The translations under genes were made by a program, and so were the position numbers. Of a stretch of 64,000 nt of DNA, positions 1-64,000 are shown in pieces (positions within the stretch are counted from its first letter, which is position 1; each line of letters opens with the position of its first letter). The notes beneath the pieces are model-generated. The model was given only the letters and a program-made list of their open reading frames with translations, searched no databases and had not been told where the DNA came from. This DNA is from Acidobacteriaceae bacterium (GTDB taxonomy: Bacteria; Acidobacteriota; Terriglobia; Terriglobales; Acidobacteriaceae). The stretch lies in assembly GCA_025361625.1 (NCBI GenBank), contig JANYKL010000166.1, forward strand, positions 1 to 64,000, given 5' to 3'.

Positions 1-227
1 ATGATCCGTTCGTAAATCTGCCCTAGATCACGCTCAGAAAGCGGGCCGGGATTATTGCGCTGCACGTTGGTGATGACTTGACGCTCTCGATCCGGCTCGT
101 AAATCGGCAGACTCGTGTTTCGTTTCAACTTTCCGATTTCAATCGCCGCAGCGGCGCGTTCGTTCAGCAACGTCGTGAGTTTGCCATCAAGTTCGTCGAT
201 TTTCTTACGCCAGTCGCGAATATCCAT
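1..227 (-). CDS. chorismate mutase (AroQ-type), partial at window edge
   Basis: Reverse complement reads MDIRDWRKKIDELDGKLTTLLNERAAAAIEIGKLKRNTSLPIYEPDRERQVITNVQRNNPGPLSERDLGQIYERII, typical AroQ chorismate mutase N-terminus. Not in the ORF track because it runs off the window. Confidence 0.88.
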   Translation of the reverse strand, partial: MDIRDWRKKIDELDGKLTTLLNERAAAAIEIGKLKRNTSLPIYEPDRERQVITNVQRNNPGPLSERDLGQIYERI

Positions 228-237
228 AGCAAAGCTT

Positions 238-1032
238 CTAGCTCTTAACTGCTAACTGGTAACTCCGGCGCCTCTCGCCCAGTAACCTAGTCACAAATTC
301 TGCCACAGTGGACGCTTCTCTCCCGGGATTCTTTTCAATCGCATGTACGATCGCGCTTCCCACGACCCCAGCTTCGGCGATCTCACCTACGGCGGCGAAC
401 TGTTCGGGGGTCGAGATTCCGAAACCGACTGCGATCGGTAACTTCGTATATTTGCGAAGGCGCTGCACTAACGTCTTTGCGTCTCCCGTCATCTCCTGAC
501 GAGCACCGGTTACACCTGTGCGCGAAATTGCGTAGATGAAACCTGTAGACACATCCGCGATTGATTTGAGTCGCTGATCGGTGCTGGTGGGGGCCGCGAG
601 AAAGATGGTGGCAAGATCGTTCTTACGGGCTTCGCGCAAATATTCTCCAGCCTCCTCGATCGGCAAGTCGGTGAGCAAGGTTCCGTCGACTCCAGCCATG
701 CGCGCCACTTGGCAGAATTTTGAGAGGCCCATTCGCAAGATGGGATTCAGATAGGAAAAAATCACAAGTCCAACGGATTGCGAGGTTTCGCGAATTTCGG
801 AAGCCAGGGTTAGCACATCTTGCAGCGTCACCCCATTCTTCAAGGCGCGCTCGCTTGCACGCTGAATCACGGGTCCATCTGCCAACGGATCGCTAAAGGG
901 CACGCCTAGTTCGATCACTCGAGCGCCCGCCTCAATGGCCGCCAGTATCACGTCGCGGGTCGTAGCCAAGTCCGGATCGCCGCATGTCAGGTAGACGACG
1001 AGCGCTGGCTTCTCTTCGAAGTGGAAAGGCAT
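238..1032 (-). CDS. trpA: tryptophan synthase alpha chain
   Basis: MPFHFEEKPALVVYLTCGDPDLATT... ELGVPFSDPLADGPVIQRASERAL signature; adjacent to trpB. Internal Met at 1032 is the likelier start. Confidence 0.96.
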   Translation of the reverse strand: MPFHFEEKPALVVYLTCGDPDLATTRDVILAAIEAGARVIELGVPFSDPLADGPVIQRASERALKNGVTLQDVLTLASEIRETSQSVGLVIFSYLNPILRMGLSKFCQVARMAGVDGTLLTDLPIEEAGEYLREARKNDLATIFLAAPTSTDQRLKSIADVSTGFIYAISRTGVTGARQEMTGDAKTLVQRLRKYTKLPIAVGFGISTPEQFAAVGEIAEAGVVGSAIVHAIEKNPGREASTVAEFVTRLLGERRRSYQLAVKS

Positions 1033-1161
1033 GAGTGACTGATTGTAATAGCACATCCGGAACAGGTGCCGGATCGCAGATAAAGCGACTGCTGAAGCAA
1101 ACTAAATCCTAAGCGCTGATGAGCCTCGCAGCGTCAGGCGATTCACCGATCAGGCGGGTAG

Positions 1162-2391
1162 TTAGTCGAGCTTGAGATTCTCTCGCATAATTCCGATATC
1201 TTTATCGCCACGGCCAGAAATGTTGACGATCATGATTTCTGACTTCTTCATTTTTGGAGCACGCTTGATGGCCTCGGCGACGGCATGAGCGGACTCGAGC
1301 GCCGGAATAATACCCTCAGTTCGCGCCAGCAAAATGGTTGCGGCGAGCGCTTCCGCATCGGAAGCGGGAACATATTCGGCTCGGCCCGAGTCTTTCAACA
1401 TGGCGTGTTCCGGGCCAATCGACGGATAATCGAGCCCGGCAGATACGGAATGTGTGAGTGCGATTTGCCCGGCTTTGTCTTGCAGAACGTAAGAATAAGT
1501 TCCTTGCAGAACGCCGGGCGATCCTCCACGGAAGCGAGCTGCATGATCGCCTAAAGCTTCGCTACGGCCACCCGCCTCCACTCCGACTAACTGAACTTTT
1601 TTGTCTTTGAGAAATTCGTAGAAAATTCCGATTGCATTCGAGCCGCCACCAACACACGCGACAATCGCGGTTGGAAGCCTACCCTCAGCTTTTTGGATTT
1701 GCGCGCGAGCTTCGCTTCCCGTGACACGATGAAAATCACGAACCATCGTGGGATAAGGATGCGCCCCGAGCACGCTACCGAGCAGGTAGTGAGTGGTACG
1801 AACATTTGTGACCCAATCGCGCATGGCTTCATTGATCGCGTCTTTCAGAGTCTTAGAGCCCGAGTCGACGCCGCGGACTTCGGCTCCGAGTAAACGCATG
1901 CGAAAGACGTTGAGTTCCTGACGTCTCATGTCTTCGGTGCCCATATAGATGACACATTCAAAGCCGAGCAACGCACAGACTGTCGCGGTGGCGACTCCGT
2001 GCTGACCGGCACCGGTTTCAGCAATGACGCGGCGCTTCCCCATGCGCTCAACCAGCAGTCCCTGTCCGAGGCAATTATTTATCTTGTGGGCGCCGGTGTG
2101 GAGAAGATCTTCACGCTTCAAGTAAATTTTCGCACCGGCCAATTTCTCCGTCAGTCGGCGAGCAAAAAATAGCGGGGTGGGACGGCCGGCATAGGTGTGC
2201 AACAGCAGGTCGAGCCGCTCTTGAAACTTGCGATCGCGCTTAGCTTTTTCGTACTCCCGTTCAAGTTCATCGAGCGCAGCCATCAGCGTCTCAGGGACGT
2301 AGCGGCCGCCGTAGGCGCCGAAACGCCCGGCGATGTCCGATGTCGTTGAATTCTTTCTCGAGGGAGCTTTCGTTGTAGGAGCGCTTGCCAT
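1162..2391 (-). CDS. trpB: tryptophan synthase beta chain
   Basis: [48 protein letters not shown] motifs. Confidence 0.98.
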
Positions 2392-2397
2392 ATTTGA

Positions 2398-3198
2398 TTA
2401 ACTTTCTTCCATGGCCCGCACAGCCTCGACGAACGCTCGGACCTTTCGAGAATCTTTCTTGCCAGGCTCTTTTTCTACGCCGGAGGAAACATCAACGCCC
2501 CACGGATGCAGGACATGAATCGCTTCCTGAACATTTCCGGGATGCAATCCCCCGGCGACAATCAACTTGCTGATGCTGTTGATCACGCCTGCCCACGGCT
2601 GGACGCGCTCCCAATCGAAAGTCTGTCCGGTACCTCCACGTGTCTCCCTGGTAGCCGAATCTAACAAAACCCCGGAAACAACGCCGCAGCGAAACCCGTG
2701 GGTTTCGAGGAACAGGTCGCCATTCTTGGATACATGAATCTTGTGAACTCGCTTGCCCTTGTACGCTTCATCAGGTTCAACCAGCCCCGCGGCTACAGGA
2801 TCCCAACCTACCGAATCTTGACCGGGATCGCCAAAAATCTTTGCCAGGTAGCAACGAAAGATCATGGGTCGCTTCGAGCCATTTCCATGGAATGAGGCGT
2901 AGAGCTCTCGACTGAATTCGGTGGTTTCGTCTCCGCTCAATTGCACCGCAGTCAGTCCGGCTTCTCGCACTGCGTTATATACCCGCGCAACCGTCTCGTT
3001 GACGAAAACGCCGACTTTTTCCATCTTCTTTGGCAGCTTCGAAATGATGGAAGCAGCCGTTTCGACCGTGACATGGCGCTTGCTGCGTTCGTAAAATACG
3101 AAGCCGACGCTGTCAGCGCCTGCTTCCGCCGACACTAGCGCGTCTTCCATGTTCGTGATTCCGCAGATTTTGACCCAAGTCATTCTTTCGCCGTTCAA
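2398..3198 (-). CDS. trpF: phosphoribosylanthranilate isomerase
   Basis: MTWVKICGITNMEDALVSAEAGADSVGFVFYERSKRHV; C-terminal LIVAGGLHPGNVQEAI. Carries a longer insert than typical TrpF. Confidence 0.95.
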   Translation of the reverse strand: MNGERMTWVKICGITNMEDALVSAEAGADSVGFVFYERSKRHVTVETAASIISKLPKKMEKVGVFVNETVARVYNAVREAGLTAVQLSGDETTEFSRELYASFHGNGSKRPMIFRCYLAKIFGDPGQDSVGWDPVAAGLVEPDEAYKGKRVHKIHVSKNGDLFLETHGFRCGVVSGVLLDSATRETRGGTGQTFDWERVQPWAGVINSISKLIVAGGLHPGNVQEAIHVLHPWGVDVSSGVEKEPGKKDSRKVRAFVEAVRAMEES

Positions 3199-3245
3199 CT
3201 TCTGCAGTTGGTCGATAAGTGATTATCTAGTAAGGCTGCTATTTA

Positions 3246-4070
3246 CTAAGTGCTGCTGTCTACTCTCTCACTTTTTGCTTCCTGGAGCAGCTTCTTCAGT
3301 TCCTCGCCAGGGTGCGCCGCACGCATCAGCGATTCACCAATCAAGAATGCGTCGTATCCTGCGTTTCGCAGGCGCGCCAGGTCCGCGCCCGATTGGATGC
3401 CACTCTCCGCCACTCGGAGACAATGAACCGGAATTTTTTCAGCCAACCGCAAAGCGGTATGAAGGGAAACGTTAAATGTCTGTAAGTTGCGGCTGTTGAC
3501 TCCGATCACCTCGCAGCCCGCGTCTATCGCCCGTTGAAGTTCCAGTTCGTCGTGGGTCTCGCAAAGAACGTCCAAGCCATGCGCCGCAGCAATACGAGCC
3601 AGACCTATAAGCTGCGGTTGTTCCAGAGCTGCGACAATCAAAAGGATGGCGTCTGCGTGGTTCGCCCTTGCCTCGATAATCTGCAGTTCGTCGATGATGA
3701 AGTCTTTGCGGAGGCAAGGCAGCGACGTGCTGACCGAGGCCTCACGAAGGTTGCGCAACGAACCTTGAAAAAAATCCTCATCCGTTAGCACGGACAGCGC
3801 CGCGGCTCCCGCTTGTTCGAGCTGACGCGCTAGTGCGGAGGGATCGAACTCCGCGCGTATCAATCCCTTTGAGGGCGACGCTTTTTTGAGTTCGGCAATA
3901 ATCGCGATTCCATCTTTGGCGACGCGGCGAAGCTGTTGTTGAAATCCTCTGGGCGAATATTCTGCCGCCGCTTGCTCCAGTTCTCGTTGCGCGGAGGATG
4001 GGCGGTACAATCCGCGCTCCAACAAACGTTGCCGGGTTGCGGCGACAATCGACTGCAGAGAGGCGGCCAT
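3246..4070 (-). CDS. trpC: indole-3-glycerol phosphate synthase
   Basis: IIAELKKASPSKGLIRAEFDPSALARQLEQAGAAALSVLTDEDFFQGS, CLRKDFIIDELQIIEARANHADAILLIVAAL, VAESGIQSGADL; the track ORF has a spurious N-terminal extension and Met at 4070 fits. Confidence 0.96.
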   Translation of the reverse strand: MAASLQSIVAATRQRLLERGLYRPSSAQRELEQAAAEYSPRGFQQQLRRVAKDGIAIIAELKKASPSKGLIRAEFDPSALARQLEQAGAAALSVLTDEDFFQGSLRNLREASVSTSLPCLRKDFIIDELQIIEARANHADAILLIVAALEQPQLIGLARIAAAHGLDVLCETHDELELQRAIDAGCEVIGVNSRNLQTFNVSLHTALRLAEKIPVHCLRVAESGIQSGADLARLRNAGYDAFLIGESLMRAAHPGEELKKLLQEAKSERVDSST

Positions 4071-4445
4071 GAGGGGAACTTTGATTATACGGAAGCCTTT
4101 AAAGATGACGCTTGAGAACGACCAGGCGATTCCACGGTGAAGTTTTGCCGGAATGCAGGTTTTTGCAAGTGCTAATGACGCAACTTCGCTTGAGCGTTCC
4201 AGTATCGCAAGGATTATTGACCCAACTTCCCGCAAGATGTTATAAACAAATGCTTCGTGCTGGGGCACATTAAAGTACTGTACGCCGACGCACAAGTGTT
4301 TTCCGACGCGGCCAAATCGGCGCTCCTCATAATGATCTACCTTGCGGTGGAAGCGCGTTCGGAGCTGACATGACTCGGGCATGAATGAGTTTGCCTGAGC
4401 AAAACTCACTGGCTTCACCCCTTGAAGGACTTTAGGAGGATCTTG

Positions 4446-6923
4446 ATGCGCACTATTCACGCCAATCTTGCGTCTGTCGGACGCCGGTTCGCGAAAACTT
4501 CAGCCGCTGTCGTGACTCTACTCATGCTCTCGGGCTACGCGCTTGCTCAGCCGGTTGCCCAGACTGACGAGGCTGGAGGCGAAGCAGCGTTGAAGTTACC
4601 CGATCTTTCTTCAGTCTCGTTTCTCGGCATCGACGGGCATCGCCTGCTGATGATTGGCTTGTTGTTCTGCGTCTTCGGGCTCGGCTTCGGCATGGTGATC
4701 TTCATGCGTCTGAAAAATTTGCCTGTCCATCGCTCCATGCGCGAAATTTCCGAACTCATTTATGAGACCTGCAAGACGTATCTGCTCACACAGGGCAAGT
4801 TCCTGATGCTGCTGTGGGTATTCATCGCCGTTATTATCTCCGTGTACTTTGGATGGCTGAAACCGGTTCCCGGCAAGTCGGTCGCGCTGACCCTGCCGAT
4901 CATTCTTCTTTTCAGTATCGTCGGAATCGCCGGCAGCTACGGCGTGGCGTGGTTCGGAATTCGGGTGAACACGTTTGCCAACTCGCGTACCGCGTTTGCC
5001 TCGTTGCCTGGCAAGCCGTACCCCGTGTACCAGATTCCGCTTGAAGCAGGCATGTCGATTGGCATGATGTTGATCTCGGTCGAACTTTTGATCATGCTTC
5101 TGATCCTCCTGTTTATTCCCGGTGACTATGCCGGCCCTTGCTTTATAGGATTTGCGATCGGCGAATCGCTTGGTGCCGCTGCCCTGCGTATCGCGGGCGG
5201 CATCTTCACCAAGATTGCCGACATTGGGTCTGATTTGATGAAGATCGTCTTCAAGATTAAAGAAGACGATGCCCGCAACCCTGGCGTTATCGCCGATTGC
5301 ACGGGAGACAATGCCGGCGATTCCGTCGGCCCTTCCGCCGACGGGTTCGAAACCTACGGGGTCACCGGCGTCGCCCTCATCACTTTCATATTGCTGGGCG
5401 TAAAGGATTCGAACATCCAGGTGCAGTTGCTGGTCTGGATTTTCGTCATGCGCATCATGATGCTCGTCTCGAGCGCCCTGGCATATTTCATAAACAGTGC
5501 TGTGGCAAAAAGCCGCTATGGCAACGCCGACAAGATGAACTTTGAGACGCCGCTTACATCGCTGGTATGGCTGACGTCGATCGTCTCAATCGTCGCGACC
5601 TACATTGTTTCTTACTTCATCATCCCGAACCTTGGCGGCGACTCAACGCAGTGGTGGAAACTCGCCTCCATCATCTCTTGCGGAACCCTGGCCGGGGCAC
5701 TGATTCCTGAACTCGTAAAGGCTTTCACCTCTGTCGAATCACGCCACGTCGAAGAAGTAGTCACATCGTCAAAAGAAGGTGGCGCTTCGCTCGGCATTCT
5801 TTCAGGCCTAGTCGCGGGTAACTTTTCTGCTTACTGGCTCGGCCTCGCCATGGTCGCTTTGATGGCGGTGGCATACCTGTTCAGCGGGATGGGCCTGGCG
5901 GCCGCAGCCAACATGATTGCCGCGCCGGTCTTCGCGTTCGGGCTAGTAGCCTTCGGATTTCTTGGCATGGGCCCGGTTACGATCGCGGTCGATTCTTACG
6001 GCCCGGTTACGGACAACGCTCAGTCGGTATACGAACTCTCGCTAATCGAGCAGGTTCCGAACATTCAGGCTGAACTCAAAAGGGACTTCAACGTAAATGC
6101 CAACTTCGAACGCGCCAAAGATTTGCTGGAAGAAAACGATGGCGCGGGCAACACCTTCAAAGCTACCGCGAAACCGGTGCTGATTGGCACTGCCGTTGTT
6201 GGAGCGACCACGATGATCTTCTCCATCATCATGGCGCTAACCAACGGGCTAACGACGAACGTAGAAAAGCTGTCGCTGCTTCACGCGCCATTCTTCCTCG
6301 GCTTGATCACGGGCGGCGCAATGATCTACTGGTTCACCGGCGCATCCATGCAAGCAGTGACCACCGGAGCGTATCGCGCAGTTGAGTTCATCAAGGCAAA
6401 TATTCACCTGGAGAACTCGGAAAAGGCTTCAGTCGCCGACAGCAAGAAGGTTGTTGAAATCTGTACGAAATACGCGCAGAAGGGAATGTTCAACATCTTT
6501 CTCGCCGTCTTCTTCGGCACTTTGACCTTTGCCTTTATCGAACCTTTCTTCTTTATTGGATATTTGATCTCGATTGCTATCTTCGGTCTCTACCAGGCTA
6601 TCTTCATGGCTAACGCCGGAGCGGCGTGGGATAACGCGAAGAAAATTGTCGAGACAAAACTGAAGCAGAAAGGCACTCCGCTTCACGATGCCACGGTCAT
6701 AGGCGACACGGTGGGCGATCCTTTCAAAGACACGTCATCAGTGGCAATGAATCCGGTGATCAAGTTCACGACCCTGTTCGGATTGCTTGCGGTCGAGTTG
6801 GCGGTCTCGCTTACGCGGGATCAAGGAATTAACTTCACTCGCGGACTAGCGCTGGCCTTCTTCGCTGTGTCGGTGTTCTTTGTCTACCGGTCCTTCTACG
6901 GGATGCGAATCAGCTCGGAGTAA
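4446..6923 (+). CDS. hppA: membrane-bound H+/Na+-translocating inorganic pyrophosphatase
   Basis: Many TM segments; GGGIFTKIADIGSDLMKIVFKIKEDDARNPGVIADCTGDNAGDSVGPSADGFETYGV and DTVGDPFKDTSSVAMNPVIKFTTLFGLLAVE signatures; AGGAGG just upstream of ATG at 4446. Confidence 0.97.
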   Translation: MRTIHANLASVGRRFAKTSAAVVTLLMLSGYALAQPVAQTDEAGGEAALKLPDLSSVSFLGIDGHRLLMIGLLFCVFGLGFGMVIFMRLKNLPVHRSMREISELIYETCKTYLLTQGKFLMLLWVFIAVIISVYFGWLKPVPGKSVALTLPIILLFSIVGIAGSYGVAWFGIRVNTFANSRTAFASLPGKPYPVYQIPLEAGMSIGMMLISVELLIMLLILLFIPGDYAGPCFIGFAIGESLGAAALRIAGGIFTKIADIGSDLMKIVFKIKEDDARNPGVIADCTGDNAGDSVGPSADGFETYGVTGVALITFILLGVKDSNIQVQLLVWIFVMRIMMLVSSALAYFINSAVAKSRYGNADKMNFETPLTSLVWLTSIVSIVATYIVSYFIIPNLGGDSTQWWKLASIISCGTLAGALIPELVKAFTSVESRHVEEVVTSSKEGGASLGILSGLVAGNFSAYWLGLAMVALMAVAYLFSGMGLAAAANMIAAPVFAFGLVAFGFLGMGPVTIAVDSYGPVTDNAQSVYELSLIEQVPNIQAELKRDFNVNANFERAKDLLEENDGAGNTFKATAKPVLIGTAVVGATTMIFSIIMALTNGLTTNVEKLSLLHAPFFLGLITGGAMIYWFTGASMQAVTTGAYRAVEFIKANIHLENSEKASVADSKKVVEICTKYAQKGMFNIFLAVFFGTLTFAFIEPFFFIGYLISIAIFGLYQAIFMANAGAAWDNAKKIVETKLKQKGTPLHDATVIGDTVGDPFKDTSSVAMNPVIKFTTLFGLLAVELAVSLTRDQGINFTRGLALAFFAVSVFFVYRSFYGMRISSE

Positions 6924-6949
6924 CAAAAGCTACTTCCGAAGCTGCTAAC

Positions 6950-6984
6950 AGAATGCCGTCCGCAAAATGGACGGCATTCTTATT
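6950..6984 (+). terminator. rho-independent terminator after hppA
   Basis: AGAATGCCGTCC-gcaaaat-GGACGGCATTCT, 12-bp perfect stem, followed by a T-rich tail. Confidence 0.85.
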
Positions 6985-7040
6985 TGTATTGGCGGCGGGT
7001 CCTTATAAATGTCTGCGGGTCTAGCCGAGTTCTATAATGT

Positions 7041-9302
7041 GTGTTGTCCTTGTCCCCTTCAGATCCAACTCGTGATCGAAGCAGAACCTCCGGACGCAGG
7101 AAGGCCGTAATCACACTGGGGGCAGCCGCTTTCCTGTTGCTGGCGATCATGGTGTCGCAGGCTTCATTCAACTTAAAGTTCATAAGCCCCGACAGCAACG
7201 AACAGCTTCTGTTTTTTGCCGGGCTGAGCGGTCTGATCTTCTTCGCCTTCGTCGCTCTGACGGTTGTCCTCGGCCGCAACTTGTTGAAGCTGTACGCGGA
7301 GCGCCGGGAAGGTGTTGCGGGTTCCAAATTTCGCACTCGACTCGTCGTTGTAAGCCTTCTCTTATCTTTTCTCCCCGTTATCGCGATGTTTTGGTTCTCC
7401 TACGGGTTGATGAATCGCTCGATCGACAAGTGGTTCTCGCAGCCAGTCGAAGAGGTTCGGGCTGATACTGCGGCGATGTCGGCATTGCTGTATGACTACG
7501 CCGGGCAGAACGCGGCATCGGAAGCGCAATCCATCGTGCAGTCGCTTGATTTTCAACGAGCGTTTGCGCTCAAGAATTTCTCCGGGGTTGAATCCGAGTT
7601 TCGCGAACATATTCCGACGCTGCAGGGTGGTTTCGTTCTTGCGATGACCAACGGGACAACTGCGGTAAGTTTGAATGCGCCGGCTCGCTGGGCGCAAATG
7701 CAGGATAAGTTTCCGCTTGCGGCAGCGATGCGCGGCGAATATCCGCACTTTCAATGGGGAAAGACGGACTACATTCTTGCCGCTGCCACGCTCCCCGATG
7801 GCGAGGTGATCGTCGCGCTGCCCCTGCCGCCCAAGTTTGCGCAGACGGCCCAGCAGATACAAGATAGCCAGAAGCGGTATATCGAACTGGCTGCCAAGAG
7901 AAAGTTGTTCCGCAGAACCTATATTGGGTTTCTCATGCTGCTGACCGTTGTCGTCTTATTCGCGTCTACATGGCTGGCATTGCTGCTCTCGAAATTAGTG
8001 AATCGCCCCGTAGCCGCTCTAGCGGCCGGAACGGCGGCGATTGCGAAAGGCCAACTCGATTACCGAGTCGACATCCGCGCGACCGACGAGTTGGCTGAAC
8101 TGGTGCAATCATTCAACAGCATGGCAGAGCAACTGGAATCCAGCCGCTACCAGATCGAAACTTCGAGCCTTGAGGTTAGAGCGGCCAATGAAGCGCTCGA
8201 ACGCCGTAGACGGTATATAGAAACCGTTCTTGAAAGCCTGCCAACTGGTGTCATTTCGATTGATGCGTCACGGCGCGTGACACTGGCAAACGCTGCTTTT
8301 TCTCGATTGTTCTACGTGGAGAGAAGCGAACATCTCAGTCCTGCGGCGTTAATAAAGATGCCGCTAAGCGAGATCATGCCCGCGGAAGTTCTCGACGATC
8401 TGGAACCACTTTTACGTCGGGCAGATCGCATGGGGATGACGGCGGCCACTATGGAGCTTGTTTTGCCTGGAGCCAAGCTGAATGTGGCGGTTACTATCTC
8501 TGCACTTCGACATGCGGAAGAAGGCACGGGGTACGTCCTGGTCTTCGAGGACTTGTCGGAGTTGCTGCGCGCTCAAAAGCAGGCGGCGTGGCGCGAAGTT
8601 GCTCGGCGTGTGGCACATGAAATCAAAAATCCTCTGACGCCGATCGCCCTATCCGCCGAACGCATAGACCGTCATTTGGCGAGGGGGGGCGCTCCTGACG
8701 CGGCGTCGCTCGATATTATTCGCAGCTGCGCCGAGACGATCCGTAACGCTGTAGAGACGGTTCGCAACCTGGTCGATGAATTTTCCGTGCTGGCGCGATT
8801 CCCTGCTTCGCGGCCACAAACTGCCAGTTTGAACCAGTTGGTAGAAAGCGCCCTTACGATGTTCAACGGGAGGTTGGACGGGATCGACTTGCGCACGGAC
8901 TTGGCTCCGGATCTGCCGCCGGTGATGGCTGATCCAGAAGCCATCAAGCGAGCCGTTGCTAACCTCGTGGACAACGCCGCAGAAGCAATGCAAAACGCGG
9001 CACTGAAAGAGATTTCGATATCCACGTCGCTGACGTCAAGCCGCGATGCCGTCGAGTTGGTCGTATCCGATACCGGACAGGGCGTCTCCCGCGACGTGAA
9101 GGAACGCTTGTTCTTGCCGTATTTTTCCACGAAGCAACGTGGAACGGGATTGGGGCTAGCCATCGTGAGCAGGATTGTTGAAGACCATAGAGGCTCGATA
9201 CGAGTTGAAGAGAACAAGCCGATCGGCAGCCGGTTCGTGATCGAGTTGCCGGTCGTATCAGAAGCCATGAGCGCGCCCGTAAGCGCGATCGAAGCGAGTT
9301 AA
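7041..9302 (+). CDS. NtrY-like membrane sensor histidine kinase (HAMP-PAS-HisKA-HATPase)
   Basis: N-terminal TM segments, HAMP-like region, H-box REVARRVAHEIKNPLTPIALSAERI, N-box NLVDNAAEAMQNA, G-box DTGQGVSRDVKERLFLPYFSTKQRGTGLGLAIV; GTG start. Confidence 0.93.
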   Translation: MLSLSPSDPTRDRSRTSGRRKAVITLGAAAFLLLAIMVSQASFNLKFISPDSNEQLLFFAGLSGLIFFAFVALTVVLGRNLLKLYAERREGVAGSKFRTRLVVVSLLLSFLPVIAMFWFSYGLMNRSIDKWFSQPVEEVRADTAAMSALLYDYAGQNAASEAQSIVQSLDFQRAFALKNFSGVESEFREHIPTLQGGFVLAMTNGTTAVSLNAPARWAQMQDKFPLAAAMRGEYPHFQWGKTDYILAAATLPDGEVIVALPLPPKFAQTAQQIQDSQKRYIELAAKRKLFRRTYIGFLMLLTVVVLFASTWLALLLSKLVNRPVAALAAGTAAIAKGQLDYRVDIRATDELAELVQSFNSMAEQLESSRYQIETSSLEVRAANEALERRRRYIETVLESLPTGVISIDASRRVTLANAAFSRLFYVERSEHLSPAALIKMPLSEIMPAEVLDDLEPLLRRADRMGMTAATMELVLPGAKLNVAVTISALRHAEEGTGYVLVFEDLSELLRAQKQAAWREVARRVAHEIKNPLTPIALSAERIDRHLARGGAPDAASLDIIRSCAETIRNAVETVRNLVDEFSVLARFPASRPQTASLNQLVESALTMFNGRLDGIDLRTDLAPDLPPVMADPEAIKRAVANLVDNAAEAMQNAALKEISISTSLTSSRDAVELVVSDTGQGVSRDVKERLFLPYFSTKQRGTGLGLAIVSRIVEDHRGSIRVEENKPIGSRFVIELPVVSEAMSAPVSAIEAS

Positions 9303-9311
9303 CTCTCAACC

Positions 9312-10667
9312 ATGCCGAATATTCTTATCGTCGATGATGAACCCGGAATCCGAGAGTCTTTGAGCGGAATACTCGATGACGAGGGATACAAGACAACCAT
9401 CAGTCAAAGTGGCGAGGATTGCCTCGAACTGCTACGCAAAACGACGTTTGACGTTGTATTGCTCGATGTCTGGCTAACCGGAATTGACGGGTTGGAGGTA
9501 TTGGAACGAATCCGCGGAATGGAAAATCCCCCCGAGGTCATCATGATTTCTGGGCATGGAACGATCGAAACTGCAGTTCGAGCAACCAAACTGGGGGCCT
9601 ACGATTTCGCGGAGAAGCCCCTCTCCCTGGACAAAACCCTGATCCTGGTTAAAAACGCCGCCGAAGCACGACGACTGAGGCATGAGAATCTCGATCTGCG
9701 AAAGCAATTGCAGACCAAAAGCGTGATTGTCGGGGATAGCGTTCCGATGAAAGCGCTGCGGCAGCAGATTTCGTTGATGGCGCCAACAAACGGCCGAGTA
9801 CTGATCTATGGCGAGTCGGGAACGGGCAAAGAATTAGTGGCGCACGCAATTCACACGGGGAGTCCGCGCAAAGACGAAATGTTCGTTGAGATGAACTGCG
9901 CCGCTATCCCGGAAGATTTGATCGATAGCGAGTTATTTGGACATCGAAAATCTTCATTTCCCGGAGCTGCGTCTGACAAGGAAGGCAAGTTTTTGAAAGC
10001 CGACCGAGGAACGCTGTTTCTCGATGAAGTCGGGGACATGAGCCTGAAAACACAATCAAAAGTTTTGCGCACTCTGGAACAGCAGCGGTTCGTGCCCGTA
10101 GGGAGTGATGATCCGGTAACCGTGGATGTACGAGTGATCGCTTCGACGAACAAAGATCTGGAAGAAGAAATCGCGAAAGGAAATTTTCGCGAAGATCTTT
10201 TCTATCGCTTGAACGTCGTTCCGTTTGTAGTGCCGCCGCTGCGCGAACGGAAGGAAGATATTCCTCTATTCGCCCGACATTTTCTGAAGGAGTTTGCCTC
10301 GGCCTACGGGCGGAGGCCTCGCGACATCGCCGATGACGCCATCGACGTGTTGATGCGCTATTCGTGGCCCGGAAATGTGCGCGAACTTCGCAACGTCATC
10401 GAGCGCATCGTAATAATGAACCCAACCACCACAAAGTTTGAACGCAAGCACCTGCCGCCACTGGTTCACCGTGACGGCAGTCGACGGGTAGCGGGCAGCG
10501 AGGGATCGACGCTTCATCAGGCGCGGGCCGCCTATGAACGAGACTACATTCTGAAAAAATTAGATGAGAATCACGGCAACGTAAGCCGCACTGCGGAAGT
10601 CCTAGGACTGGAACGCAGCCACCTCTACCGGAAGATGAAAAGTTTGGGTATCGCTGGTAAAGAATGA
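9312..10667 (+). CDS. NtrC/NtrX-family response regulator (REC-AAA+-Fis HTH)
   Basis: ILIVDDEPGIRESL receiver, GESGTGKELVAHAIH Walker A, GTLFLDEVGDM Walker B, C-terminal Fis-like HTH GNVSRTAEVLGLERSHLYRKMKSLGI. GAFTGA position reads SSFPGA. Confidence 0.94.
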   Translation: MPNILIVDDEPGIRESLSGILDDEGYKTTISQSGEDCLELLRKTTFDVVLLDVWLTGIDGLEVLERIRGMENPPEVIMISGHGTIETAVRATKLGAYDFAEKPLSLDKTLILVKNAAEARRLRHENLDLRKQLQTKSVIVGDSVPMKALRQQISLMAPTNGRVLIYGESGTGKELVAHAIHTGSPRKDEMFVEMNCAAIPEDLIDSELFGHRKSSFPGAASDKEGKFLKADRGTLFLDEVGDMSLKTQSKVLRTLEQQRFVPVGSDDPVTVDVRVIASTNKDLEEEIAKGNFREDLFYRLNVVPFVVPPLRERKEDIPLFARHFLKEFASAYGRRPRDIADDAIDVLMRYSWPGNVRELRNVIERIVIMNPTTTKFERKHLPPLVHRDGSRRVAGSEGSTLHQARAAYERDYILKKLDENHGNVSRTAEVLGLERSHLYRKMKSLGIAGKE

Positions 10668-10669
10668 GA

Positions 10670-11125
10670 TTATTTTTTTGCCATTCGGATCTCAGTCCCA
10701 TTTTTATGGAACTGCACTTCATCCATTAACTGATTGATCAAAAAAATTCCTCGTCCGTGATTAGAGTAGAGATTCTCGCCTTCACAAGGATTTGCAATCT
10801 TAGTTGGATCAAAGCCGGTGCCGGGATCGCGCACAACTATGATGACTCCCTTTTGATCGTCGCAGGCGACATCGCACTCGATCAATTTTGAAGGATCGCT
10901 TTTGGCGCCATGCACAACCGCGTTGGCAAGGGCTTCGGTGAGCGCCAGCTCGATATCATCTCCGCTTCCTGGAACGCACATTTCCCGAATCACATTCATC
11001 ACGCTTCCGACCACTGGATCGATCGCCTCTCGGTCGGCGAGAAACGTAACACTCAATCTCGAAGTCAACTTTTCGGCATCGATCGCTGACGCAGAATTCT
11101 CTGGAGGTAAGGGAGTATTGGCCAT
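10670..11125 (-). CDS. RsbW/SpoIIAB-like ATP-binding anti-sigma/regulatory kinase
   Basis: ALTEALANAVVHGAKSDPSK, VRDPGTGFDPTKI, NHGRGIFLINQLMDEV: HATPase_c_2 motifs. Confidence 0.85.
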   Translation of the reverse strand: MANTPLPPENSASAIDAEKLTSRLSVTFLADREAIDPVVGSVMNVIREMCVPGSGDDIELALTEALANAVVHGAKSDPSKLIECDVACDDQKGVIIVVRDPGTGFDPTKIANPCEGENLYSNHGRGIFLINQLMDEVQFHKNGTEIRMAKK

Positions 11126-11304
11126 TTAGGTGGAGCGCTTGATCCAAACGTTCTGCTTATAAGATGCAAACTAGCTGTCAGATTCTAGGGATTTACACGG
11201 TGGTATGCAAACTTTATTCGCTCCTCGGCTCGATCGTTGGTGAGAGCGGGCGGGTACTAAAGAAACATAGCCGATCTGAAGAATGGCAAAAGTGATGCTT
11301 GTGC

Positions 11305-12249
11305 TTACGACGATTTATCCGGTGAACCGCCGATCTGCTGCAGCTGCCGACGCCAGTCAAGCTCTTCGACAAAATTGTGCGAATCGCGCCACCCCGCTTT
11401 AATCTTCACAAAGAGCTCCAGAAATACTTTCGTTCCAACCATTTTCTCGATGTCGAGACGAGCGTCGGTTCCAATTTTCTTGAGCATCTGGCCACCTTTG
11501 CCCAACAGGATTGCCTTCTGTCCGTCGCGCTCGCAAAAGATCACGGCTGCAATACGAGTCAGCCTTGGGCTCTCTTCAAATTGCTCTATCAGCACAGACA
11601 CGGCGTGCGGCACCTCTTCATGCGTATGCATCAGCACGTGCTCGCGAATGAGCTCTGCAGCCATAAAGCGAACCGGTTGATCGGTAATCTGATCGTCAGG
11701 AAAATATTTTGGCCCTTTCGGCAGGGCCGCGAGCACACAGGCCAGCAATTCAACCAAACCCTTTTTCTTCAGCGCGGAGATTGGAACTATTTCCTTGAAA
11801 TCATGCAGGGTTTGAAACTGCGAAATCAACGGCAGCAACTTGCTCTTGTCGGCTAGGAGGTCGATTTTATTCAACAAAAGAAAGACTGGAGTACCCGCCT
11901 TCTTCGCCAATTCGAAAACGGAAGCGTCTTCTCGATCCCACTTTCTTTTGGCATCCACGATCAGAAGAATCAGCTCGCAGCCCTCGAGCGCCTCGCGCAC
12001 CTCAGACATCATTTTTCGCCCGAGTGATGAACCCGATTGGTGTACACCGGGAGTATCAATCAGAACGATTTGTCCCGCGTCTCGTCCTTTTTCTTTGGGG
12101 ACGTTAATAATCCCCAGAATTCGGTTTCGGGTGGTCTGCGGCTTCGGTGAGATAATTGCCAACTTCTCTCCCACCAAGGCGTTCAGCAATGTGCTCTTGC
12201 CAGCATTAGGGCGGCCGAGGATGCAGACGAATCCGGAATGAAAGGACAT
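11305..12249 (-). CDS. era: GTPase Era
   Basis: GRPNAGKSTLLNALVGEKLAIISPKPQTTR, DTPGVHQ, LNKIDLL, KH domain GKGGQMLKKIGTDARLDIEKMVGTKVFLELFVKIKAGWRD. Confidence 0.97.
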   Translation of the reverse strand: MSFHSGFVCILGRPNAGKSTLLNALVGEKLAIISPKPQTTRNRILGIINVPKEKGRDAGQIVLIDTPGVHQSGSSLGRKMMSEVREALEGCELILLIVDAKRKWDREDASVFELAKKAGTPVFLLLNKIDLLADKSKLLPLISQFQTLHDFKEIVPISALKKKGLVELLACVLAALPKGPKYFPDDQITDQPVRFMAAELIREHVLMHTHEEVPHAVSVLIEQFEESPRLTRIAAVIFCERDGQKAILLGKGGQMLKKIGTDARLDIEKMVGTKVFLELFVKIKAGWRDSHNFVEELDWRRQLQQIGGSPDKSS

Positions 12250-12285
12250 ATTGTATAGGTTACTAGCTTTCAGGCGACCTCGACA

Positions 12286-12888
12286 TCAGTGCTTGGACCT
12301 ATTGGCTGTCATTTGGCGAGGGGGAACGATTGCGGTGTTCAGTGCGAGGCGGGCCTTGGTAAAGTCGCCAGTCTTGCTCCGCCAGTTTGAAGATAGTGTG
12401 CCGATCGACCAGAAAATCGAAAAGCCCAAAAGAATCGTGCCGTATGGGGTTCCTGACTTCCACGCATAAAGCGCGCCCAGGGTCGGAACAACGATCGAAG
12501 AAGTTACTCCCGCCGACCACATGGTAGCCTTTGCCTTTGCGCTCGCAATCTGCATTGAATTCTTTTCTGTCTGCACGCCAAAGAACGGGAGATGTTGGAA
12601 TATCCAGCGCAGCAGTCCTGGATAGCCTGCGGGGTTGGCAGTGCCTCCCACGGTGTAGTGGACCAAGCGAATTCCGACGACACGTCCAACCGCCCAGTGG
12701 GCGATTGCGTGGCAGAAAAAATAAAGGAGAATCCATGCCATCGCGCTCATGCCAAAGGCTAATGCTCGCGAATGCAACGAACTCGCCTCTGCGAGAGCGA
12801 CACAGGCCACGACGAGCCCTGCTGACTGAACAGCGTTGCCCGCGACGATCGAAAGACGGCCGAATGTGGCCCTTTGCGGCAAAGTCAT
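12286..12888 (-). CDS. hypothetical membrane protein
   Basis: Hydrophobic segments; no family recognised. Confidence 0.55.
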   Translation of the reverse strand: MTLPQRATFGRLSIVAGNAVQSAGLVVACVALAEASSLHSRALAFGMSAMAWILLYFFCHAIAHWAVGRVVGIRLVHYTVGGTANPAGYPGLLRWIFQHLPFFGVQTEKNSMQIASAKAKATMWSAGVTSSIVVPTLGALYAWKSGTPYGTILLGFSIFWSIGTLSSNWRSKTGDFTKARLALNTAIVPPRQMTANRSKH

Positions 12889-12995
12889 TTCCTACTGAAT
12901 CACCTGAATGCGAGTACGGAGATCTGGATACCACACGCGTTCTGCGTTTATGCCGGAAGATGATGACAACACTGAAATCATGAAAGAGGAAAAAA

Positions 12996-14258
12996 CTATA
13001 TCAATTTCATCTGCTTCGGTTCGGCGGTTGAAATCCGGACTCGCTCGACTTTCCGGTCGGTTGACTCCAGAACCTCGAATTTAAATCCTTCCTCTTCAAT
13101 CACGTCGCCTTTTTTAGGAATGCGCCCTGCTAGTTCACTCACCAGTCCCGCGATAGTGGAAGACTCGTGGCCTTCGGGTCGCAAGCCGAAGAGTTCGTCA
13201 AGTCGATCGACGTCCATGTTTCCCGGAACTACGTAGGAGTGTTCACTCTCCCGCACGACTTCCGCTTTTTCGTGCTCGTCCCCAATTTCGCCGACAATTT
13301 CTTCGACCAGATCTTCGATTGTGACAAGGCCGGCGACCCCGCCGTATTCATCGACGACAATGGCCATGCGAACGTTGCTGCGTTGCATTTCTCGCAGTAG
13401 ATCGCTGACCAGTTTGCTCTCGGGGACGAAATAAACATCTTTGCGCATTAACGTCGCAACAGTTCGCGTGTGCGCTTCGGAGTCAGGAACCTGCAAAACG
13501 TCCTGGGTGTGGAGAATTCCCTTTATCTGATGGATCGTACCGTCATAAACCGGGACGCGCGAAAATGGCTTAACCCGCAACAGGTCGACGATCTGCTCGA
13601 CCGTATATTCAGAGGGAACGGCGACCATCTCGGGACGCGGTTTCATCGCTTCGCGAACCGTCTTGCCGCTGAACTCGACAACGGATTGAATCAGGTCGCG
13701 ATCGCCTTCCTGAATGATGCCCTCTTCCTGACCAGCTTCGATGAGGGCGTCAACCGCCTCCGCCGAGCTCTCGGGTTGCGCATCGGCGTGTTCGCGAGTA
13801 AGCGCTGTAACCGACTGGCAGAACCCGAGCACGAGGGTGACAGGCAGAACCAGATAAATCAGAACTCGCAGGGGGACAATGAAGTGACTGAGCCATCGCC
13901 CGTGGGTACGCGAGAAGAATACAAAAGGCAACAGGCGGTTGAACGTGATGACGATCAGGACGAGACTGAGGGTCGCCTCCAGCACTTCATAGAAGCCCCA
14001 CGCGCGATCACGAAAGACGGTGAATCCGACAATCATTGCGATGGCAGCGGTGACGAGTTGCGTCAGGATCGCCATCGAAAGCGAAGCGCGGGTGCGGGTG
14101 ACTTCCAGTCGGGGCTCAACAATTTTCTCGAATGCGTCGATGTTGTCTTGAAACTCGCGCGAAAGAAATTTTCCGATCTCCTGGTACAAACGGTCCACAT
14201 ATGACACGAGAGTCAGCAAAGCAAAGAGCAGCAGCAAAGCTATCCCAGGGCCGATCAT
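12996..14258 (-). CDS. HlyC/CorC-family hemolysin-like protein (membrane domain + CBS pair + CorC_HlyC)
   Basis: [26 protein letters not shown]...[35 protein letters not shown]. Confidence 0.94.
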
Positions 14259-14779
14259 TGAGGAAGCTTCCTCGCCCTCTTAGGCGTGACGCTATTCTTC
14301 GGTGAACCGCGCCCGGGGGCCATGCTGCGCTCAATTAACCCGGTGGGAAGCCGAAACTGTGCGCGCAGCGCTCGCTCGCGTTCGGCCATCTGCCCTTTGT
14401 CTTGTTCGTGATCGAACCCTGCGAGATGCAATAGGCCGTGCAGCGTGAGAATTTTAATTTCCTCGGCAGGCGCGTGACCCAACAGTCGCGCGTTCCGTGA
14501 CGCAAGGTCCGATGAAATAGCGATCTCTCCAGCAATAGGTTGCGCACGAAAGTGGGACCCGGCGCGTCTCGCTGCGCCGATGTCGGCAGCAGGAAAGGAA
14601 AGGACATCCGTGGGCTTATCCTTTCCGCGAAACCGGCGGTTAAGGGAGCGCATTTCAGAACTGGAAGTAACGAGAACGTTCACAATTCCCTTCAAGCACG
14701 CAGCGCGGCGGGCGCGCGCCAAAAAGCGGTCGAGTGCCAGTTCGCTCATGCCTGCAACGCGCTTTTGAAAGATGACCAT
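14255..14779 (-). CDS. ybeY: endoribonuclease YbeY (16S rRNA maturation)
   Basis: NRRFRGKDKPTDVLSFPA and HGLLHLAGFDHEQDKGQM metal-binding motif; ATGA-type overlap with downstream corC-like gene. Confidence 0.95.
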   Translation of the reverse strand: MVIFQKRVAGMSELALDRFLARARRAACLKGIVNVLVTSSSEMRSLNRRFRGKDKPTDVLSFPAADIGAARRAGSHFRAQPIAGEIAISSDLASRNARLLGHAPAEEIKILTLHGLLHLAGFDHEQDKGQMAERERALRAQFRLPTGLIERSMAPGRGSPKNSVTPKRARKLPQ

Positions 14780-14983
14780 GCTCTTCCAAATATCATTGCA
14801 AGGATATCGGAGTCCAGGTGCAAAGCTACCATCAAGCTAAGGAACGACCTCTAAACAACATCGTCATCTTTAACGATGTAAAGGGGCTGAGCCGCGAACC
14901 TTAAGGAAACTTACCGCCGGTAAAGGCATAGGCCCTTCGCCTAGCCCAGGATGACAATTCTTGAGGGATGCGATTTCAGGTAG

Positions 14984-16015
14984 CTAATTTGGCATCTGCG
15001 GCTCTTCAACTGCCGGCGTGGGACGGGCGACAACCGGCTTTGGTTCAAGCAGCGACAATTGCTGCTCCGCCAGCCGTGACTTGTGCTCGTCATAGGCGCG
15101 GATGATTCGCTGCACCAGATGATGACGCACCACATCGCTCTCGTCGAAATGCACAAAGGCGAGCCCGTTCACGCCTTGCAGAATGTCTACCGCTTCAATC
15201 AACCCGCTGCGCCGCGCGTTGGGCAAGTCGATCTGCGTAACGTCTCCCGTAATGACGGCCTTAGAGTTGAACCCAAGCCGGGTTACGAACATCTTCATCT
15301 GTTCTGAAGTCGTGTTCTGGGCTTCGTCGAGAATTACGAAGGAGTCGTTCAAGGTTCGCCCGCGCATAAAGGCGATTGGAGCAATTTCAATAATATTTTT
15401 TTCGAGGTAACGTTCGACTCGCTCGGGATCGAGCATGTCAAAGAGCGCATCGTACAGCGGACGCAAATAAGGATCGATTTTTTCCTGCAACGTGCCCGGC
15501 AAGAAGCCGAGACGCTCGCCCGCCTCAACGGCTGGGCGCGCGAGGATGATGCGATTGACCTGTTTGTTCAAAAGCGCAGAAATCGCCATCGCCACGGCAA
15601 GGTAAGTCTTGCCAGTTCCGGCAGGTCCAACGCCGAAAACCATGTCATGTTGCTCGATCGCTTCCAGATAACGGCGCTGGTTGGGGCCTTTCGGCTGTAC
15701 CGTGCGGCGTCCAAAAGAACGCTGGCGGCCGGCCTCGGCAAGGCCGCGCAAGGTAGCGTTCGGATCTCCCACAACGACCCGCAACATGCTGCTCAGGTCG
15801 CCATTGACGAACTGATGGCCCGATTTTCGCAAGTGCTCGTAGTCCGCAAAAAGTTGTTCAGCGCGAGCCACATCGCGAGGAGCCCCCTCAACCTCAATGT
15901 GGTTCGAGCGGAGATCGATGTTGATGTTCAAACCATCTTCAAGCACATGCAGGTTTTCATCGCGAGTGCCGAAGAGAGTTTCGATATTAGGACTGAGCTC
16001 GATATTTTTTTTCAT
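14984..16015 (-). CDS. PhoH-family ATPase
   Basis: [61 protein letters not shown]. Confidence 0.96.
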
Positions 16016-16364
16016 ACTTGTTTGGATGAGTACGGGATGCCGCCTCCAGCAGTCGGTTCGGGCTTATGGTTCGATGTGGGCTATAGCGAAGAGGTTTTCG
16101 AGCGGTTGGCGGTTGTGCCGAAACACTTTTTTTGGCACGCAAGTAGCTGAACGGGAAAGAAGTGAGAAGCGAATTGCGCACCCCGATTACGGGGCGGTTA
16201 CCAACCATGTGAGAACAGCGTAGCGCGGTTCGTACGGGCCGTCAATGGCGGGAAATCCACGGAATTGAGACTTCGCTGCAACCTCCATGGCGCGTCTCAG
16301 CGCGGAATTGTAACTTTTGCCGGTCTCCGGAATCGAACCTACATATACCAAGGAAAGCAAACTC

Positions 16365-17069
16365 ATGAATTCTGAAACCCAGAATACAAGGTGGGGAATT
16401 GTAATTGTAACTATCGCCCTGATCGCGGTTCTAATTCTTGGCGCGGCCCTAGGCGGGCGCCGTGCCGTTGCCGCAACCGTAGGCCCGACGCTCCCTAACC
16501 CGACAGCCGATGCCCCCATCGCTGCAAAATCCGGCAGCGAAACCGCAGTTTTTGCGGGAGGGTGTTTCTGGGGAGTTCAAGCCGTTTTTCAGCACGTTCA
16601 CGGAGTGGAAAGCGCGACGTCAGGCTACTCCGGCGGCGTATCAGCTACCGCCCATTATGAGATCGTGAGCACCGGCCAGACCGGACATGCCGAGTCGGTA
16701 AAGGTCGTATTCGATCCCTCGCAGGTCACCTACGGCCAACTGCTCAAAGTGTTCTTCTCGGTCGGCCATGACCCGACTGAACTAAATCGCCAGGGCCCGG
16801 ATTCGGGCACGCAGTATCGCTCCGTAATTTTTTATTCGAACGATGACCAGAAGCGCGTCGCCGATGCCTACATCGCGCAACTCACGCAGGCGAAAGTTTT
16901 TCCTAGTCCGATTGTGACGCAGGTCATGCCGCTCCGGTCGTTCTATCCGGCAGAGGATTATCACCAGAATTACGCGACGCTCCATCCGGACAACCCCTAC
17001 ATCGCGATCAACGACGCGCCGAAAGTGAATCATCTTCGCGAGCAGTTGCCGGAGTTATACAAGAAGTAG
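16365..17069 (+). CDS. msrA: peptide methionine sulfoxide reductase MsrA, membrane-anchored or exported
   Basis: FAGGCFWGVQAVFQHVHGVESATSGYSGG, FFSVGHDPTELNRQGPDSGTQYRSVIF; N-terminal hydrophobic helix. Confidence 0.95.
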   Translation: MNSETQNTRWGIVIVTIALIAVLILGAALGGRRAVAATVGPTLPNPTADAPIAAKSGSETAVFAGGCFWGVQAVFQHVHGVESATSGYSGGVSATAHYEIVSTGQTGHAESVKVVFDPSQVTYGQLLKVFFSVGHDPTELNRQGPDSGTQYRSVIFYSNDDQKRVADAYIAQLTQAKVFPSPIVTQVMPLRSFYPAEDYHQNYATLHPDNPYIAINDAPKVNHLREQLPELYKK

Positions 17070-17084
17070 TTCGCCGTTTCGAGG

Positions 17085-17303
17085 CTAGCTGTCTTTGCGG
17101 TAAAGCAGGTTCCGCATTGCCTCGCGGCGAGCTTCGGTTGCCCCTTTGTCGCCCTTAAGGGCATCGGCCGCAGCGCCCTTGGTCGCGGCTTGGTCTTCCT
17201 CCGAAGCGCTGCAATCCGGGCAGCGATTGGCGAAGCCGGGCTTATTGGGCTTCAGTTCGAATTCCTCCGAGCAAATTGCGCAAATTTTGATGGGGAATGC
17301 CAT
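17085..17303 (-). CDS. small zinc-ribbon-like hypothetical protein
   Basis: MAFPIKICAICSEEFELKPNKPGFANRCPDCSASEED: two CxxC pairs; Met at 17303 preferred to the longer track ORF. Confidence 0.6.
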   Translation of the reverse strand: MAFPIKICAICSEEFELKPNKPGFANRCPDCSASEEDQAATKGAAADALKGDKGATEARREAMRNLLYRKDS

Positions 17304-17444
17304 TTGCAGATCGACGATAAAGATCCATGATAAATCGAAGCCAGTCGAGTTAGAAAGTCGGCTGTTTGCCATTCGAAGGACGCTCCGCCGCTCGTCCTTA
17401 CGCTCACGTTCGAGCAGAGCCATTCGGATAAAAAGGACGGGCGT

Positions 17445-19019
17445 TTAGGTACTAGCCCAGACCGCCCGATTTTTTGCCCATGCTCGCAACTCGGCAATCT
17501 CCTCCGCCCGAGTTACGGATAACGCAACCGTCGACGTCAGCGCCTTTAGCAGGTCATCAATTCGCAGGTCATCGTTGCCGAGTTCGTGGCCGAGTTCCTG
17601 CTTGCGCGCGAAGGCGGCGTAGAGCGCGGACTGCACCGCTGATTCGATTTCTGCTCCGGAGAATCCTTTGGCGGCTGCCGCTATCCGATCAAGGTCGAAT
17701 TTTTTTGGATCGCGTTTGCGCTTGGTTAATTGAATGGCTACAACCTGCTTGCGTTCCGCTTCGTTTGGAAGGTCGACGAAGAAAAGTTCATCGAAGCGCC
17801 CCTTGCGAATCAGTTCGGGAGGCAGCACGGTGACGTTATTGCATGTGGCGGCGACGAAGACGGCAGGCTTGCGCTCCTGCATCCATGAGAGGAACGACGC
17901 CAGGAGACGCGATGAGACGCCGGCATCGGCAGAGGCAGAATCGGGGCCGCTGCCGGCAAAAACTTTTTCCAGCTCGTCAATCCACAGCACGCACGGCGCA
18001 AGGCCCTCGGCGACGCGAAACACCTTTTGAATACGCTTCTCGGTTTCGCCAATAAATTTATCGTAGACGGCAGCAGTGTCGAATTTCACAAGCGGCAGCT
18101 TCCACTCTCCGGCAACGGCGCGCGCACAGAGACTTTTGCCGCAGCCCTGTACGCCGAGAATGATTACCCCCTTCGGAGGATCGAGGCCAAATTCGACGGC
18201 GCCGCCATCCCACGCCTCACGCCGCTGGGCGAGCCAATGCTTAAGATTATCGAGGCCGCCAACGCTTGACATGGTATCGGTCGAGTCCACGAACTCGAGC
18301 ATCTCCGAACGCTTAAGCACGGCTTTCTTCGCATCAAGCACATCGGCGATGCAGTCGGCGGAGAGCGCCGCTCGCCCGACAATCGTCTGCGAGATGGCGC
18401 GCTCGGCGGATTCTTCGGTCAATCCGCTGAGATTCGCTGCCATGGCATCGACGCCGTTCGAATCGAGTTGCAGTTTGAGGGTGTGCGTTCCGGCCATGCG
18501 CGTGTAGGTCTCGCGAATAATCTCGCGCAGGCGGCCGCGATCGGGCAGCGGAAGATCGAGGAATTCGACGAGGCTCGCGAGTTCCTGCGGCATCTCGATG
18601 GCAGGAGCGGTCAGAATAACGGTACGCCGGTTGGCGGAAAATTTTTGTCCCACATCGCGCAGGCGGCGCACGATCACGGGACTATCCATGTGGCGGTGAA
18701 AGTCTTTCAGAACAAACACAGCCTCGAGAGTCATGGTTTCGAGATTGGCAAGAGCCTGGGCTGGGTCGGTCGTGTTGTACATGGCGCTTCGCGGGGCGCT
18801 CGCTGTATCGCCGAGCGCTGCCGCGATGGTTCGTGGCGGAGTCGGAGGGCTGCCGGACCGGACGAGGCCGTCCGCGATCGTCCATTCAAAAATTGGAAGA
18901 CGGAGGTCGCCGCAGGCCTGGCGGATGAGTGAAAGCGCACGCGCCTCCTCAATCGTCTCCATGATGACGATGGGAGTCGAGGAGTTGATCAGGATTTTCA
19001 GGCGATCGAGTGAGTTCAT
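17445..19019 (-). CDS. Ycf46-like AAA+ ATPase
   Basis: PKGVIILGVQGCGKSLCARAVAGEWKLPLVKFDTAAVYDKFIGETEKRIQKVF, VLWIDELEKVF, RKGRFDELFFVDLPN; degenerate N-terminal AAA-like half; start MNSLDRLKIL at 19019. Confidence 0.88.
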   Translation of the reverse strand: MNSLDRLKILINSSTPIVIMETIEEARALSLIRQACGDLRLPIFEWTIADGLVRSGSPPTPPRTIAAALGDTASAPRSAMYNTTDPAQALANLETMTLEAVFVLKDFHRHMDSPVIVRRLRDVGQKFSANRRTVILTAPAIEMPQELASLVEFLDLPLPDRGRLREIIRETYTRMAGTHTLKLQLDSNGVDAMAANLSGLTEESAERAISQTIVGRAALSADCIADVLDAKKAVLKRSEMLEFVDSTDTMSSVGGLDNLKHWLAQRREAWDGGAVEFGLDPPKGVIILGVQGCGKSLCARAVAGEWKLPLVKFDTAAVYDKFIGETEKRIQKVFRVAEGLAPCVLWIDELEKVFAGSGPDSASADAGVSSRLLASFLSWMQERKPAVFVAATCNNVTVLPPELIRKGRFDELFFVDLPNEAERKQVVAIQLTKRKRDPKKFDLDRIAAAAKGFSGAEIESAVQSALYAAFARKQELGHELGNDDLRIDDLLKALTSTVALSVTRAEEIAELRAWAKNRAVWAST

Positions 19020-19130
19020 AGCGGGCTCATATCCATTTGACCCGGCTTGACTTGCTCCCGTAGAATACAGGTTCGGTTCCCACCCGAACATCTTCCTGGG
19101 TAGTCCGGGACAACAAAGGTAATCAGCCAC

Positions 19131-19394
19131 ATGGCAAACCATTTTTCGGCGCTGAAGCGCGCCCGTCAGACCACGAAGCGAACCGCCCGCAACCGGGCCA
19201 ATGCGTCGACTTTGCGCACCGCTCTCCGCTCTTTGCGGGAGGGACTGGCGAAGGGCGACAAGACTGCCGCGGAGCAGACTTACCGCGAAACAGTTTCGGC
19301 CCTGGATAAGGGCGTCCAAAAGGGCGTGTTGCACAAGAATACGGCTTCGCGCTACAAGTCGCGGTTATCGGCGCGACTGACTGCACTGAAATAG
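19131..19394 (+). CDS. rpsT: 30S ribosomal protein S20
   Basis: [37 protein letters not shown]...[14 protein letters not shown]. Confidence 0.96.
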
Positions 19395-19555
19395 CAAGGT
19401 GAAAGCTGGCGGTTACGCAGCACTTCTTGCGGCTCTGACAATTGCTGCCCTAGACGCTGCTTCGCAACGCCGTTTAAGCCGTCCGGGACAAGCCTTCGTT
19501 GGTCTGTAAAGGGATACCCAAAAAGTCAGTTATCATCCATAGGGCGAATTTGTCC

Positions 19556-19583
19556 TTGACCGGAACCAACCCTTTGTTATACT
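19556..19583 (+). promoter_or_regulatory. putative sigma70-type promoter upstream of 19820 ORF/rho
   Basis: TTGACC (19556-19561) - 16 nt - TATACT (19578-19583), in a long intergenic region. Confidence 0.5.
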
Positions 19584-19819
19584 TAGGCGTTCTTCTGGAC
19601 ACGTGAACATACCTGAGAGTCCTATTGAAGTCCCGCTTGTTTTGTTGCAAGTCCTTAAGAATTAAGCAACTTTCGGGTTGAGTGGGGCATCTATTTCAGT
19701 ATTCTGGCCAATCCCAAATTGCATCTAGCCCGAATTGATGCTGGCCATCCGGTTGGCAAAACCCCGTGGGGCGGGGGCGGGATAAAGCCTAAATATACCT
19801 TTGAAGGAGACTCACCCAA

Positions 19820-20035
19820 ATGCGTTCTGATCGTGTTTTTGACGCGCTTCATACCTTGCGTAACCGCTATATGCTTTGCCAGCTTGCCTCGAAGGCAACG
19901 CGCAAGTTTCACAAGCCGAATACCCGTATTCAGGAAACGATGAACCAGGTTCTTGACAAAATTGCGGTTGCGGAACGTCATGACATCCTGAGTGAACCCG
20001 AAAACTTTGCCGAAGCACAACGGCGAGCTGCTTAA
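19820..20035 (+). CDS. small conserved-looking protein, possibly RNAP omega-like
   Basis: MRSDRVFDALHTLRNRYMLCQLASKATRKFHKPNTRIQETMNQVLDKIA...; preceded by GAAGGAGA; NRYxLxxLASKxxR resembles omega but is not conclusive. Confidence 0.6.
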   Translation: MRSDRVFDALHTLRNRYMLCQLASKATRKFHKPNTRIQETMNQVLDKIAVAERHDILSEPENFAEAQRRAA

Positions 20036-20123
20036 AACAGCTCCGCCGTGTGCCCGCACGGCGGCAAAGCAATCCATCCCGAGAGAATCCCTCCCGAAGA
20101 AAACCAATTCCACGTAGGTACCT

Positions 20124-21374
20124 ATGACCATTGCTGAACTGAAGGAAAAGAACATCACCGAGTTGACCAAGATCGCCCGATCCTTGGAGCTTCCCGGTGC
20201 AAGCGGATTGCGCAAACAGGATTTGATCTTCAAGATCCTGCAGGCGCAGAGCGAAAAAGAAGGACACATTTTTGCCGAGGGCGTGCTTGAAATTTTGCCT
20301 GACGGCTACGGCTTCCTGCGCTCTCCCGATTACAACTACCTGCCCGGCCCAGACGACATCTACGTCTCGCCCTCTCAAATCCGAAAATTCGACCTGAAGA
20401 CCGGAGATACCATCAGCGGCCAGGTTCGTCCGCCGCATGAAGGCGAAAAGTACTTTGCGCTCGTCAAGATTGAGGCGGTTAACTTCGAGTCTCCCGACGA
20501 AGCCCGCAACAAGATTCTGTTCGATAACCTGACGCCGCTGTATCCGCAGGAGCGACTCAAGCTCGAAACTGTGCGCGAAAATATCAGCGCCCGCGTCATG
20601 GATTTGCTTACCCCGCTCGGCAAAGGCCAGCGCGGGTTGATCGTCTCCCCGCCACGCGCCGGTAAAACCATGTTGTTGCAGAACGTGGCCAATTCGATTA
20701 CTACGAATCATCCGGAAGTCGTACTCATGGTGCTGCTCATCGACGAGCGCCCGGAAGAAGTCACCGACATGCAGCGTTCAGTGAAAGGCGAAGTGATCTC
20801 GTCGACGTTCGACGAGCCCGCTGCCCGTCACGTCCAAGTCGCCGAGATGGTGATCGAGAAAGCGAAGAGGCTCGTCGAGCACAAGCGCGACGTCGTTATT
20901 TTGCTCGATTCGATTACGCGTCTCGCTCGCGCTTATAACACCATCGTTCCGCCCTCGGGCAAGGTGCTGTCGGGCGGCGTCGATTCAAACGCATTGCAGC
21001 GTCCGAAACGTTTTTTCGGATCGGCCCGCAATATCGAGGAAGGCGGGTCATTGACGATTATTGCAACTGCCTTGATCGACACCGGTTCGCGCATGGACGA
21101 CGTCATCTTCGAGGAATTTAAGGGCACCGGTAACTCAGAAATCATCCTCGACCGCAAACTGGTCGACAAGCGCACCTTTCCCGCGATCGACATTCAACGC
21201 TCCGGTACCCGAAAAGAAGAGCTGCTGATTCCAAAAGAAGATTTGCAGCGCATCTGGGTTCTCAGAAAAGTGTTGAACCCGCTGTCTCCGGTTGAAGCGA
21301 TGGAATTGCTGATTGAACGTCTGGCCAAAGCCGGCTCGAACAGCGAATTTTTAGCCAAAATGAGCCAGTTGTAA
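20124..21374 (+). CDS. rho: transcription termination factor Rho
   Basis: [90 protein letters not shown]. Confidence 0.98.
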
Positions 21375-21521
21375 CGAACGCAAGCGCGTCTGCACAGCCA
21401 AGGCGGGCAAAGATTTTGTCGCCGGATATAGAAAGTCTTGGATGCTCCACCTCTGTTCCGGGTTCCTCGGGCGGTTACCCTATCAGGGCATGATGGTTCC
21501 TCTGCCTGTGTAAACTGAATC

Positions 21522-21980
21522 ATGCCCTCGAGTTCCTCCGGCTCAAAAAAATTGTTCTCTGCTCCCCCTCCACTCGATGCTCACACAGCCCACGTCGACG
21601 GCGGCGCGCGCGGCAATCCTGGGCCTTCGGGGTATGGAGTTTCAATTCAGGATCCGTCAGGCAAGCCGGTCGCGGAACTGAGTGAATACCTGGGACTTCA
21701 CACCAACAACTATGCTGAGTATCAGGGGCTTATCGCGTCGCTTCGTTACGCCGCAGACAAGCAAATCACCGCGTTGAAGGTCGTCAGCGATTCGGAGCTG
21801 ATGGTCCGGCAGATGAAGGGGATTTATAAAGTGCGGCATCCGGAGTTGAGAAAACTCTATGACGAGGCGCAACAACTCGTCCGCAAATTGCAGTATTTCG
21901 AGATTCGGCATGCCATGCGCGAAGACAACCAGATAGCGGATCGACTGGCGAACGAGGCGATGGATAAAGGACGACGGTAG
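21522..21980 (+). CDS. RNase HI-family protein
   Basis: AHVDGGARGNPGPSGYGV, NNYAEYQGLIASLRYA, VVSDSELMVRQMKGIYKV, NQIADRLANEAMD. Confidence 0.9.
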   Translation: MPSSSSGSKKLFSAPPPLDAHTAHVDGGARGNPGPSGYGVSIQDPSGKPVAELSEYLGLHTNNYAEYQGLIASLRYAADKQITALKVVSDSELMVRQMKGIYKVRHPELRKLYDEAQQLVRKLQYFEIRHAMREDNQIADRLANEAMDKGRR

Positions 21981-22008
21981 GCCGAATTTTTTCTTGAACG
22001 TTGCGGAC

Positions 22009-22455
22009 CTACTCACCAGCCGACTGGTCGTGGACAACCTTCCAGCCTTCGGGAAGCTTGCGAAAGATCAGCGTAAACAATCCGCGAGGCTTTTTTCCAT
22101 CCGACATTGTAAGTTTAAATTCTCCGCGAACGAAGGCCGCATTGGACCCTAGCATCTCGATCCGCAGGTTCGAGAATTCAAGGTGTCCCATTTCGTGCCC
22201 TGTGCCCTGATAGTTTTTTCTGTAGCGATCGATAGCAGCGTCCCATCCCTTCGATTCGCGGGCGCCTGAGAAAAAGGTCAGTGCTGGAGAATTCCAATAA
22301 CCAGACATGAACCCTTCTAAATCTTTCCGGTTCCACGCTGCCTGCTGGTCCTGGATTACCTTGTTAATCGCAGCCTTGCCGGAATCGTCACCGCCTTTTG
22401 CAGTGAATATCGTTAAAGATGCGATCACGCCGGCAAGCAGAATTAGATCTCGCAT
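22009..22455 (-). CDS. exported SnoaL/DUF4440-like (NTF2-fold) protein
   Basis: Signal-like N-terminus; INKVIQDQQAAWNRKDLEGFMSGYWNSPALTFFSG...GWDAAIDRYRKNY. Confidence 0.75.
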   Translation of the reverse strand: MRDLILLAGVIASLTIFTAKGGDDSGKAAINKVIQDQQAAWNRKDLEGFMSGYWNSPALTFFSGARESKGWDAAIDRYRKNYQGTGHEMGHLEFSNLRIEMLGSNAAFVRGEFKLTMSDGKKPRGLFTLIFRKLPEGWKVVHDQSAGE

Positions 22456-22602
22456 AAGTCCCCTTTTTATTGTTACTGGCTATGTTGATTATTGCCGAAA
22501 CGTTGCTCACAATAACCCTTCACTATCGTCTATGTTTCAGCTGCATGTTGAGCCGAATTCTGGATTCTAAAATACATCCAACCTGCATCTCTGGAGAGAT
22601 TT

Positions 22603-23532
22603 GTGAGATCGTGCACTGCTTGCCTGTTTCTGGTTTTCACGGCTGCGGCCGCTTTTGCTTCGCAAAACCCGTCGGGATCAACGTCGGGATTAACGATGAC
22701 GCCCGCTCACGATCGCGAATTTTGGCGGGCTGTCGCGAAAGGAAAGTTTGCAGTCCCTGAGGGCCAAGCGGTCTACCCTTTATTGAAGGAACTGAGCGGG
22801 TATTTTGCTTCGAAAGATCCGGAGCTTCGAGACACACTGGCTTACTCCATCACAACCGTCTGCATCAAGCACCAGACAGCCATTACGTCGGCGGAATTGA
22901 ACAGCTTGGCTGACGAGTGGCTGCATAATTTAAGCGAGGGTGTTGGAGAAGCAGGGACAGACTCTGTTCTAAAGCGGTCGTTCTCAGCACTGTGCCTCGT
23001 TGCCCTCGCCGAGCGCGATTTGAAGATGCCTTTTCTCGGCGAGCAACGCTTCCGCATGTTGCTCATCAGCGGGCTCAGTTATTTGAAAGAGGAACGCGAT
23101 TTGCGCGGATTCGATCCAGTCCTGGGATGGATACACGCCACCGCCCACACCGCCGACTTGTTGGCCGCGTTAGCCGAGAATTCTTTGCTTCATGTTGAGG
23201 ATCAAGCGCGCTTGTTAGAGGCGATCACGCTACGCCTCAACTCGGCTCACGAAATTTTCGCGTATGGCGAACAAGACAGGCTGGCTCGACTAGCGGCCAC
23301 GATTGCGCTTCGCAAGGATTGCGATACTGCGGCCTTCGAGCGCTGGCTGGCCGCAATGGACGAGTCGGACAACCGCGTATGGAGAGATACTCCGCCAAAG
23401 ATCGACCTGCTGCAAGGGTTCGAAAACGACACATGTATGCTGCGAGGTTTGGGTTTGTATCTTTGGACGACGCCCGGGAGCGGCAGGATTTCAACCCGCG
23501 ATGCAATAACGAAGATTCTTCGTGAGCGTTAA
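22603..23532 (+). CDS. DUF2785-like exported protein
   Basis: Signal-like N-terminus; FASKDPELRDTLAYSITT, ERDLRGFDPVLGWIHATAHTADLLAALAEN. Confidence 0.7.
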   Translation: MRSCTACLFLVFTAAAAFASQNPSGSTSGLTMTPAHDREFWRAVAKGKFAVPEGQAVYPLLKELSGYFASKDPELRDTLAYSITTVCIKHQTAITSAELNSLADEWLHNLSEGVGEAGTDSVLKRSFSALCLVALAERDLKMPFLGEQRFRMLLISGLSYLKEERDLRGFDPVLGWIHATAHTADLLAALAENSLLHVEDQARLLEAITLRLNSAHEIFAYGEQDRLARLAATIALRKDCDTAAFERWLAAMDESDNRVWRDTPPKIDLLQGFENDTCMLRGLGLYLWTTPGSGRISTRDAITKILRER

Positions 23533-23580
23533 AGTGGCGGAATCTTCCTTCGAAGCGAAGCAATGTAACTAAAGCCTCGT

Positions 23581-24063
23581 CTAGGAACGCGCTTTTTTAG
23601 CCGCGGTTGCTGCTTTTGCTTTGACTGTTTCCCAGGGTCGCTTCGGACGATCGACCTCAGGCTTGTCGCGATTTTCAACACGATCGTACTGGTACGACTC
23701 GCTGACCGTTCCAAGCGATTCGTTATAAAGGCTCGGCAAATTCAAAGCTTCTTTGAGCTCTTCAGAAAATTGCTGCAGCGCTTTGAGATGATCAGCCGTG
23801 GCCGGCAATTCAGTCTTTGTCGTTTTTAAAAATTGCTGATAACCCTTGTTGACCAGTTTCGAGATCTCGCTGCCAATCATGTATCCCGGGTACGCGAAGA
23901 TCTTTGCTCCACCATCGTCAGTTTTCTGAATCGCCGCGGAGCAGTTAAATTTCCGCATAAACACCCGTGTCTGAGTGCCTGGAGCTTCAATGATGTCGAA
24001 GCCATGATCGCGTAGCCAAGAGACTGCGTCTTCATATGTGCGTTGTTCGATTTTCGCTGTCAT
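23581..24063 (-). CDS. hypothetical protein
   Basis: Coherent 160-aa ORF between convergent/divergent neighbours; basic C-terminus. Confidence 0.55.
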   Translation of the reverse strand: MTAKIEQRTYEDAVSWLRDHGFDIIEAPGTQTRVFMRKFNCSAAIQKTDDGGAKIFAYPGYMIGSEISKLVNKGYQQFLKTTKTELPATADHLKALQQFSEELKEALNLPSLYNESLGTVSESYQYDRVENRDKPEVDRPKRPWETVKAKAATAAKKARS

Positions 24064-24243
24064 CTATTCACTCAATTCTTGTCGCATAGTTTTAGATGCC
24101 GCAATCGAACAACCAATGGAACCAAAGTCCCGTGCGGCGAATCTAATCACTCTGACTACAGCAACGTTAGTATAGATATACCCTTTGAAGATTATGGGCA
24201 CATTACTCTAGTCACCCAAAAATATATAGGACATCACCGAAGA

Positions 24244-25221
24244 ATGACTGTTGCCGCTACCGATTCTGCTCGATCTCCGCATCGTCCTAATGCCAATCGT
24301 ATCCATGGCCGGGGAGATGCTGTGCTTGCCCAAATCGGTAACACCCCCCTCTTATCGCTGGACAGCTTAGTAGGGGACTTCCTTGGGGTTGAGTTGCTCG
24401 GGAAGGCGGAGTGGCATAATCCAGGCGGATCGGTCAAGGATCGTGCCGCCGCTAATATTGTGCGCGAGGCCAGTCGCTGCGGACTGCTTGGTCCGGGGAA
24501 AATCTTGCTTGATTCCACCAGCGGAAACACCGGCATTGCTTACGCCATGCTGGGAGCTGCCCTGGGGTTTCGGGTAACGCTGTGCGTTCCGGAAAACGTT
24601 TCTCCCGAACGCAAAAAAATTTTGCAAGCTTATGGAGCGAACATCATTTTCACTGATCCCGCTGAAGGCTCAGACGGTGCAATCAAAATCGCACGTGAGT
24701 TGGTTGCTGGCGACCCCGATTTATATTTCTACGCCAATCAATACTCCAACGACGCCAATTGGCGCGCGCACTACGAAACTACGGCGAACGAAATCTGGCT
24801 GCAAACCCAAGGGCGCATCACGCATTTCGTGTCGATGATGGGGACTACAGGAACATTCGTCGGAGCCACGCGACGCCTCAAAGAACTGAATCCGGCGATT
24901 CAATGCATCTCCCTGCAACCTAATTCCGCCTTCCACGGTATCGAGGGCGCGAAGCATTTGCCTTCGGCCATAGTGCCCGCAATTTATGATCCATTGCTCG
25001 CCGACGAGAATATCGAGATTTCGACCGAAGAGGCGCACGCGATGGCTCGGCGACTTGCGCGCGAACAGGGCTTGCTGGTCGGGGTCTCCGCTGCCGCGGC
25101 CGTCGTCGGGAGTCTGCAGGTAGCGGCGCGCATCAAGCACAATCAGCGCGCCACGATCGTGACCATCTTATGCGATTCCGGCGAAAAATATTTGAGCGAA
25201 AGATTCTGGCAGCAAGAATAA
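24244..25221 (+). CDS. cysM: cysteine synthase B-like PLP enzyme
   Basis: IGNTPLLSLDSL, GKAEWHNPGGSVKDRAAANIV, DSTSGNTGIAYAMLGAALGF, FVSMMGTTGTFVGATRRL; start likely MTVAATDS. Confidence 0.9.
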   Translation: MTVAATDSARSPHRPNANRIHGRGDAVLAQIGNTPLLSLDSLVGDFLGVELLGKAEWHNPGGSVKDRAAANIVREASRCGLLGPGKILLDSTSGNTGIAYAMLGAALGFRVTLCVPENVSPERKKILQAYGANIIFTDPAEGSDGAIKIARELVAGDPDLYFYANQYSNDANWRAHYETTANEIWLQTQGRITHFVSMMGTTGTFVGATRRLKELNPAIQCISLQPNSAFHGIEGAKHLPSAIVPAIYDPLLADENIEISTEEAHAMARRLAREQGLLVGVSAAAAVVGSLQVAARIKHNQRATIVTILCDSGEKYLSERFWQQE

Positions 25222-25268
25222 TTGTAGCGTCAGCGGGTTATCGCAGAAAAGGCTTTATCGCAAAACAA

Positions 25269-25706
25269 GTGCTGAAGATTTCTCAATCCGATTACGATGC
25301 GCTGCGTCAGCATGGCGAAGAGACCTATCCTCACGAATGCTGTGGAGTGCTGCTCGGCAACTTCGTAGATGAAAACGCCAAGACGGTGTCGAGAATCGCG
25401 CGCTGTGCTAACACCAGGGAAGACTCGCCGCATAATCGTTATCACATCGATCCGAAAGAGCTGATCCGCATTCAGCGCGAAGGCCGCGAGCGCGGGGAAG
25501 ACATTGTCGGCTTCTATCACTCCCACCCCGACCACCCCGCGCGCTGGTCAACCACCGACCTCGCCGAAGCTCATTGGTTCGGGTGTTCGTACGTGATTAC
25601 CAGCGTTGAGAAAGGCAAGGCGATGATTAGCAATTCGTTTGCACTGGTGGGCCTTGAAGAGAGGGACAAAGAGTTTATGGATGAACCGCTTCAAATTTCC
25701 ATATAA
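25269..25706 (+). CDS. M67-family (JAMM/MPN) metallopeptidase
   Basis: EETYPHECCGVLLGN, GFYHSHPDHPARWSTTDLAEA (HxH...S..D JAMM motif); GTG start proposed at 25269. Confidence 0.88.
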   Translation: MLKISQSDYDALRQHGEETYPHECCGVLLGNFVDENAKTVSRIARCANTREDSPHNRYHIDPKELIRIQREGRERGEDIVGFYHSHPDHPARWSTTDLAEAHWFGCSYVITSVEKGKAMISNSFALVGLEERDKEFMDEPLQISI

Positions 25707-25865
25707 ACCTGCTCCCCGGAGAGGCCGATAGACGCTGCCTGAACGTGATTCCTTCATCTCGAAGACTGCAAATGCCACAAAAGCTCTGAACGAACGTCGT
25801 ACCAAAAAAACGAATCCTGCTCAAAAATCCACTGCACTGCCGGAATCGCTTACAATTCCATTCGG

Positions 25866-26870
25866 ATGACGGTATTGGTTCGCTCCTTTGCCAAGATCAA
25901 TTTCGGGCTCTACATCGGCCTTCTGCGAGCAGATGGATTTCATGACTTGCGTACCGTTTACCAGACCATTTCACTCTACGATTTGATTCGGGTCAGCGTG
26001 GGGCGCGGCAGTGGGATTGAGATTCGTTGCACGAATAATGAACCGCGGGTGCCGCTTGATTCTTCGAATACGTGCTATCGCATAACAGAACTTGTGCTCT
26101 GCGAATTAGGAATTAAGTGCAAGGTCTCGATCGAAATTGATAAGCGACTGCCGGTGCAGGGAGGGATGGGCGCTGCGTCTTCGAACGCAGTCTCCACGAT
26201 GATTGGCCTTGAGCGGGCGCTGAAAAAGCGGCTCCCGCCTGATGTCCGGCTGCGGATTGCTGGTGAAGTGGGCTCTGATTTGCCTTTGTTTCTCGTTGGA
26301 GGCACAGCCTTGGGAGTGGGGCGGGGGGAGGAGGTTTATCCTTTGCCGGACCTGCCTTCTTTGCCGCTGGTTGTCGTGATTCCGGAGGTGGGGGTCTCTA
26401 CTCCGCGGGCTTTTGCGGAATGGGACGCGCTTGAAACACCGCCTCCCAGCAAATCGACACGGTTGACGACCTCTGACGCCTCCGATAGACTAATTCAGGT
26501 TGGCTGGCTGCTGTCTGGATGGCTGACTGGTTCATGTTTTAGTGGTTCACCCAACACCGGTGCTCCTGCAAAGGGTGGGAGCCGGGCCGGGAATTTGCTT
26601 TCCGACCTAGTCCGTACCGGGATTGAAAACGACTTCGAAAAGGTCGTCTTTCCTAAGTATCCCGAATTGCGAGACATTAAAGGTGCGCTGGAACGTGTGG
26701 GCTCGAAATTCGCCTCGCTCTCCGGCTCCGGGTCAACCCTGTATGGAGTTTTTGGGTCGCTAGCCGAGGCCGACAGAGCGGCATCGCGCCTACAAAAGCA
26801 GGGAATGAAGGCGGTCGCGACCAGCACATTGACGCGCCACAACTACTGGAAAAGAATTTTTGATTGCTAA
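25866..26870 (+). CDS. ispE: 4-diphosphocytidyl-2-C-methyl-D-erythritol kinase
   Basis: SFAKINFGLYIGLLRADGFHDLRTVYQTISLYD, PVQGGMGAASSNAVSTMIGL, SDLPLFLVGGTALGVGRGEEV, SLSGSGSTLYGVF. Confidence 0.95.
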   Translation: MTVLVRSFAKINFGLYIGLLRADGFHDLRTVYQTISLYDLIRVSVGRGSGIEIRCTNNEPRVPLDSSNTCYRITELVLCELGIKCKVSIEIDKRLPVQGGMGAASSNAVSTMIGLERALKKRLPPDVRLRIAGEVGSDLPLFLVGGTALGVGRGEEVYPLPDLPSLPLVVVIPEVGVSTPRAFAEWDALETPPPSKSTRLTTSDASDRLIQVGWLLSGWLTGSCFSGSPNTGAPAKGGSRAGNLLSDLVRTGIENDFEKVVFPKYPELRDIKGALERVGSKFASLSGSGSTLYGVFGSLAEADRAASRLQKQGMKAVATSTLTRHNYWKRIFDC

Positions 26871-27041
26871 ATTTTGGGGCTAAATTTTTGGATTGTTGAA
26901 CTGTTCCGGTTGAAGCACAATGGGTTGAAAACAATCCACGGAGCTAAAGCTTCACCGGCCGTCGCGGTGGCAAAACCTTCTAAATGGAAGACCAGGGGTT
27001 TTGCGGAGACAAGACACACGGTTCGGCTGACCGATCGAAAT

Positions 27042-27115
27042 TGGGCCGTCGACTAATGGTAGGTCAAGTGCCTTTGGAGCACTTTGTCTAGGTTCGAATC
27101 CTAGCGGCCCAGCCA
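27042..27115 (+). tRNA. tRNA-Gln (anticodon UUG), CCA encoded
   Basis: Acceptor TGGGCCG/CGGCCCA, anticodon stem AGTGC-CTTTGGA-GCACT (anticodon TTG), T arm CTAGG-TTCGAAT-CCTAG, then GCCA. Confidence 0.96.
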
Positions 27116-27207
27116 CAACAAAGTTCTCAGTTGCCAGATTTCGGTTCTCAGTGGAGAATCTGGTGTTCGAAAAAATTGAGAATTGAGCCACGGTACTGAG
27201 AGCGCTT

Positions 27208-28272
27208 ATGTCCACTGTTGCGACGACTGCCGAAAAAACGATTGTCGAAAAAACAACTGTCTTTCAACCGGTCGCGGAAAAAAAGCCGCATCCGGACGAG
27301 AAGACCGAACGCAAGGCGCAACGCGCCCGAGTCGATGACCGGTTCAAAGTTTTTTGCGGCACCGCCAACGAAGCGCTGTGCGACGAGGTCTGTAATTTTC
27401 TCGGACTGACACGCGGCTTGGCCCAGGTGACGCGCTTTAAGGACGGCGAAGCCTACGTTCAGATTCAGGAGAATGTCCGCGGTGCCGATGTATTCGTTAT
27501 GCAGCCCACTTGTCAGCCCGTGGATATGCATCTGATGGAACTGCTGCTGATGATGGATGCGTTGAAGAGGGCGTCGGCTCGACGCATCACGGCGGTGATT
27601 CCGTACTTTGGATATGCGCGACAGGATCGCAAAGACAAGCCGCGGGTTCCGATTTCCTCGAAACTGGTCGCCGATTTGCTGACGACCGCGGGCGCCGATC
27701 GCGCGCTCGTCGTCGATCTGCATGCGCCGCAGTTGCAGGGATTTTTTAATATTCCGGTGGATCACTTGTTCGCGTCCCCGGTGCTGGTGGATTACTTCAA
27801 GAAGTTAAATCTGCCGGATCTGACAGTTGTTTCGCCGGATGCGGGCGGCGTGGAGCGCGCTCGCTTCTTCGCGAAGAAGATGGATGCGGCGCTGGCCATC
27901 GTTGATAAGCGGCGTGTCGAGATGAACGTTGCGGAAGTGATGAACGTGATCGGCGACGTGCAAGGCCGAACTTGTCTCATCATCGACGACTTGATCGATA
28001 CGGCTGGCACGCTGGTGAAAGTTGCGCAGGCCCTTGTGACTGCGGGCGCGAATACGGTATTTGCGTGCTGCACGCACGCGGTTCTTTCCGGGCCAGCGGT
28101 TGAGAATCTGGTTGATTCTCCGATCACGGAGTTGGTGGTGACTGACACCATTCCGCTGAGCGAAGCGGCACGGCAGGTTTCGAAGATTAAGGTTCGTTCG
28201 ATTGCAGGGCTGATCGGGCGGGCGATTCAGTCGATTCACGAGGAGACCTCGGTCAGCCGGCTCTTCATTTAG
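27208..28272 (+). CDS. prs: ribose-phosphate pyrophosphokinase
   Basis: FKVFCGTANEALCDEVCNFLG, RITAVIPYFGYARQDRKDKPRVPISSKLVADLL, CLIIDDLIDTAGTLVKVAQAL. Confidence 0.97.
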   Translation: MSTVATTAEKTIVEKTTVFQPVAEKKPHPDEKTERKAQRARVDDRFKVFCGTANEALCDEVCNFLGLTRGLAQVTRFKDGEAYVQIQENVRGADVFVMQPTCQPVDMHLMELLLMMDALKRASARRITAVIPYFGYARQDRKDKPRVPISSKLVADLLTTAGADRALVVDLHAPQLQGFFNIPVDHLFASPVLVDYFKKLNLPDLTVVSPDAGGVERARFFAKKMDAALAIVDKRRVEMNVAEVMNVIGDVQGRTCLIIDDLIDTAGTLVKVAQALVTAGANTVFACCTHAVLSGPAVENLVDSPITELVVTDTIPLSEAARQVSKIKVRSIAGLIGRAIQSIHEETSVSRLFI

Positions 28273-28410
28273 TTAAACGCCTTGCGCAAGCGCGAATGCG
28301 TTTGAGCGGCGGGCGAGTTGTTCGCTTCGATCGAGTGACCGATGTACGACTTTCATAGAGTTGGGAAGCGATCGACTTCAGAAAAATACTGAGAAGGACG
28401 GACCAGCATT

Positions 28411-29151
28411 ATGGCTACAGCAACAGACATCAGCATTTTGGAAGCGCAAAAGCGCGAACCGGGCACCAAGGGCGCCGCGCGGCGGGTGCGCGTTGGCGGG
28501 AAAATTCCAGCGGTTATTTATGGCGCGGGTTCGGTAGCCTCATCGGTCGCAGTTGATCCCCGTCAGGTTCTGCGCATTCTCAAATCGGAAACCGGTCACA
28601 ACACGATTTTCGATCTCGCGCTCGATAGCAACAAAGTGAAGGCCATGATCGTCGACTGGCAGTTCGAGCCCATCAAGGGCACGCTGCTCCATGTCGATCT
28701 GCAGCGCATCGCCATGGACAAGAAGCTCACGGTTACGATTCCCGTCGTGCTCAAGGGTGAAGCGATTGGCGTGAAGACGGAGGGCGGAATTCTTGAACAG
28801 CTTACGCGCGAAATTGAGATCGAGTGCCTTCCGGCAGACATCCCGAAAAATATCGAAGTCGATATCAGCAACCTCGTGTTCGGCGTGGAAGTTCGAGTGA
28901 AGGATCTTCCCCACAATCCGAAGCTGAAGTTCCTGACCGACGAAGATCAGATGATCGCGCACATCACTACCGTGAAGGAAGAGGTAGTCGAAACACCTGA
29001 AGCGGCGGCCGATGCGACGGCTACGGCGGCTGAGCCCGAAGTTATCAAGAAGGGCAAGCAGGATGCTGAAGGTGACGCAGCCGACGGCGATGCCAAGGGT
29101 AAGGCGAAACCCGAGAAGGCTGAGAAGGCTGAGAAAAAAGATAAGAAATAG
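28411..29151 (+). CDS. rplY: 50S ribosomal protein L25/general stress protein Ctc
   Basis: LEAQKREPGTKGAARRVRVGGKIPAVIYGAG, LLHVDLQRIAMDKKLTVTIPV; K/E-rich tail. Confidence 0.95.
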   Translation: MATATDISILEAQKREPGTKGAARRVRVGGKIPAVIYGAGSVASSVAVDPRQVLRILKSETGHNTIFDLALDSNKVKAMIVDWQFEPIKGTLLHVDLQRIAMDKKLTVTIPVVLKGEAIGVKTEGGILEQLTREIEIECLPADIPKNIEVDISNLVFGVEVRVKDLPHNPKLKFLTDEDQMIAHITTVKEEVVETPEAAADATATAAEPEVIKKGKQDAEGDAADGDAKGKAKPEKAEKAEKKDKK

Positions 29152-29222
29152 TTTCTCGCAGGCCATTCGTTGCGACCGGAACTTCAAGAATGGCTGGGAG
29201 CTAGAAGCTAAGAGCGGATGGC

Positions 29223-29822
29223 GTGAAACTGATCGTCGGTTTGGGTAATCCAGGAATCGAATACCAGTTCACGCCGCACAACCTGGGGTTTCTGGCGATT
29301 GATCGAATCGCAAACGATCTCGGAATTGAAGTCCGAAATCGCCAGTGCCGGGCGCTGACCTCGCGAGCCACGATGGCCGGGGAAGCGGTGGTTTTAGCCA
29401 AGCCTGAAACGTTCATGAACCTCAGCGGACTTTCAGTGCGGGAGTTAGTGGCGGAGCATCAAGTTGACGTTTCGCGCGATCTGATTGTGATTTACGACGA
29501 ACTGGATTTGCCCCTAGGTACGATTCGCGTCCGGCAGCGGGGAAGTTCGGCGGGGCACAACGGGTTAGAGTCAATTCTCGGGGCTCTAGGAACGAACGAA
29601 TTTTTGCGGATTAGGCTGGGTATCGCTCCTGGCCGCAAACTGAGAGACACCGTGAAGTACGTGCTCGCGCCCTTTCGCAAAGCGCAAGAAGTTTTGGTGG
29701 ATGAAGTTCTCGACAGGGCGGCGCAAGCGGTTGAGGTCATCCTGAAAGAAGGACCTGCAGCGGCGATGACCCGGTTCAATCGCAAGAACGAGGCCGGAGA
29801 AGAACCGCAGGCAACAAAGTAG
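29223..29822 (+). CDS. pth: peptidyl-tRNA hydrolase
   Basis: MKLIVGLGNPGIEYQFTPHNLGFLAIDRIA, KPETFMNLSGLSV, IYDELDLPLGTIRVRQRGSSAGHNGLESIL. Confidence 0.97.
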   Translation: MKLIVGLGNPGIEYQFTPHNLGFLAIDRIANDLGIEVRNRQCRALTSRATMAGEAVVLAKPETFMNLSGLSVRELVAEHQVDVSRDLIVIYDELDLPLGTIRVRQRGSSAGHNGLESILGALGTNEFLRIRLGIAPGRKLRDTVKYVLAPFRKAQEVLVDEVLDRAAQAVEVILKEGPAAAMTRFNRKNEAGEEPQATK

Positions 29823-29881
29823 TGGCCGCATTTTAGGGCAGAAGGCCAGCCCGCCCGCGGCGGAAGATTTGGAGATAACGA

Positions 29882-30295
29882 ATGGATCGCAAATACGAAG
29901 TCATGTTCATTGTCCGGCCCGACATGGTCGAAGAAGAGTTGAATAAATTGGTTTCCACGCTGGAGTCAGTAGTGACTTCGGCCAACGGAACTACCAAGAC
30001 CGAAGTCTGGGGCAAGCGCCGTCTCGCATATCGGGTCGGCAAATTCAATGACGGCATCTTTGTGCTGATGGTGATTGAGGCGCCCGGATCGACCATCCAC
30101 GAGGTTGAACGCCGTCTGCGGGTGACGGAACCGGTGATCAAGTTCATCACCGTCCGCACCGATGAAGAGCTGAAGCGCATCGATAAGCTTAAAAAGTTGC
30201 GGGATGCCAAGAAGAAAGTCAGCGCACAGCCCGCCCCGGCACCGATAACTCCGGCGACCACGGAAGCCGAAGCACCGGCACCGGCGACGGCATAG
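29882..30295 (+). CDS. rpsF: 30S ribosomal protein S6
   Basis: MDRKYEVMFIVRPDMVEEELNKLVSTLE, WGKRRLAYRVGKFNDGIFVLMVIEAPGSTIHEVERRLRV. Confidence 0.96.
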   Translation: MDRKYEVMFIVRPDMVEEELNKLVSTLESVVTSANGTTKTEVWGKRRLAYRVGKFNDGIFVLMVIEAPGSTIHEVERRLRVTEPVIKFITVRTDEELKRIDKLKKLRDAKKKVSAQPAPAPITPATTEAEAPAPATA

Positions 30296-30472
30296 TCGTC
30301 GCATGACTTTCCAGCTTGACTTTGATAGCGGGCTGAGCTGGTTTCCTATCAGTTGCAGCATTGGCAGCACGCGGCTATCGCTTTAGCGATACCGAATCGG
30401 CCAAATGAAATTGCCCCTTCGGGGCTGCGGACGGGAATTCCGCGAACGATTTGAAGAGAAGACAGGAGCAAT

Positions 30473-30820
30473 ATGGCAGAAGAAACACGCACACCAAGCT
30501 CGCATAGTTCAGGCGGAGGCGATCGTCCTGACCGCAGTGGTCCGCCCCGCGGACCGCGTCCCGGCGGAGGCCCAGGCGGCTCCCGTGAAGGTGGTCGAAA
30601 ATATTTCCGGCGCAAGAAAGTTTGCAAGTTCTGCACCGAAAAGATTGAAGCCGTCAACTACAAAGATGTTCGCCTACTAGCGCAGTTCGTGGCGGAGAGC
30701 GGCAAAATCACTCCGCGCCGCCTGACCGGCGTTTGCACGCCGCACCAGCGCCGTCTATCACGAGCGATTAAGCAGGCTCGCAACATCGCGCTGTTGCCGT
30801 TCGCTGGCCGCGCACTGTAA
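30473..30820 (+). CDS. rpsR: 30S ribosomal protein S18
   Basis: [68 protein letters not shown]. Confidence 0.97.
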
Positions 30821-30870
30821 TAACTCCCGCAGAGTACGCGGGCTTACAGGTTAATTTACGAAACGGAGCC

Positions 30871-31332
30871 ATGATCATGGAAGTCATTCTGAAAGAAGAC
30901 GTGCCCTCATTGGGCAGTCGCGGTGAAGTTGTGAAAGTTGCCGAGGGCTACGGGCGAAATTTTTTGCTGCCCAAAAAGCTCGCCATTCAAGCAACCGCGG
31001 CCAACAAAACCGTGATCGAGCAGATGAAGGCTGCATCGGTTCGTCGCTCCGCCAAAGAGAAGACGGAAGCCGAAGCACTGGCCAGGCAGTTCGATGGACT
31101 GGAAGTGAAGTTCCTGCGCAAGTCAGGCGAAGGCGATCATCTTTTCGGATCCGTCACTGCCGGAGACATCGCGGAAGGCCTCGAGAAGAAAGGTTTTCAC
31201 ATCGATCGGCGCAAGATTCAACTCCACGAGCCGCTTAAGACGATCGGCGAATTCAGCATTCCCGTGAAGCTGCATAAAGACGTAACCACCCACCTCAAGG
31301 TGCTCGTCGACAAAGAAGCTGCTGCAGAGTAG
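30871..31332 (+). CDS. rplI: 50S ribosomal protein L9
   Basis: MEVILKEDVPSLGSRGEVVKVAEGYGRNFLLPKKLAI. Confidence 0.97.
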   Translation: MIMEVILKEDVPSLGSRGEVVKVAEGYGRNFLLPKKLAIQATAANKTVIEQMKAASVRRSAKEKTEAEALARQFDGLEVKFLRKSGEGDHLFGSVTAGDIAEGLEKKGFHIDRRKIQLHEPLKTIGEFSIPVKLHKDVTTHLKVLVDKEAAAE

Positions 31333-31360
31333 CTGAGCTGGCACGTTCAGAAATTAAAGA

Positions 31361-31407
31361 AGCGAAGGGATCGTCTTTGAAACTCTGGAGACGGTCCCTT
31401 CGCTTTT
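31361..31407 (+). terminator. rho-independent terminator after rplI
   Basis: AGCGAAGGGA-T-CGTCT ... AGACG-G-TCCCTTCGCT followed by TTT; long near-perfect stem. Confidence 0.8.
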
Positions 31408-31430
31408 GGGGAGAGCAAATTCTTTTATTG

Positions 31431-32558
31431 TTAGTGAGCGCCGCGTTGCGCGGAGTCCGCATCTTCGGCAAGGTCACGCATCATCTCGAAAAATGCGGGC
31501 GATTGGCCTATGAACAATCCGGAAGCAGCAAGAAACTTAACCGCACCCATTGCCGCCCCTCTAGTAGCCGTTGGCCGAACGATCGAGCATTTTGGCAGGC
31601 TTCGGCTAAGGAAAATAGTGGGCTCCGGCATGATCAGGTTCGTCTGGAATAGCTGTCCGCCAAACGGTGGCGCGTTTAAATTAGGGAAGATCAGCGATGG
31701 ATCTTTCGGATCCGTGAGCGGCGGGGCATTGCCGGCCTTATCCGCCCAGGTCTGGAAGTGCATCGCTTCCGTCGGCCCTATGCTTAACACGATGCGCAAC
31801 ACTTCCGCGTTCGTCACGCGCTGCGCCAGTTGCGGATACAGACTGGTCCCGCCCTGTTCAATGGTTCCGAAGTGAAATCCGGCGGTGTTCGCAATCGCCT
31901 GAATGTGTTTGTGCGGAGTCAGGTCGTCGTCATTTCTTGGGATGGCCGGATGCTGGCCCACAGCCAAACTCGGCACGGCTTGCGGGAGTGTGTCGCCGAA
32001 ATCCGGATTCTTGCTGAAGCTGCGATACCGCGTCCACCACGTAGTGTCGACGCTCAGTTGCATCAGATTCGTCAGCCTTCCAATCTGCTGCGCGCCGGTT
32101 GCCTGGCTGCTAGGCAACGTTCGGAACTGATCCAGATTGACGGTGTCCGCCCCTTTCGATGCTAAGTAAGCGTTGATAAAAACTTCGTGTGACATCTCGT
32201 CTTCGGTGTTGTCGTGGATATACTGCGCCATGTCAGCATCCAGAACCGCGATCGCGGCCGTATAAATTGAATTTCCGCTGCCTCCCGGAACTTCGCTATC
32301 TTGAATTCCGCCAAGCTCGTTGTACTGCTGCCACAAGTCAGTCTCTAATATTTCGGCCGCAGCCAGAAAGCGCAATATGGCTGCATCCCCCCTGTCTAAG
32401 CTGCCACTGCCTTCCTCGGGATGTTCTTCGGCGAACGCAGCGCTTCCATGCGATAACACGGCTGCTCCCATCGTCACAGCACCCGCCGCCGTCAGGCTCT
32501 TCTTGACGAAAGAGCGCCTGTCGATCGACTTTTTTGAGTCTTGCGATAAATCTTTCAT
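31431..32558 (-). CDS. Tat-exported ferritin-like domain protein
   Basis: Tat-like DRRSFVKKSLTAAGAVTMGAAVLSHG; AAILRFLAAAEILETDLWQQYNEL and DEMSHEVFINAYL helices with carboxylate/His ligands. Confidence 0.8.
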   Translation of the reverse strand: MKDLSQDSKKSIDRRSFVKKSLTAAGAVTMGAAVLSHGSAAFAEEHPEEGSGSLDRGDAAILRFLAAAEILETDLWQQYNELGGIQDSEVPGGSGNSIYTAAIAVLDADMAQYIHDNTEDEMSHEVFINAYLASKGADTVNLDQFRTLPSSQATGAQQIGRLTNLMQLSVDTTWWTRYRSFSKNPDFGDTLPQAVPSLAVGQHPAIPRNDDDLTPHKHIQAIANTAGFHFGTIEQGGTSLYPQLAQRVTNAEVLRIVLSIGPTEAMHFQTWADKAGNAPPLTDPKDPSLIFPNLNAPPFGGQLFQTNLIMPEPTIFLSRSLPKCSIVRPTATRGAAMGAVKFLAASGLFIGQSPAFFEMMRDLAEDADSAQRGAH

Positions 32559-32755
32559 GACAATTCCTCCGACGAGAATATTGATCTCGTTCCAAGCTCC
32601 AGTTGTCATGAAGGTGTAAAAGATGTGTCAAGCCTTGACCACCGTGAAAGGCGGAGCATGGCTCCCGGGACGCCATCGAGTAGCCGGCAACGTCCAGTCC
32701 CCTGGCTCGAGAAGTCCTCTCTTTTTAGATCGATCTGAACCGCTACAATAGCGGC

Positions 32756-33505
32756 GTGAGTTCGACTTCCGGGAGCGTGAGATCGGAGCTGCCGCCTGTT
32801 CAAGCGCGGCCATTCTCGCTGCGCCAGAAAATTCTCTTATGGCTCATCACTCGGGCCGCCTATCTGGCGATCTCCTTCATCGGCCCAACCCTGCGCTACT
32901 CGATCTCTTGGGAAGAAGAGCCGTCCGACTTAGGCGCACTTTATGAAAAATCGGTGATTTACTCCTTTTGGCACCGCGCCGTGTTTGCTGCCGCCTATAT
33001 GTGGCGACACTCCGGCATCGCGGTCATGGTGAGCCGCAGCTTCGATGGAGAGTACATCGCACGCACCATCGAGATGCTTGGATTTTCCGCGGTAAGGGGA
33101 TCAAGCAGCCGCGGCGGCGCAGTCGCTTTGCTTGGGCTCCGAAAATTCCTAGACGCCGGTTTTCCTGCTGCCTTCACGATCGACGGCCCGCGCGGTCCTA
33201 AGTACGTGGCAAAGCCCGGCCCGGTCCTTCTTGCGCGCGAAACGGGGCTGCCCATGGCCGCGTTTTACGTTGCATTGAGTCATGCGTGGGTGCTCACAAC
33301 ATGGGACCAGATGATGATTCCGAAGCCGTTCGCTAAAGTCCTCGTGCGTGCGAGCGTCAATATGTTTGTCCCGAAGGAGGCCAGTGATGCCGAGATGGCA
33401 GACCATCAGGCCAAACTGCAAAAAGCTTTGGAGCGGGTGACGAGGTTTGCGGAAGAGAATGTTGGGCAAGTCGGTTCGGCCGAGTTTCCAATCGTTAAGC
33501 GTTAG
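32756..33505 (+). CDS. DUF374/lysophospholipid acyltransferase-like protein
   Basis: VIYSFWHRAVFAAAYMWRHSGIAVMVSRSFDGEYIARTIEMLGFSAVRGSSSRGG...FTIDGPRGPKYVAKPGPVLLARETGLPM. Confidence 0.85.
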   Translation: MSSTSGSVRSELPPVQARPFSLRQKILLWLITRAAYLAISFIGPTLRYSISWEEEPSDLGALYEKSVIYSFWHRAVFAAAYMWRHSGIAVMVSRSFDGEYIARTIEMLGFSAVRGSSSRGGAVALLGLRKFLDAGFPAAFTIDGPRGPKYVAKPGPVLLARETGLPMAAFYVALSHAWVLTTWDQMMIPKPFAKVLVRASVNMFVPKEASDAEMADHQAKLQKALERVTRFAEENVGQVGSAEFPIVKR

Positions 33506-33565
33506 TCAGGGCGGAAGTTGCCGTCATTTGCGGTATCCTGAATAGACGACACTCTAGGGACGACT

Positions 33566-33925
33566 ATGTTCATTGACTTCAAAGCGACGGATCGTTGGAC
33601 GAAAAAGTCTGTCCATTGCGTCTACCAGGCGTTGATCGTTGCGATTGCAACCCGCCATGCCGACGCGGTTGACATTGAATTTCTTGTCGACGGTAGAACC
33701 GTGTGGGTCGCGCTGCCTCATCCTGCATGGGTGGAATATAAAAAACGAAGCGGCAAAGCGATCACCGACGCCTTGGCCAAAGAGATTGCGGGTCACTTTT
33801 TGAAGACTTCTCTTGAGGCTGGTGAAGGATTGGGGCGCGAAATGTATTCGCTAACAATCGAGCAGACGCTTAAACATTTAGCTGCCGTCGTCGGAGACAT
33901 CGATCCCGTACCCGCAATTCGCTAG
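33566..33925 (+). CDS. hypothetical protein
   Basis: Coherent 119-aa ORF, plus-strand neighbour of the next small ORF. Confidence 0.55.
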   Translation: MFIDFKATDRWTKKSVHCVYQALIVAIATRHADAVDIEFLVDGRTVWVALPHPAWVEYKKRSGKAITDALAKEIAGHFLKTSLEAGEGLGREMYSLTIEQTLKHLAAVVGDIDPVPAIR

Positions 33926-33950
33926 TCAGAATTCTCCCAGGCAATCGACG

Positions 33951-34208
33951 ATGTTCGCTCGTAAAATCCACGTGGAATATGAGCATGAGGGACGAGTCGA
34001 TCCTTGCCCCATGAAGTGGCTTGATAACTTCAGCATGCGGAATTTTACGAATGCTTCCATCTTCGACGACACGCTTCCGCTAAGTGATGGCAAGCTTGAG
34101 GTGGGAACGAAGGTTCCGCTCGATCAATTGCGTGATGCGTTGGAAGACTGGTTTCGCCGCAAGAGTTATTTGCCTAAGGATTCGAAGCTCATCGTCACGG
34201 AGATGTGA
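33951..34208 (+). CDS. hypothetical protein
   Basis: 85-aa ORF directly following 33566..33925. Confidence 0.5.
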   Translation: MFARKIHVEYEHEGRVDPCPMKWLDNFSMRNFTNASIFDDTLPLSDGKLEVGTKVPLDQLRDALEDWFRRKSYLPKDSKLIVTEM

Positions 34209-34239
34209 TCGTCGGATGCGTGCCGCTCCCACATCAGGC

Positions 34240-37200
34240 TTAGGAGTTGCCGCCCATGCTCGCTCTCTGCTCCATCTTCAACAGCCGAACAAAGAGTCGC
34301 ACGATCATCCCGTCGAAATGGGTACCACTCATCTTGCCCAATTCCGTCAGAGCCTGATCGTTGTTTTTTGGAGCTGCGAAGGCTCGTTCGCTCGTCATGT
34401 TGGCGTAGGCGTCGGCAACGGCAATAATTCGCGCAAACAACGGGATGTCTTCCCCCTTCAATCCGAAGGGGTAACCGCCGCCGTCGAAAGCTTCGTGATG
34501 AGCCTCAACTGCCTCCGCGACCCGGCCAATCTGTGGAATTGTCCTCAGAACCTCGGCACCCACCTGCGGATGCGTCTTGATGACCCCGAATTCGCCGTCA
34601 GTAAGCGCTCCGGCCTTATTCAGGATTCGATCGGGGACGAAGAGTTTACCCAAATCGTGTACCCGCCCGGCAAAGATCAATTCGTCAACCTCGGAGGGGG
34701 AGAGATTTAATCCTCGAGCGATGAGTCCGGCAAAGTGACCGCATTGCTCGCCATGCCCGGCGGCGCTGTGCTCTCGCAATTCTGCGGCGCGAGACAAGGC
34801 TTCTAAAGCCTCTCTCATGGCGCGCTGGTCGGAGTCTGGCTCGCGGCCGCATAGTTTCTTGAGCGTGTTCACAAGCTCTGCGAGGTGATCCGGGCCATTG
34901 TGCTCGCGCTGAAGGAAGCCCTCGATGTAACCCGAAACTAACTGCCGCTGCGAGGCCGAGCCGTCCCCGAAAGCGTCAGAACTTGATACCGAATTTCCAC
35001 CTGCTTTCTTCGCTACGTACATCCCGGCATCGGCCACTCGGATGAGATCCTCAATTGAGAAAGCGTGAACCGGAAAGCTTGCCACTCCGAAACTCCCTGT
35101 GATGTGGTGCTCTTCCAGCGTCGGATCCGTGGCCACCCAGACGCGAAGCCTTTCCGCCAAAGCCTGCGCCTGCTCGATGCCGGTCTCAGGCATAAGGATA
35201 ATGAATTCGTCTCCGCCGTAGCGAGCTACGACATTCGACTGGCGGCACTTTTGTTCGAGCAATCGGCCAACCCGCGCGAGAACTAGATCGCCTTCAAGGT
35301 GGCCGAGCGAATCATTGACCTCCTTGAATTTATCGAGATCGATCAGGACTACCGAGAACGGACGGCCTGACCGCGAGGCTCGCTTCCATTCCGAACTGAG
35401 CGCTTCCCAGAAGAAACGGCGCGTCTTGATTCCGGTAAGTCCATCGGTGATCGATTGTTGCTGCAGCTTCTGAAAAACAAAGGAGTTGTGCAAAGCCGTC
35501 GCCAGAAGATCAGCGAGCGTATTCAGAATCAAGACGTCCTGCGGAGCGAAAGCATTTTCATCGACGCTCTCGATGTTGAGCACGCCGAGCAGAGTTTCGC
35601 CGTAGCTGATAGGCAGGCAAAGCACTGCCCGGGATTCGGGCAGAACCCCAGCCAGTTGCCCAGGCCCAGCATTCTGTACGAGGGCGCTAACTCCGGTCCG
35701 AGCCACTTTCCCCAGCACGCCGCTGCCAATCGAGACTCTTCTGCCCAAGGTCTGCGAGGTTGTTCCCGCCTCGGCCTTGATTTCGATATCTTTCGTGATG
35801 TAGTCCATGATGCCGATGCCGATGTGGTCATAACGGAAATTTTTCTGGATTTCACGCACGATGTCCGCCATCATCTGTTCCGCATCTTCGCTCGAAATCG
35901 CAAGCTTTGAGATGGTATTCAGAAAAGCCAAGTGCCTCGCCCGGCGCTGCTCTTCGGTGAAGAGGCGCGCATTTTCAACGGCCACGCCTAATTGTCCGGC
36001 AGCGGTTTGCATAACTTCCGAGTCGCGAGCCTGGAAAACGAATTCTTTTTCCGTGCTCATTGCAGCCATCATGCCCAAAGCCTTGCCGCCGAGAAAGATG
36101 GGGACTGCACAAAAGGAGCGCGGCTTTTGGGGGAGCTTTAAATCGATCCCAAGCTTTGCTCGCACATCTTCCAGATTGCTTTCAATCAGCAAGGGCTGGC
36201 CCGTGCGAATTACATATTCCGTGAATCCATTGCCCACTTTTCTCGAACGCTTCGGAAGAAGTACTCCTTTTTCCACTTCGAGTTCAAAGAGAATCTCGTC
36301 TTCTTCCAGAAAAGCCACGTAAAAATTGCTGGTATCGAATGTCTTTCCAAGCTCGACTTGCACCGTGCGCAAAACGTCGTCCTGATCGAGATGCGAACTG
36401 ATTGCTTGCCCGATCTCGGTCAAAAGCTCATATTCCTTCGTCCGACGATGGGCCTGATGAGTGATCACGTAGTTTTCGAGGGTGAGAGCAATCTGCAGCG
36501 CGAGGCCGATCAGCAAGCGCAGGTTGGACGATCCAAACATGTGCCGCTCGGCGTGTGGGAATAGCAACACTCCGAAATTATGCTCTCGAGTCTGCAGGCT
36601 GACCGCCATCAGGTCCTGGACGCCTTCCGCGAGCAAAGTCTGCTTGCAAACTTCAAACCTTGCCCCGGGAAGCGCTGGCAGAGGCTCTTCCAGTTCGGAG
36701 ATTTTCCGCAGAGTCACAAATCCGCCGCGCTTGTAAGCCAGCTCGGCGATGTAGTCCCCGCTCTGAGTTCTTTGTAGCTTGTCAAGAAAATCGGCCGAGA
36801 AGCCCTTTTGCACCGACGGCAATGTGCTGCGCCACTGGTCCGCGACAAAAAATATCGCGCGGCGAGACGGCAGGGGCGAAACTAATCTTTCTACAAACGC
36901 TTGTAATGCCGGCACGAGATCGGACGCAGAAAGTAGGCGACGTGGGTCAACTCCTAAGGTCGAGAATGCCAGGGCATTCTCCTGCACCGCGTTCCGCTCG
37001 TTTTCAAACAGGACCATCACCATCGCGATGGCCAAGAGCATTTGCGGGATGGGCCCGAGAAAACTTCCTGACTGCCCAACAACCCCCATGAAAGGCTGAT
37101 AGAACTGCCCTCCGTACATGAGCGCCGCCCATAATGCCAACGAGAAGGCGAGGGTCCGAAACGCGACCGAATTCCGCCGGTGTGCGTAGCTGTAGAAATG

Positions 37201-37638
37201 AAATGAACAGTACAGTAGAGCCGCAGCCAGCCAGACTTCCAACCGCAAATAAAAAGGAAGAGGCGCTGCGTATTCAGCGAATCCGCCGCTAGCGAGATGC
37301 GGCCGCAAGTTGATGTACGCCAGCACAAAGCCAAATCCAGAAAGCGCTACGTCATACCATTTGCGCTGAAACGGATCTCGCATCAGCCGGGTTGAAACCA
37401 AAATGCAAATTGCCATCCCCACCAAAAGAATTGAACTCAGGAAAAAAAGAGGTGCGTTGGACCCCAGAAAAAACTCGACGGCCTTGACCGCAAAGTGAAT
37501 CGTGTATGCCGCCCACGCCATTTGCCATGCCCGGAAATAAGCGTGGCGATTCTGCTCGTACAGATAAGTAAAGACGAGCAGAACCAGGAGAGCTACCGCT
37601 CCCGGAATGAGCACGATGCCTATGGCGATGTTGATCAT
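34240..37638 (-). CDS. multidomain membrane signalling protein: N-terminal TM region, GAF repeats, GGDEF, HD-GYP
   Basis: GGDEFIILMPET; VHDLGKLFVPDRILNKAGALT and HHEAFDGGGYPFGLKGEDIPLFARIIAVADAYANMTSERAF. Confidence 0.92.
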   Translation of the reverse strand: MINIAIGIVLIPGAVALLVLLVFTYLYEQNRHAYFRAWQMAWAAYTIHFAVKAVEFFLGSNAPLFFLSSILLVGMAICILVSTRLMRDPFQRKWYDVALSGFGFVLAYINLRPHLASGGFAEYAAPLPFYLRLEVWLAAALLYCSFHFYSYAHRRNSVAFRTLAFSLALWAALMYGGQFYQPFMGVVGQSGSFLGPIPQMLLAIAMVMVLFENERNAVQENALAFSTLGVDPRRLLSASDLVPALQAFVERLVSPLPSRRAIFFVADQWRSTLPSVQKGFSADFLDKLQRTQSGDYIAELAYKRGGFVTLRKISELEEPLPALPGARFEVCKQTLLAEGVQDLMAVSLQTREHNFGVLLFPHAERHMFGSSNLRLLIGLALQIALTLENYVITHQAHRRTKEYELLTEIGQAISSHLDQDDVLRTVQVELGKTFDTSNFYVAFLEEDEILFELEVEKGVLLPKRSRKVGNGFTEYVIRTGQPLLIESNLEDVRAKLGIDLKLPQKPRSFCAVPIFLGGKALGMMAAMSTEKEFVFQARDSEVMQTAAGQLGVAVENARLFTEEQRRARHLAFLNTISKLAISSEDAEQMMADIVREIQKNFRYDHIGIGIMDYITKDIEIKAEAGTTSQTLGRRVSIGSGVLGKVARTGVSALVQNAGPGQLAGVLPESRAVLCLPISYGETLLGVLNIESVDENAFAPQDVLILNTLADLLATALHNSFVFQKLQQQSITDGLTGIKTRRFFWEALSSEWKRASRSGRPFSVVLIDLDKFKEVNDSLGHLEGDLVLARVGRLLEQKCRQSNVVARYGGDEFIILMPETGIEQAQALAERLRVWVATDPTLEEHHITGSFGVASFPVHAFSIEDLIRVADAGMYVAKKAGGNSVSSSDAFGDGSASQRQLVSGYIEGFLQREHNGPDHLAELVNTLKKLCGREPDSDQRAMREALEALSRAAELREHSAAGHGEQCGHFAGLIARGLNLSPSEVDELIFAGRVHDLGKLFVPDRILNKAGALTDGEFGVIKTHPQVGAEVLRTIPQIGRVAEAVEAHHEAFDGGGYPFGLKGEDIPLFARIIAVADAYANMTSERAFAAPKNNDQALTELGKMSGTHFDGMIVRLFVRLLKMEQRASMGGNS

Positions 37639-37881
37639 GGATGTCGAACTTTGAAAATAAGCGCTACCTTCCTAAGAACTTCTCCCATCTTCATTGGTCA
37701 ACTGGAGGCATCAAGACAGCGAGTGTCTAGTGCAAAATTCAATCCTCAAAGACCTATCTTCTTATTATCTGATGATCCGGTGCTACAAACCTGACGAATT
37801 TGAGAGTACCTTGGTAACCTGTCGGTAACCAAAATGGTAGTTGAAAACCCTTTGGCCCCGCGTATCCCGCAAGACAAACTT

Positions 37882-38685
37882 CTAATTTTTGAGGATCTTT
37901 CCTAAAATTTCCTTTACAAGCTTTGCAGCTACCGCGGCAGAGATTCCGCGAGGATCGCGGGCAGGATTCAGCTCGACGACATCTGCGCCGACAATTTTAC
38001 CTTTTATCGCGTGCAAGTGAGAGATCGCCTCTCTGACCGACATTCCGCCCGGCTCCCAATGCGAGACGCCCGGCGCGAAAGCAGGATCGAGTACATCCAT
38101 ATCGAACGAAACGTAAATCGGACCGGGATCCTTAATGAAGTTGTACGCCGGCAACGCAGCCATCGGCACTATCTCGACCCCAAACTTTTGGGCTTGCTTA
38201 TGCTGGTGATCGTTTAATGTGCGAATTCCGATCTGAACAAGTTTCTTGGCTAATTTCTCTTCCATAATTCTGGCGAATGGACATGCATGCGAAAGCCCAT
38301 TGCCCTCAAATTCGTCATAGAGATCGGGATGAGCATCGAAGTGAATCATCGTTAGATCAGGGAAGTGGGAGTTAAAAGCACGAATAACGGGGTAAGTTAC
38401 AGAATGGTCGCCTCCAAGTGAAAGCGGAGTTTTTCCCTTAAATAATGAGTCGTTGATAGCGGCTGAAATCGCGCGGAAATCCTCATCAACGGTTTCCAGG
38501 GTGTTCCCTAAATTTAGATCCCCGGAATCTTCAAATGCCCCCTCGACGCAGACCCCCAACTCAGACCATTGGTTGGAAGCATTGCTAGCCAGCGCCTCAC
38601 GAATTTTGGCGGGGGCATCCGCCGGTCCTCGTAAGTAGGACGAATTAACATCGAGCGGGATTCCGAGAAGAACAGGCGCTTGCAT
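37882..38685 (-). CDS. speB: agmatinase/arginase-family ureohydrolase
   Basis: SLGGDHSVTYP, MIHFDAHPDLYDEF, VSFDMDVLDPAFAPGVSHWEPGGMSVREA; start MQAPVLLG at 38685. Substrate not determined. Confidence 0.9.
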   Translation of the reverse strand: MQAPVLLGIPLDVNSSYLRGPADAPAKIREALASNASNQWSELGVCVEGAFEDSGDLNLGNTLETVDEDFRAISAAINDSLFKGKTPLSLGGDHSVTYPVIRAFNSHFPDLTMIHFDAHPDLYDEFEGNGLSHACPFARIMEEKLAKKLVQIGIRTLNDHQHKQAQKFGVEIVPMAALPAYNFIKDPGPIYVSFDMDVLDPAFAPGVSHWEPGGMSVREAISHLHAIKGKIVGADVVELNPARDPRGISAAVAAKLVKEILGKILKN

Positions 38686-38804
38686 AAACACTGCTTTTGA
38701 GAGGCAGTCTACCGCGAAAGACAGCACGAAGCCATGATTGTTTCGAAGTCGGAGAGAGATAAGGCAATGGAGCCGAATCCCCAATGTCGATATACTCAAA
38801 CGCT

Positions 38805-40271
38805 ATGCTTCGTGTTCGTTTTGCGCCCTCGCCGACGGGATTTCTGCACGTAGGCAGCGCCCGCACTTTTATCTTCAATTGGCTTTACGCGCGGCGCAAC
38901 GGCGGTACCATGATTCTCCGCCTTGATGACACCGACGTTGAACGCAATACCGAGGCTTCAGAAAGTTCAATTTTCGAGGGTTTGCGCTGGTTGAATCTTG
39001 GGTGGGACGAGGAATATAAGCAATCCGAAAGGCTGGCCTTGCACCGTCAGATAGCGGAGGCCATCTTCCAGAAAGATCTGGCCTATCGAGACTTTACTCC
39101 GGCCCATGTCGGTCAAACGGAGAAGTCTGGGGCGAATCAGACCTGGCTTTTTAATCCCGGCATGCGCGAACTCACACGAGCCGAGAGCGACCGAAGGGCA
39201 TCTGCAGGCGAAACCTATGCTCTGCGATACCGCGTCCCACGTGGTCGGGGCGAAGTGGTGCGTTTTGCCGACGCCGTCTACGGTGACCAGTCCAAGCTGG
39301 CCGACGACATTGAAGACTTCGCGCTTCTCCGTTCAGATGGCATGCCCACTTACCACCTCGCTTCGTGCGCGGACGACATCGATCTGCGAATCAGTCACAT
39401 CATCCGCGGTCAAGACCATCTCTCTAATACCTATAAACACGCATTGATCTTCTCCGCCGCAGGTTCGAGCGTTCCTCGCTTCGCGCATCTGCCACTTCTA
39501 GTTGCGCCGGATGGCTCAAAACTTTCCAAGCGTCGCCATGGCCCAGTGGTGAGCGTGACCACCTATCGAGATGCGGGATTTCTTGCTGAGGCTTTTATCA
39601 ATTTTCTTTGCCTTTTGGGTTGGTCGCCAAAGGATGATCGAGAAAATATGACCCAGCAAGAACTAATCGACGCTTTTAGTCTCGAGGGCATCAATCGGTC
39701 GAACGCAGTCATAAATTTCAAAGAGCTGGCTGCGTCACCAGACGATACATTTGATCCGAAATCTCTTTGGTTAAATGCGGAACATATTCGGGCCCTTCCG
39801 GTCGAGGAACTGAGCGAGCGGCTTTCGCCCTTCATCCGAGCCGCCGGCTTCAACCCCTCACCGCAGAAAATAAATGCGATCACTCCGCTGATTCGTGAAC
39901 GTATCAAGCTGCTAAGGGATGTACTTTCAGCGGCGGATTTTTTCTTCGTCGCTGAACTGCCCCCCTACGATGCAGCCGAACTGATTCCGCAAAAGGGGGA
40001 CACTGCAATGGCGCAAAAAGCCCTCGACCGAGCGCGCGAAGTTTTGCCGCAAGTGGAGTTTGAACATGATCCGCTCGATCAGGCTCTTCGCAATGCAGCG
40101 AACGAAATTGGCGTGAAAGCAGGGCAGATGTTCCAGCCGATTCGTGTCGCTGTCTGCGGACGCAAGAATGCGCCGCCGCTGTTCGAAACTTTGCAGGTAT
40201 TGGGAAAGCAAACTACATTAGCAAGGATCGATCAGGCGATCGACAAACTGCGGGGTTACCGACATGTCTGA
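38805..40271 (+). CDS. gltX: glutamate-tRNA ligase
   Basis: [59 protein letters not shown] (KMSKS-equivalent). Confidence 0.97.
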
Positions 40272-41139
40272 TGCTTGGCCAGATAAACTGCCCAAGTTGC
40301 CGGTGAAACCCGGAGCGTGCTGATCTCTGCAGATAGACCGCTCCGCAGTAAGCCAACAGCAACCCAAAAAGCAAAATCGCAATTCGCCGGCCGACCGCAT
40401 CTTGCTGAGGAGCGAGTTTCGCGATCAGAGCACCCATGATGAGCCCCATCAACAGGCCACCTACATGCGCGGCGTTGTCCGTGCGAGCGACGATAGCGCC
40501 AAAGAAAAGGTTGTAACCGACGAACAACATGACGCTACGCAGCATCCCGCTCATTGCAGCACGCGGCAGCGAAAATTCGCCCAAATAGAATGCTGCGATC
40601 AAAGCGCCGGCGATGCCAAAAATCGCGCCGGAAGCGCCCACACTCAAGGTGAACGGATTCCAAAAGATGCTTGCGAGACTCGAGGTGAGCCCGGTTATGA
40701 GATAAACAGCGGCGAACATGAGATGACCGTAGATAGACTCGGCCAACCGACCCAAATCCCATAGGCACCACATATTGAAAGCGATGTGCAGCAGTCCACC
40801 ATGTATGAAGACGCAGCTGAGAAGTCGCCACCATTGCCCGCTTAACGTATACGGACCAAAGTTTGCCCCGAATCGAACCAGATCTTCTCCCGAAGGATTG
40901 CCCAGCATCTGAACGCCCGCAACTAACATACCCACAAAAACGGCGGCGTTAATTCCAACAATCACTTGGGTAAAAAGCATCGAAGTGTTTTGCCGCCGCA
41001 TCCAGTCTGGCGTCTCGATTCGCTGGATGGGCGAGGCCTCTCCGCGCTGCGCGGCCTGATGTTGCACGCACCACTGGCACTGCTTTTTCCCGAATGAAAA
41101 AGCCGGAAGCTTACGACCGCATTGAACGCAATTTGCCAT
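40213..41139 (-). CDS. rhomboid-family intramembrane serine protease with N-terminal zinc-ribbon
   Basis: [59 protein letters not shown] (GxSG), [16 protein letters not shown]. Confidence 0.93.
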
Positions 41140-41331
41140 GCTTTATAAATTCCCGAATCAGCAATCCGCAGAACGCAGATTATCATGCGGATTAAACTCA
41201 CGAGCGCAAACGTTTTTGTGGTAGCGCTTATTTCCCTGTGGCCAACGAGCCACCCACATCCATCGTCGTCGGATGCCCACTGAGTTGAGCGTTACCGGAA
41301 CAGATAATTCGCCTATAAAATATGAAACAGT

Positions 41332-43032
41332 ATGAGCAATGGAAATAACTCAGAGTCCGGCGAGTCGCGCCCCTCAAACTTCATTCGCGATGCGGTCATC
41401 GACGATCTCAAAACCAAAAAATTCGGCGAAGCAACAATTCAGACTCGCTTCCCTCCCGAGCCCAATGGCTACCTTCATATCGGCCACGCTAAGTCCATTT
41501 GCTTGAACTTCGGGCTGGCCGCGGAATTCGGCGGTAAGACAAATTTGCGGTTCGACGATACGAACCCAGAAAAAGAAGAGCAAGAGTACGTCGACTCCAT
41601 CACACAAGACGTTCATTGGCTGGGTTTCAACTGGGACGGCCTTCACTATGCCTCTGACTATTTCGATCAACTTTGCGACTGGGCGGTCAAACTGATCGGA
41701 GACGGAAAAGCCTACGTCGACGACTTAAGCGCGGATGAAATTCGTAAACACCGGGGGACCCTGACCGAACCAGGGAAAGACAGCCCTTTTCGCAATCGCG
41801 ACGCTAAAGAAAACCTAAATCTCTTTGAACGCATGCGCAAAGGCGAGTTTCCGGATGGCTCGCGAGTCCTGCGCGCCAAGATTGACATGGCGTCGCCAAA
41901 CCTGAACATGCGCGATCCCGTTATGTATCGAATCTTGCGCGCTGATCATCATCGCACAGGAAGCAAATGGTGCATTTATCCCATGTACGATTTCGCACAT
42001 GGCCAATCCGACTCCATCGAACGTGTTACGCACTCTGTCTGCACGTTGGAGTTTGAAGACCATCGACCATTGTATAACTGGTTCATCCAGCAACTTGGCA
42101 TCTTTCCATCGCAGCAGATGGAGTTCGATCGCCTGAACCTGACCTTTACACTGTTGAGCAAACGCAAACTTCTCAAGCTAGTTCAAGAGAAATATGTAAG
42201 TGGGTGGGACGATCCGAGAATGCCGACTCTGTCCGGAGTTCGGCGAAGGGGTTACACCCCACAATCGATACGCAATTTTTGCGGAGCAATTGGGGTTTCG
42301 AAGACCAATGGCACTCTCGATCTCGCTATGCTCGAACATTTTGTTCGTGAAGATTTGAATAAACGGGCACCGCGAGTGATGGCCGTGTTGCGGCCACTAA
42401 AAGTGGTTATCGATAATTTTCCAGACGCAGAAGTCGACCAGGTCGATGCGATCAATAATCCGGAAGATGAGAGCGCAGGCAAGCGAACAGTACCTTTCTC
42501 GAAGGTGCTCTACATTGAACAAGATGATTTCCGCGAAGTTCCTCCGAAACAGTACTACCGCCTGTCGCCGGGCCGCGAAGTTCGGCTTCGCTATGGGTAC
42601 TTCATCACGGCTCAATCAGTCGTAAAAAATGAGAAAGGCGATGTCGTCGAAGTGCACTGTACCTACGACCCCGCGACACGCGGCGGAAACTCGCCCGATG
42701 GACGAAAAGTGAAATCGACCATTCACTGGGTGTCATCCGCACACGCAGTGGATGCCGAGGTCCGCCTGTACGACAAGCTTTTTACAGTCGAAGATCCGGA
42801 CCGAACCGAGGAAGGGCATGACTTCACAGCAAACCTTAATCCAAATTCGCTTGAAGTGATTAGCCAGGCAAAGTTGGAGCCTTCTCTGGCAAGTGCTATG
42901 AATGGGGAAAAATATCAGTTCGAGCGTCTTGGCTATTTTTGTGTGGATCCGGATTCGAAAGTGGGGAACTTGGTCTTCAACCGCACCGTCGCCTTGAAAG
43001 ACTCCTGGGCAAGAGTTCAAAAGCGATCCTAA
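41332..43032 (+). CDS. glnS: glutamine-tRNA ligase
   Basis: [88 protein letters not shown]. Confidence 0.98.
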
Positions 43033-43126
43033 ACGACTTCAAAATAAAGTGAGCGTCGCCACACGATACTGTTGACGCGGACGCCGCTCACATCTTATCC
43101 GCTAGGACAGTGCCGCACGTCTACGC

Positions 43127-43750
43127 CTAACGAAGCTTACCGAACGTAGCGATCCGGATAATCGGCGAGTGACGGTGCAGCGTAAGTTCAGGGGTAACGG
43201 CATCCACAGCATCGTTTCCGGTACGGGCGACAAGAACCTTATTATAATCTTGCACGAACGAGTTGACGTGGAACGGCGAAGCAAGACTTTGAACGCTAGG
43301 CGCAGCGACGTTTTTGCAAGATGGAATCGCTGCCGAAATTGCGGTGACTGTTCCAGCCACTAAGTCAACCAGCCCGGTAATTTTGGTCTGTGTTCTAGGG
43401 TCACTAACCTGCGCTGCTTGCAGCACCAACTCCTGATCGCCCGCGTAAACACCGATCGCAGCTTGCAGTTGTTGGCAAACTCCCGGCGTTGCACCAGATG
43501 AAGCTTTGGCGAAATCGGCGGCCAACGTTTTTAAAACGGCAGCGTCAGAATTGATTTTAGTTACCAGGCTAGTGTTCAACGGTACCCCTTGAGCTACGGC
43601 CACGATCTGCAGAATATTGACTAAGGCAGGCGCTGCAGCCGCGAGAATAGAATCAAGAGTCACGATCCACGCCGTTGAACATCCACTGCAGACCATTGCG
43701 AGCATAAGCGCGATAGAGACGGTTAATTCGTTAGGCAGAACTTTCCTCAT
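43127..43750 (-). CDS. small lipoprotein at end of phage lysis module
   Basis: Lipobox-like ALMLAMVCSGCSTAW; position after endolysin and holin-like genes. Confidence 0.6.
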   Translation of the reverse strand: MRKVLPNELTVSIALMLAMVCSGCSTAWIVTLDSILAAAAPALVNILQIVAVAQGVPLNTSLVTKINSDAAVLKTLAADFAKASSGATPGVCQQLQAAIGVYAGDQELVLQAAQVSDPRTQTKITGLVDLVAGTVTAISAAIPSCKNVAAPSVQSLASPFHVNSFVQDYNKVLVARTGNDAVDAVTPELTLHRHSPIIRIATFGKLR

Positions 43751-43784
43751 AAATACTCCTTATTGTTTTAAAAGTGGATTTACT

Positions 43785-44141
43785 TCAAGTGTTAGGAGAC
43801 TTGCGCGCGCCTTCCAAACTCGCCATCCGCATGGCTCGATTGCGCAGGATATGCAGTTCGCCCTGAACAACCACAAGCTGAGCTTGATTTCCCCTGACCG
43901 TAGCCGCATTACTGTTACTCACCGCCTGAAGCGCAGCGATCGCCACATCGCGAAGATTAGCTTGGGCACAATGTTCTTTCTTCCATTCCTGATCGGAGAG
44001 ATATTGCTGTTCCCGCTGCCCTGCCGTTCGTTGAGCCGCTCCGTAAGCAAGAAGCCCATGGATAAGAAATCCAACGAATGCCGTAGTGACCGCGCCATAA
44101 GTGTTCCAGATAGCCGGCTGTATTTCCGCCAGCATCCTCAT
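43785..44141 (-). CDS. hypothetical membrane protein, lysis module (spanin/holin-like candidate)
   Basis: One hydrophobic helix GAVTTAFVGFLIHGLLAYGA followed by a charged helix; overlaps the upstream holin-like ORF. Confidence 0.5.
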   Translation of the reverse strand: MRMLAEIQPAIWNTYGAVTTAFVGFLIHGLLAYGAAQRTAGQREQQYLSDQEWKKEHCAQANLRDVAIAALQAVSNSNAATVRGNQAQLVVVQGELHILRNRAMRMASLEGARKSPNT

Positions 44142-44344
44142 TGCGGTCCCGCTCTTTCATTTGGCTCTGGCCTTCCCCCGGTTGGCGATGGAAGCCAATG
44201 GGCCAAAATGATAGCTAGCGGCGCCAGAACAACCGCCGCGCTAGCGTGGCTAGCCCAGAAGGCGGTGACCGCCGGAGTTGCAGCGCTGCCGAGCGCTGAT
44301 AGCAACAGGATGATCGTTGGCAAGTATGGTTTAACGTTTTTCAA
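44138..44344 (-). CDS. holin-like small membrane protein
   Basis: TTG start with GGAGG upstream; 68 aa: MKNVKPYLPTIILLLSALGSAATPAVTAFWASHASAAVVLAPLAIILAHWLP, two TM helices, next to endolysin. Confidence 0.6.
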   Translation of the reverse strand: MKNVKPYLPTIILLLSALGSAATPAVTAFWASHASAAVVLAPLAIILAHWLPSPTGGRPEPNERAGPQ

Positions 44345-44390
44345 CTGTAAACACCTCCACCGCGAGATATAACGGCTGCGCAAGTTAAGC

Positions 44391-44837
44391 TTAGGAGCGG
44401 ATTCCAGTCTCGTATGCAGATTTCGCCGAGGCCTTCGTGAGGCTTTCATTGCGAAGTTGACCGCCCTCTGGCGACAAGCCGACATGCACCCATCCATACT
44501 CAAGAATGAGTTGGTCAAACTGGATTTGTGATTCGACGATTTTCGCGGCCACAACCGCCGGTCTCCCAAAAGACGAACACGTGAAATCGCAAGCCAAACC
44601 TAAACAGTGCGCGCTCGTCGCTACGCCACCAACCGCCCGGTTAACTGCGGTCGAGCGATACCCGCTATGCACCTCTATCGGGTAATCGTCGACCAGATGT
44701 CGAATCGTTTCCATCAAACCAGCCAGTCGTTTGAGATTTAATAATTGCCCGTCGTCCGGAGAGTTATCAACTCCCAAAAGGCGAGCTGCCTCAGAGAACG
44801 TAAGTTCTTCGAATGTGAAATGTTCCGAGAGCTTCAT
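44391..44837 (-). CDS. phage endolysin, peptidase M15A-like
   Basis: HFTFEELTFSEAARLLG...VHSGYRSTAVNRAVGGVATSAHCLGLACDFTC...GWVHVGLSPEGG. Confidence 0.9.
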   Translation of the reverse strand: MKLSEHFTFEELTFSEAARLLGVDNSPDDGQLLNLKRLAGLMETIRHLVDDYPIEVHSGYRSTAVNRAVGGVATSAHCLGLACDFTCSSFGRPAVVAAKIVESQIQFDQLILEYGWVHVGLSPEGGQLRNESLTKASAKSAYETGIRS

Positions 44838-44856
44838 TGGTTAGATAGGTCCAAGA

Positions 44857-47829
44857 TTAGATATGTCCAAGGTTGACTGCAAAAACATCCCCACGCTGAG
44901 TCTGTGGTCCAATGTCTTGCCAAACAGTTCCACCGGGGCAACTCGTCGAGTAAGGAAGCACTGGATTCGAGCTCGACCCAGAGGCGCTGTCGCAGATCGT
45001 ATTTCCCGCAGCCGACGTTGTCGGTCCAACTGATGTGCTGAAGTAGGAGTTCGGCAACGCCGGGCCGGGCTGTGCAACTCCCGTCGGGCCGCCAACGAAG
45101 ACTGCCTGAAACACATCATCCACCGCGCCCGAACCTGTCGTTCCTTCAATAGGATTAATCATGTTCCCAGCTATGTAAGTAGTGCTTGGCGCCCAAGGCA
45201 GACCGCAAACGCTTGATGGGGTGGCAGGTACAGCAGTGACGACCAACATGCCGACGTGCGTACCTGAAGACCACACCGTCGGTGCTACTCCTGTGGTCGA
45301 TCCATTGTGACAATTCCAATCACTCGACCAGAATAACCAGTTCGCATCCTGCGAATATTCACTAATCTGGAATTGCGTAGAAAATGTCGCACTAGTGCCC
45401 GTGGCGAACGTGTGCGTAAACTGCCATACACTTCCCGCGCTCGTGGCGGGTAGAGCGGAACTGTCGTACGTCGGAGATGTTTGGTAGCAAGTTTCCATAT
45501 TCTGCCAGGCATTAAACCCCGGGCCGAGAGTCGCGTAATTAAACGATGTTCCGCACGCCGGAAATGTATCCGTCCCAGGGTCGCCAACCCAGCTCAAATG
45601 CGAGTCAAGAACCTCCGATAAATTGCAATCAGGATTCTGGATCGAACTGGTACTCACATAACAGCCGGACGGAAGCGCTTGTGAGATTCCAGAGCCGGCA
45701 TTTCCTAGCGGTTTGAGATACACGCTAAACTTCGGGATGGTATTAGCCGTCGAGGCGCTGTAAATGCTGGTGAACATTCCAGCCGTATAACCAAAAGCAG
45801 AGCCATTGAACGCCACCATTTTATTAGTGCCTATCGCCCAATGATTCATTCCGGCATATGTAAACTGAAGCGAGCTGAGTGAATTGAATGAAGAACTCGT
45901 CGTCTGCCACATCAGAAAATTCTGCAATGAATTGCAAGCCGGATAGACGTCGGATTGGCTCGTGATCTGGCCAAACAACCCGTTAGTACTGAGTTTGAGA
46001 TTGTGAACATAAAAAGGACATTCCTGCGCCGGCGTCGTATTCATAGGATTCGAAATTGCGTTCAACGTTCCTACGGTTACAGAGTTCCATGTCCCCGCTG
46101 AACAGACAGAATCCGTGCCACTTGAGCACGTCCAATCTGTCCAAATGCCTGTCAGTGTGTTCAAGAGGTGATAGACATTGCTGATGTGGTCATACTCTTC
46201 AAGCCATGCCCCCGACCCTTGGTCAGCTGTATATTTCGAGTAAGTTGGCGCAAGGCCATATGAATTGGTAGAAATCGCTATCCCATATTTGGACGACAAT
46301 CCGCCATAGGCAGTATCTCGACCAATGCCGCCGATAGCGTGCCATAGCTGATTACCGTTAGCTACTGGGTAACTCGGTCCCACATTAACCCACACAATCC
46401 CATGGGCGTCTCCGACTGTGGATGACATGATGTCGGGATGTCCGGTAAGCGCAACTGTTGCTCCAGACGTGCCAACGGTCTGCAAGCCCGGAGTCGCCAG
46501 GATAACTTGGCCGCTATTCTGAAAAGTAAGAATCGTAGTGTAGAGCGTGCCGGTACCGCCCGCGTTGCCTGCTCCACTGACAGAAATTGCCTGCCCTACC
46601 ATACCAGCGTTAAAAGGACTGCTAGACGAAGTGAGGACCGCGCTGGCCGCAACCATCGCCCCATTCGTTGCGACTGGCGAACCCACGGCAACCCAACGGA
46701 ATGCCGCAGTGGCAGAAACGCCCGCTGCCCCCATATTCTGATAGATAAACTGAGGTCCGCTGTTTGTCCCTCGCCATTGCAAACTGGATGGAGCAGCTTC
46801 TTTTACAATGTTGTTTTGGCATGGCGCTGTAGAATTGAACGCGCTTGCGCTAAGTAGCGTCGCGTTGGTAGCTCCCTCTACAATGGCACGGTACATGCAT
46901 GCCCCGCCAAAGGGCACGATAATATCTCCCGCGCTGTAGGCGGTTGTAACCGAGTAATTCAAATATTCGGGGAAGCTGGAACCGGGCGCCCCAAGGACGT
47001 GTGTCACATAGCTGCCATAAGGATAAGTTGTTCCGGTCGTCCAATTGTGCGAATTTGGTCCCATAGGCAGCCCGTACTGAAAATCTACAATTGGAGCTCC
47101 GACGCTATATGCTCCGTTATTAGAATTCAAGGTGTAAGGTGTAACTGTCAGCGGCGTTGAGATGTCAAAACTATCGTTCCCGAATGTGTACACGACACTC
47201 GGGTCCGTTAGCGAGAAACTCAACGACCCGAAGTCATTAGCTGGGCAGCTAGTGGTGCAACTTCCCCCAGTTAGTTGCCCTGTGGTTATGAATACTCCCG
47301 AGGCTGGTGCGGTGCCACTCCATCCTGCCGGCGGAGTCCCACAATGCCCGCGATTCGACCCGCTAGTAGCAAAGACACAAATCAGCCCGTTAGTACTTTG
47401 ATCGATACGCACTAATGTTGTGTTCGTATTCGTCAGAGTGAAAGCGCCAGAACCGCCCGCCCCCGCCGTAAAGTTGACGTTGGCTTTGCCCACGGCGCTG
47501 ACCGAATCAGTCAACCTTGTAACCGAACTCAAGAGCGATGAATTGTTGAAGGTGGTTACCCCGTCTCCGTTCAAATGACCCAAAAAGGAAGTGTCGACGA
47601 CCGTCGCCCCGTTGTTCGTTGCGCCGCCAAGATTCGGTACCGTGCCCCAAGGAACGACGTCAATGCCGGTGAAGGCACAAAAGTTTGGCGCTGCACAGCC
47701 GCTCCCTGACACCGAAAGCAATTCCTTTCCAGTGTCCGACCCGCCGCCTGTGTAGGCAGCTTGCCCCCAGCTAAGCGGACAGTGCAATGTGAGCAGGCTC
47801 ATGATCAAGGCTGCTGCAGCAGATTTCAT
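44857..47829 (-). CDS. very large exported protein in phage cluster (tail fibre/adhesin-like candidate)
   Basis: Signal peptide MKSAAAALIMSLLTLHCPLSWGQA; Gly/Ser/Thr-rich, with repeated motifs of the type WAPSTTYIAGNMI / YSAGDIIVPFGGACMYRA. Confidence 0.7.
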   Translation of the reverse strand: MKSAAAALIMSLLTLHCPLSWGQAAYTGGGSDTGKELLSVSGSGCAAPNFCAFTGIDVVPWGTVPNLGGATNNGATVVDTSFLGHLNGDGVTTFNNSSLLSSVTRLTDSVSAVGKANVNFTAGAGGSGAFTLTNTNTTLVRIDQSTNGLICVFATSGSNRGHCGTPPAGWSGTAPASGVFITTGQLTGGSCTTSCPANDFGSLSFSLTDPSVVYTFGNDSFDISTPLTVTPYTLNSNNGAYSVGAPIVDFQYGLPMGPNSHNWTTGTTYPYGSYVTHVLGAPGSSFPEYLNYSVTTAYSAGDIIVPFGGACMYRAIVEGATNATLLSASAFNSTAPCQNNIVKEAAPSSLQWRGTNSGPQFIYQNMGAAGVSATAAFRWVAVGSPVATNGAMVAASAVLTSSSSPFNAGMVGQAISVSGAGNAGGTGTLYTTILTFQNSGQVILATPGLQTVGTSGATVALTGHPDIMSSTVGDAHGIVWVNVGPSYPVANGNQLWHAIGGIGRDTAYGGLSSKYGIAISTNSYGLAPTYSKYTADQGSGAWLEEYDHISNVYHLLNTLTGIWTDWTCSSGTDSVCSAGTWNSVTVGTLNAISNPMNTTPAQECPFYVHNLKLSTNGLFGQITSQSDVYPACNSLQNFLMWQTTSSSFNSLSSLQFTYAGMNHWAIGTNKMVAFNGSAFGYTAGMFTSIYSASTANTIPKFSVYLKPLGNAGSGISQALPSGCYVSTSSIQNPDCNLSEVLDSHLSWVGDPGTDTFPACGTSFNYATLGPGFNAWQNMETCYQTSPTYDSSALPATSAGSVWQFTHTFATGTSATFSTQFQISEYSQDANWLFWSSDWNCHNGSTTGVAPTVWSSGTHVGMLVVTAVPATPSSVCGLPWAPSTTYIAGNMINPIEGTTGSGAVDDVFQAVFVGGPTGVAQPGPALPNSYFSTSVGPTTSAAGNTICDSASGSSSNPVLPYSTSCPGGTVWQDIGPQTQRGDVFAVNLGHI

Positions 47830-48015
47830 ATCTATCGCTCCAAAAAAGTTTTGCGTGGCTCCCAAATCTTGCATCAACTCCAACGCACACCTCTTCAACG
47901 AATGAGTCGCCCGCCAAGAGGGACGAGCCGAAACCTCGGACGAATCTGTGGGCGGCTTCGATATAATGTTTCTTCGGTGTCTTCACACTGCGCGGTCTTG
48001 ATTTGAAAGGGAGCT

Positions 48016-49311
48016 ATGCCGACTGACGTTGTAATGCCTCAAATGGGGGAGTCAATCTTCGAAGGAACCATCACCAAGTGGCTCAAGAAAGCCGGTGAAA
48101 AAGTTCAACGCGACGAACCCCTCTTCGAGATCTCCACCGACAAGGTTGACGCTGAAATTCCCGCTCCCGCGAGCGGCGTTCTACAGGAAATTAAGGTGTC
48201 AGAGGGCAACACGGTCCAGGTCAATACGATCGTCGGCATCATCGGTGATGGGACTTCAAACGCCTCGACAAGTGCCAGCGCCCCATCCACAGCAGTTGCT
48301 CCGACGCCCCTTAACAGAGAGGCTAGTGCGCCTCCTCCTCAGCAACTCGCGGCCCAGGCCCCAGCGTCCGAAGAAGACGATTCGGATGTCCGTTCTTCTC
48401 CGCTAGTCCGAAAGTTGGCTCGAGAGCACAACGTGGACTTGGCAAAGTTGAGCGGCACAGGAACCGGAGGCCGGGTCACCAAACAAGACGTCCTTGACTT
48501 CGTGGACAATCGCAAGACCACATCAATTCAGCCAACCGAGGCCTCGGTTGAACGCTCAGCCTCGCCCTCTGCGCCACGTGCAACACCCCCCGCCTCGTCA
48601 ATGGTTACTGGCGACCTTGTCCCGATGTCCCAAATGCGCAAAATCATCGCTCAGCGCATGATCGAATCGCGTCGCACCAGCGCTCATGTTCACTGCATGT
48701 TTGAAGTGGATATGACCCGGATCGTCAATCTGCGAAACAAACTGAAAACTGGCTTCGAACAGCGCCACGGCGTTCGTCTGACCTTCATGCCATTTTTCGT
48801 GCGCGCCGCGATCATTGCACTTCAGCAATACCCAATCGTCAACGCTTCGCTCGACGGGGACAGCGTTCGCTATCACAAGCAAATCAACGCTGGCATCGCC
48901 GTGGCGCTGGATTGGGGCTTGATCGTCCCGGTTTTAAGGAACGCCGGAGATTTAAACTTTCTCGGCCTCCAGCGCGGCATCACCGACTTAGGCGAGCGAT
49001 CTAGAACCAAGAAGTTGATGCCTGCCGACGTCGAAGGCGCAACCTTCACCATTACTAACCCTGGCCAGTTTGGCGCAGTCTTCGGGTTGCCCATCATTAA
49101 TCAGCCCAACGTGGCAATCATGGGCGTCGGCGGAATCGCCAAGCAACCGATGGTAATCACTGACCAGGACGGTGCCGACTCCATCGCGATCCGTTCAGTG
49201 GTCCATCTAACTCTCGGCTACGATCACCGGATTATCGATGGCGCACTCGCCGATAAATTTATGCTCGCCGTTAAAAAGTCCATGGAAAACTGGAGCGAGG
49301 AGATCGGCTAA
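48016..49311 (+). CDS. 2-oxo acid dehydrogenase dihydrolipoamide acyltransferase (E2)
   Basis: Lipoyl domain DEPLFEISTDKVDAEIPAPASG, PSBD SSPLVRKLAREHNVDLAKLSGTGTGGRVTKQDV, catalytic LGYDHRIIDGALADKFM. Confidence 0.95.
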   Translation: MPTDVVMPQMGESIFEGTITKWLKKAGEKVQRDEPLFEISTDKVDAEIPAPASGVLQEIKVSEGNTVQVNTIVGIIGDGTSNASTSASAPSTAVAPTPLNREASAPPPQQLAAQAPASEEDDSDVRSSPLVRKLAREHNVDLAKLSGTGTGGRVTKQDVLDFVDNRKTTSIQPTEASVERSASPSAPRATPPASSMVTGDLVPMSQMRKIIAQRMIESRRTSAHVHCMFEVDMTRIVNLRNKLKTGFEQRHGVRLTFMPFFVRAAIIALQQYPIVNASLDGDSVRYHKQINAGIAVALDWGLIVPVLRNAGDLNFLGLQRGITDLGERSRTKKLMPADVEGATFTITNPGQFGAVFGLPIINQPNVAIMGVGGIAKQPMVITDQDGADSIAIRSVVHLTLGYDHRIIDGALADKFMLAVKKSMENWSEEIG

Positions 49312-49323
49312 CTTGTTCGATAC

Positions 49324-50712
49324 CTAGAACGGATAGTCAACACGCAGTGCCGCCGAATATCTGGAGTATTTCGGTGGCACACTATTGTCAAAGCTCTTCA
49401 GAAAGTAAACTTGAGATCTTGCATATCGCGTAAGCGAAAACGCGCCGCTCGTGAAGCGCCCAATCAAATTGCGGTTATTAGTAACTCCCCATCCCGCGTC
49501 CGAATTCCTCACCTCGATCCCGCCACCAGCCACTGGCGTCACGCCTGCATCGATAGTTACCGTGGTCGATCCTATATTAGTGAAATCGGCATTTGTTAAA
49601 TCATCTAGATAAGCATTTCCAACCTGCGTCAGTTCGACTGGAACTAAGGCCTGCCTTTGCTTCACTAGTGCCGTTAAAAATGCGAAGTCCAAAGAAGGAT
49701 CGCCCGCATCTACAAACCGGAGAGTGTATCGGCTGTTCTCACCCCCCAAATCTGCCAGTGACACTTTGACTTCGACAACGATCGCATTAAAAATTGCCCC
49801 CCGTGAAGGAACATTGATCGCCAGTCCATCCCCTGGAAAGATGTCGCTTGCCCCACCTGGCAAATAAGCTGACCACGCCTGATATTCGCCCGCCCACCCC
49901 TGCGTCGCATCATCCAGCAACGCCAGTGCGGCATTTTCGCAACCAATCGAGGTGCGCGGAACAGGTAAGCCAACCTGCCGAATATTCCCCCGCACACCAT
50001 CATCTCTGCCGTTGCTCAAGGCAGAAATACCGGCCGAGTTCACAATGCGCGCCGCAGCATGGCCCTCACCTCGATAACTCACCTCAATCAGTTGATTTGC
50101 CGCTGGGATATATTCCGGGTAAAACTCCACGGCGAGCGCGGAAGAAATCCGGCATTGCGCACCCTCAAGCAACGATCCGGTTAGCACGGTAATCGTGGTC
50201 GCACCAGGAATAGTGCTTCGCACCAATGCATCGAACGGTAGAGCGATATAAGTGAACGCGATTGCGGCATGAATCGCGCCCGCGTTAACGAGCGCGTAGT
50301 TGCAAAAGTCCGGCGCATTCGTTACTAGTCCGTCATAAAGAACGGTCGCAGGGGCAACCTGCGTTGCCGGATTTCCCGGATTAATATCCTGGACCTGCAA
50401 CACAATTCGAACGTTACATCCTATCGATTTACCGCCCAAAGCGTTGCCGATCCCATGCACTGAAGAATGAAAGACTTGTTGCGATCGATAAGCTTCAGCG
50501 GGATACAGTTGAGTGGAGAACACATAGTGGTGCCCCACCTGAGTGACTATCTGCGTACCTGCGACCGATCCCCCAACTAATGCCTGAATTGAGGTGTCAG
50601 ATCCTAAACGAGTAACTCGAAACCCGGCAATACATCCTTCGATGGATGGGCGTCCCGCGTATAATCGGTTTTTGTGACAGGTGGAATTTCGTCGTGTGTC
50701 CGTCCCCGACAA
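49324..50712 (-). CDS. phage tail-associated hypothetical protein, C-terminal part (frame broken from upstream ORF)
   Basis: Starts inside 50597..51442 in another frame; collinear continuation likely. Confidence 0.6.
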   Translation of the reverse strand: MSGTDTRRNSTCHKNRLYAGRPSIEGCIAGFRVTRLGSDTSIQALVGGSVAGTQIVTQVGHHYVFSTQLYPAEAYRSQQVFHSSVHGIGNALGGKSIGCNVRIVLQVQDINPGNPATQVAPATVLYDGLVTNAPDFCNYALVNAGAIHAAIAFTYIALPFDALVRSTIPGATTITVLTGSLLEGAQCRISSALAVEFYPEYIPAANQLIEVSYRGEGHAAARIVNSAGISALSNGRDDGVRGNIRQVGLPVPRTSIGCENAALALLDDATQGWAGEYQAWSAYLPGGASDIFPGDGLAINVPSRGAIFNAIVVEVKVSLADLGGENSRYTLRFVDAGDPSLDFAFLTALVKQRQALVPVELTQVGNAYLDDLTNADFTNIGSTTVTIDAGVTPVAGGGIEVRNSDAGWGVTNNRNLIGRFTSGAFSLTRYARSQVYFLKSFDNSVPPKYSRYSAALRVDYPF

Positions 50713-51442
50713 AGAAGTCTTTCACGTGTGCCGCAGGCTCTAGCTCTCCTAGGATTGTTAGATCATTCACGACACGGTCTACGCTCTGCAATCGCAGTCC
50801 GGCCGGAGAGAATGAAGCATCCTGTTCCGTCATTGCATAAGCACTCGCCCCAAGGGGCGCGAGGAACAGCTTCCCGTCTAGGTCACGATAAGAACAGCGA
50901 CCAGCAACTGCAATTTCCGCGGCAAGTTCCGTCCACTTCTTCGCCGGATCGACGTTGAAGTAGGGACAGGTGTCCCCCAGTTCAACGCCGCTTAGGTCGA
51001 AAAAGTTGGGAAGCGCGTCTTGAGTCAATTGCGTGAAGGCATCGCCAGTTCTCCGGTTTACGAAAGCAGGATGAGGTGGTGGCGCCTTCTCATCCATCAA
51101 GGTGACATCGCTGAGTGCATTTACTTCGTACCGATAGACTGAGCCGCGATCTCCCCATCCAACATACGTGCCCGCTGGTGGTTGGGCGGTATACCCCGTA
51201 AACAAATGCATCCCGCTATCGGCAATCAGTATCACGCGAGCGTGGTGCGCAGGCACTACGAAAGGTCCTGGCCCTGGCACCAAGCCGAACTTCATTTCTG
51301 CCGGCCGGTTAAGTCTGCGCACTAGTGTCGCAGGCTGCACCGGATCCAGAACAGACGTATGATCTTGCAGCCCGAGACCGTCCGAATTGTCGATCAGCAA
51401 TTTCATAAGCTTCGTGGTATGGCTTTCACAGGACTGCTGCAC
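50597..51442 (-). CDS. phage tail-associated hypothetical protein, N-terminal part
   Basis: Ends FFVGDGHTTKFHLSQKPIIRGTPIHRRMYC*, a phage structural-protein-like segment truncated by frame break. Confidence 0.6.
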   Translation of the reverse strand: MQQSCESHTTKLMKLLIDNSDGLGLQDHTSVLDPVQPATLVRRLNRPAEMKFGLVPGPGPFVVPAHHARVILIADSGMHLFTGYTAQPPAGTYVGWGDRGSVYRYEVNALSDVTLMDEKAPPPHPAFVNRRTGDAFTQLTQDALPNFFDLSGVELGDTCPYFNVDPAKKWTELAAEIAVAGRCSYRDLDGKLFLAPLGASAYAMTEQDASFSPAGLRLQSVDRVVNDLTILGELEPAAHVKDFFVGDGHTTKFHLSQKPIIRGTPIHRRMYCRVSSYSFRI

Positions 51443-51477
51443 CTGCAGGGTGTTGTCTGCCTTGGAGCCGCGGTTTG

Positions 51478-52455
51478 TCAGTAAACTGGCGAACCGCTGG
51501 CGGGAAAGTAACTCCTATAACTGAGAACGAGGGCCGCGTCGTTGCCGTCAGTAGTCGGAAGAGAAATGAAGGCGGCATGTAACGCCATCTGTCCGAGAGG
51601 TTTCTGTATTTCGGCAAGGCTTTCTCTTACCCAGTCGCTCTTAACGGTACAGGGACTCAAAATCGGATAATAAAAACAAACTCTACCGCCCGATTCGTCC
51701 TCCGCCACAAACAACGCAGTCCACTGCTGAAGAAATGTCCCGCCTTCACGGTCCACAAACGCAGTTACTCTCTGCACCGAAGCCCCCGCGAGGGGCGGGC
51801 CCCCAGGTAGTGCCTGGGCAAGCACCAAGGACCCAGGCGTTGTAAATGCCACCCGCCCAACGTTGAATGTCACCCGCCGAACGTAGTTGGTATCTTGCCT
51901 GACGTTGGCGGAGCTCTTGACATAGGCCGCCGCTACGCCGCTACCCACGTACCCAACCTGCTGCGCATAATCCACGTCGCAGGCGATTAAGTCGCCCGTC
52001 CGAAAACCGCCGGCCGAGCCAGTTCCCAACAAAAGTTCGGTAGCTGAGGAGCCTGGGAGCAATGGAACCGCCGCCAGCGCCGTTCCTCCAGATCCAGCCC
52101 GATTTGCGCTTGGGTCGCTCGCAAGCACATTCATGTGCTCCGCTCCACCAGCGAGCGCCATCTGCAATTTACCCCAATCGCGAAACTCAAACTCCACCCG
52201 CGCGCCCAAGGCGTGGCGTGCCTGTCTAGCAACTGCTCCTGCAGCACCTGCACTCAGCTCTTCAATTTGAGAAGTAGTGGTCCTCTTAAAATTTTCTATC
52301 CACCCCAAATCAATCCAGGGTGCTGGCGGCGCATCCAGTTGAAATCCGCTATCCTTCGACGGATCGAAGATAGTCATAGGTCCATTTACTCGGTCAACCG
52401 CAGCGAAGTATGCTCGCGTCTGTCGTGATATCGGTCGTAGCCCGGCGCGGCTCAC
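51478..52455 (-). CDS. putative phage tail protein
   Basis: Position between connector genes and tail-tip-like genes; 325 aa, beta-rich composition. Confidence 0.55.
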   Translation of the reverse strand: MSRAGLRPISRQTRAYFAAVDRVNGPMTIFDPSKDSGFQLDAPPAPWIDLGWIENFKRTTTSQIEELSAGAAGAVARQARHALGARVEFEFRDWGKLQMALAGGAEHMNVLASDPSANRAGSGGTALAAVPLLPGSSATELLLGTGSAGGFRTGDLIACDVDYAQQVGYVGSGVAAAYVKSSANVRQDTNYVRRVTFNVGRVAFTTPGSLVLAQALPGGPPLAGASVQRVTAFVDREGGTFLQQWTALFVAEDESGGRVCFYYPILSPCTVKSDWVRESLAEIQKPLGQMALHAAFISLPTTDGNDAALVLSYRSYFPASGSPVY

Positions 52456-52970
52456 GCCTCAACCTCAGGTAAGAAAAAGTAAATCCGCAGCTGAGCCTGA
52501 CGACTTACGCGTCCTCTCCCCGCACTCCATTGTTGTTTTTCAACCGCGCGGCCTTCGAGCACATTGTTCATCTCTGGCACCGTCCAGAAAATTCCCGATC
52601 CAAGGTTCGCAATCGGAGTCTGGCTGTAGTCAAACATTGCTGCATGGGGCGGATCACACATGCCTAACAGTTCTCCATCCATTTCCGCGAGCATCCTTCC
52701 CCGATCCACGCCCGTCCCCCCGCTACCCTCACTCGCATACCAAATCTTGCAGTCGATTCCAAGCATTGGACGCGAACTTTCCGCAATTAGAATTTCACCA
52801 AAGTCCAAAAAAAACGCTCCCGCTTGCGCTTCAACAAATCGCGGCTCCATATTTTCCCGTACAACGATTGCCGGAACTGTTACGCCGTCAATCACCATAG
52901 TGCGCGAAGGATTAAGCCCCACCAATCGTTCCCTTAAGGCAACATAAAAACTATCTTTGGCTGCTTGCAT
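52452..52970 (-). CDS. putative phage minor structural protein
   Basis: Position in structural operon; 4-bp overlap with the downstream gene. Confidence 0.5.
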   Translation of the reverse strand: MQAAKDSFYVALRERLVGLNPSRTMVIDGVTVPAIVVRENMEPRFVEAQAGAFFLDFGEILIAESSRPMLGIDCKIWYASEGSGGTGVDRGRMLAEMDGELLGMCDPPHAAMFDYSQTPIANLGSGIFWTVPEMNNVLEGRAVEKQQWSAGRGRVSRQAQLRIYFFLPEVEA

Positions 52971-53039
52971 ACCTCTCCCATCAGAACCAGGGCGCGTGCA
53001 CCATGTGTCCAGGTTGCGAAGTTGTCTGTTTGATCTTTC

Positions 53040-53444
53040 CTAGGAAACTGCAACCACCCGATAGAGGTAACTCACCCCTCCAAGCCTTTCGACCACGAAA
53101 CCTTCTATGTGGAACATCTCGCCGAAGTACACTAAACCCAACGCCGTCTCGAAGAGCACATCGCCCGAAGCGACATTTCGCTGGCTGATTGACTCCGCCA
53201 AAGCCGCATGGCTCGCCAGTACTTCCAACCGCCTTCGGGGGCCGCTAATCTCTGTGGTTATTTCACTAACTATCACCGGCGAGATCGCAACCAGCACTAC
53301 TCCAGGGTCGATCAAACCGAGTTGAGCATTCGCACCCCCGGGGTGTCCTGCTGCCGCAAAGACCAACGCTATTTGGGCCCCGCCAAGAGTCTGTAGCATC
53401 GCATCAGCTGCACGCGCTGCTGCCGTTCCAGAAATCCCAGTCAT
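53040..53444 (-). CDS. putative phage head-tail joining protein
   Basis: Size and position after connector; no clear family motif. Confidence 0.5.
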   Translation of the reverse strand: MTGISGTAAARAADAMLQTLGGAQIALVFAAAGHPGGANAQLGLIDPGVVLVAISPVIVSEITTEISGPRRRLEVLASHAALAESISQRNVASGDVLFETALGLVYFGEMFHIEGFVVERLGGVSYLYRVVAVS

Positions 53445-53450
53445 TCTCCG

Positions 53451-54080
53451 TCACCCAACCTTCCGCGCTACGTAAGGCGCCAGCAATGACTGCACCGTCG
53501 CATCCATCAATGAATCAGAGAAGTACATCAACTGCATTCGGTCAGGCAGCACGTTCCGCTTCACATTGAGCGCCGGAGTTGCCTGCGCATTTCTGACAAT
53601 CTGCGCGCACGCCACTTTCACCACGTCAGGAAACGTGGCAAGACCTGCCGTATACACAATTTCGATCTCAGTGAACGTCCAGCCAAGAGCGTTGATTGGA
53701 AGCGTAATTTCTCCGGTAACGGAAAAATAGTCCAGATCCGCAACATTTAGCCTTACCCACGTGCCGGGAATCCCGAACACAATCGCCGCATCCCAAACAA
53801 TCGAGTCATATTCCATTTCTCCACGCCGCGGCGTTGAGTACCGTGCTTGGGCCGAAACAATTGGAAAGGTGGCCGGATCTACCGCACTGAGAGGCAAATA
53901 AGTAAGGCGCAGCGGGCGATGGCGATTCTCCGTTCGGAGTCTCTCGGTATATGTCGCAATTCCAAGCGTCGTTCTACTGCAATGAGCGTCGATAATCGCC
54001 GACGCTGCCGTCACCCACGATAGAGCTGTTGTAGGTTCGAGTCCGTATAGCTCGTATTCTGATGGTTGCAGGTAATTCAT
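53451..54080 (-). CDS. phage head-tail connector (gp6-like) protein
   Basis: LEPTTALSWVTAASAIIDAHCSRTTLGIATYTERL...IEIVYTAGLATFPDVVKVACAQIVRNA. Confidence 0.75.
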   Translation of the reverse strand: MNYLQPSEYELYGLEPTTALSWVTAASAIIDAHCSRTTLGIATYTERLRTENRHRPLRLTYLPLSAVDPATFPIVSAQARYSTPRRGEMEYDSIVWDAAIVFGIPGTWVRLNVADLDYFSVTGEITLPINALGWTFTEIEIVYTAGLATFPDVVKVACAQIVRNAQATPALNVKRNVLPDRMQLMYFSDSLMDATVQSLLAPYVARKVG

Positions 54081-54170
54081 GTTGAGGTCCAGATCCGAGA
54101 CGCGTGCGGGCGCTCCACGACTGCGGCTTGATGCCGCAACGCAATTGCGCCCGCTTCCGCACCTCTACGA

Positions 54171-55139
54171 CTACCGGTTTACCTTCACTTCGTAATGGGC
54201 ATAATTCGCCCCCTTGACCACAACACCGCCAAATTTAACGACGACGCTTTCTGTGAGCAGCGAGTTCGGCAATCCCAGTTTGAATACTCGTGGATTAGGG
54301 TCCGTCAGCCAGTGATACTCAATCATGTCTTCACTGATGATGTACGCCGGTAGAACGCTGCCCGCCCCGCCCGTTCCCGTGTAAGGCAAAGTCCATTCGG
54401 GAATAAGCGGCAGATCACCGGCCTGCGTGCTCAACATCTTTACCGTTATTCCTCCTGTGATTTGGGATGTTGAAAGAACAACGTTGAACTCCGCCTTCAT
54501 CTCGCGATCAATCAGATCGAGTAAGACGGGATTCGCATAAATAGCCGTAGGCCTGACTTCGTACGACGACGCCGATACCATCTGTGCGATCGTGCTCTTC
54601 AGTCCGTCAACGATGCTGGCCCCCGCCGCAACAGTAGTGGTGTTACCACCCGCCTCAATCTGCCCGATGGCGCCGAAATATTGGGAAGTGGTCGAAGCCG
54701 TCAAAGACGTGTCATTACCGTTCCATAGCGCGACATCGTGCGTGCGCATAAGTCCGGTCACCGCATCGGCCAGGTCTTTAGCTTGCAGATATGCAAACTG
54801 GCTCTGCTGCATCCCGACTTCGGTGTCGAACAAGCTGTAGTTGATCTGAGAAACAAGAGCCTTCAACGGAACGCTACGTTCCACTCGAGTTGGCGCCTGC
54901 GTCGTGGGCACAATTGCCCTTGGATCAACGAATGCCTGAGCCGCACTTGGGGAGGCAATCGCGGTCTGCTCAAAGAACTGAGACGGATGTCCCGTTGCTG
55001 GCACTTGCTTTATGCGCAGTCCGAACGCGCCTCTCCGGCGAACAATGTCGGTGATCTCTGACTGATACCTCGGAACTTCCACCGCACCCGGCCCCAGAAA
55101 GTCCGCAGCAGCGTGTAAATCCAAAAAATTCGCCTTCAT
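54171..55139 (-). CDS. phage major capsid protein
   Basis: MKANFLDLHAAADFLGPGAVEVPRYQSEITDIVRRRGAFGLRI...YANPVLLDLIDREMKAEF...; position downstream of scaffold/protease-like genes; start MKANFL at 55139. Confidence 0.75.
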   Translation of the reverse strand: MKANFLDLHAAADFLGPGAVEVPRYQSEITDIVRRRGAFGLRIKQVPATGHPSQFFEQTAIASPSAAQAFVDPRAIVPTTQAPTRVERSVPLKALVSQINYSLFDTEVGMQQSQFAYLQAKDLADAVTGLMRTHDVALWNGNDTSLTASTTSQYFGAIGQIEAGGNTTTVAAGASIVDGLKSTIAQMVSASSYEVRPTAIYANPVLLDLIDREMKAEFNVVLSTSQITGGITVKMLSTQAGDLPLIPEWTLPYTGTGGAGSVLPAYIISEDMIEYHWLTDPNPRVFKLGLPNSLLTESVVVKFGGVVVKGANYAHYEVKVNR

Positions 55140-55238
55140 GTTTTCTCCTAAATTAAGATTTCGTTCCAAATCCGCAGCAAAATCTTCAGATCGTTCCGCT
55201 CTTCTAATTGCTGTTGATTCACAATAAGAAGTCGCAAT

Positions 55239-55264
55239 AAAAAAAGGTGCGACTAAGCCGCACC
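55239..55264 (-). terminator. intrinsic terminator between scaffold-like and capsid genes
   Basis: Minus strand GGTGCG-gcttagt-CGCACC followed by TTTTTTT. Confidence 0.75.
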
Positions 55265-55296
55265 CATCGCACTCGAAACGTCGTAATTGTGAACAA

Positions 55297-55725
55297 TTAG
55301 TCGATCATTCCCGCCCTTGCCAATTCTGCCTTCACTGCGATACGTTGCTCGACGCTAAGTGTCGACAACGTCTTGTTGAGCATGCCCTCATCAAATCGCT
55401 CACTATCGATGGCGTTTTTCCCAATAAGGGCAGACACGACGGGAGACAAAGTTTTACGCACCATCCGCGAAGCCTGGGCTTTTAATTCAGCATTGGATTT
55501 CTCCAATTGATCCACGCGTTTCTGGACTTCGGTGCCTTCCGCCCCACTGCTCTGTTTGTCAAACTGAGAAATGCTTTCCTCGACAGCAGCCACTATTCGA
55601 TCCACTTTTGCGTTGAGAACTTCTTGTTGTGCATCGAGTTTTCCCAATACGCGATCTAGTGTCTCGCTTGCCGCAGCCAACCGTTCGGCCGCGATCACCA
55701 TTTGCTGGACGATTTCTTCACTCAT
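55297..55725 (-). CDS. putative scaffold-like coiled-coil protein
   Basis: Heptad-rich MSEEIVQQMVIAAERLAAASETLDRVLGKLDAQQEVLNAKVDRIVAAVEES; located between protease-like and capsid genes. Confidence 0.55.
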   Translation of the reverse strand: MSEEIVQQMVIAAERLAAASETLDRVLGKLDAQQEVLNAKVDRIVAAVEESISQFDKQSSGAEGTEVQKRVDQLEKSNAELKAQASRMVRKTLSPVVSALIGKNAIDSERFDEGMLNKTLSTLSVEQRIAVKAELARAGMID

Positions 55726-55789
55726 TTACATCCTCCCTAAACTATTTCTGCCTATTTGTTTACAGCTGACTTACAACTCCTCGGTCTGC

Positions 55790-56353
55790 CTATGCAAGTT
55801 CAATCCAAGTCGAACCATAGGCTGCCTTATCTCGCCTCAGTACAGCCGCGCCAGTGAACGTAACCCGGTTCAAAACCCACACGCTAGCCTTGATGTCTTC
55901 TACCAGCGCATCAGTGATCTCGTAAGACATGCCAAGCTCCGCGCCCGACATGCTTTCTGCCTTCCCGCCAGTCTGGGGCGCCGCCGAGATCGTCTCATTC
56001 CGTAGTCGAGACCTTCCTATCTCCTTCACTATCTCCGGAAAATCCCTCGCATATAGAAAACCGCCAACTTCGATTGCTCGTCCCACAATCTCCGCCCGGG
56101 TGATTACTCCAATTTTCCTGCGAGCATCGTGCCGGTCCAGCCCAGGCGAGTAATCAAGCCCCATTCCCATAAGCGAGGGAATGGCTGCCTCGGCGGCGCT
56201 GCGAGTCAGCAGCACGCGATGGCCTCGTGCGCCAGACGGAGACTTGTCTGACGCAGCATCCACGCTAGTCAGCACTCCCCGAAATCCGGCCCGATTCGGG
56301 TGCCCGAATACCGTCGGCATGTGTATCGCCATCGATTCCAAAGACAATCCCAT
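55790..56353 (-). CDS. putative prohead protease-like protein
   Basis: GLDYSPGLDRHDARRKIGVITRAEIVGRAIEVGGFLYARDFPEIVKEI; position between portal and capsid genes. Confidence 0.55.
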   Translation of the reverse strand: MGLSLESMAIHMPTVFGHPNRAGFRGVLTSVDAASDKSPSGARGHRVLLTRSAAEAAIPSLMGMGLDYSPGLDRHDARRKIGVITRAEIVGRAIEVGGFLYARDFPEIVKEIGRSRLRNETISAAPQTGGKAESMSGAELGMSYEITDALVEDIKASVWVLNRVTFTGAAVLRRDKAAYGSTWIELA

Positions 56354-56402
56354 CTACTTATCTCCTGGTATGACCTGTTTCATTACTCACACTGAGTTCT
56401 GA

Positions 56403-57698
56403 TTACGATGATCCGATGATCTCTGCCAGTCCTCGCGCCCGTCGTACTTCATTCACAGTAACCACGCCGTTGCGGAGCAGGATTTCATCGATTTGAGCTT
56501 GTTCCATTTCGTCCTGCGCATCGACGTCGGTGAACACAAATTCCAGATCAGACCATCCCAGCCTTTTGCAAATCACATCTCGCGTAAGCGACTCGGCAAT
56601 TAAGCGTGCCGTTGGCACGATTGCCGAGCGAAATGCCATCTCCGTCATCTCCGCGGCCGTAGACCGATTCACATCCTGTTCGAGCCCGAGGAATACCGCC
56701 GGCAGGTCAAAGGCATTTGCGATGATACGAATTAGAAATTCCTGCCAGGCCAGCCTTAGATCAGCGTCCGTTCCCGCCCCGAATCGCAACACTTCCGGTT
56801 TAGACTCCGCGGAGATAATCGGTACCCGCCCCGTTCCTTCAATCTCGTCCTGCCACCATCGGATCAAGCGCTCATGGTGAGCGGGAGTCAAACCCTGGAG
56901 CCAAATCGCATACTGCACCACTGAATTCGTTGCAAGCTGTCCTGCGTAGCGGTACGCGCCCAGGAAAGCGCTGATGGTTTCAAACGCAACTTCTACTCGC
57001 CCCAATCCAAAGGGCGTGTGCGATCGTGGATTCAGCCGGATATAACTAAGTTCGTTATCATCGAGAACGACCTGCCCCTCCGCGCCGTAAAGCCCTGTAA
57101 CCTGCGCATACCTCGGTGAATCCGGATTCCCATTCCAATCCGTCATGATGCGTATCGTCGCCCCGTCCACCGGCCACATCACTAAAGGCAGCGAGTGGAT
57201 TGCCGAGCTATGTTCGGTCACGGCATGATCGCTTAGTCCTATTTCAATCGCTCCGAATCCACCCACGATCACATCTTCCAGAACTTGCTCGAGCAAAGAC
57301 CGGAATGAATCGTCAGGATTAGGCGCTTCAAAATTCTCCGTGAGCAACTGAATTCGATATGCACCATCCGGAATTTGCTCGATGGTTCGTCCTCGCCGAG
57401 GCTGAATGCGCCAGCGCATACCCACGATCCGGTCCTTAATCACATTGATCGCGCGGCGAGCCACCGGAGTTTCCGCGAATTTACGCAAATTAGCCGGCGT
57501 TGGCTTCAGGGCTAGATTCTGTGACGTAGGAGCGCCCGCCCGCGCAAAAGCCGGAGAATATAACGGGGCCAGGTTCGACCCCGCTCCCACTGTCCGCCGC
57601 CCGTACATACCGGCGTCAGAACCTGCGGAAAACAAACCTTGCAAAGACATTGTTCCTACTCGGCGAATTACTTCGCGAACTTTTTCCTGAATTTTCAT
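56403..57698 (-). CDS. phage portal protein
   Basis: PVARRAINVIKDRIVGMRWRI, LNPRSHTPFGLGRVEVAFETI, NAFDLPAVFLGLEQDVNRSTAAEM; order terL-portal-capsid. Confidence 0.88.
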   Translation of the reverse strand: MKIQEKVREVIRRVGTMSLQGLFSAGSDAGMYGRRTVGAGSNLAPLYSPAFARAGAPTSQNLALKPTPANLRKFAETPVARRAINVIKDRIVGMRWRIQPRRGRTIEQIPDGAYRIQLLTENFEAPNPDDSFRSLLEQVLEDVIVGGFGAIEIGLSDHAVTEHSSAIHSLPLVMWPVDGATIRIMTDWNGNPDSPRYAQVTGLYGAEGQVVLDDNELSYIRLNPRSHTPFGLGRVEVAFETISAFLGAYRYAGQLATNSVVQYAIWLQGLTPAHHERLIRWWQDEIEGTGRVPIISAESKPEVLRFGAGTDADLRLAWQEFLIRIIANAFDLPAVFLGLEQDVNRSTAAEMTEMAFRSAIVPTARLIAESLTRDVICKRLGWSDLEFVFTDVDAQDEMEQAQIDEILLRNGVVTVNEVRRARGLAEIIGSS

Positions 57699-57846
57699 GA
57701 TTGCCTCGTAGTGCTGATCCCATCCAGTGCGGGAAGGGAGTCTCGGCTGTCAATAGCGAGCCACATTTGCTTGATCGGCCCTTATTCTCCAGATCAAGCT
57801 GCCTCTTTTTTAAAAAACGGTGAGCGTCCTGATGGTTTGCCGCACG

Positions 57847-57875
57847 CAAAAACGGCATGGCTCTCGCCATGCCGT
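57847..57875 (-). terminator. intrinsic terminator downstream of the HipA-like/DUF3037-like pair
   Basis: ACGGCATGGC-tctc-GCCATGCCGT perfect 10-bp stem; minus strand followed by TTTT. Confidence 0.75.
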
Positions 57876-57918
57876 CGTCATATACAAATATTGCCTTACG
57901 AACGCTCTGTCCCGTCAC

Positions 57919-58746
57919 TCATGGTAGCTGCCAGGAACTCCGGGCTAGAGTCGCATCTCCATCCGTATTCCCGACGCAATCCCTTCGATATCCCCCAGAG
58001 TTTTCACAATCACTCCGCTTTGTACCCATGGTGTCGATCGCAAACTGATTGCGCTCTTCCTTTACCGCAGGCCGATGTTCCAATATCGCCGTAAATGAAG
58101 GCTGGAGCTGTTCCTGCCGCATCATCTGTTCGATCCGGGAATATCGATAGGCCAGCGCCAATGCCTGGTCCACATTGACAGCAACTGACACACCGTGAAA
58201 CATCTTCAATGTCGCCCCCGTCCGGTATCCAAAATCGATCCGAAACGGATCTCCGACACCCATGTATCTTCCCATGTCCAAATCAGTTTGCATGAGCTTA
58301 AGCACCCCGGCTTTCGAAAACGCCTCGGACATCTGGTACACGATCGCCTTTCGACCAGCCCGGTGCGGCTCATCTCCCCGGCTACTAGCTGCTAAATGAA
58401 TAGCAGTCAGAGTTTCCATCTCTTTCGCGGGATTATCTGCCAGTATCCCCTTCACCGGCGCGACATCGAAAGTGGAACCGAATGTAACTTCGATGAGCCG
58501 CCTGACATCTTCATGATTCTGTACGAATTGCAATTGGTCGCGAATTTCTCGTTCCGCCGCTTCCAGCCACTCCAGTTCCATCTCAGGGGCAATACAACGC
58601 AACAGGTGCCAGTCCCGCGTGAAGCGCATATCTTTAAACCAGCCGTTATCCTCCAACAGGGTGAATCCGATAGTGATGAAATCGTCTCGCCCTGTAAACG
58701 GTAAGAACCGCAAAAGAGAAAGCTCAAATTGTCGTCTCTCGGTCAT
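57919..58746 (-). CDS. DUF3037-like protein
   Basis: LSLLRFLPFTGRDDFITIGFTLLEDNGWFKDMRFTRDWHLLRCIAPEMELEWLEAAEREI; directly downstream of HipA-like kinase fragments. Confidence 0.7.
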   Translation of the reverse strand: MTERRQFELSLLRFLPFTGRDDFITIGFTLLEDNGWFKDMRFTRDWHLLRCIAPEMELEWLEAAEREIRDQLQFVQNHEDVRRLIEVTFGSTFDVAPVKGILADNPAKEMETLTAIHLAASSRGDEPHRAGRKAIVYQMSEAFSKAGVLKLMQTDLDMGRYMGVGDPFRIDFGYRTGATLKMFHGVSVAVNVDQALALAYRYSRIEQMMRQEQLQPSFTAILEHRPAVKEERNQFAIDTMGTKRSDCENSGGYRRDCVGNTDGDATLARSSWQLP

Positions 58747-58776
58747 GGAGATTTATTCAGTCATTCACTCGCAGCA

Positions 58777-59582
58777 TCAAGACTCATACGGCCACTGCGG
58801 AAACGGCCTTCGGGGCGATCCGCGAAAAGCTAGTATTAACTCACGGACTACAGATTTCCGCTCGATTAAGTGTTTCACCAACAACTCCAGTTCATCCCAT
58901 AAACCGCCGTACCAAGCGGGTGGTATCTCTCCTGCCACACGCCAAATCGCCTCGTCGCTCAACTTCTCAACCCGCGATAACCAGGGCTCGAAAGACTCCC
59001 ACCCATTCACGCGCGCGTATACTTCATTTCTCGGGTACACTCCCCTGAGCGGGAAGTCCGGAAACGTCCATTCCCCGGCATTGAAGCAATATCCTTGGTC
59101 GATGAAGGTCGCAGAAAATTTTTTCTCTCGTGACTTTTTCCAGAAAGCCGCTTGCCGCCCATCCGCATTACAGGTCCACTTATCTATCGCAAGCATCCCC
59201 GCGAACGTCTCAATATTCCTTACTCTATTGAGAAGGTCAGCGTCCAGGAATTCGCACATATTCCCGTCGACGGGCTGACCACATATCGCGAGCCAAACTG
59301 CAGTCCCGACTCGACTTTTATTTCTCGTCCACTAAGTAAAATGGAAAGTTCAGCTGTATTCTCCACCAACCACGGCTTCACTTCGATGACTTCAACTACA
59401 GGCACCGGTAAACCAACAATTCCTGCCAATCTTGTGGCAAGAAATTCATTTGCCAGTACTCGTTCATGTTGCGGGTTGTTACGAAACTTTACGACATAGT
59501 AATGAGCGTCATCACATCGCATTAGATGACTCTGTGATCCTCCACGCATTCTTCTCAGATGTTGGACCGCTTGGGTGGTCAT
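58777..59582 (-). pseudogene. HipA-like kinase split into two overlapping frames (59220..59582 and 58777..59259)
   Basis: Frame 1: VVKFRNNPQHERVLANEFLATRLAGIVGLPVPVVEVIEV; frame 2: LLNRVRNIETFAGMLAIDKWTCNADGRQAAFW. Together they make one coherent HipA-family reading; break near 59220-59259. Confidence 0.75.
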
Positions 59583-59678
59583 AGCTTCACAAGCGTGTCA
59601 TCACCTTCGTACTCGTTGCTAAGTGAAAGAGAACCAATCCGAGACACCGACGGACGATACTCCGCGCTGGCCTATTCC

Positions 59679-59698
59679 AGTGTGACGACCGTCACACT
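59679..59698. promoter_or_regulatory. 20-bp perfect dyad, operator-like
   Basis: AGTGTGACG-AC-CGTCACACT between the terminase stop and HipA-like start. Confidence 0.6.
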
Positions 59699-59706
59699 TC
59701 ATATGG

Positions 59707-62364
59707 TTAGCTATTGGATAGCGCGTCCCATCGAGGCCCGGAACGCGTCCGGCCAGCTTCCGTTCTTCTCACCTCCCACGCAATCGCTAGTGCCATAACG
59801 CAATCGTCGTGGGTTCCCGCCGCCGCCCCGGTATTTCCATCTGCTCCCCGAACAAATGTGCGGCACTCGTTCAAGAGCCGCAAGCTTCGAAACTTTGCAG
59901 GATCTTCCGCCAGCGCTAACGCCAGATTCTCAATCATCACCGGCCTGCTAACCGCCGACGTCAGCCACCCATCTTGTCCTTTTTGCACGTATATATTTGA
60001 ATAATCCAATGTATGTAGAAGGGCCAGCACTGCGTGTCCATGGTTGTTGCGTTCTACCGCAATCAAACCGCAGTTGTATTCTCTTCCCAGCTCCACCAAC
60101 TTCCGGGCGAATTCGCGCGGAGGATAATGCCCGCGCAACTCCGCACACTGGGCGCCCATCTCACGATCGATTACTTCCGCGCATGAATAATCTCCTTCCG
60201 CGCCGCCCCCCGCTGGGTCCACGCCAATGACATATTCTCGTCCAGGCCTCGCCGGCAACCAGGTCATAAACCGACCATTATCACGGCTCTCCAAAGGTTC
60301 CGTCGCAAAACTCAAGGCCCGTTCCACAGCTTCTAGGTCGAAGACACAATCGCCGGACGCCAGAAAGCACGAGACATCATCCTCCCCAAACTCTTGCCCA
60401 GTGAACTTCCGCAATAGACTTCGTTGTTTCCGGCGCCATGAAAGCTGACGATGATCGATACCGTGATTCTTAACTAATTCGATCTCATCTTCTGCCAGCG
60501 GAAACATGTCGCTCCCCGGCTCCATCCTGTAACTGGGTTCGAACCACCACGGGAAAAAATGCTTCTCATACCCAGTTTCGTTCGCCCTCTGCCACTCGTC
60601 GTAGAACAGGCCCCCCGCGCCATTAGGCGTGGACTCCATCACAATCTCACCCCCCGGAACTACCGCAGCTCGCAAAGATGCCAGCACTTCTTCGCCACCC
60701 CGTCCCCATCGGGCAACTTCAGAACAGTGCAAATTTTGAATCGTTATTCCCCTACCCGCGTTCTCGGCGGCCGATGCAACCAAGTACTCACTGTCAAGGT
60801 GCGGAAACGCTAATTGCCGCGCGTTGCTGCGGGACGTTGCTAAGGTCCCATTCCGGCAGTCTTCCGGTAATCCATCCCAAAATCGATGAACAATTCGAAA
60901 AATATCCTCGGCCGATTCTCGGTCTTGGGCGACCTGCAAAGTTACAGTTCCTCCCTTGGTGATTGTCTCCAAAAAAAATCGAGCCGCAACGTATGTCGTA
61001 ACTCCTAATTGCCGGGCCTTGAGAACAATGTTTTTCTTTCCGCACCGCCGTGAATATTCACGTTGCGCCCGGTTTAATCTGAAGCTTGTTTCCTGGGAGG
61101 TCTTGCCACGTATGTTAAGCCAGCGCTCGATCAGCACATCTCTCAGAGTAGGAGTCCACAAGCCCTCTTCCTCCATACGCTCGTAGCTCTTTGAAACCGT
61201 CACTCCATTCGAGGTGTTCGCCGTGATCGACGAATCCCGCAACGTAATCACCGGAGCAATCTGCTGCGCCTGATTGCCCGCGGAAAAGACAAAAGATCCA
61301 GTCCAGTTCGCATTCCCGTTCAAACTGATCGCGTTGTTGTTGAAGTGCGTAATCGTAACGTTCTCGTCATCCCACAAATCAAAAAAGTTATTGAACTTCC
61401 CATTCTCCCCGACCTTGTCGTAAGAGATATCCGCAAGATTGGTATTTACTGCGTTATCGAGGATCGCCACATAGGCCAGGGCAACAACCCCCGGCGTCGT
61501 CTGCGCCGCCAGATCCGCCCCCGCGTGCGCATACTGAAATGTGGTTGCATTCGGCACTGCCGTGACGATCGCATCTCCCCAATACGCGCTGGAGTCGGTG
61601 AACAGAATCGTCACCATATCTCCAACCCGAAAACCGTGTGCGGAGCCGGTACTCACCGTCACCACCTGCGAGGTTCGCTGCGTCTGCGCAATTGCGACGC
61701 CGGCAAACGACGGATTCGTCGACAAATCCACCGGAGCGCGAAAACTCAATCCCAACACCGTCGTATTCGTATAATCGTTTGAATTCTTTAAATCTCCCAC
61801 CTGCAAGCAAGCCCCGCGCCCCAAACAGTTCAACGACACCCCATAGCCATTCAATACCGACTGATTCGCATGCAAATAAATCGTCCCATACACGTTGTAC
61901 GTGTTGAGCGAAGATTTGTGCTCCTTGCCCGAGGCGGGACCGTCGGGAGGGACCGCGACATTACAGTGAGTATTGAGGTAGGTAGTTTTGTCGATGCCAC
62001 AGGCTAAATTGATCGCTTCTTGTATTCCTGTAGAAGCAGATCCTATCGCTGCGCCGCTAGCATAGGAAAAAAAAGGAACGACGGCGATTGTGCCCGATGC
62101 GGCACCGGAAACACAGCTTCCGGAAACCACCCTGGCGGCCTCGCTCTTGCCGCCGCCTGAAATAAAAATGTCGTACCCAGCCCGGCTCGTCGTATCAATG
62201 CCCGCCGGACAGGGAGTTAACCGGATCGTGGCCAGTTTTCCAGCGGCGATCGGGAGAGAAGATGTTTGCTTCCAGTCCAGGGCTGCAATGCCGGTTTCGG
62301 ACGCCGCCGAACCACTTATGATGAGGGACAAAGCGAAGGTCGCAGCAAATTTTAGACGTGCCAT
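59707..62364 (-). CDS. in-frame fusion: exported beta-helix-like N-terminal region + phage terminase large subunit
   Basis: N-terminus MARLKFAATFALSLIISGSAASETG (signal peptide) and IQEAINLACG...ITLRDSSITANTSNGVTVSK; from about 61190: IVLKARQLGVTTYVAARFF (ATPase), YVIGVDPAGGGAEGDYSCAEVI, LIAVERNNHGHAVLALL, GTHDDCVMALAIAW (nuclease). Confidence 0.85.
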   Translation of the reverse strand: MARLKFAATFALSLIISGSAASETGIAALDWKQTSSLPIAAGKLATIRLTPCPAGIDTTSRAGYDIFISGGGKSEAARVVSGSCVSGAASGTIAVVPFFSYASGAAIGSASTGIQEAINLACGIDKTTYLNTHCNVAVPPDGPASGKEHKSSLNTYNVYGTIYLHANQSVLNGYGVSLNCLGRGACLQVGDLKNSNDYTNTTVLGLSFRAPVDLSTNPSFAGVAIAQTQRTSQVVTVSTGSAHGFRVGDMVTILFTDSSAYWGDAIVTAVPNATTFQYAHAGADLAAQTTPGVVALAYVAILDNAVNTNLADISYDKVGENGKFNNFFDLWDDENVTITHFNNNAISLNGNANWTGSFVFSAGNQAQQIAPVITLRDSSITANTSNGVTVSKSYERMEEEGLWTPTLRDVLIERWLNIRGKTSQETSFRLNRAQREYSRRCGKKNIVLKARQLGVTTYVAARFFLETITKGGTVTLQVAQDRESAEDIFRIVHRFWDGLPEDCRNGTLATSRSNARQLAFPHLDSEYLVASAAENAGRGITIQNLHCSEVARWGRGGEEVLASLRAAVVPGGEIVMESTPNGAGGLFYDEWQRANETGYEKHFFPWWFEPSYRMEPGSDMFPLAEDEIELVKNHGIDHRQLSWRRKQRSLLRKFTGQEFGEDDVSCFLASGDCVFDLEAVERALSFATEPLESRDNGRFMTWLPARPGREYVIGVDPAGGGAEGDYSCAEVIDREMGAQCAELRGHYPPREFARKLVELGREYNCGLIAVERNNHGHAVLALLHTLDYSNIYVQKGQDGWLTSAVSRPVMIENLALALAEDPAKFRSLRLLNECRTFVRGADGNTGAAAGTHDDCVMALAIAWEVRRTEAGRTRSGPRWDALSNS

Positions 62365-62393
62365 ATCGCCTCTGGATTTAGCGTGCGTTGATT

Positions 62394-62444
62394 CGTTGAC
62401 AAAACGTTGATTTTGACAGGAAATTGGTTTTGACAGGAGATTGG
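62394..62444. repeat. three 17-bp-phased units each with TTGACA, upstream of the fusion gene
   Basis: TTGACA at 62396, 62413 and 62430; last two units TTTTGACAGGAAATTGG / TTTTGACAGGAGATTGG differ at one base. Confidence 0.6.
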
Positions 62445-62850
62445 AAAACGACATGCTTATTGAGAAACTTTTGAGTGAAAGACATCTAAGCACACGCGAT
62501 TTAGAAGGGCTCACTTGCTTTGAGGAAAATGAAGGCCCCTCGCTTGGCCTGTGCTTGGCGCAAATACAAGTCGGGAATCATTGCAGAGCGAGGCGTCGCA
62601 GCGATAGTGAATAGCCGCTGATTTAGGCCGCAAATCTGCTACCAATCTTCCGCATCCACCCCCGCATCAACATCTTCTTAGAGTACACGGTGGCGCGGCA
62701 GCGAACGGAACAACAATTCAAACAAACTTGACCGGACCATCCGCTCCGCTTGATCCCTTTTAGTTTATCTTCGGTTGCTAACGGTCGTTCCATCCAAGCA
62801 AGATTGTGCAAGAACCGAGTACTTGAGAATTTAGATTTGATAGGAGCGGA

Positions 62851-63327
62851 TTGGTGCAGACCGTGGTAATCCGGCACGTATCGAGCCCCGAAGATTTGGC
62901 TATTATAAGGATCTTGTTCAAAGAATATTGGGCGTCGCTTGGCTTTGGCCGCGAGACACTCGGCTTTGGAGAGGAGTTCGACAATCTTCCGGGAGACTAC
63001 AAGCGCCCCTCGGGCCGTTTGGCATTGGCCATGGCCTCGGGCAAAGCTGTCGGGTGCGCGGCCTTGCGCAGACTGGACGAAACATCGTGTGAGATGAAAC
63101 GGCTCTACGTGCGCCAAGATCAGCGAGGCAAAAAAGTCGCCGTCGCCTTACTCGAGTGGCTTGTTTCGCAAGCGAGAGTTGAGGGATACACGAGAATGAT
63201 GGCGGATACTCTACCTACGATGGAGGCGGCGCTCCAACTTTACGCACGAGTTGGATTCAAAGAGAGTGGGCCGTACTCCGAGAAACCAACGCCTGGCGCT
63301 ATCTACTTGATGAAGGATTTGCACTGA
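62851..63327 (+). CDS. GNAT-family N-acetyltransferase
   Basis: GKAVGCAALRRLDETSCEMKRLYVRQDQRGKKVAVALLEWLVSQARVEGYTRMMADTLPTMEAALQLYARVGFKE. Confidence 0.9.
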   Translation: MVQTVVIRHVSSPEDLAIIRILFKEYWASLGFGRETLGFGEEFDNLPGDYKRPSGRLALAMASGKAVGCAALRRLDETSCEMKRLYVRQDQRGKKVAVALLEWLVSQARVEGYTRMMADTLPTMEAALQLYARVGFKESGPYSEKPTPGAIYLMKDLH

Positions 63328-63372
63328 ATTCGAAGTGAGGCCGATTCGCAGATCGCGCAACACGATTCAGCG

Positions 63373-64000
63373 ATGCGTCAAGGGCGAGGAGAACGTACGA
63401 GGAAAAGAAAAGGGCGTCAAGTTGCGTTCGTCACTTACAAGAAGCATCCCCAGATCACGGATGATGACTTGTTGGCAGCGAACGCGTTGGCGCAATTGGG
63501 GATTGAGGCAGTTGGAATTCCATGGGACGGGGCAGGCGTGGACTGGTCTCAATTTGATGCAGTCGTACTCCGGTCATGCTGGGACTATTTCCATCATCCA
63601 AGAGAGTTTTTTTTATGGATCGATTCGCTCAACAACCAAGGCGTCAATCTTCTGAATGACCACTCTACCGTGCGCTGGAACGCGGAAAAGACATACCTGG
63701 CTGATTTGATGGCGGCGGGAGTGAGGATTATTCCAACTGTCTATGCAGAGCAATATTCAAATGCATCCATACGCGGAATTCTTAGCGCCCAAGGTTGGGA
63801 ACGAGCGGCGATGAAGCCGACGATTTCGGGAACATCTCTGCACACGTGGGTCAGTGGCCCGATGGACGCGAGGACTTCGTTGCGTGATGATCAACAAAAA
63901 CTCGATTCACTTCTTAGGGAACGAAGCATGATGCTGCAAGAGTACGTGCCCGAGATAGAGACCCTTGGCGAGTTATCGCTGATTTATTTTGGCGGAGAGT
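63373..64000 (+). CDS. ATP-grasp (RimK/glutathione-synthase-like) protein, partial at window edge
   Basis: Reads MRQGRGERTRKRKGRQVAFVTYKKHPQITDDDLLAANALAQLGIEAVGIPWDGAGVDWSQFDAVVLRSCWDYFHHPREFFLWIDSLNNQGVNLLNDHSTVRWNAEKTYLADLMAAGVRIIPT...; open at window end, so absent from track. Confidence 0.8.
   Translation, partial: MRQGRGERTRKRKGRQVAFVTYKKHPQITDDDLLAANALAQLGIEAVGIPWDGAGVDWSQFDAVVLRSCWDYFHHPREFFLWIDSLNNQGVNLLNDHSTVRWNAEKTYLADLMAAGVRIIPTVYAEQYSNASIRGILSAQGWERAAMKPTISGTSLHTWVSGPMDARTSLRDDQQKLDSLLRERSMMLQEYVPEIETLGELSLIYFGGE

Follow-up and report, generated by a model that had tools for sequence, protein, structure and literature searches.

Gene transfer agents (GTAs) are particles made by bacteria that move host DNA from cell to cell. 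By definition, the packaged DNA is drawn at random from the host, in pieces too short to hold the gene cluster that produces the particles, and the packaged genes are transferred to recipient cells. To our knowledge, few independent GTA lineages are known. The RcGTA-like agents of Alphaproteobacteria are among the described systems closest to the locus presented here: both have a compact terL-portal-capsid-tail cluster that is vertically inherited under purifying selection and lacks excision and replication genes. Acidobacteriota are a dominant soil phylum, and we found no description of a GTA in this phylum in the literature searched. Two further lines of work bear on this locus. GTA control can involve a defence-like system, as is the case for LypABC in Caulobacter (PMC13236601). 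The HipAD system, also termed DS-6, is anti-phage (PMC13092281), and in pairs of the HipA/DUF3037 type the kinase is a toxin that DUF3037 neutralises, the pair defending the cell against phage (PMC12548924).

We analysed the first 64,000 nucleotides of contig JANYKL010000166.1 from an Acidobacteriaceae assembly (GCA_025361625.1), hereafter the window, in which a phage-type structural cluster occupies the minus strand at 43127-62514 (Table 1). We suggest, with a probability of roughly 0.7, that this cluster represents the structural and packaging core of a prophage that has been domesticated and functions in a GTA-like way, both in its host family, probably the Acidobacteriaceae, and in one family from a different order within the class. 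The core runs in the order TerL, HipA-like kinase, DUF3037 protein, portal, protease-like protein, scaffold-like protein, major capsid, adaptor, g134, g172, t325 and t781. The initial annotation of this DNA had described collinear structural genes on the minus strand, and these are present where it had placed them. Portal, TerL, head-tail adaptor, M15 endolysin and Rz-like spanin are named from HMM matches, while the names protease, scaffold, capsid and those of most tail genes follow from position, with a weak additional match for the capsid and t325.

Table 1 Features of the cluster and its neighbour in the window.
Feature	Coordinates	Strand	Basis or remark
Secreted right-handed beta-helix protein gene, 5' part, in-frame fusion to terL	61180..62514	-	signal-peptide start 62364
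terL, large terminase	59707..61176	-	phrog_2 8e-28; N-terminal ~30 residues lost
HipA-like kinase gene, one-nucleotide frameshift near 59,255	58777..59582	-	PF20613 4e-10
DUF3037 protein, putative antitoxin partner of HipA	57919..58746	-	PF11236 8e-8
Portal protein	56403..57698	-	PF04860 6e-43; relatives 57-83% identical
Protease-like gene	55790..56353	-	position only; conserved, without family match
Coiled-coil scaffold-like gene	55297..55725	-	position; kept between protease-like gene and capsid
Major capsid protein, 323 aa	54171..55139	-	position and phrog_264 major head protein 0.011
Head-tail adaptor	53451..54080	-	phrog_442 1.8e-10
g134, neck or stopper-like	53040..53444	-	position; conserved, without family match
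g172, tail-terminator-like	52452..52970	-	position; conserved, without family match
t325, candidate tail-tube protein	51478..52455	-	phrog_476 major tail protein 0.0011, 1/16 members
t781 tail-hub-like gene, 5' part	50656..51442	-	residues 1-259 of relatives' intact ~780-aa ORF
t781 tail-hub-like gene, 3' part	49324..50664	-	residues 336-781 of relatives' ORF
Host E2 gene, 2-oxoacid dehydrogenase acyltransferase	48016..49311	+	PF00198 1e-76; neighbour, not part of the element
Large secreted fibre-like accessory gene	44857..47898	-	homologues in G021 and G017; no family match
M15 peptidase endolysin	44391..44837	-	PF08291 4e-17, phrog_894 2e-33; in five genomes of the genus
Holin-like membrane protein	44138..44350	-	C-terminal half of 143-aa ORF conserved in genus
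Rz-like spanin	43785..44141	-	phrog_1403 7e-4
Lipoprotein	43127..43750	-	57-64% identity, genus relatives

The TerL, portal and capsid-type gene set expected of a GTA is thus present, with the capsid identified through its position and a weak phrog_264 match, seen in 2 of 18 members; the protein is 323 aa long in most relatives, at 69-100% identity. In PDB profile searches, the TerL profile of the relatives matched T4 gp17 and other TerL nuclease structures, the capsid and t781 matched nothing, t325 matched a single de novo protein, and HipA had no match up to an E value of 0.1. AlphaFold models built from shallow alignments were too poor for use (mean pLDDT 33 for the capsid and 35 for t325). 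Neither a small terminase nor, in agreement with the initial annotation, a tape-measure gene was identified in the cluster, and no tape measure was recognised in the relatives either.

The window copy itself appears damaged. Its 935-aa ORF, previously annotated as terL, does contain the ATPase and nuclease motifs (KARQLG, GVDPAGGG, VERNNHG and HDDC, within 61020-59800) but is in fact a beta-helix gene joined to TerL, with the junction near 61,176 at about residue 446. In G021, G008 and other genomes of the same genus, the beta-helix homologue is a separate ORF of about 2000-2300 aa some 7 kb upstream of terL (about 7.4 kb between the homologous parts in G021), and we therefore rejected the notion of a TerL with a novel N-terminal domain. 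The two frame breaks noted earlier are real. The HipA-like gene, a single ORF of 265-294 aa in most relatives, changes frame with one gap near 59,255, and t781 has lost about 228 nt and its frame at a junction near 50,660. Since the t781 stop is only 12 nt from that of E2, the holin and f37 segment is absent from this copy. Neither the window genome nor G002 yielded an XRE-S24 repressor. Because TerL, HipA and t781 are whole in nearly all relatives, we consider the window copy, with its N-terminally fused TerL, broken HipA and t781, and missing holin segment and repressor, probably non-functional. It should be noted that the assembly comprises 196 contigs, and an assembly error at the lesion junctions is possible. 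A comparison of substitution rates did not demonstrate relaxed selection in the window lineage, where synonymous sites are saturated and the host E2 branch is long as well.

Relatives of the cluster belong to the Terriglobia within the Acidobacteriota, and several are MAGs labelled palsa, bog or fen. Portal relatives occur in 16 of 61 genomes, all within the host family, and the capsid profile matched 181 of 298 genomes of the host order, almost always in single copy. In a phylum-wide sample, 41 of 50 high-quality host-family genomes carry the capsid. The profile also matched three genomes of family f7, which belongs to another order of the same class; no other family had a match in the sampled genomes. 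The comparison of synteny that the initial annotation had proposed revealed a conserved locus, with the same core order in about 30 loci, mostly intact core genes and, in portal-bearing relatives, nearly all core ORFs at full length. The host gene E2, a conserved neighbour that went unnoticed inside the 19-kb interval first delimited, is convergent with the core in 24 of 32 informative cases. All three f7 loci share the gene order and the E2 neighbour; in one of them TerL has been relocated and inverted. G061 and G114 hold the core in two blocks with most genes kept. Several observations count against a GTA-like reading: G029 has a split protease-like gene and an altered TerL C-terminus, the portal match of G157 is in two parts, no HipA/DUF3037 match was found at the G105 locus, and a minority of host-family genomes are missing the core. 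Remnants lie beside E2 at core-less loci: S24, f33, DSP and f37 in G016; DSP, HipA and DUF3037 in G083; HipA and DUF3037 in G055 of f7; S24, holin and f37 in G090; and holin and f37 in G079. An old presence followed by independent losses would best explain this pattern. E2 was also considered as cargo, which we rejected as it stays at the site in genomes without the core.

The cluster appears to have followed its hosts. Mantel correlations with rpoB were 0.65-0.84 for the capsid, portal, TerL, protease-like protein, adaptor, t325, t781 and HipA, and 0.50 for DUF3037, compared with 0.81 for host E2. The core and rpoB trees have 14 of 23 splits in common (shuffled labels gave a mean of 0.21 and a maximum of 3). 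Well-supported splits disagree with rpoB in five pairs, chiefly over where G178 and G029 belong, which leaves room for some horizontal exchange. In the unsaturated close pair G008-G021, the capsid had the lowest dN/dS (0.057) and the adaptor the highest (0.26), against 0.079 for host E2; these values indicate the purifying selection on structural genes that characterises GTAs. GC and GC3 of the cluster are host-like and close to those of E2. Congruence with rpoB, a fixed locus and a mostly single copy, set beside few conflicting splits, indicate stable vertical inheritance, and the genomic signature, as read from these sequences, matches that of a vertically inherited GTA.

These data bear on whether the locus is an ordinary degraded prophage, the remains of a temperate phage that inserted at this site and is now decaying. 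The lesions of the window copy and the phage-type lysis genes fit such an origin, as does the XRE-S24 repressor gene found upstream and divergent in 23 of 36 fetched stretches of relatives; an S24 repressor linked to the cluster is a temperate-phage trait as well and counts against a GTA-like reading. The initial annotation had reasoned that integrase and att repeats, a narrow and recent distribution, or neutral dN/dS would mark an ordinary degraded prophage. We found no tyrosine integrase or att pair in the flanks, the element is old and widely distributed, and its dN/dS values lie well below 1 (0.06-0.26 for G008-G021). Together with agreement with the host tree and with a single locus whose gene order is shared, and whose ORFs are largely unbroken, in many genera and in another order, this family-wide conservation argues strongly against simple decay for the lineage, where we regard it as improbable; as an account of the present condition of the window copy, simple decay is still adequate. 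The choice first offered, between a GTA-like element and a decaying prophage, is partly borne out, its two terms applying at different levels. A GTA-like element is favoured for the lineage because of family-wide single-copy synteny, host-tree agreement, purifying selection and the absence of tyrosine integrases, and decay is real in the window copy. On the sequence data, the family has retained the element, and the copy in the window genome is failing.

A fixed neighbour gene and patchy presence could also result if related temperate phages repeatedly integrated beside E2. As the initial annotation had it, no integrase, repressor or replication gene was found within the window cluster, and the best direct repeat in its flanks is 28 nt with a 75% match, starting inside glnS. 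Searched with a profile built from nine acidobacterial tyrosine recombinases, the fetched flanks of about 36 loci contained no such gene, although 25 of 25 genomes searched carry them elsewhere, and no replication gene was recognised by eye among the recurrent flank families. The integrase and attachment sites of a functional temperate prophage were therefore not found, and the lack of integration and replication functions typical of GTAs holds for tyrosine recombinases and for this by-eye check. Large phage contigs do share the capsid gene, which would suit repeated integration. However, neither the capsid nor the HipA protein of the cluster matched anything among 50,697 phage records. Those viral-database contigs that have the cluster in full carry the chromosomal gene set and no integrase, and the only such contig with an integrase-like match, L230, has HipA alone in common with the cluster. 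The persistence of partial remnants in core-less genomes, the retention of most genes in split loci and a phylogeny that follows the hosts likewise speak against repeated arrival, to which we assign little likelihood.

The HipA-like kinase and DUF3037 genes between terL and portal were missed in the initial annotation. The intact G008 pair matches PADLOC PDC-M66A/B, and HipA catalytic motifs are conserved in 14 of 14 aligned kinases; the catalytic motifs of TerL are conserved as well. The locus thus has the gene pair expected of HipAD, in which a HipA-like kinase that keeps its catalytic residues adjoins a DUF3037 protein, the kinase being frameshifted in the window copy. Other genes that recur in the relatives encode a dual-specificity phosphatase, small holin-like proteins (after t781) and large beta-helix proteins, among them one with a BppL_N baseplate motif. 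A domesticated particle with another job, such as phage defence or rival killing via the HipA/DUF3037 module, would agree with the defensive role of such pairs (PMC12548924, PMC13092281) and their persistence beside E2 after core loss in G083 and G055, but is hard to credit when the conservation of TerL, portal, adaptor and capsid points to packaging of DNA, and tailocins, which are pure killing particles, need neither TerL nor capsid.

Under the GTA-like reading that we prefer, cells would make capsids, which TerL, a relative of headful-packaging terminases, would load with host DNA. A tail, in which no tape measure is recognisable, would join the filled capsid, and holin and endolysin would let the particles out. 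The XRE-S24 repressor, linked upstream in most relatives, may silence the locus until DNA damage occurs. With Caulobacter LypABC as a precedent (PMC13236601), we speculate that the HipA-like kinase and its DUF3037 partner stop host metabolism or commit the cell to lysis during production. The most specific form of this proposal is an ancient Acidobacteriota GTA, independent of known GTA families, with no recognisable tape measure in its tail, with a DNA-damage switch acting through the S24 repressor, and with an embedded anti-phage toxin-antitoxin pair controlling host shutdown and particle release; taken as a whole, it is tentative and rather doubtful.

If the GTA-like reading is correct, soil harbours an old, built-in route of gene exchange that is kept by most of one family and common to a family of another order. 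A virome study of a permafrost peatland reported much DNA of non-viral origin, for which GTAs are a possible source (PMC6172770). The HipA/DUF3037 pair within a packaging cluster would then be a further case of immune modules co-opted for GTA control (PMC13236601).

Relatives of the cluster have probably been filed earlier as proviruses. Cluster 153 (PMC5900883) and group (ii) (PMC11924767) are likewise phage-like loci of Terriglobia with a gene order common across genera, and, likened by description only, are probably in part the same element; they differ in having been filed as proviruses or potentially new viral groups, with hosts that include Koribacteraceae and SbA1. The RcGTA-like agents, in contrast, belong to another phylum and gave no close PDB profile match to the capsid and tail proteins (maximum E value of 1), and the acidobacterial cluster differs from them in its internal HipA/DUF3037 pair, its S24-type repressor and its lack of a recognisable tape measure. 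Judged from its genes, the cluster looks like an undescribed type of GTA. Its accessory pair resembles HipAD (DS-6, PADLOC PDC-M66) in the succession of a HipA-like kinase and a DUF3037 protein with PDC-M66A and PDC-M66B matches, and is set apart by its place between the terL and portal genes of a conserved packaging cluster.

Four large viral contigs of 74-214 kb carry a capsid gene with 62-71% identity to that of the cluster, while nearly all other cluster genes are missing from them; in one of the contigs, L219, there is a protease-like match as well. In terms of identity, these viral capsids are nearer to those of the host family than to those of f7, a family of another order with the same cluster, and we therefore consider it likely, from these sequence comparisons, that the capsid was exchanged between the GTA-like element and large phages.

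Two genomes that have lost the core still carry HipA and DUF3037 at the cluster's locus, next to the host acyltransferase gene E2, and this suggests that the pair is of independent worth to the host. The pair was not detected at the G105 locus (L085-L086), where the cluster is otherwise complete, and thus it may be dispensable for cluster retention.

An XRE-S24 repressor gene is conserved family-wide upstream of the cluster; neither the window genome nor genome G002 yielded one. Between this gene and terL, a dual-specificity phosphatase gene recurs (19 genomes), a possible partner of the HipA kinase.

Coordinates of features in the compared sequences
Feature	Location	Strand	Remark
Capsid-bearing viral contig	L219:1495-2388		
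Capsid-bearing viral contig	L220		
Capsid-bearing viral contig	L221		
Capsid-bearing viral contig	L222:10001-10975		
XRE-S24 repressor gene	L034:2595-3236	-	homologues in other regions
Dual-specificity phosphatase gene	L034:4926-5426	+	with homologues
Core-less loci adjoining E2, with HipA and DUF3037 (genomes G083, G055)	L180-L181, L186-L187
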